From positions 947,079 through 1,011,078 of the forward strand of contig WELB01000021.1 in assembly GCA_009602725.1 (NCBI GenBank): a stretch of 64,000 nt of DNA. The letters are read 5' to 3'. Made by a program: the position numbers and the translations under genes. Below the pieces are notes generated by a model. That model was given only the letters and a program-made list of their open reading frames with translations, was not told the origin of the DNA and did no database searches. Below are positions 1 to 64,000 of the stretch, piece after piece; the first letter of the stretch is position 1; each line of letters begins with the position of its first letter. The stretch comes from Spirogloea muscicola. Its lineage: Eukaryota > Streptophyta > Zygnematophyceae > Spirogloeales > Spirogloeaceae.

Positions 1-229
1 GGTGGCGGTTGCGGGCCGCCGCCGCGACGCTCTGGCGGCTGCGCCACGACGTGTGTGCACCCAGCTGGAAGTTCCGCGGACTTCCAGGTACTCAGCAAGA
101 GTTGGTCAGCAACTGTCGCGGCATGCCGTGGCCGCGTATGACAGTGCAACCGAAAAGAAACAACTTATACGGCAGTGGCTGTGAGAGCCAACCCAATAAC
201 ATTGAACAAGGTCTGAAAGGGCCGGAAGG
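1..229. other. GC-rich left edge, no gene recognised
   Basis: The first 65 bases are very GC-rich (CCG/GCG runs) and resemble the GC-rich blocks that precede repeats elsewhere in the window. The rest is mixed sequence. Open frames here are short, lack splice signals I trust and match no family I know. Confidence 0.3.
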
Positions 230-430
230 AAGAACTTATGTAAAGTTGAAAGAATCGAAGGCCAAAATGGCCAAACACAAAGGCAAGCACATCTAACGAC
301 GTACATCACCCACTGCAAATTGACCGGCTCAGTAAGCACGGGTCAACACATAGAGGTCGCCAATCAATGCCTGAACACCAGATGGCAAATACCAGATGCC
401 GGAAGGCGCAGGAGCACCCCATAATCTGGC
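230..430 (-). mobile_element. LINE 3'-UTR fragment (second 3'-UTR type)
   Basis: This stretch is repeated at 34130-34250 and 38260-38390, always in the same orientation, and on the plus strand near 55070. Shared words include CAGTAA/CACGGGTCA and CTGAACACCAGATGGCAA. At 34 kb the sequence abuts a degraded endonuclease-type LINE C-terminus, so I read this as a 5'-truncated copy of that LINE's 3' UTR on the minus strand. The ends are approximate. Confidence 0.5.
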
Positions 431-605
431 ACGAGGCACCCCCCAATATCAGATGATGAGGGCTATGCAGCCACTCGTGGAAGCCACTTGCGTAGCTGTC
501 TGGTTTGGCCCAAACCGGCACTTCGGACCTTGTCCATCGCTTTGGGCTGGCTTGTCACAACCATAGCCCCCTATTTGCAAGAACTTTTGAGTATCACTGC
601 TACTC
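431..605 (+). mobile_element. SINE-like unit with hairpin tail
   Basis: Contains the recurring words TTCGGACCTTGTCCAT and TTTGGGCTGGC, followed by a diverged tail. The same series (CTTCGGACCTTGTCC, then a hairpin built on GGGCTG/CAGCCC, then GGGAGAGCCACTT) recurs in intact form at 7705, 26595 and 33955. This copy is diverged, and its hairpin stem is only partly kept. Confidence 0.45.
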
Positions 606-714
606 ATCCCCCGTGGCCACTTCGCCTCATAAATAGTGGTAGAGAAAAGCGAGAAGGCGCGCGGCGCGCAGGAAAGGAGAGGGAGGCCAAACGAGTCAGG
701 AAAACATGAAGACC

Positions 715-1578
715 ATTAGGGGTGCCTCTTCAATAACTGCCCATTCAGCAGCCGCAAGTTGGAGAAGTAGCAGCACGTAGAAGGAAGCAGCTCGTGCAAA
801 GAAAGTGGCTCGTCCAAAGGGGGCGAGGGCTGTAAAAAGCCAGCCCAAGAAGTGTGGACGAAGTCCGAATGACTGAATGGTGCTCATATCACACAGCTAT
901 GCAAGTGACCACAGCAAATAGGAGCTCAAACCCCTCGTCAGCAGCCGCAGGGCGGAGAAACTCGCAGCTTGAATAGGAGAGCTGCTCACAGCCATCTCCT
1001 TACATTGGAGGAGCTTTTCTCAAGGGGGGAGGGCTGCGGAAAGCCAGCCCACAAAAAAAAAAAAACAAACTCCAGTGGAGCCGAGGAAAACGTGGAAGGA
1101 TCACTAAGTGTGCCTGCTCAGTAACCCCTAGTTAGCAGCCGCAAGTCCGTAAAAGTAGCAGCAGGAAGGGAGTTGCGGGTTTTAGGATTTGGGAGTTGCG
1201 GAGCAACTCTTTCCCAGTAGAGGAGGCAGAAGTCAGGGCACGCCGAGCACGAGAAGAATAGAGAAGAAGCACTCTCGCGAGGATAGAAGAACCAGCTTGG
1301 CCAAAGTGAGGCGATTGCAGTGAGAGGCCAGCCCAATCAGAGCTTGCAACACAGCAACACAGCTAAGCAAGTATCAAGCAAAAAAGAGAGGTCGCTCTTT
1401 CAACGGGTCGAGGGCTGTGAAAGGCTAGCCCGGAAAGAGTGGACAAGGTCAAAAGGGCCGAAAAGCACTAAAACCTCACAGCTATGCAAGTGATTGCAGC
1501 GGATGGGAGCTTAGTAACCCGAGTCAGCAGCCACAGGTCGGAGTGACTTGCACCTGGAGAAGAGTCACTCAGAAAGGA
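715..1578 (-). mobile_element. Array of about four SINE-like units
   Basis: Four minus-strand copies follow each other. Hairpin/tail segments lie near 785-840, 1007-1060, 1291-1340 and 1384-1440, each with a GGGCTGT or GGGCTGC arm facing a CAGCCC arm across a short A-rich loop. To the right of each tail are body words shared with copies at 17.9, 45.1 and 55.4 kb: CAAGGTC-AAAGGGCC, AGCTATGCAAGTGA and CAGTAACC-GAGTCAGCAGCC. No coding capacity is evident. Unit ends are approximate because the copies abut. Confidence 0.6.
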
Positions 1579-2017
1579 AGTGCGCGCCCATAGAGAAGAG
1601 GGGCTGGCAAAGCCAGCCCAAAGAAGAAGGACAATGTCCAAAGCCAAAGAAAGAGGAGCCGGAGAAAGGACTACAATACAAAACACTGCAGAACACATAG
1701 ACGATGCAGAGGGAAAATCAGTACCCACGAGTGAGCAACATCAGGTCTGAGTAGCTCGCTGCAGGGAAAGAGGCACTCTGCCGAGACCCAGAGGCGGCGG
1801 CCATAGCACGGCCTGCTCGCGTGTGGACAGCGTGGGCAAGGGAGCGTTGAAGCGATATGGCCAGGCGCATGCGGAAGACTTGTGCGAGCGAACCGGCGGC
1901 GTTGAAGCCGGGCATCGCCCCTGGCAGACCCGGCCGCCGGTCAATGGCCTGGCGGGCAAGCCGCTGAATGAGATCCAGCCTGCGGCTGCCGAAAGCCCCG
2001 TGTTATCGCCAGGCCGC
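1579..2017 (-). mobile_element. RLE LINE copy L1: 3' UTR and protein C-terminus
   Basis: Read on the minus strand, this encodes the end of an endonuclease-type LINE protein, with the signature QVFRMRLAVSLQR near 1830-1870. An AT-rich 3' UTR follows, ending in the perfect 8-bp hairpin GGGCTGGC-TTT-GCCAGCCC and the tail CCTCTTCTCTATGGGCG at 1581-1620. It matches 54236-54660 almost base for base, so both come from one recently active family. A solo LTR starting at 2018 interrupts it, and the LINE resumes at 2387. Confidence 0.75.
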
Positions 2018-2381
2018 TGTTGGAAAGAGTGTTCTTTGTAAACTCTTGACTGCTAGCTGCATATGGTCTAGGTCTAGCTGTTTTGTGTGGAGCTGCGCTG
2101 TAGTGTTGACCTAGGAGTGGGTGGATGGCATGGGCCCCACACGCTGGTTGCCAGGTCAGCGGCTTATCTGCCGGGCTGGCCGACCAGCTCAGCCTCCCCG
2201 CAATTCCCCAACTGGTCGGGCCAGGTTCATAAGACACTGGAGGGCAGGCAGCCCTTGGCTCTTCTCAACACCTTCGGGCCCTCCTAGTCCGGTTGCTCCC
2301 CAGTCGCCGCCGCCGCTGCCGCCGCCGCCGCTGTCGCAGCCGCTGTCGTTGCCACGCCATGGCAGCCGCTGCATTCTTACA
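2018..2381 (+). mobile_element. Solo LTR, Copia-like, inserted in LINE L1
   Basis: This 364-bp segment begins TGTTGGAAAGAG and ends TTCTTACA. It is flanked by the identical 5-bp direct repeat GCCGC (2013-2017 and 2382-2386), a clean target-site duplication. It interrupts LINE sequence that is continuous at 54640-54710. Its 5' end and 3' third match the LTR at 3322-3714 in opposite orientation, while the middle is diverged. No internal element sequence accompanies it, so it is a solo LTR fossil, younger than the LINE copy it sits in. Confidence 0.85.
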
Positions 2382-2386
2382 GCCGC

Positions 2387-3321
2387 CTAGTCACCGGGTG
2401 ATCAGCATATTTTCGTTCCTTGCCCCGTGCCGCCTGGCCGACCGCGTGCCCTGCAAGGGACGCCGATCTGGTGGGATTGGCGGAGTCGATGCAGTCAGTT
2501 GTCACCACATCAGCAATGATGCGGGGACAGCCGCCGGGCGGGATGGCGACCAGGTCGGCGCGTCGCGTATGGGGCTGGCCGTCCGCGCCCAGCTGGATGG
2601 GCATTATGGAGGAGTTCTCCACCGCGACCTTGAAGCCAGCCTTCGAAAACACCCCCTGCATACCATCTCGCAGGAGGTCGTGCATCTCGCAGGAGGTCGT
2701 GGGAAGCGGTCCGCTCGGCCCCGTGCGCGCAACGGAGCATATGGGCAGCCAGCTCCGAAGGTTCAGCGTGACGGGCACCGCACTCGCACTGAGTGACGCC
2801 CTCGAGGCAGGGAGGGAGGAGGCCCAAGAGCCGGTGGACCGCCGTCCTGAAAACCTCATGGGCATGGTGAGCGCCGCGTGGAGTGGGAGTGCTGATAACC
2901 ACGCCGCCGCCCCAGGAGAAGTGCGCGCCCATAGAGAAGAGGGGCTGCGGAGGAGGCTGAGAGCAGCCGGGCGCGCCCTCGAAGGCCGGACGGGGGGAGA
3001 AGCTCCACCACCTGGGCAGAGGCCGCTCTTTCAACCAGCGCCGAGAAGCAGGCCTGGGCACGCTGGTCAGGGGTGTGGACGAGGTGGATGAAAGGGACGG
3101 CCTGCTCCGCCATGTTGGGTGGGACCGCCAGGAGCCCGTCGCGGGCAGAGCGGAGGGCAACCTGAAAGGGCAGCTGACCGATCTCCACTTCGGCTGCCGC
3201 CCGCTCCAGGGCGCGCAAGCCGTGACGAGGAACCTTTGGCACATGGGGGCTGCCACCTGAGCCCAGCTACCCATGTAGGCCGCCTCGCAGGCGCGGGCAA
3301 CTGAGCGGCATCCCATGCGTT
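2387..3321 (-). mobile_element. RLE LINE copy L1: endonuclease, zinc knuckle and late RT
   Basis: On the minus strand this covers the region between reverse transcriptase and the protein end. In order (3321 downwards) come the RT thumb-like stretch (GCRSVARACEAAYMGSW), a basic and leucine-rich connector, a knuckle of the form CECGxRH-x-HMLRC near 2730-2800, then RADLVAI...IIADVVTTD near 2500-2570. The last motif matches the restriction-like endonuclease of R2-type LINEs. Compared with copy L2 it carries a 33-nt insertion (2916-2949). It is a dead fragment with several interruptions of the frame. Confidence 0.7.
2916..2949 (-). mobile_element. Tail-only insertion (about 33 nt) inside LINE L1
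   Basis: LINE copies L1 and L2 (4615-4630) are nearly identical here, except that L1 carries an extra stretch containing TGCGCGCCCATAGAGAAGAG. This is the terminal tail of the LINE/SINE families. It appears to be an extremely short, 5'-truncated insertion consisting of little more than the tail. Confidence 0.6.
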
Positions 3322-3714
3322 TGTTGAGCCGCGCCGGCCATGGCGTGGCGACGACAGCGGCGGCGACGGCGGCGGCGACCGACGCAGCGGCGACTGGGGA
3401 GCAACCGGATTAGGCGGGCCCGAAGGTGTCGTGAAGAGAAGGGTTACTTGCCCTCCAGTGTCTGATATACCCCAGCCCGACGGCGCGCCCTAGCGCCCAA
3501 CGGTCTGGATCTCACGGGTCGACCCCAAACCCTACGGTGGAGATCCAATCGATCTACCAACCGCTGGGATGAACCCTGGGCCCTCCTAAACCTCGCCTAC
3601 CACTGTCCGTGATGAGCATCCCAAGGCGCTACAACGCAGCTCCACACAGGACAGCTAGACCTAGACCATATGAAGCTAGCAGGAAAGAGGTTACATGGAA
3701 CACTCTTTCCAACA
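3322..3714 (-). mobile_element. Solo LTR, Copia-like, inserted in LINE L1
   Basis: This 393-bp segment on the minus strand begins TGTTGGAAAGAG and ends with CA. It is flanked by the identical 5-bp direct repeat GCGTT (3317-3321 and 3715-3719). Its U3-like start and distal third match the solo LTR at 2018-2381 in opposite orientation, including a block reading TTCGGGCC then CGGTTGCTCCCCAGTCGCC. A TATA-like word (GGTATATCAG) lies in the middle. The flanks are LINE RT sequence on both sides. It is a fossil with no internal region left. Confidence 0.85.
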
Positions 3715-3801
3715 GCGTTCACCGCCGACGAGGGGGGGATGGTGCGGGCCAGATAGTGTGGCCGCTGCGCAATGCACCGTGGCAGCATCGGGGTCGCAGT
3801 A
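3715..3801 (-). mobile_element. RLE LINE copy L1: short RT segment
   Basis: Matches copy L2 at 5106-5190 nearly base for base (on the plus strand TTCACCGCCGACGAGGGGGG and GTGCGGGCCAGATAGTGTGG). About 130 bp present in L2 between this segment and the L1 part ending at 3321 are absent. L1 had therefore lost an internal piece before the solo LTR inserted at the junction. Confidence 0.65.
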
Positions 3802-3852
3802 GTTGACATAGGCGGCATGATACCTGCACGCCGTGACCAGGCTGTCACGGCT

Positions 3853-4066
3853 AGTTGATTGGGTTAGGCCGCCCGCGTCCGGCGGGACTGGGACGACTGT
3901 TTGGGTTTTGCGCCCGCGTCAGGCGCAACGTGTGCAGCGATTGGGTGGTACGCCCCGCGTCCGGCGGGACGTGGGCAGCGATTGGGCGATGCGCCCCACG
4001 TACGGCGAGTCGTGAGCAGCGATTGGGTGATGCCCTCCGCATCAAACGGGAGTTGGGCCGCAATTG
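3853..4066. repeat. Minisatellite, about five units of 41 bp
   Basis: Imperfect tandem units of about 41 bp each begin TTGGG and contain CGCCCCGCGTCCGGCGGGAC or close variants, ending GCAGCGA. Units start near 3858, 3901, 3942, 3983 and 4024. The left and right units are most diverged. The array separates LINE fragments L1 and L2 and codes for nothing recognisable. Confidence 0.75.
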
Positions 4067-4266
4067 AACTCGAACGTCGCCAAGTGGTACTTCGGCGACA
4101 ACTTGAGCACCATTTCTGACCACGAGGGTGGAAGGCCCCGCGCTCGCGACCCCATCTTCACACCAGATTGATGAATGACGCACCCTCACATAGCCACATG
4201 AGCAGCCACCTCCGCATCCTTGTCAGCACCGACGCAAATGAGCCACCGATGGGACATCGCACGACA

Positions 4267-6335
4267 ATGGCGACCAGGTCGGCGCGTCGCGTATGGGGCT
4301 GGCCGTCCGCGCCCAGCTGGATGGGCATTATGGAGGAGTTCTCCACCGCGACCTTAAAGCCAGCCTCCGGAAACACCCCCTGCATACCATCTCGCAGGAG
4401 ATCGTGGGAAGCGGTCCGCTCGCCCCCAGGTGCGCAACGGAGCATATGTGCGGCCAGCTCCGCAGGATCAGCGTGACGGGCACTGCACTCGCATTGAGTG
4501 ACGCCCACGAGGCAGGGAGGGAGGAGGCTCAAGAGCCGGTGGACACCGTCCTGAAGACCTCGTCGGGCATGGTGAGCGCCGCGTGGAGTGGGAGCGCTGA
4601 TAGCCACGCCGCCGCCCCAGGGGAGGAGGCTGAGAGCAGCCGGGCGCGCCCTCGAAGGTCAGTCGGAGGGAGAAGCTCCACCACCTGGTCGGAGGCCGCT
4701 TTTTCAACCAGCGCCGAGAAGCGTGCCTGGGCACGCTGGTCTGGGGTGTGGGCGAGGTGGATGAAAGGCACGGCCTGCTCCGACATGTGGGGGTAGACCG
4801 CCCGTCGCGGGCAGAGCGGAGGGCAATCTGAAAAGGCAGCTGAACGATCTCCACCTCAGCTGCCGCCCGCTCCAGGGCGCGCTGGCCGTGGACGAGGAAC
4901 CTCTGGCACATGGGGGCTGCCACCTGAGCCCAGCTACCCATGTATGCCGCCTCGCAGGCGCGGGCAACTGAGCGGCATCCCAAGCCGCCACGGCTGGTCG
5001 GCAGGCTAGCCTGCAGCAGCGCAGCTGGTGAGGTGAGGAACGCGGGGTGCTGCACGAGGGTGGCCGCGGACGCCAGGATGCCGGAGTGAAAGGCCGCATA
5101 CGATGCCTTCACCGCCGACGAGGGGGGGAAGGTGCGGGCCAGATAGTGTGGCCGCTGCGCAATGCACCGTGTCAGCATCGCGGTCGCCAGCTGCATGTCC
5201 TGCAGCGTGTGAAGACGGTCCGCTGGCCGGAGGTGTTCCTGCAGCTGCGCCTGCAGCTGCTCCGTCACGAAGGCAGGTGCGCCTAGGGGGACGCCGAGGA
5301 GGGTGAGGCCCCCGGCTGATATCTGGCAACCCTCGGGCAGGCGCAGGTGGGCTGGCAGGCCCTAAGGGGACCAGCCGCTACATTTGTCCGCTCGAATATC
5401 CAGGCCAATCGCGTTCAGCTGCACTTGGAGGGTGTCAAAGGCAGCAGCGACATCCTCTGACTTCCCCACCAGCGTAGTGTCATCAGCGTATGTCGGCACG
5501 AGGACGCCGGGGTGAACCGCGACCGTTGCCTGGAGGGCACGGTGATGTGCCAGCGCATAGTAGAACCCCGCCAGTGGATCCCCTCGGCGCGCGCCCCCTG
5601 GTGGAGTGGAGGGTCTCCAGCGCACCACCCCCCGCCCGCCACTGCAGCTCGCATGGCTGACCGTACCCCAGCCTGAAGAAGGGGAGAAGGCTGGGGAAGG
5701 CCTCTCTCAGCTCCTCCGCGATGACACCACGATCAACGCTGTTGAAGGCGTTGCGGACGTCAACCGCCATGGCCACCCATTCGGGATGCAGGTCCAGGGC
5801 GGCCCGTACGCCGTGCACGACCGTCTCACCGCCGCTCCGCAGCCCCGCACCAAACTCTTGGGGCGCCAGGTGTGCCTGGGCCTGCCCTGCATGCTGTTGC
5901 CAAAGCGCGCGCCCCACCAGGCGGTAGAGCACCTCACCGATGGTGATGGGCCTGACCCCCCCACCGGCCTTGCTGAGCGCCAGCAGTGTACTGGTGCACA
6001 GGATGCCGCGAATGCTGGCCGGGACCTGGTCGCGAGCGAGGAGCTGGCACACCTGGTGGAGCGCCTGGAAGTCGGCCGGGTCGCCCTCCAGGAAGATCTC
6101 CCAGAGATGCTCGGTGAGCATGTGGGAAGGACCTCCCACGGCCTCGCGGCGGCTGCTCTGCAGGGCCCTCCGCAGGGCGTCGGCTTGGAGGACCACCTCC
6201 TCCGGCGGTGCGAAGGTGGCCAGCCACGGGGGCAGGGGGTGGCGAGCCGCAGGGTGCAGGGACTCCAGGGCCACCCTTGTGGCAGCATTGGTGGGCGCCA
6301 GCACCGCGTCGTCCAGGGGCTGGACCGCCCTTGAC
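4267..6335 (-). mobile_element. RLE LINE copy L2: reverse transcriptase
   Basis: This is the best RT copy in the window. From 6335 downwards on the minus strand come an N-terminal RT stretch with GGVRPITIGEVLYRLV (near 5900-5960), motif A MAVDVRNAFNSVDR (near 5725-5775, catalytic Asp), a motif B region PLAGFYYALAHH (near 5545-5580), motif C YADDTTLVG (near 5470-5495), the thumb GLGCRSVARACEAAYMGSW (near 4920-4985), the CxC-x-RH-x-HMLRC knuckle (near 4440-4490) and the start of the endonuclease domain (RADLVAI, near 4270). The 3' end (rest of the endonuclease and UTR) is missing. The frame is interrupted, so the copy is dead. Its upstream end runs into Copia-type gag sequence. Confidence 0.8.
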
Positions 6336-7461
6336 AACTCGCCCGCGTGACGCACGAACTCCAGGCTGCGCTTCTCGTCCTCCACACTGTCGAGGAGGGT
6401 GATAATAGTGTTGAACCTGGGAATGTGCTTCAAGCTATTGAGGAGGATCGCCACCTGGAAGCTCTTCAGACTTGCTTCCATGCTTGCTCCAATTGCCTCC
6501 ATCTCATGTACGAGGCGCTTGAACTCTGTAAGGTGCTCTGCCAGCTTTGCTCCCTCCTGCATCTGGAAGTTCAGAAGCCTCTGCTGCACCGCCAGCATCT
6601 TCTGCTGGCCTGTTGGTTCGCAATAGGCCACCAGCTTTCCCCAAGCTTCAGCAGCAGTGCCTGATGGCACAATCTGAGTAAGGTGGTGCTGGTCCAGGCT
6701 GTTCATCAAGAAAGCTAAAACTGCGTTCTGCTCCTCCCACTCCTGAGAGGCTTGCTCCGACGCATCAGATGCTGGTCCTTCCCCTAGCACGACGCTCCAG
6801 AGCCGGTACGCGCGGAGAGTCATCTCGACCTTCATCCGCCACATTCGCCAGTCCTTGCCCTCAAAGCGTTCGATTCCCGCCACCAATCCTCTGATACCAT
6901 GTACAGATTTGAGTTCTGCCATCTGTGCTGGTGTTGAATGACGAAGCGCACAGGGAATTACTGCAGGCTGCAGCCGCCGCTGTCACGCCTTGCGGGGATT
7001 TGCAGAAGCTCCCGTGTGAAGCTGCTGCCGCCGCCGCCGCTACCGCTGCTGCCGCTGTGGCTGCTGCTGGCAACCTCACTACTCGACCCCCGTACTGCCG
7101 CACTTGCAGTGCGCTCTGCTGAGCCGGCGGGGATCGGTGGCGTACGCCCTAGTGAGTGCAAGGGAGCAAGCCCCCCCAGCCCCTCAAACCCTGAACCCGG
7201 CGGCTCGCCTTAGCGCTGCCAGCCTGGATCTCGCGGGTCGGCGCCAACCCCAACGGTGGAGATCCGCTCGATCCACGAACCGCAGAGACCACCGGACTCC
7301 CTAGCTCAGGGATAAACCCTGAGCCCCTCAGTACCCCGCCGACACCTCACTGTGTGTGGGCCTTATAATGCGCGCATGGAGGTGGTACCGCGCGGCTCCA
7401 CACACAGTTCTAGAACCTAGATCATACGAGCTAGCAAGAGTCTCATAGACTTCTTACAACA
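6336..7461 (-). mobile_element. Copia-type LTR element fossil: 5' LTR, primer site and gag
   Basis: Read on the minus strand, a probable 562-bp LTR (7461 to 6900) begins TGTTGTAAGAAG and ends TGTACA. Directly after it, 6899-6888 reads TGGTATCAGAGG, the primer-binding site usual for plant Copia elements (initiator tRNA-Met). The gag-like stretch follows (about 6890-6340), with FEGKDWRMWRMKVEM, a tryptophan/leucine-rich UBN2-type core and LNSLKHIPRFNTI. An open frame starts upstream of the primer site at 6922 and runs on into LINE RT sequence. Protease, integrase, Copia RT and the 3' LTR are absent. The element is a broken fossil of moderate age. Confidence 0.75.
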
Positions 7462-7704
7462 GGGGCGACGGCAGGCGGCGCGGCAGCGGCGGGAGCGACG
7501 GTGGCAGCGGGGGCCGGCGCGGGGGCTGGGTCGGGAGGGGGCTTGCACGCCACCGCGGACCCCACGGCGGGCGCCGCCGGCGAAGGCGCCGGCGGCGGCC
7601 CGGGGTTTAGGAGGGGTAGCGGCGGCGGCGGCGCCCTCGACCCCCCAGCAAGCGGGCCAGCCCGTCGCGCTTGCCGCGGCCCCGACGAGCGCCATTGCGA
7701 TCGC
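7462..7704. other. GC-rich low-complexity block
   Basis: Very GC-rich with GGCGGC/GCCGGC runs. Open frames exist on both strands but encode only Ala/Gly/Pro/Arg-rich low-complexity peptides, and I see no domain. It may belong to a LINE N-terminal region, which is similarly biased at 59.9-60.8 kb, but I cannot prove this. Confidence 0.35.
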
Positions 7705-7930
7705 CCCTGGCGAAGCTTCTTTCGTCGGCACCTTCTTGGACTTTGTCCATTCTTGTTGGGATGGCTTTTGCTCGTAACTACTGAGTGGTCCATCCTCCCC
7801 CGTTCTGCCATAGCCTCTTCAGGCCCCGCAGTCGCTGCTTAGCTCGTAGTTTGGCCCATTCGAACCTTGTCAACTCTTTTCGGGCTGGCTTCTCACAGCC
7901 CTTGCCCCCCTTGGGAGAGCCACTTCTTCT
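7705..7930 (+). mobile_element. SINE-like unit, complete-looking
   Basis: Begins CTTTCGTCGG, contains ACTACTGAGTGGTCCATCC, then TTCGAACCTTGTCAACTC, then the hairpin GGGCTG-GCTTCTCA-CAGCCC, and ends GGGAGAGCCACTTCTTCTT. Close copies on the minus strand lie at 17890-18125, 45100-45325, 55425-55635 and 62365-62560. A second partial tail (GGACTTTGTCCATTCTTGTT) near 7738-7770 suggests nesting. It codes for no protein. Confidence 0.7.
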
Positions 7931-7959
7931 TAGGCAGAGCCCTCGCTGCTGCCTCTGGC

Positions 7960-8165
7960 TCTGGCCAGGGGACCCGCTTCCAGGAACCCAGTCTCTCTGA
8001 CCTGAGGCTGCTTAGCAGGGGTTACTGAGTGCTTCGTAGCTGCTTCGTTTCAGCCCCTATCCTCAATGGGCGAGCCCTTCTCTCTTCTTGGATTGTGTCC
8101 ATTCTTGTTGGGATGGCCTTTGCCAGCCCCTCTTCTCTATGGCGAACCATTTCTTCTTCCAAAGC
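7960..8165 (+). mobile_element. SINE/LINE-tail unit with two consecutive tails
   Basis: The start (TCTGACCTGAGGCTGCTTAG, GGGTTACTGAGT) matches 53445-53490. Two tails follow: CCCCTATCCTCAATGGGCGA near 8055-8075, then TGCCAGCCCCTCTTCTCTAT near 8125-8145. The two tail variants are the two main forms in the window. Their adjacency means one element inserted at or into the end of another. Confidence 0.6.
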
Positions 8166-8169
8166 AGAC

Positions 8170-9195
8170 GGACTCGACAGCCAGCCCCGCCCCACCCCGA
8201 GGCCTCCGTCTCTTGGAGGCGCCGCAGCGCCACCACGAGCTCGCCCCACGCAGAGCCGGCCTCAGCCTGCACGCCGGCCGTGCCCACCTCCGCAGCCGGC
8301 CTCAAGGGCGCCGCCACGCGCGTCCGACTCCGCCGGGCTTGCGCTGCGGTGGGCTAAATCGCGCTGGAGGCGGATCTCCGCACCTTCCTCACCACTGAGC
8401 TTCGCAGAGGCCTTCAGCTCAATGCAGGTCTGGACTTCTCCCGAACAGTCGTTCAGTGGGTTTAGGCCCTATCCTCCCCTCCATTTGCCGACCCTTCACC
8501 CTCTCTCGGCCTGGGAGTCCATTGATGGACCTTGCAGAGCAGGTCCACAGGGGTCCTAAATGGAGTTGAGCAACTGAAGAGAACATGGATTCTACGGCGC
8601 CCTCATACCAGCATTCGCCGAGCTGTCAAAAAGGGAGTCTGCAGGTGTCTCGTGACAGCTCTCCTCTAGCTGACTGGCTACTTGTGAGCTTGTGGGCCAT
8701 CTTGTTGTGTGGTAGAATACACCTCGACACCAGAAGCTTACATCTTTTCACCTAATGTGGCCGCAGCCCCACCGCAGCAGTCACTCCACTGCTCCAATCT
8801 TACAGAGAATCTAAGTGGACTTCTGGAACATCACTAGAGATGGTGTGCCAGCGCAGCCCTTAAGCGCGAGCCAAGCAGTGATCTGGCATGCAAGCACTGC
8901 CACACCATGTCCTGATGTGCTTACGTCCCTCTCATGTTTTTGATACAAGCAACCACGAATTTTAGCGACATAGCGTCAATCTTTGCCTTTCCGCTCATGC
9001 TGGGTAGATCAAATGGGCAGCACATCTTTGTCCGCGCCTGCGCCAGTGTCCTTCTTTGCTAATCAGCAGTGTAAAGGCTTGACTACACATCTTGTCAAGT
9101 ACATGTGAAGAGATGGTGCATAGCTATGAGTACCTTTCCTGTTGTCTGGACTGACGCGCGTACAATTGTCTCCATCCTCTGCATCACTTCTACAG
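8170..9195 (+). other. 5' region of NAC-like locus A, conserved with loci B and C
   Basis: A GC-rich block (8200-8400), then CTCAATGCAGGTCTGGACTT (8418-8437), then a segment with CTCGTGACAGCTCTCCTCTAGC and GGCTACTTGTGAGC (8650-8695). The same order of blocks precedes the NAC-like exons at 20800-21440 (B) and 27600-28230 (C). This is the promoter, leader or first-exon region of one ancestral gene copied three times. I cannot place a transcription start or a start codon. Confidence 0.5.
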
Positions 9196-9737
9196 TCCTA
9201 TGTCCACATTCGGCAATGACCGACCATGCACGTGTCTGCCAAGCTGCCTGGTGCTGGCCGACCAGGCAGATGTCTGTTATACCTGCAAAGAGCTGGAATC
9301 ATCTCACCCAAGCTTCCTGGGCGAACGCGTACCAGGCCTTCAGCTTGCATTCACCGACGCCCAGCTGAGTGACTGCCTGGTGGAAAGGATTGTATTCCCA
9401 AGAGTCCATCAAGCAGGATCAGTGCTTTCAATAGTCATCCCAGATATGAATGTCTACAAGAGCCCCCCTTGGCTGCTGCCAGATCTTGACAATACGTCCG
9501 GCATAATAACTACCTGTTCCACACCGCGTGGCTTGTTGCTACTTAAACTTGCTGTTCATGACAGCCTGCCAGCATGTAGCAAAGGGCACAGCTCTTACCC
9601 TTATAACACCTAACACAAGGCACAAGTAGGGGCCAAAAGTGATGTGTAAGTATATCTCTGCTTTTGTCCTTCAGGCCCTCTTCTACTTGTACCCCAAAAG
9701 ACAGCTTAACCACTGTGTATGTGTGGACACTGGTCGA
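9196..9737 (+). pseudogene. NAC-like locus A, decayed
   Basis: An acceptor-like TTCTACAG ends at 9195, and an open frame from an ATG at 9200 encodes VCYTCKELESSHP, then RVPGLQLAFTDAQL (NAC subdomain A, compare PGFRFHPTDEEL) and DMNVYKSPPWLLP (subdomain B, compare DVYKxEPWDLP). In locus C the exon ends CTGCCAG followed by GT, but here the bases after CTGCCAG are AT (9483-9484), so the donor is lost. Similarity to C continues through the intron to the next acceptor region (CTTCAGGCCC, near 9670), where a LINE fragment cuts in. Subdomains C-E are absent. Probably a pseudogene of a DNA-binding protein. Confidence 0.6.
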
Positions 9738-9890
9738 TGTGTTGACGCAGTCAGCTGTCACCACATCGGCGATGATGCGGGGACCGCCGCCGGGCGGGAT
9801 GGTGACCAGGTCGGTGCGTCGGGTACGGAGCTGGCCGTCCGTACCCAGCTGGATGGGCGTGATTGAGGTATTTTCCACGGCCCCTTTGGA
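9738..9890 (-). mobile_element. RLE LINE fragment (endonuclease domain) in locus A
   Basis: On the minus strand it encodes ENTSITPIQLGTDG, RRTDLVTIPPGGG and IIADVVTADCV, matching the same part of copies at 2500-2640 and 54790-54920. It lacks both the 3' UTR and the upstream domains, so it is an internal fragment rather than an ordinary 5'-truncated insertion. It ends the similarity between NAC-like loci A and C. Confidence 0.7.
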
Positions 9891-10995
9891 AGAGCTGCTT
9901 CTTCATGTAAGAGTCCATATGGTGTCTGTTATGTGCTCTGCATAACAAAAATAACAACAAGCTGTAACAAACAATAGCAAGTGCCATCACTTAAAGCAAC
10001 CGAAGCACCCACATACTAGTAAGCTTGTCTTGCTGGCTTGTCTTGCTTGCTTGCTAAGCGGGCAGAGGTGTTACTTGCAGTAAGTCGATACCTACTCTAG
10101 TTGCATCTCAGAGGGGCTCACGTTGACTTGAACGGAGAGGGGACTGGTAGGCCCGCTCCAGGCCGTGACTTGAGGCCGGGCCCATAAACAGAAGAGTAGC
10201 CGCCATGGCAGCGAGCGCGGCGCCTCGCTGCGGACTTCGCGGCGGCAAGCCCAGAGCAGAGCAGAGCCCCAGGCCGTGCTTGGCCACGGCACGACGTAGG
10301 TCGCCATGTCGAGCGTCATCATCTTCGGCCGTTACTTCCCGCTCCAGCCTCGCCTCCACCAAGGCCGGCTAATTTTTGCAGCTTATTCACCTGCTCCCTC
10401 GCTTCCGCTCCACTTCCTTGCGCTTGCTCCTCACAAGCTCTAGGTCGCGGCTATCAATCCCACGCCCTCAATGTATCTTCCGCACTTGCGCCTGCGACTG
10501 CTCCTGCTCTGTTTTCGCAAGTGTGCCAGGCGAGCACCGATTGTGCCGTCGACTTCTGCCACAGAAAGGGCCGTGACCTGCCACACAACAGCACCAGATG
10601 TGTGGGGGCGCGCGTATTCGACTTCACATCCGCATGGCTTAAATGCTCGCTTCTGGTATGAGCCATGCCTTTGTCCTTGGCTTGCCGCTGGGGTTTTCCA
10701 GTGGGCAACTTCAAGATGGGTGCGGCATAATCTTGCAGGGAGGACATAAGACAGCTTCATTGTTGTACATTGAGAGCTCAATGCTGTACATGTGAGCCAA
10801 GGAGCTTTGGGCTCACAAGTGCGATGGTTCCCATGCGTGAGGCGCCCAGACGGGAACTTGTTTTCAGGCACCCTCTGGAGAGAGGTCCTCGTGGATTGGC
10901 TGCAGCAATGTACACAGCTGACCTGATCAGCTCTACCAGGTCACTGTGGCCCTGTGCGTTGCAGCCTCTGGCTTGCGCACCGGGGTTGCTCTTCC
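9891..10995. other. Mostly unassigned; short repeats and a small open frame
   Basis: 10020-10062 holds imperfect repeats of CTTGTCTTGCTGG/CTTGCTTG. On the plus strand, an ATG at 10205 in a strong context (GCCGCCATGG) opens a 55-codon Ala/Ser/Arg-rich frame that could be a transit-peptide exon, but no donor follows and the stop comes quickly. The segment 10735-10900 is related to 12070-12240. No family is recognised. Confidence 0.25.
10735..10900. repeat. Dispersed repeat, first copy (pair with 12070-12240)
   Basis: Shares the words GCTTTGGGCTCACAA, TGCGATGG/TGCAATGG and TGTGAGGTGCC/CGTGAGGCGCC with 12070-12240 in the same orientation, with clear divergence. It may be an old duplication of a host exon. 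Neither copy has a long conserved frame that I can name. Confidence 0.45.
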
Positions 10996-11150
10996 TCCCC
11001 TCAGCTCATCTGACTTCCTATTGCTGACACGGGGGTACTAAGAGCGCCCTTTTCGCTTAGCCTGTGGCTCCGCCAACATATTTATGTACCCTCTGTATGC
11101 ACCTGGTTTGCTTTCACAGCCACTCCTCTGATAACAGCACCGCATTCTGA
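10996..11150 (+). repeat. Dispersed repeat, first copy (pair with 56130-56280)
   Basis: CAGCTCATCTGACTTCCT, then CTGCTGACA-GGGGTACTAAG, AGCGCC and CCTGGCTGGCTT-like sequence match 56130-56280. The end resembles the SINE hairpin arm (TTTCACAGCCACTC). Probably another tail-bearing SINE type. Confidence 0.5.
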
Positions 11151-12069
11151 GTCGCAAAACACTGCCTAACCCTTGGACCTGAGGCATTCACAGCTGCTGT
11201 GCTGTGGCAGTGTGCCAGGATGCACATTATTTCAGCATGCCGAAACCACTCGCATTCTTGGCGAGCTTTGCCCTGTGAATGTACCTGTGTCATTGCTGCA
11301 GGATGGCCAGTCAACATACTGCAATACTGCTCCAGCATGTCCCATCTTCTCCATTGGCTGCAGCACAGGATGTTGATACAATGCAAGGATCACGCCAAAG
11401 TCAGACTTGCCAGCATTCTGTTGCCCCTCCGCTGCCGCAGCGATATAGTTCCTCCCTCTTGCGCCGAGAAACATGCAGAAGTGCTTGATAGCATCATCAA
11501 TACATGGAGAGGCCATATCATCAGCAATATCTATGTCCCTGTCTAGCATGCACCAGCTAGGTAACATCTGGATGCTCTCTTACAGCAGGTCCTCATGGGT
11601 CAAGCAGAAAGTGCTCAGCCTGCGCTGATCACGCCTTTTGGCTCAATACGAGTACGCGCTTCAGCTGCTGTACCTGCTAGGCAGGTGGTGGATGCTGTTG
11701 AGTGCATGGCGAGTGGGGAAGCTTGAGCTCTCCTCTGCAGGTTCTCAGCAGGTGGTGCGCGCCCACCCCCTGCTCTGCTTGTTGTGCATGGACACGCTCC
11801 CCTCTGCAAGGCCCAGAAGTGGTTCCTAGCAGGCACTGAGATGTGGTTGCAGTGCTGCGGCAAGGGGCCAGCCAAGATTGTAAGAGGTGGGCAAGAGCTG
11901 GGCTGCTTGGGAACCACTGACCTCCAGCTGATCACTATCGCCCATCGAACAAATTGACATGACAGCGTTTCCTGAGCATGACGGGCTGATGAAGCTGGCG
12001 AATCTGGCCTGATGTGCTGAAGCACATAGCAGTATGTCTCTTGGTATTGGAGCTGCTCAGCAAAGATTG
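11151..12069. other. No feature supported
   Basis: Moderate-GC sequence with only short open frames on both strands. I see no domain, tandem repeat or known repeat type here. Confidence 0.3.
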
Positions 12070-12720
12070 GTGCGGCGAAGACCTCAGGTATGAGCATGGA
12101 GAAACTCAGTGCTGTATGTCCAATGGGGCTTTGGGCTCACAAAGTGCAATGGCCCCATGTGTGAGGTGCCTAGACATGAACATGTTGCAGGCTCCTTCTG
12201 GGAGGAAGACCCTCTTGCTCGTCCTCATCTTCATCCATCAACTGCAGCGACTCACAGAGGTGACATTTCTCCACCTGTCATAGTGGCCTTCTGGCCTATT
12301 TCCACATGGCTTACTTTGACGGGCCTGGAGCCTTCATTGCTGCTAACTTGATGGAGCGCTCTGGGATGCTTTTACTGAGGCTGCCAATGCCAAATGCTGA
12401 TCTGCTACACAGGAAGCCAACATGAAGGGCCGCTGCAACAGTGACACCCCGGCCGCTGGGCGCTGCAAAGATGATGTTCTCAGACAAGGTTGATGGACAC
12501 AAGAATGGGCACTAGCAGCAGCGTTTGCAAGCAGCCTCCTATGCATGAGGGAGATTGCATGTATGCATACACATGCACAGAGCACAAAGCAGACCGTGGG
12601 GCATTGCATAAGCAGCGGCTACTAATAATGTGCAGCTGCAGCAGATAAACCACAGCCGCTGGGCGATCTGGCCACCTGGCCAGAGAAGTCAAGGTACACA
12701 GTATGCGATGTAAGTGAAGT
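12070..12720. repeat. Local duplications and fragment related to 52.2 kb
   Basis: Three relationships overlap here. 12070-12240 repeats 10735-10900. 12445-12505 and 12650-12710 are diverged copies of each other (both start GCCGCTGGGCG). 12440-12560 on the plus strand also matches 52270-52380 on the minus strand (GGCGCTGC, TTCTCAGACAAG-TTGATG). That is consistent with an old gene family, here in very short frames only. Confidence 0.4.
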
Positions 12721-13279
12721 ATGCATGTCAACGTGATAGACAAGGACAAGTTGACTTTCTCAGGCTGTCCCAGAAAAGGTGTCAGCCGTGTGCTGCAGGG
12801 TGCAATGGCTGCTTCCACCTACCCTGCAGGCAGGAGCTGCAGTACCTGACAATCAAGGATTCCAGTGAGGTAGCGTGCATGGATCTGGCAGTGACAGTGT
12901 TACAAACGGCACTTTTAAGGATGAGGGGGGTAAGCGCGGACGGTGAGCTGGCGCAAGGTCCGGGCCATGTCATAAGCTTCACTGATAGTAGCGACAACGA
13001 CATGGACAAGGCACAAGTAAGTGCGCACGGGCAAGAATGGTAATGATGGCATGGCGACTATCAACAACAGCCACGTGGGCAGCAGCTTCAAGTGGTGGCA
13101 TCATGTGGGCACTGGCCTGCACTTTCGAATGCCTTCTAGGCACTGCGCGTCTACCTGCCTGCACTGAGCTTCACTACATGGATGCAATGTGAAAGCCCCA
13201 TTCTGGCAACCGCACGGCAATACTCCTGTTTGATTGCCATGTTTCCTCACGCGAGCAGACACCTCGCGCTAAGTACCCC

Positions 13280-13594
13280 TTGCATAACATCTTACTACCA
13301 TCAACAAGCATAGTTTGGCCCTTTCAAGATTGGAGAATCTCTGTACAGCAGCCCTGGGTCGTAGAAATGGCGAGAGCGGGCTTGCCACGGGCTTGCGATG
13401 GTGCCTTGCAAATACTTTGTAACCCTAGGAGCATGCAAAGACATTTTGAAATTTGCAGGTTTGCTCCCTCAATTATTCGCACCAAGGTTGGATGCGTGAC
13501 GAATGACGATGAATTTGGAAGCAGAATAGCAGGCCTATGGCTGGAGACATTTGGAGCCGTGCCGCATTCACTTGAGTACTTGCCATATTCGTAG
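13280..13594 (+). CDS. Exon-like open frame, unknown
   Basis: An uninterrupted frame of about 100 codons without an obvious start codon at its head, encoding a mixed-composition peptide with a Cys/His-containing patch (LCNPRSMQRHFEIC). The spacing does not fit a standard C2H2 finger. It stops shortly before an A-rich stretch. It could be a terminal exon or chance. No neighbour supports a role, and I do not recognise the family. Confidence 0.2.
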   Translation: MHNILLPSTSIVWPFQDWRISVQQPWVVEMARAGLPRACDGALQILCNPRSMQRHFEICRFAPSIIRTKVGCVTNDDEFGSRIAGLWLETFGAVPHSLEYLPYS

Positions 13595-13885
13595 TGCAAC
13601 AAAAAAATCAAATGGCTGTGCAATATGAGCGTGTGTGCACGGCTTCTTCTGTGCCCATTAGCAAGGCTGCGGACAGGCTATTCAGAGACGTGAATCTCAA
13701 TCTCGAGAAAGTGAACAGGCACAAAAGCTCGGTAGCTAAAACAAACTAATTTTTGCTTACTCAGACTTGCCTTCTTACAGAGACTGTCTTCTACACTGCA
13801 GCAGGCTTGGAGAGCCTCTTAAGATTGGGCATGGGACAAGCCGTATGACATCGCAGGTCTAAAGCTCAGCAGGGGTAGGGTTGCT

Positions 13886-14185
13886 GTGACATTGGAGAAT
13901 CAGGAAAAGTTGGGCATGTTCATCAGTTTGCAAGCCTTGGCAGGGCCATGTCACAGCTGCGCTCGTTCAAGACCACCAAGTCATGGCAGCATTGTGAACA
14001 GCACGCTGGAGTGGCGGAGCCATGCTGATAAGGCTGGTCCTCGAAAGCTCACTCCATGGCGCCATGATCTGCAAGTGCTGTGTCCAGAAAAGTCAGCCTG
14101 CGGCCTGACTCAAATCCAGTACAGGCACACTGACTCGTCTGCAATGGTGGATCCAGGGCTAGTGATTGGCAGCCTCGGCCCGTGA
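13886..14185 (+). CDS. Exon-like open frame, unknown
   Basis: An open frame of 100 codons (first ATG near 13916) of balanced composition, with three cysteines and no repeats. No signal peptide or membrane segment is visible. It lies upstream of the poly-serine exon at 14583-14784 on the same strand and could be part of the same gene, but I found no convincing splice join. Confidence 0.2.
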   Translation: MTLENQEKLGMFISLQALAGPCHSCARSRPPSHGSIVNSTLEWRSHADKAGPRKLTPWRHDLQVLCPEKSACGLTQIQYRHTDSSAMVDPGLVIGSLGP

Positions 14186-14582
14186 AGCGGTGCACCGAGA
14201 CTGAAGTAAGGGGGTTCACAAGAGCTGCCAGCAAATCTTCCGTGCTCCCCATATAGTGTGGCGTTAACTGCGGAAAATGTACTGGCAGACACAGAGGAGG
14301 CAGAGCATGCAGGGGGCAGACTTTGGAAATGTTTTCGGTCAGAAGGGTACTGCAGCTGATGCCTACTTGTTAGCATGCAAGATGCGTGCAAGCAATCGCT
14401 GGCACAGCATGTGCCAACGTCATGGCCAGGACGATGACGATGTAGACATGGCTCAGGGGTGGTGGGAGGTGACCAACAAGGCATTGCCTTGTGGCCATGC
14501 TTGTAATACACAAGCAGTACATCACAAACTTGACAGGCTTTGTCCCTACCAACTCCTTCTTTGAATGCATCACAACAGGTAC

Positions 14583-14784
14583 TGGACTGGTGGTGAATTT
14601 GCCAGCTCTCCACCTGCTACAATCAAGCAGCAGCAGCAGCAGCAGCAGCAGCGGGTGGCTACTTGATGTGATCAATGCTATCCTAGACTCAGACTCATCA
14701 GAGTGGAGTGAGGAGGAAGCTGGCTTGCCATTTTTAAAGGAATGGCATGCAGCAAAGCAGATATCTGGGGCACATACTGTCAGG
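14583..14784 (+). CDS. Candidate exon with poly-serine tract, unknown gene
   Basis: The acceptor-like CATCACAACAG is followed by an open frame to ACTGTCAG with a strong donor GTGAGT at 14785. The frame encodes LPALHLLQ, a run of about ten serines from an AGC-type trinucleotide repeat (14626-14651), then the acidic stretch ILDSDSSEWSEEEAG. Low-complexity serine followed by an acidic segment is common in disordered regulatory regions. Gene identity is unknown. The trinucleotide tract may vary in length. Confidence 0.35.
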
Positions 14785-14799
14785 TGAGTTTCCAAGTGA

Positions 14800-15585
14800 A
14801 AGTGCTGCCAGGAAGAATTAAACATGGCTTGTAGATCTATGGCTCCGCAGACTTGCAGCACTGACGGCGTGTGGAGAGGCTTCATCGAGCAACAATGAGG
14901 TCGTGGATTGTCAACCCCACTCTGCAAGCCGCCCCCTTGATGAAGCGTAGATAAAGGGCCACATCTGCTGCAAATATCTGGCGGCTCTGAAGGTCCTCGT
15001 TCTCAGCCTGGCAAGGCTGCCGTGTTCTTGCTTGAAAGGCCCTGGCTGGCCGGGCACTGTGCAATCTCTTCTGCTCCAGTGCCTGTCTCCAATCTCCAAA
15101 GCTGCCATCCTTGCACTGCTGCACCTGCGTGACCATCTCATCATGCTGCAATTGCGTCCTTCTTAAGCTGATGGACAGCGCCTTCGGCTGGGCTGTAGCC
15201 CATCTGACTTATACAACAATTCCCTATGCTGAATAAGGAGCCTCTGCATCCGCAATCTGGCAACAGCTATCCTCGTGAATCATTGTCGTCTGCTGGTACT
15301 TCCAGAAGTCCAGTATGTAGATTAAGCACTCATACTGTTAACCACGTCCTCATCTATATGACGCATGAAATTAGCAGGAGGATGCTTAGCATCCTTGTCA
15401 ACACTCTGCTGGGTCATCTTGTCACAATTGTTCCCACTCTCCCAACATTGGTTGGAAGGTCGTCCAGATCCCGTCATTCATCTCTTCGCCTCCTCCTCCC
15501 CCACCTCCTCGCCTCCTCCCTGCCCGCCCCCTCCTCGCCGCATCAATCTCTTGCCTTCCAGCAGGACCAACCACCTGTAAATCCA
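14800..15585. other. No feature supported
   Basis: Mixed sequence. 15470-15545 is a CTCCTC-rich pyrimidine tract. Open frames are short, and no known repeat from the rest of the window is present. Confidence 0.3.
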
Positions 15586-16781
15586 TCATGAATCTTCAGC
15601 TGGTTGCAGAGCTGTGTGCAAGATTTTGCATGAGCCCTTGAACAACAGGACCCTAACTGGATTATTTGTCTCATTGCAGAACTTAAACCCACCATCTTGG
15701 CAGATGAGGGACAATCTTACCTCCCCAGCATCATGTTCCTGATGATGCTGCATCTCCTGGAACACCTTGCAGAGTGCTACAGTGAGCTGCACAGCCAAAT
15801 TGGTATACATTGTTGAGAGGGTCAGCCTAGCTTGGTGACCAGCATGCATCACAAGATAGAAGATGCTGCAAGATGCTGGGCACCACAGAGCAATACATAT
15901 GATACACTAGTATCTGAGGTGCTGGCTTGAAAAAGCCATGACCACGCACAGTGATGTATTTGTAGTCGATTTCTTGCATAGAACTCAGGGACTCATCTAA
16001 TGGGCACTCATAGCAGTGAAGACCTACATCAGGTGCATGATGCCCTTCAATCCCAGGCCTCCACACGATGTACTGCACCATCATCCACTCTGTTTCGATG
16101 GCACCTTGCCATCCATGAAAGTATCGATAGTTGATCCTCCTTCCAATGAGTTCATTCTCGTCGTTGACAATGTCCTGCATATTATTATCAAATCTCCATC
16201 TGCCAATATTACCCCCAAAAGGACCCCGTGGGCCAACCCTCCTGTCAATGTTGTTGCCTCCTGGTGTTATCCTCAAGGGGCTGAAGACATGCCAGGGAGG
16301 GTCCCTGTTGTGTGGAGGACCTGTTTTTCAAATAAGGTAGCTATGTCCTTGTCAGTCACGAGACTTGCCATCAAATGTGTGCAATCAAGGGGCCACAAGC
16401 AAAAACCATCTAGCAGGCTTCCTGGCCACACATGCATGTTGAGCACATGCACTTTGTGGGATCAAAGATCTCTGCCAGTCTCTTTGGAGTGAGCCAGCAC
16501 TGCACAGTGAATGAAAGCAACAGGTTGCACACAACTGGCTGCTTAAGTCCTGTTCAATTTCAACAATCAATGCAGACACCCTGAAGAAACGCATGCAGAA
16601 TATAAAGTTGCGCGACACCGACAATGTCCCCAAGATTCGCAGGCTCCCGGGCCTGCACATCAACCTCAGGTACCAACCTAGTCTCCTCCTCAGTTAGCTG
16701 CTCACGGTTGTCATTCCTTCTTCTCAAGAGATAGATAGCCTCGACATCTGTCAGTTCAAACCGTAAATTATGGGCCATCAA
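15586..16781 (-). CDS. NAC-like locus F (three exons visible)
   Basis: On the minus strand, exon 1 (to about 16628) encodes NLRFELTDVEAIYLL (subdomain A, compare FRFHPTDEEL) and LVPEVDVQAREPANL (subdomain B). Exon 2 starts after TTGAAAAACAG at 16320 and encodes PPWHVFSPLR (compare EWYFFSPR), GRWRFDNN (compare GYWKATG) and TEWMMVQYIVW (compare WVMHEYRL). Exon 3 (about 15846-15730) encodes AVQLTVALCKVF and ends at a strong GTAAGA donor. With exon 2 read in phase 1, as in locus E, the join falls at GGGG (16628), but the next bases are AC where E has GT. Either another donor is used or the gene is dead. Frames inside exons 1 and 2 are open. The likely role is a plant-type transcription factor, but a divergent one. 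Confidence 0.6.
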
Positions 16782-16789
16782 GTAAGTGC

Positions 16790-17229
16790 CGCTCTGTCTC
16801 TATCTGCAACAAGCGATCCAACAGCACGGCTGTGATCAAAACTTTGACAGGCCTAGTCAGCCACTACCTACACTGTGTCAAGCTACTCACATTCAATGGG
16901 TGGCCAGAGGTGGGACGAAAGAGGTGGGCAGACCCATGCTTGTCAAGTAGGAGAGGGCTACCAACTGAGGTAGCCCTACCTCATTGAGGCGGCTGCTTTT
17001 ACCTGGACAAGTCGTATATGGCGTTCAGCTGCCTGAGAAAGGCGGCTTGGCCAAGGCCAAGTAAGTTCCTCATCTGACCTCGGGAATTTGAGCAAACAAG
17101 AAAAAGAGTGCAAATGGTCGCCTGCAAAGTGGTGAACTACGAATTTGTCAAGCACGTGAATCTAGAGCCTCGCCAACAGTGACATGCATGAGAGCAATTA
17201 GTCAAAGGCCAAAACTTGGTGCTAAAACG
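16790..17229. other. Upstream side of locus F, no feature supported
   Basis: This would hold the promoter or earlier exons of the minus-strand locus F. An acceptor-like TTGTTGCAG at about 16806 (minus strand) precedes exon 1. Nothing else is recognisable. Confidence 0.25.
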
Positions 17230-17889
17230 CCAATGGCAGCTCAAGGGGCCTTCTTGACAACAGGACCCGGCCAGAGCGCATCGCCTTCCACGCACAGAGG
17301 TCTCACCAGCGCAAGATGGCTGCACGCGGTGCCTGCCTCGCAGTGATGGACGAATGGAGTGTGTGCTGAGTGAGGGACGGGGGAGGCGAACCCGCGCGCC
17401 CGCCAGCCGCAGCGAGCATCGGCGCCTGCGCCCACGGGCGCTAGCAAGAGCTGCCGGACGTCGGTACACGGGAACGCAGCCTGGGTGAGGGGAGGGGCGT
17501 GTGGGAGAGGCGAGGGGAGTGGTCTTGGCAATGGGCTGGCACTCAAGGCTTCCCTTCTTTCCGGGCTGGCCATCCACAGCCCCCGCCCCCATCGGGAGAG
17601 CTCACCATCCCGGTCACATGGCCCTTGTCTCGGCGAGCGGCGGCTGGCTGCCGCTGGCTCAGGAAGCTGGCGGGTGCGCGCCGCCCATGTCAGGAGCCGC
17701 CACGTGGCGCACGAACCTCCAGGCGTCGAGTTGGGACTTGCAAATTCTTAATTCTCCTTTTATGACCGCAGTGTGGACTGCTGCCTAGATGCTGTATCGC
17801 CGCGGACCGAGAAGAAGAAGCTCACCCAAAGGTAAGCATTCTAGCTCCCTCGGACTGGTGTCCCAGGACAGACTGGCGCTGTGACCAGC
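17230..17889 (+). other. GC-rich block with SINE-type hairpin tail
   Basis: 17240-17540 is GC-rich with no conserved frame. 17545-17615 carries TTCCGGGCTGGCC-ATC-CACAGCCCC and GGGAGAGCTCACC, a plus-strand SINE hairpin and tail. The rest (17640-17780) is GC-rich, with a short A/T-rich end. Confidence 0.45.
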
Positions 17890-18315
17890 CGGCTAACGAA
17901 AGAAGTGGCTCTCCCGATGGGGGCAAGGGCTGTGAGAAGCCAGCCCTAAAAGAATTGACAAGGTTCGAAGGGGCCATTCTACGAGCTATGCAGCGACTGT
18001 GGGGCCTGAAAAGGCTATGGCAGAAGGGGGGAGGATGGATCACTCAGTAGTTACGAGTAAGGAGCCTCACATCCGACAGACTAGCTGCCGGAAATCTATC
18101 CCCTTGACGAAAGAGCTCGATGAAGCTTTCAACTAAGGGCAACGGTTGTGAGAGGCCAGCCCAAAAGAATGGACAAGGTCTGAAACGGCCGGATGGCGCA
18201 AAACACAGGATATCAATCTCTAAGACGTCAGCAAGTGAGCTCTCAGGAACCTCTAGTCAGTAAGTGCAAGCCGGAATAACTCAAGAGATGATCAGAGCCC
18301 AAAGTTGGGCTCCAC
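17890..18315 (-). mobile_element. Two SINE-like units
   Basis: Unit 1 (17890-18125) has the tail AAGAAGTGGCTCTCCCGATG, hairpin GGGCTG-TGAGAAGC-CAGCCC, GGTTCGAAGGGGCC, ATGGATCACTCAGTAGTTAC and the end CTTGACGAAAG. Unit 2 (18126-18315) repeats the plan with a diverged body. The GGTTCGA word resembles a pol III B box, but I cannot align a matching A box, so tRNA ancestry is unproven. Confidence 0.65.
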
Positions 18316-18570
18316 CGGAGGGGAGGGCTCGCCCATAGAAAAGAGGGGCTAGCAAAGCTAGCCCAGGAAAGAATAGACATTGTCCGCAGGCCTCAAAAGG
18401 CCACAAAATAGTGCCAGGAAAGACAAACTACACACGAAGACACGAAATGATGCAGATGGATGCTCAGTAACCTCGAGTGAGCATAAGCAAATCAAAATAA
18501 TTCGAAGCAGGAAAAGCGGCACTCTGCCGAGACCTTGAGGCAGCAGCCATAGCGCGGCCACCAGAGAGCC
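18316..18570 (-). mobile_element. RLE LINE 3'-end fragment
   Basis: The tail GCTCGCCCATAGAAAAGAGG, a hairpin (GGGGCTAGC/GCTAGCCC, with a compensated base pair), the 3' UTR and the last codons of the LINE protein (the GCCGAGACC-TTGAGGCAGCAG side). It nearly matches 44620-44850. The hairpin change G-C to A-T on both arms keeps pairing, which supports a structural role. Confidence 0.7.
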
Positions 18571-18574
18571 CAAC

Positions 18575-18765
18575 TCAACTCTATCCTCAATGGGCGAGCC
18601 CTTCTTCTGCCACAGCGAGGCTGCTGGGTTGGCCAGGTAAGCAAAGTAAGGAAGTGCTGACCTAACAAGCGACGGAAAATTTTGTTCATTCGTTTTTTGG
18701 GCTGGCTTTTTGGGCCAGCCCCTATCCTCACTGGGCGAGCCCTTCTTTCAAGAGCGCTGCCATGT
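18575..18765 (+). mobile_element. Two plus-strand LINE/SINE tails
   Basis: CTCTATCCTCAATGGGCGAG-CCCTTCTT near 18579-18607, and a second copy with hairpin GGGCTGGC-TTTTTGG-GCCAGCCC and tail CCTATCCTCACTGGGCGA near 18698-18750. Both face away from the minus-strand LINE end at 18570. Confidence 0.6.
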
Positions 18766-20380
18766 CACAGGGCTTCGACTGCCTCACAACGTCGATAAGC
18801 CAGACTAATGTGACGTCTTATGGTCCAGAGAGCGGGAAGTCAAAGCAAGATAAGTGCGAAGCAAGGCATTTAGCTTGCTCAGCTCAAGTACTGGACATGG
18901 CCAGCAATATTGACCAGAGGTGAAAATGTCACTCCACTACTGGTCTGTTTTGCAGACAAGAGTACCTGCAAACAAAGCCTTGCTGCACGGAAGTGCGCCA
19001 CCACAGGGCACCAGCTTCAACACAATTAAAATGTGTATTGGGGTTGCAATGGCTTCATAGCTTGTGTTGCACGGTGGCTACAACAGTACCTCACCTCATC
19101 GGTGTATGTGTTGAAGTGCTTGGGCTGAGGTTGACGCAGCCAGAAGTTGCAAACTCAGGCCTCTACTCCAATAAGGAAGAATCATCTTGGCTTTTCCTTT
19201 CCCTGAAGTCACATCCATAGGAAGTATACATTGGCTTTCTTGTGTTTGCTTTCTGAAGGGGAAGCATTGGAAACATGACCGACATGTGCTGCTATATTAG
19301 TACCCTTCTTCTTTTCAGCAGAGGTAACACATGCTTCAATGTGCCAGACTCTCTCCAACCAGGCCTGTGCCATGTATATTCTGCAGGATTCTTGAATCAA
19401 AGCCTAACGGCACTAGTCATCAATTCCAAACAGTATCAACTTTCAGCCTGGTTACTATGCTCAAAGCTGAGACGAAAGTGACGCATCTGGGATCTTCTTT
19501 TTAGCTGTCAAAGTGATGCGCAGGGAGTATTTGTAATACTGACTATGGTGTCTTTTGTTGCAGTTTCGATTCGAATAGGATTAGACCACATCATGTTGGC
19601 TATAGCCAAGCTACACACCATAGCTTAGCAGGATAAACTGAGAACCTTATCCGAGAGGACATTTGTTGGCTATGCTGCTGTTTTATTGCTGACCACAACC
19701 ACAACACCAGTCGAGTTGTTGATGATTGCCAGTTGTGTGGCCCGCTCATTGGGAGGTTGGCACGGTTGACTATTATCAGCCAGAGCTGTTGAGATGACTC
19801 AGCAATCGATGTGATTGTGGGGTCGGTACTTATACTGTGACAACAATATCAGCACCAGATTTGTCTGCCGACTTACTTGATTTTCATCTCAGACACGCTA
19901 ACACAATTAGGGCTTAAAGTAGACGCCTGGATGCAGTTAGTTAGTCAACATGCGCTGACACTTAACAGGTGCACTTGCATCAGCGTCCTTCTTGGACACT
20001 CGCTGAGGCTCGTCATTGTACTTCCGGACCCTGGGCTTGCAGGTAACCTAGAAGTAACCGATCAGCTTTGGCAATGACGCAGCTTCCACACGCTTTGTAG
20101 TTCTGCGAGAATGAGACCTGTAATCAAGCGCCTTTGAGACATGACAAGTAGCAAACTTTGTGACGACGTGTTGCCAACCTGAGCGGGTAAAAGGACCGGA
20201 CTGAAATCCTCATCTGCATGTAAATCTACATTGGAGAAGTGTTGTAGCAACCATCTCAGACATCCGCTGTCCTCTTCCCTAGCCGGTTTTCTGATAATGT
20301 AAGACCAGTCCCTGGTACAAACAGTCACTTCAGAGCGTCCTGTTTGGGATTCGGACATAGAAAATGAGAAGCAGACCCTC
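18766..20380. other. Low-copy DNA, no feature supported
   Basis: AT-richer sequence with open frames of 60-75 codons only. 19900-20080 (plus) could be an exon (ends at a TGA near 20077) but has no recognisable motif. No repeat from the islands is present. Confidence 0.3.
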
Positions 20381-20760
20381 CTACTCAGTGAAGCGGCAGC
20401 AGCCCAGGAAAGAACGGATGCAGGAAGCCCAGCCAAAAAAGCTGGGAAGCTGGAAACGAGGCAACTCGACAAGACCCAAGAGTAGCAGCCAAAGCGCGGC
20501 GTGCCCGCAAGTGCACTGCAGGAAGAAGGGCTCGCTCATAGAGGATAGGGGCTGGAAAAGCCAGCCCAAAAAAGAATGAACTGCGGGAGCCTGGCAGGAG
20601 GACCAGTCGGGCGGGAGGACCAGCTAACGGGAAGCCATCTGGGGGCGTATTGATGGCAAATGTGGAAGACTCTGGAAGCTTACGGGGGAGCGTCGGCCCA
20701 CCTAGCTGGAGGAGCTGAGCTCCTCCAGGGCCCCACGGCCCTGACGAGCCCGGGCCCTTA
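20381..20760 (-). mobile_element. Diverged SINE-like tail region
   Basis: 20515-20580 contains GGGCTCGCTCATAGAGGATA, GGGGCTGG-AAAA-GCCAGCCC and AAAAAAGAATG, a minus-strand hairpin and tail. The neighbouring AGCAGCCAAAGCGCGGC resembles the LINE C-terminal codons. Ends are approximate. Confidence 0.5.
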
Positions 20761-21931
20761 TTAGACGAGCCCACCCATGTGGCTCGGGCAAAGCACAACA
20801 CTCACCGCTTCAAAGCCAGCTCCCCGAGGGGCACTTGAGTCCGCAGGCCCCCTCTCCCTCTCCTCCGCAGCAGCGCGGAGAGCCCGGCCGAGCTTCTGGC
20901 GAGCCCGCGCCGCCCACGTCCAAAGCCGGCCCCGACACGGCCGCTGGCGCCGAAGCCCAGCAGGTCCCACATTGCAGCGGAAAGGCGCTCGCTGCCGAAA
21001 AGGACGCGGTTCAGCCCCGCCGCGCCCCGTGCCAAGGCTGCGGCAAGCGCGAGAGGAGGCGTTGAGGCTCACGATATCGTGGCACTACGCTCATGCCCAT
21101 TGATTCCGCAGTCCTCACTGAGATTCCCTACAGCTCAATGCAGGTCTGACCTCAACCTGCTCCTGGGCAGTCGTCAACGAGAGTTGGCTTCCACCTCCTC
21201 TTCGTTGCCGCCGCTTGGCGTCTGTCAAGTCAGAGGCCCGGTGATGGGCTCTGCAGAGCAAGAGTACATGGGGTGCCTGGCGACGTGTACGTAGAGAGCA
21301 TGCCACAGATCCTGCGCCCTTCAAATAGCTGCATCTGCCGATATGTTCTCGAGACTGCCTGCTGACCGTTTGCGCACGTGTGCAGATCATCATGACAGCT
21401 CTGACCGTGTTTGCTGACCATTGAGTGGCTACTTGTGAGCCTGTGAACTATCAAGTAATGTAAGTAAGAGATACTTGACAACACGAGCCCAGATCCACTC
21501 GTGAATTTTGAGGCAAACCCTTCCACTTTGGTCACCCCGTAGCTCTAGATAGTGGAGAGATTCTAGGGTCGGAATGCGGCACACGAGTAGAGCCAAGGTG
21601 CTCTGACATAGAATCAAGTATGCGCGTTTTTTGATGTGCTCGTGCCAATCGTTTAGACATGGGCTTGCTTGGGAGCAGTCAGCGTGCTTGCACCAGTTGT
21701 CAATCGTTGGCGTCTTCGAGGGGGATCAGGGAAGGTGTACTTGAGGGCAGGACATGACAATGCACGCCTGCTTTAAAGTCCTCCTCTGTCCCTAGGAGAT
21801 CAACAATCTGGTGTACACCCAGTCCGACATATATTTCGAAACTGTAGCGTTCCGCTGATCTATGACTTTCATTCTGATTGTGTGGACTAACTTGCCTTTG
21901 ATCGTCTTTCGCCTCTGTATCACTTCCGCAG
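20761..21931 (+). other. 5' region of NAC-like locus B, conserved with A and C
   Basis: A GC-rich block (20800-21065), then GCTCAATGCAGGTCTGACCT near 21130 and GACAGCTCTGACCGTGTTTG with GGCTACTTGTGAGCCTGTG near 21390-21445. Order and wording match the regions in front of loci A and C. Start codon and transcription start are unresolved. Confidence 0.5.
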
Positions 21932-22790
21932 TGTGGTTGTAGACATCCAGCAATGACCAAGCAGACAGAAGATTGCGACCTTTGCAAACTGCTGGGCAAG
22001 GGCAAGCGCATACCAGGCCATATGCTTGACTCAAGTCACGAAGAGCTATTGTACACCTGGCTCAAAGACTTGGGTGCCCAAGAGGCCCCCAAGTAGAATC
22101 AGATCCTTCGCTACTCACTCCATACATCCCAACTAAGAATGTCTACAAATGCCCCCCATGGAAATTGCCAGGTCTTGGCATCAAAGCTACTCTCTGGTGC
22201 TCATCACATGGCTTCGACTTGCTACTCACAATCTGCTGCCCGCATTTAGTCATGTCACTATCTTCCAGTCACACCACTTACTTGTGCCTTGCCACTCAGC
22301 AAGAGCACTACTTACTTACGCTCTCACATATACTTACGCTCTCACATATCTTCTTCTCCCAAGTCAGGCCCTTCTCCTTATCTACAAACGTCCTCTAGTC
22401 TTACCACTATTTGGTGTGAGCAGTTATTCAGTGTGCTTGTGTCTGCCTCCTCAATCCTATCCTTCTCATGCAAACGATCTGGCCTGGACATGCGCAGCAA
22501 AAAATGTCAAGGAGATCATGCCTTCTACTACCTTAGTCCTTCTCCTCCCTCAAAGTGGAAAGATGATAGCCGACGAGGAGACCAATGTGATCGCGTTGCA
22601 GGAGTTGGCAGATGGAGAGGAGGAAGAACACCACCAGAGGTAGAGTCTGGTGGAGTGAAAGGCATAAGAGCGACCTTCAAAGTACTTGACAAAAGGAAGT
22701 CCCCACAGTAATCAGACAATGCATGGAGGCAAAGGAGCTTGGATGCTTAAAACCTGGACAATGATTGAGTATGAGTTGACAAGCAGTGAT
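21932..22790 (+). pseudogene. NAC-like locus B, NAC exons, decayed
   Basis: Exon 1 (21932-22171) follows an acceptor-like CACTTCCGCAG and ends with the donor TGCCAG/GTCTTGG, as in locus C. It keeps DLCK, RIPGHML and the codons of subdomain B (GTCTACAAATGCCCCCC) but not one continuous frame. Exon 2 (from 22498) encodes GDHAFYYLSPSPPSKW (subdomain C), GVGRWRGGRTPPEV and, in another frame, KTWTMIEYELTS (subdomain E, compare WVMHEYRL). Joining exon 1 to exon 2 at the sites used in C leaves exon 2 one base out of phase. This is best read as a decayed copy of a NAC-like transcription factor gene. Confidence 0.6.
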
Positions 22791-25257
22791 TCCAAGAAGG
22801 TGCAGCCAGCTTTTAGTGTGATATGTCCCTTTCATTTCATGCTCCTGTTCTTGCGTTGAGATGTGTGCACAACAGAAGCCCACACGCTTGTTTGCAGCGG
22901 ACAAACTCAGCATTCCTCTGCGTTGACTCTGTGCTGTCCTTGATCCACTGGCTCATGTTTTCCTCTTTCTTACCCTTCTTGCACATTTCGCATTCGTTTC
23001 TGTATGATTTGGTCGACTGGGTATAATTCAGACTGTGAAGCAGGGACACTTTTCTTAGTCAGCATTGCTAGAAGTAGCGGCTTTGTATGTTGACGCAGTA
23101 AGCAATGTGCTTGACTTACTGTCACTGCTGATGCCACATGTTTGTCTCTGGAGTCAAGATTTACTTACTACAGCAAGTATCAGCAAGTCTCATATTCCTG
23201 TGGAGCCCCGCTGGCAATCTTCAGGCTGAGTACATCCACTGCAGGATATGTGCCACGGAAGGGGAAAAGAAAAATCAGGTGAAGAGAAAGTCACATAAAA
23301 GTGGGCTGAATGGCAAGGTGAGCTATGTACTCCACGCAGGTTTGCAATTGTCTGCAGCAGCCAACTCGGTCATTAGTATATCATGCGCAGTCCTTTGCAT
23401 CATGGCGTTCTTAGTTACCTTCTTTTCATTACGGCTTTACACGGCATGCGGCAATCCACAGGAAACCCAGCTGCACCTCAGGCAGGCAAGCCGCTGCAAC
23501 TTCTGCTGAAGGAGACACATCCAGAACGCGTGACCACAGCACAAGTCGGGTATAAAAGGTCACAGGAAAGGGAGCCGAGTGGCAAGTTTAAGTATGGAGC
23601 AAGGAGCAAGAAAAGATTGGAGTCATCTTATGAAGCCTCACTGTCAATAGAGTAAGACAATGGAAAAGCTAAGGTGCAAGATGAACTAGCAGATGGAAGT
23701 CAGTGTGTGGACTTGGTGAGCCATGTATTCCATGCTCAGGGTAGCTGAAGAGCTCTGCAATGCAATGTGTTGTTGCTGCTGTTGTTGTTGCTTGTGTTGT
23801 CTCGTTCGTCAGCATATTAAGCAGTTTCCTTTTGCTTTGCGGCCCTTCTGCCATCTGTATGACAAGTAGCTGAGGATACCCATCTGTAGCGACGGGCGCT
23901 CATGTGCACTCGTGGCTCTTCAAGGTGGATGTCTTTACACCGTATACCCGATATGGCTGGCATCAAGCAGGGCCAGCTTGCCTCGTCTTTGAAGATACCT
24001 CAGATGGCATCGACTGCTGTCAACGATAGCGCAAGATGTATGTGGTGCAGCCCACCGGCTTCTCTCACGAGCTTCAACAGCATTGCAACAGAGGTTGGGG
24101 CCTTGCCCCACAAGCCTTGGCACTTGCGTGCATGTTGTGTTTTCCTATTGGCATTTAAGCGACTCTGCCTCTTACCCAAGGTTTTGAGGCAGCTTTGGGC
24201 TTCTGACGGTACAGCACAGACATTGATGGAGGAATGCTGTTTGGGACAAATGGCCACTGGTCATTCTCAACAGTCTGTGTCCAGGCCACTGCATTTGTGC
24301 GGCAATGGCAGGCAAGGAGGCGCTGCGGAAGCGGGATGTGTGGCGCGTGTGCGACGAAACCCGCATCGTGGGTGAGTCCTCGGGCCTAGCGGCTGGCAAC
24401 CGCCACAGGGGTCTGGAGGGACCGTTGCCGCCAGCTGTGGCGACAATATGGGGTCGGCAGAGGTCCAAAAGGGCCATCACTGACAACCATGGCGGCGAGG
24501 TGCATCGGTAGAATATGTAACAGCGAACTTCACTAGCAAGTCAGTAAGCAGAGCATGCCTGCAGCTTCTGCTGTTTGTGAGGATATATGCCAGCTTTTCG
24601 TAATGAGCATTCAGCATTGACAATCTCGGTACAACTATCCAGAAGGAATATATGGAGGGGAATACTCTGAGCATCATTGATGGCACGGGTCGTGATGGCA
24701 ACATTGCACCTCTAATGATCTCGAGAACACGCGAAGGATAAATGTCATACTTCTTTGCCCACAAAGTCATCGAAAGTGCCTGTACAAACCGTCTACTGCT
24801 ATGCTTTAGCCAGCAGCTTACAGGCGTGACCCAGCCGCAATTAGTTGCTGCGACTTGAATACGAAGTAGTTCACATACGTGGCAGAAGGAGATTTTGTGT
24901 TGCAACTACAAGCTCAAGTGACAGTCACAGTGGATCAAGTTGATACTGATTGTGGTCACCAATTGTGAATGTGAATTTCCACGACTTGCAGGAGCAGGAA
25001 ACGTCAGAGGCACTCGAAGCAGTCCTCAATTATCCTGCAGAAGGTGGTGAAGAGCACAGGGGTAATGCAGTTGAGATACGTTTAGCAATGTATCACGCGT
25101 GGAGCAACTCGCAGGCTACAACAAGAGATCCTGCAGGTGGTGGTGATGAGCAGGGAAATCCAGAGGCATTCGCTGCACCAGTCCTCGAGAATTCTGCAGA
25201 ACATGGTGAAGAGCACAGGGATGCTGCACTTGAGGAGATTCGAGACGCTTGGAGCGA
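22791..25257 (+). pseudogene. NAC-like locus B, downstream region homologous to locus C
   Basis: Blocks in the same order as in locus C: a segment with CTTGTTTGCAGCGGACAAAC (22890), an exon after CTTCAGGCTGAGTACATC (23220-23320), the exon end GTGGACTTG/GTGAGCC (near 23710), AGCTGAAGAGCTCTGCAA (23744), CATCTGTAGC-GACGGGCGC (23882) and a segment at 24530-24600 matching 30890-30960. Also 24900-25080 matches 31260-31440 (CAAGTGACAGTCA-AG-AGCAGG). Coding frames are broken. The protein made by the ancestral gene downstream of its NAC-like domain is unknown. Confidence 0.5.
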
Positions 25258-25760
25258 CTTGACGACTTGACAACGTGCTAGAGTTGAGCAAGATCGAGGA
25301 AGGAAAACTGGATTTTGACGAGCTCGACTTTCGCCTTGAGGAAGTCCTGGAGGCAGTCCTTTCTCCAAAGGCTAATCCCGCCTTTGAGAAGGGACTTCAG
25401 CTGTGCTGCGTCAGGGCCCCAGCTTGCTGCAACATCTGTGTCACAGGCGATGGCCTCCACGTGCAGCAGATCATTGCCAATTATACAAGGAACCATTTAT
25501 CATACAATTCACAGGTGGGTGGGCATCAAACTCCAGGCAGCAGAGCTACGAAAGCCAGGCAGCTTCAGGTACCTCTTCAAGGTCTCAACCTCCGGCAACG
25601 GGATGTCACTTGAACAGCAGGAGACTATCTTCCAGGTGCCAAGACCAGCCACCTGTGGTTCATCCAAACAGTTGGAGGTCATGGAGGTCGTTACGCATGA
25701 GCGGTTTGGGGCTCGTTCTCTGTCACGTCTGTTGTGGTTCCCCATCTCTGCTCCATCTCT
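25258..25760 (+). pseudogene. Histidine-kinase fragment (ATP-binding domain)
   Basis: LELSKIEEGKLDFDELDF matches the stretch after the phospho-acceptor helix of histidine kinases (DxLDLSKIEAGK). LHVQQIIANYTRNHL matches the N box (LRQILxNLxxNAxKFT). STSGNGMSLEQQETIFQ in another frame matches the G1 box (DTGIGMxxExxxxIFExF). SGLGLVLCHV in the third frame resembles the G2 box (GLGLxIxxxL). The phospho-acceptor histidine and any sensor or receiver parts are missing. Three frames in 500 bp mark a pseudogene. It sits directly after the locus B similarity, whereas locus C has no counterpart. Confidence 0.65.
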
Positions 25761-26594
25761 TGCCCAATCAGAGTCCTCCACTGTACGTTTCCCTTTCTCC
25801 AAAGGACCAGCAGACCGCCCTCGTCTCGGCGCTTCAGATGCAGATCCCCGCTTGACGGCACACAGAATTTGATCTCACACAGAGATTAGTCACACTGTCA
25901 CACAGAAGGCTGAGGCTCCGCTCTCACAAAGATCGACCTCACACAGAGATCAGGCACACTGTCACACAGAGAGCTCAGGCTCCGCCTGGTCGCACACAAA
26001 GCCGCACCCTTGGTGGGTGCCAGCCATAGCTAGAGCGCACAGAGAAGCGCGAGCGCCCCAGAATAAAACGACTTGCCGTGGGAGCCTCCTACAGGAAGGC
26101 ACCCACGGCCCACTAGGCTGAGTCAGATGGTCACCTACCCCGACCCGCTGACTCACCATATAACTAATTTCAACAGTACTGGCTAGGATTGAGCAGACAC
26201 TGCGCTCATTGGACAGAGCTACAAGTCTGAGGGATATAGATGCGTGGTGCGCATGGAATGAAAGGGTGCCATTCAAGCCACAGTACATTGTGCAAGTGTA
26301 AGCCACTACATAGTTGAAGCAAAAGCTAGTGCAGAAATTGGGTACAGGATGGCAGCCATGACTCCGTGTAGAGGTTGGAGGCTGGGCTCCATGAAAGGTG
26401 GTGGCGGTCAGGAGCCAGCTGAAAATGATTAACAAGAACGAACAAACTTCACACCGGCTGGTCAGACGCTACAAGCGACAGGGAACTCTCAGAGTCTGTC
26501 CAGTCAATCAGTGTCTTGCTCCACGTTGAGCACTTAGAAACTACTCACAAGACAAGCTGAAAAAGTGTAACAACCGCGAGCTCACGTCGCCAGC
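25761..26594. other. Tandem repeat and otherwise unassigned DNA
   Basis: 25871-25999 holds two imperfect units of about 62-67 bp containing TCACACAGAGAT, CACACTGTCACACAGA and GGCTGAGGCTCCGC or close variants. The remainder, to the SINE at 26595, shows nothing I can assign. Confidence 0.55.
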
Positions 26595-26960
26595 CACCAT
26601 GGAGCTCTTGATGCTCGGCCCCTTCGGACCTTGTCCTTTCTGTTTGGGCTGGCTTTCACAGCCCTCGCCGCCTTTGGATGAGCTTACTGTCTTGCTGCTA
26701 CGAATGCAACTCGCGCCGCGAGCCCCCCACGTCGCCCAACGGCTCCAAAGCACCAAAGCAAGGCAATGGCTGTGCAACAAAGACTCTTTCCGTGGTGGGC
26801 GATGGCTTTGATTGATCAGCCCAGAAAAGATACAAGGTCTGAAGTGGCCAGAGAAGCGCTAGAGCACACAGTGACTCAAGTGGCTCAAGTTTGACTCAAG
26901 TGGCCACCGGGTGCTCACTATCCCCTTTGTGCAGCTGCAGGTCAGAGAAAGTAGTCTCCG
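26595..26960. mobile_element. SINE-like units in opposite orientations
   Basis: 26595-26705 (plus): GCCCCTTCGGACCTTGTCC, GGGCTG-GCTTT-CACAGCCC, then GGATGAGCTTACTG. 26815-26960 (minus): AGCCCAGAAAAGATACAAGG, GCCAGAGAAGCGCTA and AGTGACTCAAGTGGC, a type also present at 52895-53065. The two face each other across about 110 bp. Confidence 0.6.
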
Positions 26961-28714
26961 AGTAGCGGGTCTACAACGTCTGTTTGGCCCATCCCTCATC
27001 CGTTTCTGACATTAGCGAGTACGAGACTCTGTTGAGCTGGTGTGGGTGACGCGTAGGTGGGGATGAGGGGCTTTGGAGCAGCTCCAAACGGGACCTGGTC
27101 CGCAGTCTGCGGCGGTTGTCGCAGACTCGGGAGTCGCCAGCGCCGGCGGGCGAAGCAGCAGCCAACGGGGGCCCAGCCGGAGCAAAGGCGGGGGAGGGCG
27201 CCGGCCCCCTTCTGCGAAGCTTCGGGGGCGGCCTTGGCGGGCCTGCCCCGCCAGGGCCCTGCGGCCCCGAGCCCCCGCCCGCGGCCAGACGAGGAAGAAA
27301 GAGACGAGAGCACCCATGCGGCTCCCCATTGCTTCCGTGACAGGCCCTTTCGGAGAGGGCCTGTCACGGCCGTCACCTTGCAGTGGAAGCAGGTGCTCCT
27401 GCTTCCCAGCAGTTCTTTGGGCTTGGCCTCCCTCTCAATCTCCTGCGCACCGCGCGCCGTCTACCTTTCCCAGCAGCCCCCCGACGTGCATCTGACTCCG
27501 CAGCACAGCCCGAGGCCCCCCCCAAGGCCCCCGCACTCCTCCCGTCTGCCTCCCGCTTGGCCGCCACTGCCGCGCCGCGAGCCGCCTCCGCGCCAGCCGA
27601 AGGCAAAGAGCTTGGCTCGGAGAGCCCCACTGGCCTTCAGTGCTCGCGTCGGGCGCCTGCCCCGACACCACGGCCGCCATCGCCGCCGCCGGAGCCAGTG
27701 AGGTCGGCGGCAGTGCAGCAGGCCGCCCGCGGCGAAGGCGGGGGTCCGGCTCTCCGCAGCCCCGGCCAGTGCTGGGGCTGCGGCGGGTACGAGAGGAGGC
27801 TCCGAGGCTCACGGCCCTGTAGGCATCAGGCTCTGCCACAGTGCTCCGCGGTCCCGACTTGGAGCTCCTTCTGCTCAAATCAGGTCTGGCCTTGCTCCTG
27901 GACATGCGCTCAAGCCGTCCAGCTCGCCCCTTCCCTTCACCTGGCTGGCTTTCACAGCCGCCTCTTTCTGTGTCAGCAGCCGCAATATCTCCTTCAGGTC
28001 CCACAGCTTGACCATCTTCGTGTCAGCAGCCTGTTGATGGACCCTGTAGAGCGGGGACGAGTGAATATTGAGAATGCCACGGATACTGCAAATCTCTGCA
28101 CAGCAGTATCTGCTGAGTGATCTGAAGAAACTCTGACTGACTGACATTCTGTGATATTGCGCAGATCCGCTTGACGTCTCCGACCGTGTCTGCTGACCCT
28201 CGGGTGATTACATGTGAATTTCGTGGGCCATCACACTCTGCGGTGAGACTTACCACGTCAACAAGAGCCCAAGTCCTTGGTGACTGTGAGCCAATGCCCA
28301 CCACTGTGCTAACCCTGTAGCCCAGTCAACAGTGGCGGCCTTTGAGGGGAAACTGACACACAATGTACACATGGTAGTATGCTCACCCTGGGCCAAGCAG
28401 TGATCTACAGTGGAAGCACACTGCCCATTGTGCTTTGTGCTCGCATTTGAAAACAACGCTAATGGGCTGGCCTGCAAGCACACCTTAATCCAGGACTATG
28501 TACTTGAGGGCTGGCCTTACTATTGCACGTCTAACCTTCTCTGTCTTGCTGTCAACAATCGAATGAACGGCTCTACACGTTGTCAAGTACTAAGTGTCGT
28601 CACACCATACGAGTACATCTTTGCAGCAAGGTTTAGCCAGGAGTATGGTTCCAATTCTCCAAACATACTGGCCCTGAGTGGGGTTTCCTTCTGCATCACT
28701 TCTGCTTTTTCCAG
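26961..28714 (+). other. 5' region of NAC-like locus C, conserved with A and B
   Basis: A long GC-rich block (27060-27825) with an 18-bp inverted pair around 27340-27370 (GACAGGCCCTTTCGGAGA/GGGCCTGTCAC), then GCTCAAATCAGGTCTGG (27880), TGATGGACCCTGTAGAG (28033), TCCGACCGTGTCTGCTGACC (28179) and ATGTGAATTTCGTGGGCC (28213). The same order occurs at A and B. The GC-rich part has long but low-complexity open frames on both strands that I do not call genes. Confidence 0.5.
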
Positions 28715-29567
28715 GTGTGGTCAAAGAGAGCCTACTATGACCTACCAGGCGGATGTTTGCCAAATCTGCAAAGAGCTGCAGTCGTCCCACCCACTCTTTC
28801 AAGGCCAACGCGTCCCAGGCCTTCAGCTTGTATTCAGCGATGCACAGCTGCTTGAGTACCTGGCTGATAGCCCAAGCATCCGAGGATCTGTGCTTTCGCT
28901 TCTCATCCCGTTTAAGGATGTCTACAAGTGCCCCCCTTGGCTGCTGCCAGGTCTCGGTGACACACGACTACAGATGCTGTCTGTTGCTAATTGCATGGCT
29001 GCACTCGCGGTTCACATCTGCATGGCAGCATGTAGTCCTTGGCATTGCTATTTTTACCGCAGCATTTGCTTGTGCAAAGGCACTACTCATGCAACAAACT
29101 GCTTCTCCATGTCTCAGGCCCGTTGTCCCCGACTCACCCCAAATTTCTACTTTGTCACTGCTTTTCAACATGGGTAGTAATTCAGTGTCCCTGTTTCTCC
29201 TCTCAAGCAAATCATCTGGCTTTGGAATGTGCAGCCAAAGACTGTCGAGGCGATCATCCCTTCTACTACTTCAGCCCTTCTCCAACCTCAAAGTGGCACA
29301 ACAGCATCGGGCGAGCAAATGACTCGGATCGCTCTGCAGGAGGCGGCCGCTGGAAAAACACGGGAGGAACACCAGCTAAGGTGCAGTCTGCTGGAGTGAC
29401 AGGCACAAGAAGGACCTACAAGTACTTGTTGGAAGGGGTTGCCCAGAGTGATCACTCGATGCATGCATGGAAGGCGTACGACTGGACGATGTATGAGTAT
29501 GAGTTGACGAGCAAATACATGCAGGGAAGGCAGTCAGCATCACATGGTGTATGTACCTTCCCATCCC
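28715..29567 (+). CDS. NAC-like locus C, two NAC exons, most intact copy
   Basis: Exon 1 (28715-28950) follows a pyrimidine-rich tract and CCAG. From ATG 28737 it encodes VCQICKELQSSHP, then RVPGLQLVFSDAQLLEYL (subdomain A, compare PGFRFHPTDEELVxYL) and FKDVYKCPPWLLP (subdomain B, compare DVYKxEPWDLP). The donor is CTGCCAG/GTCTCG. Exon 2 starts after GTGCAG at 29235, in frame (phase 1). It encodes HPFYYFSPS (compare EWYFFSP), GGGRWKNTGG (compare GYWKATG), TRRTYKYLL and YDWTMYEYELTS (compare WVMHEYRL), ending near a GTGTATGT donor about 29567. Order, spacing and an intron after subdomain B fit plant NAC genes. The likely role is a nuclear DNA-binding regulator, with later exons downstream. Confidence 0.68.
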
Positions 29568-31545
29568 ATGCTCGATCCTCATGCTAAAATTCTGTGCAAA
29601 ACAGGAGCTCATGTCTTGGTTTGCAGTGCACAGATGCATCACTCCTCTGCTTGCATTCCCCTTGAGCCACTGGCTCAACCTTCTCCACACAGAGCCCTCA
29701 TGCCCATGAACGTTCATTTCGATTGGTACTTCTTTACCTCGATTGTGTCAAAAATGAGGCTCAGGAATGACAATTTTGCATTGTGGACCCAGTGAGCACC
29801 GTGCTTGAACTACTATCACTGCTAGTGCTACATGGTTATACTGTCTCGTCAGAAGCTTACTGGCTACAGCTACAATCATGTGGGGCCCTGTTGGTGAATT
29901 ACAGGCTGATATTATCCTGTACAAATTTTGTGCAAAGAAAGCCCAGCCTTCCCTGGACAAGTGGCAGGCAAGGTGCAGTCATGACCGCACGCTTGGGTCG
30001 ATTTTGACACCTTCAAAGCACCTGGCCAATGCACAAGGCGAAGATCATGTATCAGGCAAAAGGGGACCAGATGGAAACTCGAAGCGCAGACCGTTGCATG
30101 CAGTCTCACAGCGAGCCTACTCAGATGGGTATGCTGAAAGTCGCCTGCTAGATGAAGAAATGCCTGCACATCAGTACCAGGACTTGGTAAGCCATGTACT
30201 TCACATTCAAGCTGAAGAGCTCTGCAAGTGTTTCAATTGTCGTCTCGTTGTCAGCATGCTTTGCACAGTACCTTTCTTTTCAGCACCATAACTATTAACA
30301 AACCACTAGCTGACCATCTGTAGCTGCGGGCGCCAGATGTGCATTACAGCGCTTGCTGAAATACCAAGGCCTTGATGTCATCAAGTACATGAATAGAGTG
30401 TTGATTTATCAGTGCAAGTGCAGGAGCTATATGTGGATCTACGTCCAAAATTAATACCAGAATCTGAAAGTTTATACCTGAAATCCTGTATGGCTTGTAA
30501 TAGCAGGGCCAAGATGCCTCGTCTCCAACGAGGTCTCAAACGACACCAATTGCTGTCTGTGAAGAAGAGGATGTCAAAGAGAGCGCAGCAGACAATATTG
30601 AGCATACATGGCCAACTGCATCCACTGCTAGCTTTAGCACAGAGGTCAGGGCCTTGCCCTGCGAACTCCGTCCATTGAGATTGCCATCTTGTTCATACTT
30701 CAATCTGAGCTTATTGTTGTTGAATTTGCCTTTGCTTAAGTACAAGCCACCTCTGGGCCTCTACTCGATCTGTTGTTGACATCTAAGAAGGAGGTGCTGT
30801 CTAGGACAGACCTTCCAAGGTCTGGCTGTATGTCACCCTTATCAGTGTGTGTCATAAGCACCGCAAGTCACAGAAAGTAATGTTACAAGTTGCTACTAGC
30901 AAGTCAGCAGCAGAGCACGCATGCAGCTCCTGCTCTTTGTACGTGCTAAAAGCAGTCTGCACCTTATGTCATGCTTTTGAAGGTGACGGTATGCAAATTC
31001 TGGAACACTTGCCAGGGGCAAAGTATTCAGGAGGACCATGCAGCCCATTTACTTGAGACGACTCCTGGTGTCAACATTGCACCACAGGTATACCTGAACT
31101 AGTTTCAGCATAAGTAGCATGCTTCTGAAAGCACAGAATGTATCATGTCATATTGGATATATCGTCTAGTACACTGTTTTGGCCCGCACTTTGTAAGTTT
31201 GTCCTAGCTGGTTGAGGCTAAAAGCAAGTGTGCACTCTGAATGTGCACAGTCACACATAAGTGGCAGAAGGAGCATCAAGTTACCCACTTGTGACTTTCA
31301 AGCCCAAGTAACAGTCAATGAGCAGGTTAGATTGACACTGATTTGGCCTCTAAGTCTGGAGGTAATTGTCAACATTTTGCAGGATGCAAGCAGAGATTTT
31401 GCAGAAGGTGTTGACAAGTTTGCTGGTGGTGAAGAATATGGTGGTGGTGCGAAGTATACCAGTGAAGGTTGGGATTTCATCTTATCAACTGACTATGGCG
31501 GCTTGACCAACATTTGGCCTGATTACACATCAGAGCTATAAGGTC
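29568..31545 (+). CDS. NAC-like locus C, downstream exon region, product unknown
   Basis: This region keeps blocks shared with locus B. One candidate exon runs from after GTGAATTACAG (29904) to GACTTG/GTAAGCC (30187). It is open throughout and encodes ADIILYKFCAKK and a basic Lys/Arg-rich middle (VSGKRGPDGNSKRR). Another open stretch at 30480-30676 encodes a basic peptide (KMPRLQRGLKRH). A third at about 31290-31541 encodes AQVTVNEQVRLTL and an acidic, glycine-rich end, closing in a stop. Exon boundaries beyond the first are unproven. The C-terminal half of plant NAC proteins is usually variable, so lack of a domain is not surprising. Confidence 0.4.
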
Positions 31546-32879
31546 CCTGAAGTGCAGATCTTCTTTCAATGATAGCTTGTAAGCCGCCTGCTGGGTTGAT
31601 TACAACAAGCAAGAGTGTTGAGCTTTTTTTGAAGTCAGGCAATGACTTCAACACAGACATGAACATATTGTGCCAGGAGGCAAGTCGTCACTTGGCACTT
31701 GCTCATGTTGCTGGTTCTTTTAGCAATACTTCCCAGTAGCATCTAAATTCTGAGCTCTCAACCCTTGATTTCAAATCTAAAAGATGAGGTTTAGCATTGG
31801 CATACATTGCAGTCTGCTATCCTGGCTCTTTGATCAATGCACATTAAGCAATTATCTCTTCCTGTAAGACAGACATGTATTGTATTCAGCATCTACATAT
31901 ACTGGAGTTTGGGTTGTTATGTGCTTTGTGTCTACAATCTGAGTCCTTCGAACTGCTTTCTGTTTCCCTGCAGCACTCCCTGGCTGCTGCCTCAGGCTAT
32001 AGGCGGTGTGACTCCTTTCCATTCTGCGGCTGCTGATTAGAGGTTACTGAGTGGCCATCTTTGAGGGTAACTTGCGCTTCTGAGTAGTGTACAGTTTGCG
32101 AATCCTATAGACAACGTTCATTCTTTGTGGGCTACTTCTTCACAGCAGGAAAGAGCTCCTTACTCTACATGTACACGTATTTTTGGTCACCACGTGAAGG
32201 TGCTTGTGTAGTGTGTAGGCTTTGTGCAGTGCTGTTTGAGGTGGACTGCATGAGTACATTCTTAAGGAATACGGTAGTACATGCCAGCTTTTCGAGCTGC
32301 TAGTCACAAGAATTGCTACGACAGAGTTATTCCTTAACGATGGTCAGCTTGCCATCGGTGTCGGTGTCAGTGACCCTCCACCATGCCCTTGTCCCCATGG
32401 CATTGCGACTCATGCATGTATGCACGTCAGGCCTGTTCAGCATTGGTGGTAAGGAGCAGTATACAGCAGGGACTGGGTCCATCTTGCAGAATGATTTGGA
32501 CTTCAGGAAATCATCAGATCGCTGATGTGGTTTGATGTATGGAGGGTCGAGATGTCGCTAAAAAGTCATGCGATGAAGCAACCGGGGATAGTAAGAGGGC
32601 AGCGAAAAGCCATCTAAAACCAGGAGACAGGAATGGGGCCAACCATTAGACACTGACTCTTCAACCAGCTTCACCAATCTCGCGACCTCTGGCTTCAGCC
32701 GCTAGCTGCCACGGGGCTTCCGGATCAACCACAAGCGCAAGGCACCTCATGGCGCAACTCCTCAGCAGGAACTGGGGACCCTCTCGCTACGCCAACAGTC
32801 CAGCCTGCTGCTGAAGGAGAATATACCACCCTTACGGAGAGGGCGGTGTGTGAAGGGCAGAGCCCAGTAACTAAAAGCC
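31546..32879. other. Low-copy DNA, no feature supported
   Basis: AT-richer sequence with open frames below 75 codons. 32310-32525 (plus) is open but unrecognised and lacks clear splice signals. No island repeats before 32880. Confidence 0.3.
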
Positions 32880-34065
32880 CCACCCTGAAAGCAGAAGAAA
32901 AGGTCTTCCAGAAGGGGGCTATTTCTGTGAAAGGCCAGCCAAAAAAAGCACCGGACAAAGGTCCGGAGGGGCCGGAAGGCGCAAGCCCACATATCTATGC
33001 AAGTGGCTACGAGTAATGGGCGCTCAAAATCTCAACAGACCACACATCCAGCAGCTCAAGTAGCTGTTAGCGAGAGCCCTCATCAAGGTGCAAGTGAAGT
33101 TAAGCCTCTCCAGACCCCTCTCCAGACAAAGGCTCGTACTATAGTACTTACAGTGCTGTGCAGAAGGCCAGCCCGATATAATATACAAGCTCTGAAGTGG
33201 TAGCCCCAACCCCAAAAGACACTACGTAAGGCCTTCTGCCCTTGCCGCGTCGCCTGAGCGTGGAGGGCACCTCGTTCGTGCCTCCAGAGTGCATCAGCCA
33301 GCCTTCCTCTTAACAACTCACTGGCGCTTAACCTCTCGCCATCGTCCCCTTGTTGCCGTGTGCTTGGGAAATGCCGTTCGCTAAGCTTGCTTGGAAGACG
33401 GAGCCTCCTCGCCAGGCGAACGGACCTGGTCCTCCGGGGTTTAAACTGGTTCTTCAGAGACCTAGTGGGTGGAAAAGCAACTCTATCAAGAAATAGAAGG
33501 GAGCGACGGCTACGAAAGGCCAGCTCAAGAGAGGGTCCTTGACGAAGAGTGGGAATCGGCTGTGAAAGAAGCTAAGCAGGCGGGGCCGATGGTGTGCAAT
33601 CGATGCGGCTGCTGATGTTAATAGAGCGGCTGTAAAGCCAGCCAGGTACATGGAGAGCATGTTCATGACTACACTAGCGAAGCCACAGGCTATGTAGACG
33701 GGCGCTCTTAGTTACCCCGTGTCAGCAATAAGGAAGTCAGATGAGCTGAGGGGAGGAAGAGCAACCCAGCTTCGCAAGCTAGAGGCTTGAAAGGTGTGAA
33801 AGAAGAAGTAGCTCGTTTACAGGGGGCAATGGCTGCAAAGGGCCAGCTCACACTCGTGTGGATGGCCAGGACTAATCTGTGGTGATTTTTACATAGCTGG
33901 AATGTTAATGCAGCAGCGACTTAACAGATGCTTGGAGACGAGACACCTCATCTGGCAAGCAGCTCTACGTTTTCCAGCTTCTTCGGACCCTGTTCATTCA
34001 TTGTTCAATGGTGGTCTGGCTTTTCACAGCCCTCGCCCCAACTGGAGGAGCTGCTTTGTCCAAGA
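32880..34065. mobile_element. Cluster of SINE-like units
   Basis: Minus-strand hairpin/tail segments lie near 32900-32960 (GGCTATTTCTGTGAAAGGCC), 33165-33200, 33500-33560 and 33800-33850 (GGGGGCAATGGCTGCAAAGG). A plus-strand unit at 33955-34065 has TTCTTCGGACCCTGTTCATT, CTGGCTTTTCACAGCCC and GGAGGAGCTGCTTTG. Bodies are diverged and ends uncertain, except that the first unit (32880-33065) keeps CAAGTGGCTACGAGTAATGG. Confidence 0.55.
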
Positions 34066-34129
34066 TGCCGCTGGCGCAGCAGGTTGGGAAACCCTTGCGT
34101 GTACTGGAATATTGGAAGGCCAAAGTGGC

Positions 34130-34890
34130 AAGGTACAACGGCAAGCACATCTGATGACATACGTTGCCCAATACAAAGTGACTCGCTCAGAAACCACGGG
34201 TCAGCACATAAAAGTCGCTAATTGCTGCCTGAACACCAGATGGCAATTCAAGCTCTTCTGCCACCAACTAGAGCTCGCTCAGCTCTCTCGTGCAAAGCAT
34301 GAGCCTGATCACGCTGCAAACAGGCCGACACTTGACGGCGCAAGACAGATGTGCAGTTGGCAAGCCCATCTCGGCCGGGAGCACATCTGCGTATCGTGTA
34401 TAGCCTTGATTGGCAATCTTGTCAAGGAGAATTTGTAAATCGAGGACCTGTATAGCCAAAGCTGGCTGCAGCTGGCAGGAGCTGATCGCAGTGGGGTTAG
34501 TCGATGTAGTGCTGCAGCTCTCTGCACTGCCCACTGCGTGGCCAGCGATGTGAGTCGATGCTGCACCTACGCATGTCTTCGTAATGGCGACATCAACCAA
34601 GGCCCGTGAGCCTCCACCAGGTTGCACGCTCACAATGTCTAGGGTGCGGCGAAGATGACGTCCTTGGGCATCCTTGGTGATGGGCATGATGATGACCAAT
34701 TCCACGACCGCACAGTAACCGGCCGACATGCAGCAAGCCCGCCAGGGCATCGCGGACGAGGTTGTGAATGCCCACCACTGCCGGTCCAGTGGGGCACCAA
34801 AGCATGTGTGTAGCGAGCTCACCACCCTCTGCACGAAAGCCAAACTCACACTGAAACGGTAGTACTACTACCACACCATCCACTTGTCAA
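34130..34890 (-). mobile_element. Diverged RLE LINE copy L6, 3' end
   Basis: On the minus strand a knuckle-like stretch (CEFGFRAEGGELATHMLWC, near 34790-34850) is followed by RRTLDIVSVQPGGGSRALVDV (near 34590-34660), the restriction-like endonuclease core. HIAGHAVGSAE follows, then a C-terminal region and the second type of 3' UTR. It is clearly related to L1, L2 and the 54-kb copy but much more diverged, so it belongs to an older or separate lineage. The frame is interrupted. Confidence 0.65.
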
Positions 34891-36254
34891 TAACCGGCAG
34901 TTGATGAAGCATAGTCAAGTATTCTAGACAAGGAGGAAGGAGGTGACATGGTGCTTACAGGCAGGGCCCCAAGAGAGCACAGGTGCCAACATGCAACAGC
35001 TGCAGCATCGACTGGTTGTGGTGCATTCATTGAGCTTGACGATTGCACATCCTGCACAAGCGACGGCTATTGAGGGTGTCATTCAAGTGATCTGATACTC
35101 TTTAATTTGTCAAGTTGCAGTTCAGCCTGTGACTTCGCTATGTGACGGCCAGTCGGTAAATCTCATGTACTGATCAAATGGTGTAAGGAAGCGGTACATT
35201 TGGTTAGATATTTTGACTCTTCTCAATCTTCTTCTTCTACTCTACAATTCTGACAGATGTCTCTGCTCTGAGAAAACCGCCGATCGCAAATACGGTGAAC
35301 CAGCGACTGGGCTGGGCAAGCATCCTGTCCAATGCAGTGGTATGGTAAACCAGAGGATGCGCTAGGTAATCATCTGACTTAGCCTAGTGGGCCGTGAGAG
35401 CGCTCCGTGTGGAAGGGGTGCCCTGGTTTGTCGGTCGACATTTGATGACCAGATCGACAAGATCTGGTCATCAATGTAAGGAGGGCACATAATACTTTGA
35501 CTATAAGCCATGGTCATCAAAACTCCGATTGACCCCAAGCGTCAAGCGATTTATCTGGCTACATTGCAGGTTAGTAATTGAGACTTTAGTGCTCTCTTGT
35601 CATCGCTTTTTCCATGACAAGAGGTAGTAGAAAACGAAAGAGGTCATGCATTTTTGGGCTGAGCAAGTGAAGCTTCCGGCCATCTAGATGCTCCAGATTG
35701 GTGTTGATTGAGGGAGACCCTTCTTCGGAAGCATAGTGGAGCTCGCACAGATTAAAGTCATCCTGCAGAAGAACATCTTCTGGTCCATCACCTTGCAGTT
35801 ATTGCACAGGGAGAAGGGTAAACTACTATGGCCTACTCTGCTGACAAAAACAGAGCTGGCTGCCTGCATTCTAAGAAATCAAATAGTGATCAATAATAGA
35901 GCCAGAGCAAGTTTAAAGCAGGCCATGCATTATATCTATACAGCTTCCACTACACATGCATCAGAGGCTTCTCATAGATTAAATGTGCCCCTTCTGATTG
36001 GCTGCTGAGCACGTACGTTATCCACTTCATTTCATGCTTGCTTCCACTCCCTTTCCTGACCCATGAGACTGAGGCCTCTGTGACTTCATAATGCAGAATG
36101 ACATTGAAGACCTTAAATTTGTGTGGACTACTTCACTTCGTTACTGTGGGAAATCAGATATGGATGACGATATATACAGCAATGTGCTCTGTCATCTTGG
36201 TAGAGCAACTTGACAAGACAATGGGAAACCACATCACAGTAACTTGGCAGAATC
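34891..36254. other. Low-copy DNA with a perfect inverted repeat
   Basis: Mostly unassigned. 35290-35395 has two imperfect repeats of about 50 bp (GGTGAACCAGCGACTGGGCT / GGTAAACCAGAGGATGCGCT). 35442-35474 is a perfect inverted repeat. 35736-36008 on the plus strand is open but unrecognised. Confidence 0.4.
35442..35474. repeat. Perfect 14-bp inverted repeat, 5-nt loop
   Basis: TTGATGACCAGATC at 35442-35455 is followed by GACAA and the exact reverse complement GATCTGGTCATCAA at 35461-35474. Half the arm (GGTCATCAA) recurs at 35512-35520. It could fold as a hairpin in RNA or be a short palindromic transposon remnant. No gene is identified next to it. Confidence 0.8.
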
Positions 36255-37066
36255 TCATGTGAGAGGCTGTGACTTTTGATACGGAGAAGTGAAGGCCAAG
36301 AAATACCTCACGGTATACTGATGATGCAGTTTCGTGTTAGGTTTGTCTGAAGGGGCCCTGCCTTCAAGCACCAAGTCCACGGGTTCATCCTCGTCACTTT
36401 GGTACATATATGTGCGCTCAAGGACATGCTCATCAGCAAGTTTTATCAACCTAATTCTCAGACGCTTCCGCCTGCCATTTCTTGCCTGCATGACTAGAGA
36501 GCTCTGTGTCTTTGCATTGAGCATAGAAGTATCTGTCATGCAGCAATCTGCACCGTCTGCCTGTGAAGAAACATGTTTCAATGTAGCTGACAATATGGGT
36601 CAGTCAATCAAGCTTGCTGTCCTCTTTTCGATAATAGATACTGCTCCAGGCACGAGCTTGAGGCACATCCGTTCTAATCTCTAGTGACTCTTGTCAGAGG
36701 AAACATTCCTGGCAGGGCTTCTTTGGAAGGACACAGAGCCTAAGCTACGCAGCTCCAGGCAGACTCTGATGCATAGGTACAGACTTGCAGATCGATATTG
36801 GAGCCCCTCACCAAGCACCACCAGTAGCATGGCTGCATGTCTACTCTTGAGTTCATCGAATTTTAACTTGTCAGATCCCATGGTTCAATCCCAAAGACGG
36901 CCTTGTCAGAAATGAGCATCTTCTCTTGTTCTGTGAGCTTCCCTGCTGACCGAGCTTTCAGGTAATGCATTACCAAGTCTTCGTCTGTGGGAACGAATTG
37001 GAGGCCCACAACTCGACGGTCTGCACAAAACCAAAGGGTCACATCCTGCTCGGGCCACAGCTTCAC
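36255..37066 (-). pseudogene. NAC-like locus G, probably decayed
   Basis: On the minus strand, after the acceptor-like TTGGTTTTGTGCAG (near 37021), the frame encodes RRVVGLQFVPTDEDLVMHYL, the closest match in the window to canonical NAC subdomain A (PGFRFHPTDEELVMHYL). KAVFGIEPWDL then matches subdomain B (FEPWDLP). About 300 bp on, after TTTCTTCACAG (near 36564), DRYFYAQCKD and GKKWQAE resemble subdomain C. In another frame, DLVLEGRAPSDKPNTKL then HHQYTV match the LVFYxGRAPxGxKTxW-MHEY region. The frame change in the second exon, and no GT directly after the usual splice point, suggest a pseudogene. The match to NAC is the strongest argument for the family call across the window. Confidence 0.6.
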
Positions 37067-37609
37067 TGTGTAGTTCCACAGTGACTTTTGAAAGACAAAG
37101 TAGAATCCTTGCTAACTGCCTTGAGGACAAGAGTAGGGAACGTGGCTTTAAGCAAGAGACTGGGTGGAGTGCCTGTGCTCGCTGGACTTGTGCTTCCATG
37201 CGTGTGCTGATGTACACCATACATGCATTAACTTACTGACTCTATCACAATGACTGGACAACGAGTGGCCCAATACCTTCTCTCCCAAGTCTTTTGCGGG
37301 TGTGTGCAAAGTACCTGATGTGGTCTCCTCTTTGTGCAGTATGCGAGACGGGAATGAGTGGCCCAAGACCGTCATTGGAGAGTCCTGCATTAATCGTTCA
37401 CCTTTCAGATGTTCCAGATGTTGCAGACATTCTGGTCAAAGGCTGCTGGTGGCAACCGGCACACAGCAGGACTGGAATTAAAGGGACCGGTACTAGTTGA
37501 GCTGACGCGTGCAGAGCACAAAGAAAGCCTATGCTTGCATGTACAGCATGTGGCTCCAACAGGTAGTCAGTAGGTTTGGGGTGTACCATAACAGCAGGGA
37601 GTGCTGAGC
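37067..37609. other. No feature supported
   Basis: Possible upstream part of locus G on the minus strand. Open frames of 70-105 codons occur on the minus strand but show no motif. Confidence 0.25.
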
Positions 37610-38221
37610 TCAGCGCACAGTCAGCAGCTCGCAGTATATGAGTTCCAACACTTTCCTGCACAGCATGCCCGGGCACACTCCATTCACATGAAGTCCGGGG
37701 CAATGTTGTGGCTGCATAAGGATCCTGCTTCTCACATTCACCGGGCACCTCATAAGCACACTCCTCGGTGCTGCTGTCCGTCCTGCGGACCTCTTCACCT
37801 CCAAAATGTTGGACAGGATGAAGGTTAGTGCTATCCGGGTGGTCACAGTAGCGAGCTTCAAACTTCGAAGCGCGCCATATGAGAGACTCACATTACAAGG
37901 AGATCTGAAGCTTTGCCAAGACTGTTCGCATGCAACATATTTGAGCTCTAAACCAGGGAGCTGCTGGAAGTTAAGGTCACTAACTCTAGGCCTGCAGATC
38001 CATTGTAGCAGGAGCGAATGTTCTTCCACCATGGCTACTGCAGTGCCTGTTGCTCCATATACTTCCCGCCTGATGCGCTCGAGTGAGCTTGTGCAATGAA
38101 CATAGATTGGGGAGACATGACTCCTAGCAAAGGGCAGGGGCTGGTCTTGATTAGCCAAAGAAGCTTGCACCCGGCTTGAAAAGGAATGCTGCATTCCCAT
38201 CTCAAAAAATCCCTCGCGCAA
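37610..38221 (-). CDS. Long open frame, unknown
   Basis: The minus strand is open for about 203 codons with balanced composition. It includes LERIRREVYGATGTAVAMV and LSDLNFQQLPG-like stretches and no low-complexity tract. That length without a stop is unusual for this low-copy DNA, so it may be an exon. I recognise no domain, find no clear start codon and cannot place splice sites. A GTGACCACC donor-like site lies near 37842. Confidence 0.3.
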   Translation of the reverse strand: MREGFFEMGMQHSFSSRVQASLANQDQPLPFARSHVSPIYVHCTSSLERIRREVYGATGTAVAMVEEHSLLLQWICRPRVSDLNFQQLPGLELKYVACEQSWQSFRSPCNVSLSYGALRSLKLATVTTRIALTFILSNILEVKRSAGRTAAPRSVLMRCPVNVRSRILMQPQHCPGLHVNGVCPGMLCRKVLELIYCELLTVR

Positions 38222-38239
38222 GGAGAAGCGTGCGTATTA

Positions 38240-38600
38240 AGAGATAAACGGCCTGTGTGGCCAAGTACAAAGGCAAGCACATTGACAAATGTACATCGCC
38301 TGCTGCTAAGCTGACCCACTCAGTAACCACGAGTCAGCACATAGAGGTCCCTAAGTGATGCCCGAATACCGGACGGCAATCGACAAGCTCTTGAGCTACC
38401 AGCTGAGGCTCGACCAGCTTTCTAATGCAACGCATGAGCCTGAGCTGGCTGCAGACAAGCTGACACTCGACGACGCAAGAATGACAATTAGGCTGTCGGC
38501 ATGCCCATCTGAGCTGGAAGCATATCCTCACGTCAAGCATATCCCAGACTTGCAATATCCTCCTGCAGCATATGGAAACGAAGACCCATGCAGCCGAAAG
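38240..38600 (-). mobile_element. LINE fragment of the second 3'-UTR type
   Basis: Matches 34130-34400 in order and orientation: GGCAAGCACAT-GA, CACTCAGTAACCACGAGTCA, GCCCGAATACCGGACGGCAA and GCATGAGCCTGA. Read as the protein C-terminus plus 3' UTR of the older LINE lineage, 5'-truncated. It ends near 38600, where unrelated sequence begins. Confidence 0.5.
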
Positions 38601-38950
38601 TGTCAATCGCGGTTCCACAATGGCGCGATAGCCGATTCCTCACGCAAGCGGACCTCCCAGATGGACGCATTTTGCTCGTTCACACTGAGAGTGATACTTG
38701 TGCACAGCAGGACCTGAAATATTAATTCCAGTATATTTTCACAGACAAGATCCAGATTTTCCATAAGTGAGGTTTGACACCTGAAGGTCAAGCGACATAT
38801 GGAAATTCAGCAAGGTCATTGATATTGGCAACCTGAGGCAAGCAACTTTGTCAAGAAACTTTGATCGATAGGAAGCTTGTCTGGCAGTCAAGCCCTTCAT
38901 GCCATGCTTCTGACACCTGAAGGCCTAAAGAACCTTGATGCTTTTTTGCC

Positions 38951-40020
38951 ACTTGCACACCCCTATCCAATGACACATAGTAAGCCCAGAACTGCCCACT
39001 TGTGAAACATATAGGAACGTGAAGCATTGTAAACGAGAGCTAGATTGTTGTGGCTACAAGTTTCAAGCCAATGAGAAAAGATTGCTGCAGTCAACGTCTT
39101 TCTGTACTTACAAGGATGCCTCACATAGAACAAAGGCGCACTGCATGGTATTACGCAAGTATTAAGCCAGAGCCAAGGCTGCCCCTGCTCGAGTGCCAGA
39201 GGCCCATCTCTTTCTAAGTCACTCAGTGTCGAGTAATTTCCATATGCAATAACGAGATCGACGAGCAGTAAGATGCCATTTGCGAACTGTTCGTCCAAGG
39301 TGCCCAAACATTCATGAATGGTAAGTTGTCGCTCTTTGATGACATGGTCATAGTAGCCGTAGCAAGTAATACGTTCGTTAAAGAGGCTTTGCTCCAGGCT
39401 CCTCTCATGAGGCTCTGCACATGGCAAGGCTTGCACTGATAGTGAGAGGCCTGCAATATCCTCAGCTATCTGCTGGGGACTGCACAAAATGTCCGAGCAA
39501 CCGACTGAACACCTAAGTAGCGTTTGTAGAGTGCAAACACAGAATCTCAGGAGCACCTCTCTTGTGCAGCATCTCCAGCAACTCCACCACAAAAGGCGTC
39601 ATTGATATACCTGCATGAGGATGATTAACACCATTCACAGCAACATGCCGCCATGATGGGTCCTGCCGTTGCAGAGCAGCACGCCACCTATCCCGATGGC
39701 CAAGGAGTCTTCTTATAAGGTCGCCCTGAAAAGCAGATGATCCTCTCTCTCACCAGACTCTCCCACCAAGTGTCGCCGAAAGAAGTAGCTTCCTGTTGAA
39801 TTTGACAGGCTGATAGGCTTTGGCCCTGCAGTGCCGCGCTGGCTCGCATCCGAACCACTCGAACGGCCACGCGACTGACCCTATACCAGCGCACCTGCAT
39901 CAGGTCTGCTGCAAATCTTGTTTGCGGCAGTGACTTTCGCTGTTGCACCATCCATCCTTGCACGACCTTCAGTCTGTCTTCTGAATCTCCTGGACTGTAG
40001 ATCCTTGATGCTTATTTCCC
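38951..40020 (-). pseudogene. Tandem-duplicated unknown gene, unit 1
   Basis: Direct tandem unit of about 1070 bp paired with 40021-41090. On the minus strand three exon-like blocks survive in both units: WYRVSR and ALQGQSLS followed by TSFGDTWWESLVR (about 39930-39770), DRWRAALQ then NHPHAGISMTPFVVELL (about 39690-39550), and IAEDIAGLSLSVQALPC with CYGYYDHVIKERQLT (about 39475-39310). The blocks lie in different frames with no clear splice sites, so this may be a degraded copy or a spliced gene whose introns I cannot see. Family unknown. Confidence 0.4.
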
Positions 40021-41090
40021 ACTTGCCCTCCCCTATCCAATGACTACCAAAGGAAGCCCAGAACAGCCCACTCGTGAAGCATATAGGAACGTGAAGCATC
40101 TTGCACGAGAGCTAGCTTGTTGTGGCTACAACCTACAAGCCAGTGAGAAAAATTGCATTAAGACGACAAAGGTCTGTACTTACGAAGATGCCTCACATAG
40201 AACACAGGCGCATTGCAAGTAATAGGCCAGAGTCAAGGCTGCCCCTGCTCGAGATGCCAGAGAATCATCTCCTCCTAAATCACGCAGTGTCGGTTAATCC
40301 CCACATACGATGACGAGATCGACGAGCAGTAGGATGCCATTTGCAAACTATTCCTCCGAGGCCCAAATATCCATAAACGGTAAGTTGTCGCTCTTCGATG
40401 ACATGATCATAGTAGCCGTAGCAAGTAACACGTTTATCCAAGAGGCTTTGCTCTAGGCTCCTCTCATGAGACTTTGCGCATGGCAAGGCTTGCACTGATG
40501 GTGAGAAGCCTGCAATATCCTCAGCTATCACTGGGAACTGCACACAGTGTCTAAGCAACCGACTGAGCACCTAAGTAGCGTTTGTAGAGTGCAAGCACAG
40601 AATTTCAGGAGTACCTCCCTTGTGCACCAGGTCCTGCAACTTCACTACAAAGGGCGTCATTGATTTAGCTGCATGAGGATGACTTGTACCAATTACAGCA
40701 GCATGCCACCATGATGGGCTGCTCTGCAACCTGCGGTTGCAAAGCAGCACGCCACCTATCCCCATGGCCAAGGAGTTTAGTTAAAAGGTCGCCCTGAAGC
40801 GAATGATCGTTTCTCACCAGACTCTCCAACCAAGTGTCGCTGAAGGAAGAAGCTTCCTGTTGAACTTGAAAGTCTGATAGGCTTTGGCCCTGCAGAGCCG
40901 TGTTGGATCGCGACCAAACCACTCGATTGGCCGTGCGACTGACCCTATACCAGTGCTCCTGCATCAGGTCTGCTGCAACTCCTCTTTGCGGCAATGATAT
41001 TCTTTGTGGCACAATCTCTCCTTGCGCGAGCTTTAGTCCGTCTTCTGGTCTCCTGAACTCTATGCATCACCTTCAAACCAGAGGATAAGA
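40021..41090 (-). pseudogene. Tandem-duplicated unknown gene, unit 2
   Basis: Same three blocks as unit 1, with many substitutions: WYRVSRTANRVVW, ALQGQSLSDFQ and SSFSDTWLESLVR (about 41000-40810), GDLLTKLLGHGDRWRAAL (about 40810-40740) with SHPHAAKSMTPFVVKL in the next frame, and VIAEDIAGFSPSVQALPC with CYGYYDHVIEERQLT (about 40530-40380). Here the first two blocks are joined in one frame over the segment that changes frame in unit 1, so unit 2 is locally the better copy. Conservation of amino acids at blocks separated by noisy sequence argues for past selection. Confidence 0.4.
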
Positions 41091-42146
41091 ATTTTACAAA
41101 CTTTTTATACATTGCCTCTATATCGTTTCGTCAGGTTGCTACACAGACATGAATGTGCTGTATGCCATAGAACACATGTCATCTGCTGCCACAATGGAAT
41201 CACTAAGACCACCTTGCGGTGGTCCTCCTCATTCTTCTTGCAGCATAAGGTCACAGAAGTCTCTCACCTAAGAAAAGAGACTGGAGGTCTCAATAGCAAA
41301 AGCAATACACAGACAAATGAAGCTTTGAGGATAGACGTAACATCTGGCTGGCAACCAGCCAGTAGCAACACGGGTAAATGGCAGATGCTTTCCTTTATGA
41401 ATATGAGGTCGACGTGGCCAAAAATTAGATTACTTGCTTATTGACGTGCTCTAGGTGCATTGACTGGTTACCATCGACATTGACTGTCAACCCTGTAAGA
41501 TATGACTAGTAACCACGTGCTTGCCAAAGTGTGAGGAGAAGGTTAGTCTCTTCTTGGAAGCGGACGTTCGGTGGTTTTGTTATTTTCTGAAGAGGTATCT
41601 GGTGCACTGTGCTCTGATTTTATTGTTTGCAAGGTCAATTTTGCTGCCGAATAGTTCATTGCTCAAGCACCTAATGCTCCAAGTCACCAACTTGGAGCAT
41701 TAGAGTAAGCAGTGAAGTGCGCACTGACGCATTACCCTCGGGTAAGGCTTCATGTTGTATGTCATAGCCAGCCAGAGATCTGGGCAAAGCAGGTGTGAAA
41801 GGGAGATGGCAGATCATCAAAGGAGGACTAGCCGGGGGCAAATTGACGTCAAACTTGACGAGGGCAGTGGTCATGTAAAAGCCCCTCAAACACGGAACAG
41901 AGCAATAAGTACACTGCACCTCAGGACTTGTCTAGCTTACTAGATAATCATCTGTACGTGTTACGCGAACGACCATCAATTCTACTTGTGCAGATGGCTG
42001 TTTCAAGGACCACAAGGTGCACAAAGCAACCTGGCTGGAAGGACTAGTTGCCATGTCCACTACTGTACTGTATAAGGAGCAGGCACTTCTTTGAGTTACT
42101 GTTCTTTGTTGCTATTATGCATCCTCATACTGCTACTACTCGCAAA
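41091..42146. other. Low-copy DNA, no feature supported
   Basis: Intergenic between the tandem duplication and the 3' end of the GTPase-like gene. 41671-41705 contains a short inverted pair (CTAATGCTCCAAGTC/AACTTGGAGCATTAG). Otherwise only short open frames. Confidence 0.35.
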
Positions 42147-43992
42147 TCATTTGTTGCAGATAAGGTCAATGAGAGCGTGGCGCTCTCGTGCCATGGCATC
42201 CTTTGCGAGAAATGGCAACGAATAAGGGAAGCGCTCATTTCCGATGTCATAATTCTTTGGGCTGAAGAAGCACCGAAGCGTTGCAACTCTCTTCAGCTGT
42301 TCAAGCTTGCCGCTCTTGTCCAGGGTCATGAATTCCTGCAAGTCTGGCGCAATCTCAATGTCGAAGCTTTCGACGCTCTCCATCACACTTGCTTCTAGCT
42401 TTAGTACAAGATCTTCAGCCATGCAGTAATGGGCATGTGCAATAACCTCATCACCAGCTGGTGTTTGTCTGCAGAAATGAACGCAGCATTAGCTTAAAAG
42501 GCATACGCACAAACAAGGGCTGATCATTGATATGCACAAAGACGAGCTGACCATGGTTGCATACACGTAAAGCAAACCTTGTGACGTTCATCGAAAACTT
42601 TTGACAAGCACGCTGACACAGTACGTGCACAGTCTTGACTGCGAAGCTCGCATGTGCATTGCTCGATGCAAATCGCAATCAGAACATTGGCCAGACCACC
42701 AGAGGAAAACCTTACCCAGGTTCTTTCCATATACTTCCTATCCAAGAGTCCATCTTAGGCAGAATGAAAACACACTGCATGCTTCGTCGAAGACGGTAGG
42801 TCAGAGCCAAGGGCTCCCCGTGGATCTCCTCGGCTCTGCAATTGGCTGTAAGGAACATAATGACGAGGTCTGCTGCCAAAATTTTGCCACTGGCGAAGTT
42901 GGTCCTGACGGTTCCAGCGCTATCGGTGAGCACTATTTTTTTGGCGTCGATGAAGTAATCGTGATCTGCTGTGGTTCCTACACCGCTGGGGCATGTCCGA
43001 AGCGCATCCGTTTCCTCATCCACTGCAGTTGTATGCATTCACGCCTGAACGATGAGTAGGAGGCCTGACTACTCATTACTGTACTTCACACCGTCTGCGT
43101 CGGACAGCTGATTCCACCATCAATTGCTTTTGGCTAGTCGCATGCTACAGTTCACCCCGTGACTAACCATTACCTATGTAGTGGAGCTCCTCCAGCATCT
43201 GACGGACAAAGGTTGTCTTCCCAAGGCCTGAAGTTCCAATTACAACCACATGACGCCAGGTCAGATCGCAAGGTGGCAAAGCAGCACGCAGACGGGTCTG
43301 CAGGTCCTGCAGAGCTGCCAGGGGCAGTGAAAGGTGGCTCTTTTGGGCTACTGCCTTCTTCCATTTGCTGCGTGCCTCTTTCGCCTGGCCTTCTGCCACT
43401 TGTACTTGCTGATGATAGAGGGTCAATGTTTCTTGCATGTCCTTGGCCTTCTGAGCTGCCTCATCACTCGCTCTCTGGAGATCGATTGCTGCGTCCCGCA
43501 ACTCCTTGTCATGCTGGGCCCACATCTCCGCTGATGCTGCTGCTGCTGCCCGACTTTGTTCTTCCCGTATCTTGTCATTGCGCTTTTGTTCCTCCTCTAA
43601 GGCAGCGCACGCCTTGATTGCCTCCTCCTGCAGTGCTCGAAGCTGCACATGAATGTCGAAGTAGTGAGCCACAGCCACTGTCCGTAAATGGCTGGTGAGG
43701 AGGCGTGGCCTCGAGGACCTCTGGATATGGGTGTCGGAAGATAATCGATGCAAGTAGCAACTGTCCTTAATCAAGACACGCAGCACATCATGGCCATGAG
43801 TGAATTGGACAGCATGCCATAAGTTATTGTACAAGCTGTTAGCGCAAGCAGTTATCCCTGGCAAAGGCAGTCATGGGTAATCGTGCTCTTACCCACAGCA
43901 AAATGATCGATGGCTGTCCACCACCCCGGGAACCAAACTAGGCCATGAGAGAGCAGGTCCAAAGTCTCTCGATCGAGTACCACCGCTTGCGA
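42147..43992 (-). CDS. Coiled-coil P-loop GTPase-like protein, four exons
   Basis: Minus strand. Exon a (about 43990-43893) encodes TLDLLSHGLVWFPGWWTAI. Exon b (43857-43174) encodes a long Glu/Lys/Ala-rich coiled coil (LRALQEEAIKACAALEEEQ onwards) ending in VVVIGTSGLGKTTF, a G1/Walker A loop. Exon c (43022-42716) encodes KKIVLTDSAG (G3, DxxG) and VFILPKMDSW (a KxD-type G4). Exon d (42468-42147) encodes PAGDEVIAHAHYCMAEDL and ends at TGA. Introns 43023-43173 (GTAATG...GCAG) and 42469-42715 (GTAAGG...GCAG) keep the frame exactly. The a/b join implies a 35-nt intron. G1-G3-G4 spacing fits a TRAFAC GTPase, but I cannot assign a subfamily. The start codon lies upstream and is unresolved. No stop interrupts exons b-d. 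Confidence 0.7.
43858..43892 (-). other. Candidate 35-nt intron
   Basis: GTAAGAGCAC at 43892-43883 and TTTGCCAG ending at 43858 bound 35 nt whose removal joins DHFAV to GITACANSLYNN in frame. 35 is not a multiple of three, so retention would shift the frame. It may equally mark a wrongly joined pair of exons. Confidence 0.35.
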
Positions 43993-44039
43993 GATAGTCT
44001 AGTCTTGCCTGAGTTGTCCATCATGGGCCCACGTGGCAC

Positions 44040-44572
44040 ATGTCAGACCTCAATGCTCGTTGTCAACGAAGTGGTGAGAAATCTTTTGCTGTGGGAGTGC
44101 TTGCGCAGAGCAGAGAATTGACCTGGTGGAGAGATGAGGCGGCCGCTGCCGAGCCCGGTGGGAAGCGAGACTGCTTGGAGAGGTGTGCTCTGGTGGCGAA
44201 CGAGGGCCCCGCGAGCTGCAGGCTGTGCAAATGGGCGGCGGGAGAGGAGAGGAGTGGAGAGGAGAGGGCGGGTGCGGCGGCAGGACGGGCAGGCGAAGGG
44301 GCTGGATGAGCGACTTATAGGCAGGTGCGGGCGCCGGGGCGGGGGGGAGATTGGCGACAGAGACTGCAGCTGGCTGGTATGTGAAGAGCTGGTATGTAAA
44401 CAGCCAGCCAGCTCGGCGGCGGCAACGGGCTTCGGCCGCCACCGCGGGCGGCCGAAGGCCCGCCACGGGCACGTGGCAGTGGCGGCAGTGGCGGCCCCCC
44501 GTTTCTCCGCCCCGTCATTGGAAAAAGCGTGTACTGAGTAACGGGGGGCCTGAGATACGTTCTCGTTTAGAA
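44040..44572. other. GC-rich block upstream of the GTPase-like gene
   Basis: GC-rich, with long but low-complexity open frames on both strands (Pro/Ser/Ala/Arg-rich). It could hold the promoter and leader of the minus-strand gene ending at 42147. No motif is recognised. Confidence 0.3.
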
Positions 44573-45085
44573 AGTGCTCGCCCATAGAGAAGAGGGGCTG
44601 GCGAAAGAAGAAAGGGGAGGGCTCGCCCATAGAAAAAGAGGGGCTAGCAAAGCGAGCCCAGAAAAGAATGGACATTGTCCGCAGCCCTCAGAAGGCCACA
44701 AAGCAGTGCCAGGAGAGACAAAACTACACACCAAGACATGAAATGATGCAGATGGATGCTCAGTAACCACGAGTGAGCAACAGCAAATCAGAATAACTCG
44801 AAGCAGGAAAAGCGGCACTCTGACCCTGAGGCAGCAGCCATAACGCGGCCACCGCGCGTGTGGACCGCATGAGCCGGAGAGCGCTGGAGCGAGACCGCCA
44901 GTCTCATTCGAAAGACCTGAGCGAGGGAGCCGGCAGCATTGAAGCCTGGCGAACCCGGCCGCCGCTCGATGGCCCGCCGGGCAAGCCGCTGGAGGAGATC
45001 CAGCCAGCCACTGCCGAAGGCCCCGTGAACGTCAGTGGCCAGGGCCGCGAAGGCATCGCCTGGAGGGTGCTTAGCGTACTTGCAC
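44573..45085 (-). mobile_element. RLE LINE 3' end with double tail
   Basis: Two tails in a row: GTGCTCGCCCATAGAGAAGA (44576-44595), then GGCTCGCCCATAGAAAAAGA (44620-44639) with hairpin GGGGCTAGC-AAA-GCGAGCCC. 3' UTR and LINE C-terminus follow (minus strand AVDVHGAFG-like ATDVHGAFGSGWLDLLQR near 45000, then QVFRMRLAVSLQR near 44890). It closely matches the fragment at 18316-18570. The first tail marks a separate tail-only or tail-targeted insertion. Confidence 0.7.
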
Positions 45086-45099
45086 TCCGAGCCGCCAAA

Positions 45100-45325
45100 G
45101 AGAGAAGTGGCACTCCCAACGTGCGGCAAGGGCTGTGAAAAGCCAGCCCGAAAAGGATTGACAAGGGTTCAAAGGGGCCAAATGACGGAGGGGCCTAAAA
45201 AGCGCTAAGCAGCTATGAAGGGGCCTGAAGCTATGTCAGAACGGGGGAGGCTGGATCACTCAGTAATTGCGAGTGAGGAGCCTCAAATCCGGAAAACTAG
45301 CTGCCGGAATAAGGTTGCCGAACCC
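45100..45325 (-). mobile_element. SINE-like unit
   Basis: Tail GAGAAGTGGCACTCCCAACG, hairpin GGGCTG-TGAAAAGC-CAGCCC, GGGTTCAAAGGGGCC, CTGGATCACTCAGTAATTGC, end CTAGCTGCCGGAAT. Same subfamily as the copies at 17890, 55425 and 62365. It interrupts LINE-derived sequence on both sides. Confidence 0.7.
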
Positions 45326-45535
45326 TAAAACATCGTCTGGTAGTGTGATCGCCGCGTGAAGTGGGAGCGCTGATAACCACGCCGCCGCCTCGGGGCGTGG
45401 TTATAGGATTTAGGGGCTAGGGTTTAGGCGCTCGGGGGAGGAGGCGGAGAGGATCCGGGCGCGCCCTCGATGGTCGTGCGGCGGAAGGAGCTCCACCACC
45501 TGGTTTAAGGTTTAGGGGCTAGGGTTTAGGTGCGA
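45321..45535 (-). mobile_element. LINE fragment broken by telomere-like words
   Basis: 45345-45395 and 45429-45510 match LINE copies L1/L2 (GTGGGAGCGCTGATAACCAC and GAGCTCCACCACCTGG). Between and after them lies the identical 20-mer TTTAGGGGCTAGGGTTTAGG at 45409-45428 and 45511-45530. AACCCTAAAA at 45321 is the reverse complement of the same repeat type. TTTAGGG is the plant-type telomere unit. Confidence 0.65.
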
Positions 45536-45579
45536 AAGCGTCAGGCAACCCAGGCAGTCCGCGAATTCACGGGAAAGAG

Positions 45580-46100
45580 GAGAATGACTCTTCCAGCAGA
45601 GGCGATCGCTGGTTGGCCAGCCCAGAAAGAAAAGAAACCACAGGCTCGCGACTCCGTTGCAGCAGTCGGGGTGCGCCGCGTGGCGGCTCCAGGACGAGCG
45701 GCTCAGCACCGCAACGCCCCGTGCAGTCAACGGCGGTGGGCGGGCCCACCCCTCCCCCTCCCTCCCCCCCCANCCGGCAATGAGCCCCTGCGGCCTTGGT
45801 CACCGAGTCGTGTTCTGTTTACCCGGGCCACCTCGAGCAGCTGCGGCCACGTCCCGGCAAGCTCGTCGGGTCCTTGAGCTCCTCCCACGGGCAGTGCACA
45901 GCTGGCGAGTGTCTGAAGCTGGGGTCATTCCGAAGGGACTGGTACCTCTTCCGCATCTGCAGGCCAGGCGACGGCCGGTCCCCTGACCGCTCGGAGTGGC
46001 AGATGAGGAGCTCACGCTCTTTATTGGGCGGGCTTTCGGGGAAGTCAACTGGCGCCCCACACTCTCCTTGTCCTGCCAACTGAGCTGAACCAGGTAACTG
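45580..46100 (+). other. SINE tail remnant, then GC-rich 5' region of locus D
   Basis: 45585-45635 is a minus-strand tail (GACTCTTCCAGCAGAGGCGA, TTGGCCAGCCCAG). 45640-45920 is GC-rich and includes GCGTGGCGGCTCCAG, also present at 62951, and one undetermined base at 45773 in a poly-C stretch. This may be the promoter region of locus D. Confidence 0.35.
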
Positions 46101-46664
46101 TGTCCCTCTCTGTTGGCTCAGGACATTTTGCCACAGTCGATAGCCGAAAGGACCAACTCTGACCAACATCACACAAGTTACTAAGTGATAGGGCCACGAC
46201 CTTTACAACATCAGTGGACGAGATCACATCGAAAGTGTGCCTATTGCCTTGTATTGACACCATCCAACAAGAGTATTGGCATCACCATCTCCCTGCTTTG
46301 GTCATTCACTCCTCACAATTCGAGTGGCAATGGATCATGCTTGTTTGACTATCTCTTCATGAGGTGAATTCAACCCGCTCATCTGACTGCAAGAGGCAAG
46401 GTTACATTGAAAACGCTCCTGATATGCCAGTCACTCTCACTAGCCGGAATTCTAATGGCCGGGTAGTTACTCCAGAATGCTCAGGACCAACTTGACAGGA
46501 TGGACAGAGTCGCCTGATTGCAAGAGGCACTGGCTGGCTGGGGTTGTTACGGTCCTTGACAAAGTTTGGCAGATGCATTATGTGTTGCAGATGCAGGCTG
46601 AGGCAGGCCAAAGACAACCATTGGAGTGCCTGCTCTGCGATGTCTTGCAGGAACGCTTTGACAA
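46101..46664 (+). other. Upstream part of NAC-like locus D
   Basis: An open frame from about 46477 runs without a stop into the NAC-like exon, encoding VLDKVWQMHYVLQMQAE and LECLLCDVLQERFDNIEVP. An intron end within this stretch is possible (GTCTTGCAG at about 46650). The region before 46470 shows nothing recognisable. Confidence 0.3.
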
Positions 46665-47431
46665 CATAGAGGTACCTATGGAAGGATCGTGGGTGTGGAA
46701 GCTTATTCTCGAGCCCAATGACTCGGAGATTATCGGAGTCCTTCGCAGAAGATCCACGAGCACGCTCACCCTTAATGAGAGAAGGCTGTTTCCGGGAAAA
46801 AATGTGCATGATCGGCACCCTAGAGAAATTGGATGCATTGGAGGCATGTGCAGTCACACCACACATGCACACGTGCACATTGACACTGGTAGGAACTCTC
46901 CACTGGGCTGTGGGACACCTCAGAGCACGGAAGCCATGGAAGGATAGCTTGTTATTGTGTAAGGTTGTGGGAACAACCTGGCTCATAACAAATTGTCCGT
47001 AAGAATTGCAAGTGCTAAATTGTACATATGTATGTAAGCTAGGAAGCCTACAACCAGGTGCTGCTTGTCTCTACCCCCTAGACCGGATCAATCTTCCTGA
47101 CACTTCTGACAAGTGCACAGTATGACTCGAATGAGGCCGTGAAACAGGTCGCTGGTGCAACGGGGGCCACGTCTGGTACTTGTTCAGCCCACTCAGTACC
47201 AACATGCAAAAAGGAAAAGTAGAAGTTGAAAGAACAGTTTGAACGATTGGGGATTGGAAGCAAGACGGAGCCAGTATTGCAGTAATTGACAACAATAAGG
47301 TGGTGATTGGGAGGAAGACTTTTCACACATTCGGATTCGCTAAAACAATACACACAAGATGGAAGTTGGTGCAGTATGTTAAGGTGGAGGTCACCATCGA
47401 GGGTCAGCAAGATTATGTACCTTCTTGCTAA
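46665..47431 (+). CDS. NAC-like locus D, two NAC exons
   Basis: Exon 1 encodes SWVWKLILEPNDSEIIGVLRR (subdomain A, compare LTFEPTDVEAI in E and FRFHPTDEEL in plants) and LFPGKNVHDRHPREIG (subdomain B). The site where E splices reads GGAG/GCATGT here, a GC-type donor near 46843. The second exon (about 47150-47431) encodes WYLFSPLSTNM (compare EWYFFSPR), IGDWKQDGAS (compare GYWKATG), VVIGRKTFHTFG and TRWKLVQYVKVE (compare WVMHEYRL), then a stop after DYVPSC. One in-frame stop lies between YLFSPL and GDWK, so the copy may be dead. It is the same type as loci E and F. Probable transcription-factor origin. Confidence 0.55.
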
Positions 47432-48060
47432 ATTGCTTTTAGGCATTTGACTGGATTGTTGACATACTGTCAATCTAAAACCTCAAAAAGTATTAACAGT
47501 CTGTCCACATGCTGGTTAACTCAAGCACCAGCAAAGTAAATGCAGTATCTCAGAAAGTATATGCTGTACGTATGGTGCACAGCGTCCTTGAAAATGTGAT
47601 GCATGTGATGCATGTGGTGGTGATTGGCTGACCAAGGCTCTCCACATTGTCTACAATCTCCACTGCGCAGCTCACCACAGCATTCTGCAAGGTCTTCGAG
47701 AGGACAGAGAATGCGACCGAAAGGACTGAGCAAGCCCAACCACATCGTCTAGAAAGCTTGATGCCCAGACCAAGCCATGTTGGAGCAGAGTCAACGCAAG
47801 CAGCCACACAGTGTGTCAACAAGGCAGCAAGTAAAGGGAAAGCTGCATGTTGAGGAAGCAGCTGCGTGATCAGACGTGGACTTGGTGAGCCAGTTACTTT
47901 ACTGCAGCTAAACGTCTCTGGACGTGCTTGCAGGTCTCCTGTTTAATGCAAGCTGTGTCCAGGTCTTCGCTCCACTTGATGCAGCCAATAAAAGATTGAA
48001 AAGCTGCAGGAAGCGTCTGTAGCTGCGGGCGCTGATGTGTGTGTTCGGCTCTTGAAAGTT
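47432..48060 (+). pseudogene. NAC-like locus D, downstream exon region
   Basis: STISTAQLTTAFCKVFERTE (47646-47705) corresponds to AVQLTVALCKVF in locus F and TVQLTLALCKVF in locus E. Further on, GTGGACTTG/GTGAGCC (47876-47891) and GCGTCTGTAGCTGCGGGCGC (48013-48032) match loci B and C. This one locus therefore carries landmarks of both NAC-like subfamilies. Product unknown. Confidence 0.45.
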
Positions 48061-48719
48061 TCACAAATACCCGATAGTGTATCTTTTCTTGCATTTGCCT
48101 TCTCTCGGATGTCTTACATAAGCTTGTACAAGGTTTCTGCCTTTCTGGTAGCTAGATATTTGATGGTACAGCACTGACATCTACAAAGGAGTTGTTGTCT
48201 AAAAACCAGGACACTGTGCTTATGGGTGTTTCTATGACTCCCGATGGCAGTGTCGCACCTAAGGTACTCTATCCACATTGCTTGAGCAACAAAGTGAGAG
48301 AATCTTATATGCACAAGCCCAACTATGTACAGCCCGACTATGTACATGTCTATCCACTGTCTTGGCCCATGCTTTAGAGGTGCTATCTGGCGGGTCTTTG
48401 GTCTGTCAGGTTGTATTGAGATTGGTTATCACCCGCAAAGTACAGACAAGTGGCAGGATGAGTACTAAGCATCATGCAAGCTCAACTGACGATCTAAGAA
48501 GCAGAATCAACCTTACAGCAGAACCTGGCTACTAAGTCGGTGCTGAAGTTTGCACATGCAGGTTCCAAGTAGAGAACCTTCAGGAGTTGATGGGGCTCAC
48601 AGCAATGAAGATGAGGAAAGGAAAAACATATCAAAGCTAACAAAACCTCAGCACCTGTACTTTCTTCAATATCATAGTACCTTGCTACAGATTGAAGACT
48701 GACTGACTTGCGTCAAATA
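48061..48719. other. Between loci D and E, no feature supported
   Basis: Low-copy DNA. An open frame of 85 codons at 48278-48535 (plus) is unrecognised. Confidence 0.25.
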
Positions 48720-49640
48720 GTTGGCCGAACATCATCTCTACAACTATTGCGGATGTCTCGCTTGTTGCAGGTGCAGCCAGAGTCAGAAACAGCCTTATGG
48801 CCCAGATATGGAGTCCCTGCGCTGCCACCATGTTTATCCAGGCCTTCAACGAAACGTGGCCAACAGTGGGATACCTCTGGGTAGCTCGTGGAGACTCACG
48901 TTTGAACCCACTGATGTTGAGGCAATATTTTACTGAGGAGAAAAGTTGACCCGCACGCACAGCTTACTGTGGAGGAGATGGCGTTGATTCCCCAGGTAGA
49001 TGTTCATGCCGGAGAGCCTGCAAACATTGGAGGTATGCACAGTGTCCTTCCGCGAGAATCAACCAGTTGAATCTCCTGTGCTGCTGTTAGAGTACTGACC
49101 AATAATGCGTAGCGTATTCTCTCAAAGACCTTGCAGTGCTGGCTCATATAAGTACTGACCTTGACCCCCACAAGTTGATGAGTCAGGGATGATAGGTGCC
49201 TGCTATCAAGAACATAGTGCTTTGTCCCCATTTGTAGCACAGCTTTCAACATCAACTTTGTGACTGACAAGAAACATCATGCTCGATGACAAACAGGTCA
49301 GGATTGTCTTGGGGGCCATCCCTGGCATGTCTTCAGCCCTTTGAGGAGTACAGAAGGAGGCGACTTTGGCTGGATGTTGGGTAAGACAGGGAGATGGATG
49401 GATCAGGACGATTCGTTTTATCTTATTCTTGACCACGAGCATAAAAACATTGGGAGTAGGAGCAGTCTTCAGTACTACAATGGACAGCACTTGACAAATT
49501 GGAGGATGTGGCAGTACGTTGTGTGGAGGCCAGGTTGGAACGGATGTTCTGAAGCAGATGTAGGTCTCAGCTGCTCTGAAATGCCTACGACAATGACCGC
49601 CTCCTTGCCGAGTATGCATGGACATTACAACAGCCTCATT
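48720..49640 (+). CDS. NAC-like locus E, two NAC exons
   Basis: After the acceptor-like TTGTTGCAG (48770), exon 1 encodes SSWRLTFEPTDVEAIFY (subdomain A, compare FRFHPTDEEL). A one-base frame change follows, then LIPQVDVHAGEPANIG (subdomain B). The donor is GGAG/GTATGC at 49033. Exon 2 starts after ACAAACAG at 49297, in phase 1 with exon 1. It encodes HPWHVFSPLRST (compare EWYFFSPR), KTGRWMDQDDS (compare GYWKATG), NIGSRSSLQYYNG and WRMWQYVVWRPG (compare WVMHEYRL). The intron site equals that of locus C. The single frame change in subdomain A means either a young pseudogene or an assembly error. Likely a divergent NAC-type regulator. Confidence 0.6.
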
Positions 49641-50160
49641 TGCGTGCATGTTCAGGCTTTCGCACGGCAAGAACCTGCACAGTGCAGGTGTCAGTTCCTC
49701 ATTTTTGTTGTCTGTGATGCCTCAATCTGCAGCGTCTTGTCGTGCATGCTGATTACGAAGCTAGGCTGACACTCTCACTGTCTACCACTCCCACTGTGCA
49801 GCTCACCTTAGCACTGTGCAAGGTGTTTGATGGGACCCAGCATCTTCACCAGCATAATCTGGCACCCACATTGACTGGTTTGCATTCCTGGACCTAGACG
49901 GAGTGGATCTAGGAAAACTGGGCACCGATTATAAAGCTATTTGACACCTCATGACGGACGTCTGGGAGAATGTGAGAGACATCTCTCCCGCTACCTTATT
50001 CGGCTGTTTGGTTGATGGCTGTAACAAATTGAGGCAGCGAGTGACAGAGATCAGCAGATTGCAAGGTCTGATGGCATTCGACGTTGAGGGCATTTGGGGC
50101 AATACTCAGAATGACCTGGCAGAGCGATTAGCTTCCTGGTGATTGTACTATGGCTCGCTT
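49641..50160 (+). CDS. Locus E, downstream exons, product unknown
   Basis: 49765-49870 encodes LTLSLSTTPTVQLTLALCKVF, the exon shared with loci D and F. 49951-50142 is an open stretch (DVWENVRDISPATLFGCLVDG, then LRQRVTEISRLQGLM) that reads like protein and ends in a stop at 50142. Splice sites joining them are uncertain. No known domain. Confidence 0.35.
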
Positions 50161-51888
50161 ATGTGAGTACGTGGGGTAAACAGAATACCTGTCTGACATA
50201 CATCGAGAAGAAACTGTGTTTCAGTTACTGGTGAGTTTCAGACGAGATTAAATTATGAAACATGGTGTTGCTGTACAAACTACCATCAATTGCAGACATC
50301 CGCAGATACGGAGGTCTCTTCTTACAAACCGGGGGAAACTGGGGCAATAACACCGGTTGAGGCCACAGCCTATCTACGAGCCCCTGCCCATCAGCGTATG
50401 AAGGACTCGATTTGCAGCAAAATGATCATAGCATTTCAGGTGCAGCAGCTCAAGGATGGCAATGCAAAGCGGTGTCATCATTGGAGCAAGGGAGAGTGCA
50501 TTGTATCTGGCCAACTAGGGCCTTTAGGAAACACCAACGGCAGCCTTGCTAGGCAAAGGAAAGTGCTCAGACCCTCACAGGCTGCCAAACATTGCAGCAC
50601 CGGAGGCTGACTACCAATGCCTCGTCCCAGGGGCGGCTGGCGGAGCAAGATTGACAGTATTAGGCCCTAATTGGCACCCTGTGAAGCCTCCACATGAAGG
50701 CTCCACCATTAACACAGCAATTGGTCGCTGCAGATTCCCAAGGATGTCTTTCACCTCTAGGCAGTACGGGCATTTGATGTTCCTGGCAGCGTATGCCCCA
50801 GCTTACCTGGGACATGTGCTGCTTAGCTAGCCGCCACTCCTAGAAGAAGCAAGCTGAGTTTCCTGTCACTTGCATGACTGTGCCGCTTCATGTGTCTCCT
50901 GTACGCCCACCAAGCGCTTATTCCCATAGTGAATTTGTCGCTGAACGTTATCAATGGTCATGCCACAGGATGACGTTAGCCTGTGGTCATGCCACAGGCT
51001 GGCGTCGTCCTGCTCTCATCGAGTCTTCGAACGAATCAGGGCTGCTATTACCCCTCCTCTACTTTCCATTGCTTTATCTGCACCCACAGCCCTGCCAAAA
51101 GTCACAAAGGTGTTGTGCACAGCTGTGCAATGCAGAATTCATGAGGCAGGACTTCGTATACATCTGAGTGTCACTCACATCTTGCAACCAGTTTCGCTCA
51201 AGATTGCGGTCCCTAGGCCGACTGCTTGCTTCCTTCTATGTGAACCTAACCGGTCCTCTCATGGCCACCGTGAAGATCATGGCAGATGACTACCTGGGAT
51301 CGCTCTGCAGGACAACTGCAGCGCTACCAAGGGACGAAGACTGTGCATATCGCTACATAGTTTAAGAGCACCCCACTGGACTAAGCACTTGCCTGCAGCA
51401 AGCCGGCTCTCACCACTGCAGCTATTCGGCCCTTCTCACGTCCTCCGCCTAGGGCTGCTCATACTGCACCTACAGCCCTGCCAAGAGCCACTGATTGCTG
51501 TATTCAGTAGCCCATCACATGAACGATTTGCGAAGTCTCAGGTGCAGTGCGCGGGTATCTTAAGTCTCTGCTCCCACACACTAAGCCACCCCCAACATTG
51601 CATCTCGCAAACAGAACAGTGCAGGCAAATACACATCTGCATTAGTCGTAGATGGGACGTCCGATCACAAGGAAGAGTTAAGGGCCAGCAGACCACATGA
51701 TGATCCTGTCCCTGTCGTGATATAGTCTGGAATAAATATGTCTCGTCATTATGCATGACATTTCATCATATTTTGCTGCTGTCATGATTGTCGTGAGTTG
51801 CCGTCATCGACGTCCCAATACTACGGAGCTTTTCGTCCATGTCTTTTTTGTCACCTTTGTGGGGCTTGTTGTCTCACCTGAAGTTTGC
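50161..51888 (+). other. Exon-like frames and local duplications, unknown
   Basis: 50290-50608 and 50546-50830 are open plus-strand frames of 106 and 94 codons without recognisable domains. The first follows CATCAATTGCAG (50294). 50953-51010 holds two 29-bp tandem units (GGTCATGCCACAGGATGACG / GGTCATGCCACAGGCTGGCG). 51065-51130 and 51460-51520 share CTGCACC-ACAGCCCTGCCAA, a local duplication. Confidence 0.35.
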
Positions 51889-51889
51889 A

Positions 51890-52518
51890 TCAGCCCAGGG
51901 TCCATGCTCTTCCCCTCGTCCTTGACCATGACATCCATGGCCCTGTCAATTCTACAACACCCTCTGGCCCTCCAAGTTGCTGCAATGTTGCAGCTCCTAC
52001 CTGCAGGTAGGAATCAAAGTATTCCTCAAACTTAGCAGCACGCGGCTGACACCTTGCCCTATACAGCACGAAAGAGGCCACATGGCATTTCATGTCAATT
52101 TGACCTGCACCTTATGGAATCTTGTTTGTGAACTTCTTCTGCAAGGTGGCTACATCGCTCAGGCGGCTGTGGTCTGTCTGCTGGGCAGTGGCCGCTGCTT
52201 CCCAGAGCCTGTGGCCTGCTTTATTGTTTGCGCAGACCACCTGCTGCTCCTTCTTGCAGAGGAGCATGTTTTGCAACCTTCCTGCTGCCTCCAGGTCCTG
52301 TGTACATCAAACTTGTCTGAGAACATTGCTTGGCAGCGCCCAGGGTAGAGGAAATTGTTGCAGAGGCCCTCCAGATTGTAGCAGACGCCAACTAGATTGG
52401 ACCTGACCTGCTGCGGATACTGGAAGTCGCATTTGTGGGACTCAGCATAGAGGGACACATTCCCGTCACGGTGGAGCAAGGATTGGGGATGTTGTGAGCT
52501 GGTGTTTGAGCAAAACAA
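51890..52518 (-). pseudogene. Unknown gene fragment related to 12.4 kb
   Basis: On the minus strand 52518-52159 is open for 119 codons: GNVSLYAESHKCDFQYPQQV, LVGVCYNLEGLCNNFLYPGR, CQAMFSDKFDVHRTWRQQEG. The middle matches the plus strand at 12440-12560 (FSDKVDGHKNGH in that copy). Six cysteines in the open part could be structural. I do not recognise the family. Downstream (to 51890) the frame is broken. Confidence 0.35.
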
Positions 52519-52894
52519 GCATCAGGCTGGTTAGCAAGAAGCAAGCGCGGCCAGATTATTTGGTGGCTGGTTAGCAGGCAAGACAAGGCTGCCGACTGAG
52601 CGCCGTTCGAGACCTGCCAGGCCCCTAAGCTCGAGGGCTCCTGGAGGTGAGGGCACTAGGGTGGTATGCTTGGCTCGAGCGAAACAAGAGAAGCCACACC
52701 GGGCATGCCACGCTCCGACACGCAGAGACGGAGTAGGAGCAGCGGCAGGCGCAGGTGCAGGAGAGATGGTGAGGGCGTGGCAGTGATGGTCGTCACCACG
52801 TGCTTGCAAGGCGCAGGCGTGGGGAGCGGGAAGCTGTGGTCGCGAGGTCGTGCGCCTGAAGCTGCCCCTCTCCGCCGAGCTTCACCGCGTCCGT

Positions 52895-53300
52895 CCCATC
52901 GAGAAAAGGGAACGACGCTCCAGGAGGGGGCGGTGGCTGGGAGAGGCCATCCCAGGAAAAGGAATGAACAAAGTTCGAAGGGGCCAGAGAAAGCTCTAAA
53001 GCACACGGTGACTCAAGTAACCACGAAGCACTCGGTAATCCCTGCTGAGCAGCAAACACTGTATCCTACTCCCTACATCGGCGTCGACCGCAGGGCACGC
53101 GGTCGGCCTGGCGGCCCGTGCAAATGAAGTGCTCGCCCTGATAGAAGAGGGGCTAGCAAAGACAGCCCACAAAAAAGCATGGACAATGTCCAAATCCAAA
53201 GAAAGAGGTGCCGAATAAGGACTGAACTACAAAACACGAGATGATGCAGAGGGAAGCTCAGTACCCGCGAGTGAGCAACATCAAGTCAGAGTAGCTCGCT
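52895..53300 (-). mobile_element. SINE-like unit and LINE 3'-end fragment
   Basis: 52895-53065: GGAGGGGGCGGTGGCTGGGA, GTTCGAAGGGGCCAGAGAAA, GGTGACTCAAGTAACCACGA (type also at 26815). 53125-53300: GTGCTCGCCCTGATAGAAGA, hairpin GGGGCTAGC-AAAGA-CAGCCC, 3' UTR and CATCAAGTCAGAGTAGCTCG, equal to 1579-1765 and 54236-54420. The LINE fragment stops near 53300. Confidence 0.6.
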
Positions 53301-53660
53301 GCGGAGGCGAGGAGCGCAAGTCCGCGGACCACCCTGCTGGTGATGAATCCGCGGCCTGGCGATTGACATACGCGGGACTTTCGGCAGTCGCTGGCTGAAT
53401 CTCCTCCGCGGCTCTGGCCAGAGGACCCACTTCCAGGAGCCTAGCTTCTCTGACCTGAGGCTGCTTAGCACGGGTTACTGAGTCATACGTAGCTGCTTTG
53501 TTTTTTTGTTGTGCTTGCTTTCTTAGCGCTTCCCCTGGCCCCCTTCTCGTACTTTGTTCCTTCTTTTTTGGGCTGGCTTTTCCAGCCCCGGGGCGAGCAC
53601 TTCCCCCTTTTCCAGCCCCTATCCTCAATGGCCGAGCCCTTTCTCCTCCAGCGGCTTGCC
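53301..53660 (+). mobile_element. SINE/LINE-tail unit with two tails
   Basis: 53400-53490 (CTGGCCAGAGGACCCACTTC, TCTCTGACCTGAGGCTGCTT, GGGTTACTGAGT) matches 7970-8030. Then hairpin GGGCTGG-CTTTT-CCAGCCCC with GGGGCGAGCACTTC, directly followed by a second tail CCCCTATCCTCAATGGCCGA. This is the same double-tail arrangement as at 8055-8150. Confidence 0.6.
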
Positions 53661-53795
53661 CGTCAGCCCATTGACCGGCGGCCGGGTGAGCCAGGGGCGC
53701 TCTCGGCTCGCTAGCGCAGGTATTCCGCATGCGGCTGGCGGTCTCATTCCAGCGATTCCTGGCTCACGCAGTCCACACGCGGGCAGGCCATGCGA
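53661..53795 (+). mobile_element. RLE LINE C-terminal fragment
   Basis: Plus-strand codons for the conserved LINE C-terminus (QVFRMRLAVSFQRFLAHAV, 53717-53780), preceded by the Arg-Arg-Pro-Gly stretch seen in the other copies. Opposite orientation to the copies on either side. Confidence 0.55.
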
Positions 53796-54945
53796 AAGAA
53801 AGTGCTCGTCGCCAATAGAGAAGAGGGGCTGGCAAAGCCAGCTTGAAAAGAATTGACAGTGTCCAAAGCCAAAGAAAGGCAAGCGCGGCCAGATTAACTG
53901 GTGGCTGGGAGAGGCCAGCCCAAAGGAATGGACAAGGTCTGAAGGAGCCGTAGTGCTAAGGACTACGGACAAAGAAAGAGGTGCCGAAAAAGGACTACAC
54001 CTCAAAACACTACAAAAAACACAAGACGATGCAAAGGGAGCTCAGTTCCCGCGGGTGAGCAACATCAGGTCGGAGTAGCTCGCTGCAGGGAAATGAGGCA
54101 CTCCGCCGAGACCCAGAGGCGGCAGCTATAGCACGGCCTGTGCGCGCGTGGACGGCGTAGGCAAGGGAGCGTTGAAACGATACTGCCAGGCGCATACGAA
54201 AGACTTGGGCGAGCAACCCGGGGGCGTAGAAGCAAGAAAGTGCTCGCCAATAGAGAAGAGGGGCTGGCAAAGCCTGCCCAAAAAGAATGGACAATGTCCA
54301 AAGCCAAAGAAAGAGGAGCCGGAAAAAGGACTACACTACAAAACACCGCAATACACATAGACGATGCAGAGGGAAGCTCAGTACCCACAAGTGAGCAACA
54401 TCAGGTCTGAGTAGCTCGCTGCAGGGAAAGAGGCACTCCGCCGAGACCCAGAGGCGGCGGCCATAGCACGGCTTGCTCGCGTGTGGACAGCGTGGGCAAG
54501 GGAGCGATACCGCCAGGCGCATGCGGAAGACTTGGGCGAGCGAACCGGCGGCGTTGAAGCCTGGCAGCGCCCCTGGCAGACCCGGCCGCCGGTCAATGGC
54601 CTGACAGACAAGCCGCTGGAGGAGATCCAGCCAACGGCTGCCGAAAGCCCCGTGTACATCTACCGCCAGGGCCGCGAATTCATCACCAACCGGTTGATCG
54701 GCATATTTTCGCTCCTTGCCCAGGGCCGCCTGGCCGACCGCATGCCCTGCGAACGACGCCGATCTGGTGGGATTGGCGGAGTCGATGCAGTCAGTTGTCA
54801 CCACATCGGCGATAATGCGGGGACCGCCGCCGGGCGGGAGATGGCGACCAGGTTGGCTCGTCGAGTATGGTGCTGGCCGTCCGAGCCCAGCGGGATGGGC
54901 ATTATTGAGTTTCCACAGCCACCTTAAAGCCCGCCTCCATGAACA
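53796..54945 (-). mobile_element. RLE LINE 3'-end copies in a row (three)
   Basis: Three minus-strand tails lie at about 53800-53840, 53885-53930 (hairpin GAGAGGCCAGCCC type) and 54238-54285. 53960-54232 carries the 3' UTR and last codons. 54236-54945 is the longest 3' piece in the window: tail, hairpin, 3' UTR, QVFRMRLAVSL (near 54500), LAVDVHGAFGSRWLDLLQRL (near 54610-54670) and IADVVTTDC (near 54790). It is nearly identical to the interrupted L1 copy, so the family was active fairly recently. Confidence 0.7.
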
Positions 54946-55320
54946 CCCATGCTATGGCTGCCGCGTCTGGGTCTCGGCGGAGTGCCTCATTCCCAGCTTC
55001 GAGTTACTCAGACTTGCTGTTACGCGTGGGTACGTAGCTTCCTTCCTATCTAGTATCAGGCATCGACTAGCGACCTTTATGTTCTGACCCGTGGTTATTG
55101 AGCGGGTCAATCTGCTGGAGGTCACGTAGGTTTCAGATATGCTTGGCTATGTACTTGGCCATTTAGCCTTCGTTTGTTTCAAAGACGCGAAATTTTTTTA
55201 GCATCGTCTCGTGTCTAGTTGTGTAGTTTTCTTTCTCGGCACCATTTTAGGTTTGGATCTTTTTGGCTGGCTTTGTCAGCCCCTCTTCTCTATGGGCGAG
55301 CACTTCTCTCAAGCTTCGAG
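54946..55320 (+). mobile_element. LINE 3' end, plus strand, combining both 3'-UTR types
   Basis: Starts with C-terminal LINE codons (GGCTGCCGCGTCTGGGTCTC), passes through TATGTTCTGACCCGTGGTTA as in the 34-kb lineage, and ends TTGGCTGGC-TTTGTCAGCCCC with the tail CTCTTCTCTATGGGCGAGCA as in the L1 lineage. It is either a recombinant or a bridge between lineages. Confidence 0.55.
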
Positions 55321-55339
55321 CTTCTGATAATGAAAAAAT

Positions 55340-55790
55340 TCCCTTGTCCATTCCTTCGGGCTGGCCTCTCACAGCCACCAGTCAATCTGGCCGCGCTTTC
55401 TTCTCCTCAGAAAGAGAAGAAGAAGTGGCTCTCCCAATGGGGGCAAGGGCTGTGAGAAGCCAGCCCGAAAAGAATTGACAAGGTTTGAAGGGGCCAAATT
55501 ACGAGCTAAGCAGCGACTAAGGGGCCTGAAGAGGCTATGGCAGAACGGGGGGGGATGGACCACTCAGTAGTTACGAGTGAGGAGCCTCAAATTCGACAGA
55601 CTAGCTGCCAGAAAACTATCCACCTGACGAAAGCCGGAGGCCGCAGCAAGAGCACGGCCAGCACGCATATGCAAGGCGTGGGCCATGGACCGCTGAAGGG
55701 AGACGGACAATCGCATACGATATACCTGAGCCCACGAGCCAGCGGCGTTGAAGTCAGAAAAGGTAGTGCCAGGAGCCAGCGACCGGAGGC
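55340..55790. mobile_element. SINE units and a LINE C-terminal fragment
   Basis: 55340-55415 (plus): TTGTCCATTCCTTCGGGCTG-GCCTCTCA-CAGCC tail. 55425-55635 (minus): a near-complete SINE-like unit matching 17890-18125. 55636-55765 (minus): diverged LINE C-terminus, translating to a VYRMRLSVSLQR-like series. Confidence 0.6.
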
Positions 55791-56330
55791 CGTGTGTCAG
55801 CAGCTAATGACCCTGGGGGGCGGCACCGTGGGCGCGGCCTGGGGCGCCCTCCACTTTTTTTTGGGCTGGCTTTGCCAGCCCCACTTCTCTATGGGCGCGC
55901 ACTTCTTCTTGCCCTGGCAAAGCTGGGCCCAACAGCGAGCCGTCGCGGCGCACCGTGAGCCAATCTGCCGCGAGCACGTTTCCCCGGCCAAAAAACGCCG
56001 GGAAAGCCCCGTTTCTCGGCGGTGCTGGCTGGGTCGGCGGCCGCCCGGTGGCGCCCGGCCCGCGTGGCGGCGACGCCGTTGCGCGCGCGAAGGAGTCGCT
56101 AAACTGGCTGCTCTGGCTCTCGCCCACTCAGCTCATCTGACTTCCTCCTGCTGACATGGGGTACTAAGAGCGCCATGTCTGCCTAGCCTGGCTGTGGCTT
56201 CGCCACTATAGTCATGGACGTCCTCTGTATAAACCTGGCTGGCTTATGAAGCCGCTCTATTGTTGACAGCAGCCGTTTCCTTTCCATTTGGGATACCAAT
56301 CTCCATTGGGATAGCCACTTTCTGGCACGC
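55791..56330 (+). repeat. Hairpin tail and dispersed repeat (pair with 10996)
   Basis: 55850-55910: TTTTGGGCTGGC-TTT-GCCAGCCC and CACTTCTCTATGGGCGCGCA. 55950-56120 is GC-rich. 56130-56280 matches 10996-11150, including the ending AACCTGGCTGGCTT-ATGAAGCC. Confidence 0.5.
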
Positions 56331-56739
56331 CGCTTAGTCTGCGCTAACTCCCGATCCTTGGCCGGCGGCCGCGAGCGCGGGATTGCGGAGGCGCGCGCCC
56401 TGCGCTGCTGTGATCGATTGTCACCCCGTTTGCCAGGAATATATTCGTGTCCAAATAGTTAGGGGTTGCAGCAACAATTGAAGCAAGGTGTGTGTAGTCG
56501 TACTTCAATGGTTGAGCAGCCTGCTTGGCGTCAGACAACACTGCTTATCTTCATCTTGCTTTCCTGCCCGAGAAGTAGCAACTGCAGCTAGTTTAGCTTT
56601 GTTGATGGCATCAGCTTGACAGCTGGCTAACTCTTTTACAGCTGGTCCAGGTGCTTCTGCAGTCTGTCGAATTGAGATTCTTCCTTTCTCGAGAAGTGAG
56701 TAGAAGAAGATTCTGGAGCTGAGCAGGAAAATTATTGGG
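56331..56739. other. No feature supported
   Basis: A short GC-rich start, then low-copy DNA. The minus strand is open for about 100 codons across 56505-56816, including the zinc-knuckle stretch annotated next. Confidence 0.3.
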
Positions 56740-56880
56740 ATTTTCATCCAGCATTGCAATTCGACATGACCCGACCTTCCGCAATAAGAACAAGTCGCTC
56801 CAAACGTCTGATGCAAGGCAATGCAATGTCACTTCATGGGACCTGTCTTACCACAAGTGCGGCAAGTCACAACAGCTAGT
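56740..56880 (-). mobile_element. Retroelement gag zinc-knuckle fossil
   Basis: On the minus strand CSYCGRSGHVELQC fits the CCHC knuckle (C-x2-C-x4-H-x4-C) of retroelement gag proteins, and a second, weaker knuckle precedes it. No LTR, protease or RT is recognised nearby. It is a small broken fossil, LTR-retroelement-like, probably old. A host CCHC protein is an alternative. Confidence 0.4.
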
Positions 56881-58789
56881 GGTCGGTAATGGTTAGCTCT
56901 ATGGTCCATCTTCTGAGCATTACCAGGTTCAGCCCCATGCTGCCTCCATCTCTAAGTCGCCACCACCAGTGCATGAATGCAAATCCTGCCCCGCCACTGC
57001 TAGTGCCCCATGATTTCTGGCCACTATGGATCTCAAAGCCGGTCAACATGCCTGCGGCAGATCTCAATGAAGAAGAGGCTGCATGACTGACGTGATTTGA
57101 AAACTGGCACAGCAGGATCACTCCAAGCGCACAATGGGATGCATGAGCTGCATAGGCAGGCCCTCGATGAGGTGCCGATGCATGTGAAGGTCCTTGACAT
57201 GGGCATTGCTGCAGCAGTAGGAGCTGCATCAGTGACTGCAGCAGCCCGAAGAGATGGTGAGTAGGTCTTGACCACTCTCTTGGCAGACTAAAGCTCTCTA
57301 TTGAGTAATGTGAGGCTTGGATGGAGGATGCAGGCGTTGGCTGACTACCTTTGATACAAACGTTATGGTCCTTGAAGCTACTCAAAGACCCTGCATGCTT
57401 GACCATATCGCACTGAGATAGATGGATGGATTTTCAAATGCGACTTAGATCTACTTTGTCCTCCTTGCGAATATTAGAGGCCTTCTTGCTGGCACAAACT
57501 GATGAGCTCCAAACAGCTGCAAAATGAAACAGTCTTCATTACTTCCAGAGATGCACCTTGGCGATGGATGCAATCTAAATGGTCCAAGCTTCACCTAATT
57601 GGCCAGCCTATACACTTGGCATACAGTATGGGTGGTTGTGAGCTGTGATTGGTATCATGTATTCCACAGAAACGGCGTGATTGATATGCAATGCACAAGT
57701 GCTGACAGGATGTCAGGATTCCTCAATCAGGGGGAGGTTCCCAAGATGCCTGCCGCAGACTGTCTGACCAGTGCAGAGGCTTATTAAAATTTAGGTCAGT
57801 GCTCTGTACTTGATGCTGAAGCACGAAGATCAGATGCAAGTGACACCTCAGTAAGACCAGCTCAGCAGCATCCAAATGCCTCAAGGCGCGGCGAGTTGGA
57901 AACCATGCCTGCAGCCAGGTGGATATGATGGAGCAGGTCATGCCACATGTCCTATCAATGGCCCAATGCCCGTTCTCAGCAAGCAAGTACCCATGCAGAG
58001 CGTGACATCTCAAACAAGAGCAGGCTGCACTGCTTGAGAAAGCTCGACCACAAGGAGCAAGCCTAGGACGCCTAGCATCTAGCTTTTGTTTGGCAGAAGT
58101 AACTCAAATGGGCTTGTACCAGGACTAGGTGGAATAGACGATTTATCTATAACGGAGCGCACTGGACTAGAAACAGAGAGTCATTCACAATCTATTATCG
58201 GTTCTCCCAAAAGATCGTGATAGCTTCTGAAGTCAAGGAAGCCAGTGCAAAGCAGGGGCGCCAGCATGCTCGGGACGGGTCAAAAGGCTGGGTCAACGAG
58301 GCTACTTTTACATTGTCACCTGGAGGACGTTGTTACACTCGTTGCTTGCAGCAGTGATGCTATCCAAGAAGGAGGACAGGACCACGAGTGTCGGAGGTTC
58401 TAGATGCAGTGCCGTACTTGCCAATGTGGGCCTCCAGCACTCCAGAAGCATCAAGAGGTTACTTCGAAGATGTGTGGCTGTCGCTCGGGCAGTTCTGCAG
58501 AGATGCCATGATTTCAGAAGTGTGCTGCTTATGTAGAAGACCTGCCAGACGATTCACAGACATACACTGCACAGATGTTACATTTGCACCGCCACACCCC
58601 GGATGCTGGTCGCCTCTCTTGGACCGCTACATTGTCTGTCCTCTGGTATGCGGAAGAGGGGGCCCACAGGTTGACTGAGCTCGACAAGCATTCATACACC
58701 ACCAAACTTTCAATTTGGCAGCTAGAGGATGGAGCGACGTGTGCGACGACCAATGGAGTTATGAGCTCAGTTAGTGCTATGGAGGCCAT
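56881..58789. other. Low-copy DNA, unrecognised open frames
   Basis: The minus strand is open at 56876-57406, and the plus strand at 58388-58678 (LPMWASSTPEASRGYFEDVW, then CCLCRRPARRF). Neither shows a domain I know. The latter reads like protein and could be an exon. No repeats of the island type. Confidence 0.3.
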
Positions 58790-59234
58790 ACCGGGAGAAG
58801 GAGAGTGAAGCCGAGAACCGACCAGACCATGTCACTGGCGCGCGCGCGCCAGCGGGGGAAGAAGAGAGAGGCGTGCGGTGGGGGCGAGGCCTCGATCGCG
58901 GCCAATGCACGGCTCGTGGTGCAAAGAGCCAGAGGGAAGCGGGCGAGGGGGCTGCGGCGGGCGAGCTGAGGTCGCCGCGGGCGCGGGGCGAGGGACGGGT
59001 CTGGGCCTGCCTCACTCCTCCCGTGGCTTTGAGGAGGGGAGGAGGGAGGGAGGAGGGGAGACCGGAAGGCGCGAGTGAGGGCGGGCGACTTTCCTAGCCT
59101 CCCCTGCCCGCTTCCCAGCAGCTTCTCAAGGACAGGGCAAGCTGGGGGGGGCGGCATCCGGGGGAAGCGACAGCGCCCCCGCGGGTGCGGCCCTTTTCTC
59201 ACGTCTGGGATTGGCAGCTTCTCGGAAGAAAGGG
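58790..59234. other. GC-rich block
   Basis: GCGC/GAGGG-rich sequence with low-complexity open frames on both strands. Comparable to the GC-rich blocks in front of loci A-C, but no NAC-like exon follows within view. Confidence 0.3.
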
Positions 59235-59700
59235 GCTCTTCAGAGAGAAGTGGCTCTCTCAAATGGTGCAAGGGCTGTGAAAAGCCAGCCCGAAAAGAAT
59301 TGACAAAGGCTCGAAAGGGCCAAAATGACGGAGGGGCCGAAAGCGCTAATGTCAGAACGGGTGTAGGATGGACCACTCTGTAGCTACGAGTGACGAGCCC
59401 CAAATCCGACAGACAGCAACGAAAGCTTCACGTAGCTATGCAACTACCACGAAGGTTGCTTGAGTCGGTTGCCGAGGATACCGTGGGAAGAGGAAGGGCT
59501 CGCTTGGAGAAGAGGGGCTGGCAACGCCAGCCCATAAAGAAATTCCAAAGGCGTGCTCAGAGAATGTGAATGGGTCGCTGTGCCGGGGTGGCGCAATTGA
59601 TCACTAAGAGCGCCGACTTCCTATGTACATGCAGCTGGTGAACTGATGACATGGTGCAGTTGCACAGCCCTTGCCCCAATTGGGAGAGCCACTTTCTATC
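59235..59700. mobile_element. SINE-like unit and two isolated tails
   Basis: 59235-59430 (minus): tail GAGAAGTGGCTCTCTCAAAT, hairpin, GGATGGACCACTCTGTAGCT. 59495-59560 (minus): GGGCTCGCTTGGAGAAGAGG with GGGGCTGGC-AAC-GCCAGCCC. 59655-59700 (plus): CACAGCCCTTGCCCCAATTG, GGGAGAGCCACTTT, directly upstream of the LINE 5' copy. Confidence 0.6.
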
Positions 59701-61149
59701 TGTCAATGAGGCGAAGGCGGCGACGCATGAAACTTTGCCGCGACCGGCGGCGCCTTCTGCGGCGGCCATCGGGGGATGGGAAAGCGGCTTCCCCGGCCAA
59801 GTTCGCTTGGGCGCAGCGGTTCCTCGCCTTCTCCGCTTTCCATGCCGCCACCACGCCACCTCCGCCGCCGCCCCCTCCGCCTTTCCCCCTCCCCGCACCA
59901 TCGCCCCCACCTGCCCCCCCCATCTCTCCCGCTGCCGTTTTCCCCGCCTATGGCATCCGCGCGCGTGCCGTGCCCAACTTGTCCGCGGGATTTTGCTACT
60001 CCCCGCGGTGTCTCCTCGCACCGGAACACTGCAAGGGGTATCCCAACCCCGCTGGCTCGACGCCCGATGCGGCCGCCGCAGCCTGCACCCCCAACGCCAC
60101 TGTCTTGGCAGCCGCACTTCAGGAACAGATCCCGGAGGAGCATATCTCGCCTCCCGCCCCAGGGCCGCCGTCACCACCGCCGTCGCCGCCGCCGCCGCCA
60201 TGTCCGCCGCCGCCGTCGCCGCCGCCGCCGCCACAGAGTCCACCTTCGCCGTGCCAGCCAGCCGATGCGGCCGTCGCGGCTTGCGGCCCCATCGCCACGG
60301 TCCTGGCAGCCTCACCTCAGGAGCAGACCATGGAGGAGCATGTATCGCCACCCGCCCGTGAGAAGCAACGGGCACCTGCTTTTATCGACTCAGCCCTCGA
60401 GACGTGAAGGGCCCCCCGAGGTGAACCCGGTCTTTCCGCAGGGTGCCTTGTCCCCTGGGCATGATGCTGCCCCTGATATCCCCGTGAGTGTGCCTTCCGT
60501 GGCAGCAGGGCCGCCGTCCCCACCGCCGTCGCTGCCGCATCTGCCGCCGTCACCACCGTCGCCGCCGTTGCCACCACCGCCACCCCAGCGTCCACCTCTG
60601 CTGAGCCAGCCACCTGCCTCGTCCTCGCCGCCGCCTCCCGGGTCTGCGCTTCTGCCTTCCCAGCCACCCACCATCCCGCCTCTCGAGCCGCCCTGCCCCC
60701 CGCCGTTGCCGCCCTCGACGCCGCCCTCGCCACCGCCGCCTCCGCCTCCACCGCGCGCACCAACTCCACCGCCCTCGCCCCCACCTCGCTCGCCCGACCC
60801 GCTGCTGTGCCAGCACTGCCAGACGACCTTTACCACGCGGTCAGGCCAGGCCAACCACGAGCGCGCCTGCGCGCTCAACAACAACCGTGCGGCACAGGCG
60901 CGGAGCGCAGCGGCTGCGGGCGGCCGCCGGGGCAGACCAGGCAGGCATGTCCCAACCGCGCCAACCCCTCCCACGCCTAAACACTGGCAGTGGCTGGCCG
61001 GCCTCGACCTCGCTGCCATCCACCGCCAGGCGGCCCTCCCGCTCCTCCGCCATGTGCCCCGCGGGGTGCGCCCGCATATTCGCCGCGCGCTCCGCCCGGC
61101 GATGCAGCGGATTGCCAGGGACCACCAGGACGAGGCGGCTTGGAATTAG
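59701..61149 (+). mobile_element. LINE N-terminal region with two zinc fingers
   Basis: One open frame runs to the stop at 61147. A likely start is the ATG at 59950 (MASARVPCPTC). Finger 1 (about 59966-60040) is CPTCPRDFATPRGVSSH. A 750-bp proline/arginine-rich linker of CCG repeats follows. Finger 2 (about 60807-60870) is CQHCQTTFTTRSGQANH. After it come a basic patch and LAGLDLAAIHRQAALPLLR. N-terminal C2H2 fingers are the mark of R2-type LINEs with a restriction-like endonuclease, matching the C-terminal copies in the window. RT does not follow, so this is a 3'-truncated copy. The fingers probably bind target DNA (known for R2). Family identity with L1/L2 is inferred, since they do not overlap. 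Confidence 0.65.
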
Positions 61150-61182
61150 TTTCGCCTCTTCCCTGCTACCGTATGCGTTTGT

Positions 61183-61400
61183 CTATGTCGCTACAGCGTT
61201 CCCAACTCTGACTCTCTGCTCCTTCCTACACAATAGTTGAGTATATGCGTTGACTTCCTGGTCACGCTGAGACAACGGTATGCCAAACCTTGCAGCATAC
61301 TCGGCATGTTTCTCGCCCTGTTCAAACATTGCGGATATCCTCTCGCTGTTTTGACCGCCACTTGGTGTTGCATTGCTGTCAACACTGCAGTGAGTTTTTG
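61183..61400 (-). CDS. Candidate exon, unknown gene
   Basis: Minus strand: after ACTCACTGCAG (near 61388) the frame is open for about 65 codons and encodes SNATPSGGQNSERISAMFEQ and AEYAARFGIPLSQRDQEV, a soluble, charged, protein-like sequence, then a stop. No domain is recognised. It lies immediately downstream of the LINE fragment ending at 61149. Confidence 0.3.
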
Positions 61401-62299
61401 TGAAGCCAGGGCATGCGTGCATTACTCTCTACTGTCAAAGACCGTTCGCCAAGACCTGTGGTGGAGCCGGGCCACTCGCGGGGCGGCGCGGGAGGAGCCA
61501 CTACAGAGAAAGGCCGGCGGTGCGCACGATTTGAAAACATGGCCAATCTAATCCAGAACACTTTTCAGCCAAAGGTGCAAAAGAGAGAACGCGCGTGTTG
61601 CAAAATGCTCATGTCGCCGCCGCCTGCTCCTGCTGAGCAAGCATTAGCGAAGAGCCGGAGCAGCGCGCCGATAGGAGTTAAGGAGAGACGCACTCTTGCA
61701 ATTTCAGCAGGCCCGCCCAAACCGAGGCAAACCGCAACTTGCAGAGCCAATTAGCTGACGTGCCCACGGCGGAATCGCGACAAATCTCCGTTTTGCGGGG
61801 AAGATAGTGCCTGCGGCGCGCCGGCACCCGCCCGTGCGGTCCCGCCCCCGGAGGTCCGCCCGCTTTGGCAGCCTGGCAACGCTGTGCCACAATCTGGCTC
61901 TGAGCCCCTGGCCCTCCGCCCCTTCTCTGGCAACAAACTCCGGCTCCAGGCTCCTGGCCTGCCACCCTGAGCCGGCTCGGAAAGCTTCGGGCTGGGGCAA
62001 TATGCGACTGCCGAGTGCCACGTGCCAGCTGCTCTATCGGCTGGGCGCAGAGGGCTGATCGAGCCGCCTGCGCGGGGACGGGGGGGAAACGCGTTGGGGC
62101 CCCGAGGCCGGGGCGTCGGCCCATCATCTTCCTTCCTGCCGCCGCCGAGAATAAGATGAAAGTGCTCAAGAATAAGGACTCGCCGATGGTGCCGAGAAGA
62201 CTTGCCCAGCGCTGCCGCCGACGCAGACTGGGCGAGCTTGCCGACGCTGCTGTGCTCTGCCGCGCAATCGGCCTGCCTTCATGCGAAGTAAGCTCACCC
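61401..62299. other. GC-rich DNA, no gene recognised
   Basis: 61760-62150 is GC-rich with overlapping low-complexity frames on both strands. Nothing conserved is seen, apart from resemblance in composition to the other GC-rich blocks. Confidence 0.3.
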
Positions 62300-62700
62300 T
62301 AAGAGCCGAGGGGGCTGTGAAATGCCCGCCCGAAAAGAAGGGACAAGGTCCGTAGGGGCCGAAAAGAAGAAGTGGCTCTTCCGATGGGGGCAAGGGCTGT
62401 AAGAAGCCAGCCCAAAGGTTCGAAGGGGCCAAACTACAAAGGGGCCAGAGGCGCTAGCTCGAACCTACGGAAGGATGGATCGCTAAATAACAAGGAGTGA
62501 GGAGCCTCAGATCCGACGGACTAGCTGGCAAAAAAAATCCCCTTGACGAAAGCCAAAAGCGCTGACTCCCACAACTATCAGGAAAGGGCGGTGGATGTGA
62601 GAGGCCAGCCCTGAAAGAAAAGTGAACAAAGTTCGAATGGGCATACCTTCCACTGGGCTGACCTCTCACAGCCATTGCCTTACGCTCTCCGACGTAAGCT
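62300..62700. mobile_element. SINE-like units, three tails
   Basis: 62300-62364 (minus): GCCCGCCCGAAAAGAAGGGA, AAGGTCCGTAGGGGCCG. 62365-62560 (minus): a near-complete unit ending CCCTTGACGAAAG. 62590-62700: a minus hairpin (GATGTGAGAGGCCAGCCC) and a plus hairpin (GGGCTGACCTCTCACAGCC) back to back, forming a large imperfect palindrome. Confidence 0.6.
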
Positions 62701-64000
62701 GTATCTTAAGCTGTAAGCAGTATCTTTTGTTCTCTCTTCTTTGGAGGAGACCCCACTTCCGTCCACTCTCTGCCGCCTCCTCAGAGCCTCTGCCTTTCAG
62801 GGAGGCCTAGTCTTCACAGTTGCCTTATTGTTTGTGGAGGAGCTTCTTCTGAGGACCCGCCGGTTCCACAAGCCAGGTAGCAGCCACACCGTGGCCATGA
62901 AGGGGGATACCATCCATGGTCAGTTTAGGTTACAGCAATCGGTGGGGGCCGCGTGGCGGCTCCAGCTTTGGCGGTCCGCCGCTGCAGAGATCGAGGGCCC
63001 TCTCTTCGCCAAGGAGTCCCGGCGCGCCACTCGAACACTAGCCCATTCTCTCCTCCGCCAGCCGGCATCACCGGCCCCCCGCGGCCCCGACTTCCCGGCT
63101 GCTCGGCAGCGCTGCGGGCGACGCCACGGCCTCCGGCGGCGCAGCCGCGTCGCTCGCTGCGGCCAGCGGACGTTCTTCAGGCACCAGGGTCGCTAGCCAG
63201 TGACGCGAGGCAAGGCGCGGCGAGCAGCCTACAGTTGCCCTGGTGAGACGACTGCGTGGTGGCAGGCGATGTGCGAGGCACTAGTGCGGTCACACGTCGG
63301 CAGAACCTGACCATCTAGCACCCGGGGCCCTAGTGGTTCCTGCTCTACTATTGGGCCCCTCGAGCAGCCACATTGCACCTGACTTGGGTCTTGGCTGAAC
63401 CCTGCAGATATTTGACTGGCAGCGAGGCTCTGAAGTCGTCTCATTCTTGGCCTTTCTGATACCTTGTGTGCTCACCAGGCAGCAGGCCATACTTTGCTTG
63501 CATTCTTGTCCGCTGAGCCCCTGGGAAGTTGTGGGGAGCTAGCCCTTGTGCGGGCTGGGGCCCCAGGCAGCTGACAAGCGCCAACCATGGAAGTCTCGTG
63601 CGAGAAGCAGCCGTCTTAATGCAGCTCCTTTTTGCATCGCTGATGAAAAGATCTGCCCACGGCATAGACATCCAACTCCCACTTTACAGATAACGTGTTC
63701 GTAAATGCAACCACGACTATGGTGATGACCAAGTCCAACGTGAAAGCTGAACTGCACTGAAGTAAGCATACCCTTTCCCTCGCTGACCAGTCATAGTGTA
63801 TCAGCATCTGCGAAGGTCTCTGCATGTGTATTTCTGTAAGAACCTTTCACCAATGCTGCCTTTTGCAAGTAAGAAGCATGCTGACATGCTATCGTTGTGA
63901 TGTACTTGACACGCTCATCCGAATCTCAACCAGGCGGTCCGATGTAAGCCGTGTTCTCCCAGTACACTAGTGCTGCTCCTTGTTAGCCGTCATTATTATA
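62701..64000. other. GC-rich block and low-copy right edge
   Basis: 62940-63200 is GC-rich (GCGTGGCGGCTCCAG shared with 45675) with low-complexity frames. 63200-64000 is low-copy. Minus-strand frames at 63441-63825 are unrecognised. No repeat or domain is supported. Confidence 0.3.

Follow-up and report, generated by a model that had tools for sequence, protein, structure and literature searches.

Seven NAC-like loci as a probable birth-and-death array with one plausible, predicted DNA-binding member

Examination of a 64,000-nucleotide stretch of DNA, hereafter the window, revealed seven NAC-like loci (A to G) in about 40 kb (9196-49640 of the window), which probably form an array of NAC transcription-factor genes undergoing birth and death, one of whose members is a plausible, predicted DNA-binder. 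Segmental and inverted duplication would have increased the number of NAC genes locally, and the copies would then have diverged fast and died. The positions and strands of the loci had been proposed in a sequence-only reading of the same DNA, and each locus was confirmed there. All seven are present; five are damaged, so that "seven genes" overstates the case, and the D/F/G branch also has a third exon, which reaches 15721 in D, about 47705 in F and about 49860 in G. That reading overlooked the damage to most loci and the loss of the DNA-contact residues from one branch. The predicted products fall into two subfamilies (A/B/C and D/F/G) plus the singleton E. The exons are as follows, with splice sites assigned by eye and by homology.

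Locus A exon 1, 9200..9487, plus strand: CxxC extension, subdomains A and B, end PPWLLP; NAM 0.062.
Locus B exon 1, 21953..22179, plus strand: frame-broken.
Locus B exon 2, 22484..22784, plus strand: frame-broken; CQGDHAFYYLSP, DRVAGVGRWRGG, then WTMIEYEL in a different frame.
Locus C exon 1, 28737..28950, plus strand: CxxC extension, VPGLQLVFSDAQL, DVYKCPPWLLP; 214 bp; phase-1 donor CAG/GTCTCG; intact.
Locus C exon 2 to stop, 29235..29587, plus strand: CRGDHPFYYFSP, DRSAGGGRWKNTGG, GTRRTYKYLLEG, WTMYEYEL; acceptor at 29235 or 29208, in frame either way; intact.
Locus D exon 1, 16619..16778, minus strand: MAHNLRFELTDVEA...EVDVQAREPANLG; phase-1 donor at 16619 or 16628.
Locus D exon 2, 16028..16320, minus strand: PWHVFSP...GRWRFDNN...EWMMVQYIV; 293 bp; phase-0 donor GAT/GTAGGT.
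Locus D exon 3, 15721..15786, minus strand: LTVALCKVFQEM; matched in the HMMER alignment to the plant segment DDWVLCRIYKK.
Locus E exon 1, 36868..37111, minus strand: VVGLQFVPTDEDLVMHYL...FGIEPWDLT; phase-1 donor CAA/GTTAAA.
Locus E exon 2, 36258..36560, minus strand: CRLLHDRYFYAQ...KKWQAEA, then LVLEGRAPSDKP in a different frame; one frame break.
Locus F exon 1, 46624..46852, plus strand: CxxC at ECLLCDVL; LILEPNDSEIIGVLRRR; weak phase-1 donor.
Locus F exon 2, 47148..47416, plus strand: CNGGHVWYLFSP...GDWKQDG...RWKLVQYV; 269 bp; one in-frame stop.
Locus F exon 3, start only, 47671..47705 (end approximate), plus strand: LTTAFCKVFE.
Locus G exon 1, 48880..49032 (start approximate), plus strand: LTFEPTDVEAIF / LLRRKVDPHAQLT...QVDVHAGEPANIG; one frame break.
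Locus G exon 2, 49297..49559, plus strand: CLGGHPWHVFSP...GRWMDQDD...WRMWQYVV; 263 bp; phase-0 donor GAT/GTAGGT.
Locus G exon 3, 49802..49860 (end approximate), plus strand: LTLALCKVFDGTQH.

When 2156 six-frame peptides of the window were rescanned with profiles of the exons, derived from the seven loci themselves, no eighth locus emerged: the best matches outside the loci had E-values of 2.4 and 4.5, and the best among five shuffled windows was 0.19. The same rescan found no exon 2 for locus A, where inspection by eye also detected no GT donor at the family position. An RT-like fragment lies near this locus, at 9741-9881.

The comparisons with known families establish the seven predicted products as NAC/NAM homologues with the NAC subdomain order. 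Models were pieced together by joining exons and placing X at breaks, and the Pfam family NAM (PF02365) was matched by C at 4.3e-14, G at 4.9e-13, D at 1.5e-11, B at 1.2e-10, F at 3.7e-10, E at 1.2e-9 and A at 0.062. Six of the seven passed the NAM cut-off of 27 bits, with 39-54 bits, and A, represented by exon 1 only, scored 14.2 bits. The values for C, E and F answer the NAM search on spliced models that the sequence-only reading had proposed (E and F carrying X at the break), and those for C and G (the latter with X) run against the lack of a NAM match that it had named as counting against its claim. Among nine stop-to-stop ORFs searched unspliced (the raw exon 2 ORFs of E and F were left out), that of locus C exon 2 (29036-29587, plus strand) matched NAM at 1.7e-7, with 32.2 bits against the cut-off of 27. 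Matches below the cut-off were obtained for D exon 2 (6.7e-4), G exon 2 (2.4e-3) and A exon 1 (0.053), and no Pfam match for C exon 1, two B ORFs, F exon 1 and the ORF at 29809-30291. The raw A exon 1 ORF also matched GREB1_C at 0.079.

A profile built from the window sequences and searched against the PDB gave four NAC sequences as its top matches (1.9e-15 to 4.7e-14), the fifth match being at 0.14. HMMER placed subdomains A to E in order, the window profile aligning to 1ut4 chain A over residues 19-169, with the WVLCRIYKK end among them; locus A holds subdomains A and B only. A phmmer search of the PDB with the unspliced C ORF returned two chance matches and no NAC, which was found by the family profile alone. 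Without any plant data, a profile of D, F and G only recovered C exon 2 at 1.1e-5; the reverse direction was weak: with a B/C-only profile, no match in the D/F/G branch was better than 0.15, and E exon 1 scored 0.0078.

As a control for chance, a profile from two solved plant NACs was run against 6799 models (6 pieced, 6493 blind joins of neighbouring ORFs and 300 shuffles). C (1.5e-9), E (5.9e-7), B (2.3e-6) and G (5.2e-5) stood out, and F (0.019) and D (0.069) were weak with this thin two-NAC profile. In the best 30 of 160 rows (E up to 100), each blind join includes an ORF of E, C or B, shuffles are absent, and the first join that does not rest on E has a score of 1.3. Chance motif matching was rejected as a source of the signal, since neither the window rescan nor the control joins and shuffles imitate it.

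The NAC-like identity first proposed is thus upheld by the NAM scores, the profile search against the PDB and the intron phases. That the loci carry some other domain with a comparable sheet, whether WRKY-GCM1-like or borne by a transposon, is highly improbable. A DNA-reading beta-sheet edge is common to NAC and WRKY (PMC11121595, in the part available) and the area is rich in mobile-element debris, but the pieced models match NAM alone in Pfam, up to 4e-14, with no other family, WRKY and GCM included, at E up to 1 in any of the seven. Moreover, the structures matched at significant E-values are NAC only, the introns are of the NAC type and no transposase match occurred among the ORFs scanned near the loci. 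AlphaFold models of exon 2 alone contained predicted strands, with mean pLDDT of 49 for C and 64 for D. The first PDB match of the C model was the ANAC019 NAC domain, which at E 0.2 and a TM-score of 0.24 is not significant, and NAC was absent from the best 50 of 458 structure matches of the D model.

The intron phases of the predicted genes are land-plant-like. Intron 1 is in phase 1 and directly follows the equivalent of EPWDLP in C, D, E and G; the donor of F is weak. Intron 2 is in phase 0 in D and G, and probably in F, and is followed by the exon that aligns with plant DDWVLCRIYKK in HMMER. In locus C, intron 2 as judged by eye appears not to be in phase 0, and exon 3 is uncertain; no intron 2 was identified in E. 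According to the available part of a survey of maize NACs (PMC4219692), most subfamilies carry a phase-1 intron followed by a phase-0 intron, and their first two exons measure 140-230 bp and 230-340 bp, respectively; the corresponding lengths here are 214 (C) and 160 bp (D) for exon 1, and 293 (D), 269 (F) and 263 bp (G) for exon 2.

Only C and D appear intact: exon 2 is missing from A, the frame is broken in B, E and G, and F has a stop. A, B, E, F and G are most likely pseudogenes; for E, F and G, an assembly error could account for the single break in each. It is improbable that all seven are working genes and that these single breaks come from long-read assembly: E, F and G have one break each in a domain that is otherwise open, but B carries several and A has lost exon 2. 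Decay also appears general in this area, as the tandem copies of a neighbouring P-loop family look equally decayed. Transposon and other mobile-element debris is abundant around the loci.

The loci have diverged fast, as the sequence-only reading had claimed, with high dN/dS in most comparisons. Aligned identity of locus C to D, E, F and G is 21-27%, and dN/dS lies between 0.45 and 0.72 in three of five comparisons. The D-G similarity block at 14909-15200 / 50361-50656 looks non-coding, its indels being out of frame. These figures bear on an alternative, namely that all seven loci are functionless relics and that C and D merely show no break so far, a possibility that we consider doubtful. Besides the damage to five of the seven loci and the transposon fragments nearby, it draws on dN/dS of 0.72 for exon 2 of C and B and 0.62 for exon 2 of D and G, the latter exon being no better conserved than intron 2 (0.64 versus 0.66). 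Exon 1 of C and B likewise stands barely above its surroundings (0.62 versus 0.51-0.61), so that for both pairs the case for constraint is weaker. Against decay throughout, the frames of C and D are open and their splice sites usable, C retains the DNA-contact Arg and WKxTG, and dN/dS for exon 1 is about 0.17 between D and G (34 codons) and about 0.45 between C and A, where all indels are in-frame. Conservation of exon 1 between C and A is 0.79, versus 0.47-0.51 for introns and flanks, and exon 1 of G and D is also better conserved than introns and flanks.

The DNA-contact residues set locus C apart. In ANAC019, Arg88 contacts DNA and R19 and E26 form a dimer salt bridge (PMC10482968, in the part available). 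Locus C is the sole locus with both the DNA-contact Arg and the WKxTG core (WKNTG); in DRSAGGGRWKNTGG the Arg stands seven residues before the Trp, the spacing that ANAC019 shows when the window profile is aligned with the PDB. The relic B keeps the Arg and has WRGGR at the core, and D, E, F and G have neither feature in the alignment. At the salt-bridge positions, both residues are kept in D, and E26 alone remains in B, F and G; Gln occupies both positions in C and A, and E has Gln and Asp.

Within the birth-and-death array that we favour, locus C may be a working transcription factor: its product would form the twisted beta sheet of NAC type, would bind DNA through the Arg88 equivalent and the WKNTG edge strand, and would regulate genes as plant NACs do. 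Locus D, if expressed, would more readily act as a non-binding or altered-specificity partner than as an ordinary activator, because its DNA-contact residues are lost and both dimer salt-bridge residues are kept. Extending this role to D/F/G-type proteins as a class, as dominant-negative dimerization partners of DNA-binding members such as C, appears unlikely. D does combine both salt-bridge residues (as assigned from the available part of PMC10482968) with the loss of Arg88 and WKATG, and F and G are also devoid of the DNA-contact motif in the alignment; yet F and G keep only the Glu and are broken, and C, the presumed partner, has neither salt-bridge residue.

A CxxC precedes subdomain A in A, B, C and F, a CxxxH precedes the subdomain C strand in B, C, E, F and G, and both are missing in D. 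It is tempting, if quite a long shot, to see here a green-algal NAC lineage with a zinc-stapled metal site that plant NACs are not known to have, whose CxxC and CxxxH were lost together in D, with labour split between C, contacting DNA without the salt bridge, and D, holding the dimer residues without DNA contact, all in an alga of a group said to lack NACs.

The host genome plausibly looks algal. A viral or prokaryotic origin was rejected on contig searches, which reach close relatives only. Under that reach, viral contigs held no relative of C exon 2, D exon 2 or E exon 1, and genome contigs none of C exon 2. Two bacterial matches to E exon 1 appeared in genome contigs, L001 and the 16-residue L002; the translation of L001 shares just the word WFCADRRV and has a stop within the match. 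No phage match to locus C DNA was found, Rfam gave nothing at gathering score in the window, which had no tRNA, and the prokaryote library NCBIfam gave nothing for any of the seven models.

The array bears on how NAC, an important plant regulator family, arose, since it keeps the land-plant NAC intron layout. With its land-plant intron phases, such a dense, very diverged array would demonstrate the old age of the three-exon NAC gene, and also that the family can turn over fast in an alga. NACs may moreover be undercounted in algae, because single exons fall near or below the usual cut-offs (those of D, G and A alone are below Pfam's). The weight of the finding depends on the species: it would be routine in a zygnematophyte or Klebsormidium, and a surprise in a Mesostigma-like alga or a chlorophyte. 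According to the 1KP study, NAC genes arose early in the streptophytes, once these had separated from chlorophytes (PMC6872490, in the part available).

Among known systems, NACs of streptophyte algae such as Klebsormidium nitens are, like the array, NACs outside land plants (PMC9675596). No array this dense is described in the part of that source available, the comparison being one of description, and no report of an algal NAC array was found in the accessible open-access literature on algae, supplementary tables aside. In land plants, tandem NAC clusters likewise reflect local duplication followed by divergence: poplar has 12 clusters of 2-3 adjacent genes, six pairs meeting the authors' criteria, whereas the array comprises seven loci in 40 kb, mostly broken, in an algal-looking genome (PMC3017804, in the part available). 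Barley Rph7, a divergent NAC-like resistance protein from a locus of unusual sequence divergence, resembles the array in that its NAC-like domain is recognisable despite the lost DNA-contact Arg; Rph7 differs by the zinc-finger BED domain at its C-terminus and by a role in disease resistance that has been tested, the array being known from sequence alone (PMC10482968, in the part available). With land-plant NACs such as ANAC019, rice SNAC1 and ANAC092 (PF02365), the array has in common the subdomain order A to E and the profile matches, with maize NACs the intron phases 1 and 0, and through locus C the Arg88 and WKxTG core. It departs from them in its weaker core motifs, in the loss of the DNA-contact motif from D, E, F and G, and in the CxxC extension and CxxxH that several of its loci add.

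Seven loci between 9.2 and 49.9 kb of the window form one protein family, and on the sequence evidence this family is NAC. Pairwise searches divide them as follows.

NAC-like loci of the window and their grouping
9.2 kb, plus strand: locus A, A/B/C group
21.9 kb, plus strand: locus B, A/B/C group
28.7 kb, plus strand: locus C, A/B/C group
16 kb, minus strand: locus D, D/F/G group
47 kb, plus strand: locus F, D/F/G group
49 kb, plus strand: locus G, D/F/G group
36.3-37.1 kb, minus strand: locus E, singleton

A search of 2156 six-frame peptides of the window with exon profiles revealed no eighth locus. A collinear duplication (21.0-24.6 kb with 27.7-30.9 kb) contains loci B and C, and an inverted duplication contains D and G. 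The inverted duplication continues outside the NAC exons as patches with 65-69% identity (14909-15200/50361-50656 and 12423-12841/51989-52373), the nearer of which has no apparent coding character.

Among nine raw ORFs searched against Pfam, exon 2 of C matched the NAC profile NAM (PF02365) over the cut-off (E = 1.7e-7), ORFs of D, G and A gave weaker matches, and exon 1 of C, two ORFs of B and exon 1 of F gave none. The sequence-only reading had described seven NAC-like loci in about 40 kb and proposed a NAM search of spliced models of C, E and F; once the exons were pieced together, with X at breaks, these three matched at 4.3e-14, 1.2e-9 and 3.7e-10, and locus G, which it had named together with C as a place where the idea could fail, matched at 4.9e-13. 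Loci D (1.5e-11) and B (1.2e-10) followed the same pattern, exon 1 of A, its only exon, reached 0.062, and no Pfam family other than NAM was found for the pieced models at E up to 1. In the reverse direction, a profile built from the seven loci, using window sequences alone, was searched against 177,635 PDB sequences; its top four matches were ANAC019 (two sequences), ANAC092 and rice NAC1, all land-plant NACs, at 1.9e-15 to 4.7e-14, and the fifth stood at 0.14. Within the window, a D/F/G-only profile recovered exon 2 of C at 1.1e-5, and a B/C-only profile reached exon 1 of E at 0.0078 and the D/F/G pieces at no better than 0.15.

Because the exon joins had been chosen by eye, a profile built from two solved NACs was also run against 6493 joins made blindly between adjacent ORFs and against 300 shuffles. 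The curated models scored 1.5e-9 (C), 5.9e-7 (E), 2.3e-6 (B), 5.2e-5 (G), 0.019 (F) and 0.069 (D). Among the best 30 of 160 rows, every blind join includes a NAC-locus ORF and no shuffle appears. Structure prediction from exon 2 only (pLDDT 49.4 for C, 64.1 for D) gave partial models that do not confirm the NAC fold: for C, the top match among 350,542 PDB chains was to ANAC019 (4dul), with a TM-score of 0.24 and an E of 0.2, which is not significant, and the best 50 of 458 matches for D held nothing relevant.

Intron 1 of plant NAC genes probably lies exactly after EPWDLP, as judged in part from maize exon lengths. In most maize NAC subfamilies, intron 1 is phase 1 and intron 2 phase 0, with exon 1 at 140-230 bp and exon 2 at 230-340 bp (PMC4219692). 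The donor of locus C (CAG|GTCTCG) follows DVYKCPPWLLP, and since both acceptors, 29208 and 29235, preserve the frame, intron 1 is phase 1, as it is at the equivalent position in D, E and G; F has only a weak donor there. Past the equivalent of MHEYRL, the donor GAT|GTAGGT common to D and G is phase 0, and an aligned donor is present in F. The acceptor TGYGCAG|CTCAC, common to D, F and G, opens onto LTVALCKVF, LTLALCKVF or LTTAFCKVF, an exon 3 that HMMER aligns to DDWVLCRIYKK, at the end of the plant domain. A second intron in C, if present, is by eye not compatible with phase 0.

In ANAC019, Arg88 is needed for DNA binding and R19/E26 form the dimer salt bridge (PMC10482968). Counted on the ANAC019 sequence, locus C retains Arg88 in an ungapped alignment (NRVAGSGYWKATG against DRSAGGGRWKNTG), and B retains it too (DRVAGVGRWRGG); it is not kept in D (GPFGGNIGRWRFDNN), G (GRWMDQDD), F (GDWKQDG) or E (GKKWQAEA). 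The two dimer positions are Arg and Glu in D and both Gln in C. With Arg88 kept in C, and lost in D beside intact dimer residues, we think that C, if expressed, would be a DNA-binding factor of the NAC type, and D a relative that is altered or does not bind DNA.

A CxxC directly upstream of subdomain A (loci A, B, C and F) and a CxxxH ahead of the FYYFSP strand of subdomain C (B, C, E, F and G) form a candidate metal site, which is only a lead. Three of the six loci having exon 2 (B, C and F) carry both motifs and D neither; ANAC019 differs in having LFGEK in place of CxxxH.

Only C and D read open. Locus B is frame-broken in exons 1 and 2; a single frame break is present in each of E and G, and one in-frame stop in F. 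Nei-Gojobori dN/dS was about 0.45 for exon 1 of C and A, 0.72 for exon 2 of C and B, and 0.17, 0.62 and 0.38 for exons 1, 2 and 3 of D and G, rough figures because each comparison covers 18 to 79 codons; dS was modest (0.44-0.64) in four of five comparisons and 1.65 in the fifth. Exon 1 is conserved clearly over flanks and introns between C and A (0.79 against 0.47-0.51) and stands at 0.67 between G and D, against 0.47-0.55 for the upstream flank and intron 1. Between C and B, exon 1 (0.62) is barely above its surroundings (0.51-0.61) and exon 2 (0.69) in mild excess only, and for G and D, exon 2 (0.64) and intron 2 (0.66) are about equally conserved. Inside the array, a minus-strand P-loop gene (42150-43870), with a coiled-coil-like lead VVVIGTSGLGKTTFVRQML and VLTDSAGT and ILPKMD in later exons, looks like a GTPase or STAND-type NTPase; its Pfam P-loop matches are weak and under cut-offs. 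Its frame-broken relatives, in a 1-kb head-to-tail duplication (38929-41062, 83% identical), are decayed in the same way as the NAC loci.

The window (mean G+C about 0.54) looks eukaryotic, with GT-AG introns, copia-type gag and reverse-transcriptase debris; it yielded neither a tRNA nor any Rfam hit reaching the gathering score. One minus-strand open frame (5483-6982) runs from a copia-type gag (Retrotran_gag_2, 1e-19) into a weak reverse transcriptase (RVT_1, 0.02, below cut-off), apparently two elements joined. A 90%-identical dispersed repeat (1571-2017 and 54231-54675) flanks the NAC array, numerous short related repeats lie mostly at both window ends on either side of it, and a 41-bp tandem unit in three copies (3913-4031) sits by the repeat-rich left end. 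To the right are a weak DDE_1 transposase match (57723-58103, minus, 0.015, below cut-off) and a proline-rich open frame of 472 aa (59731-61149, plus) with one C2H2-like finger (1.8e-4, just under the Pfam cut-off).

The origin of NAC has been placed at the streptophyte base (PMC6872490) and Klebsormidium has NAC (PMC9675596); reviews describe unicellular green algae as being without NACs (PMC11121595, PMC10651149). The transcription-factor section on Mesostigma leaves NAC unmentioned (PMC6947507), and a search of the main text of the paper on the Mesostigma and Chlorokybus genomes found none (PMC7027972). Duplicated or divergent NACs are described for land plants in maize (PMC4219692), poplar (PMC3017804) and barley (PMC10482968), and no report of a comparable algal array was found in the open-access library that was searched. 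NAC being a known family, the novelty lies in the divergent, decaying array, whose weight depends on the species that carries it.
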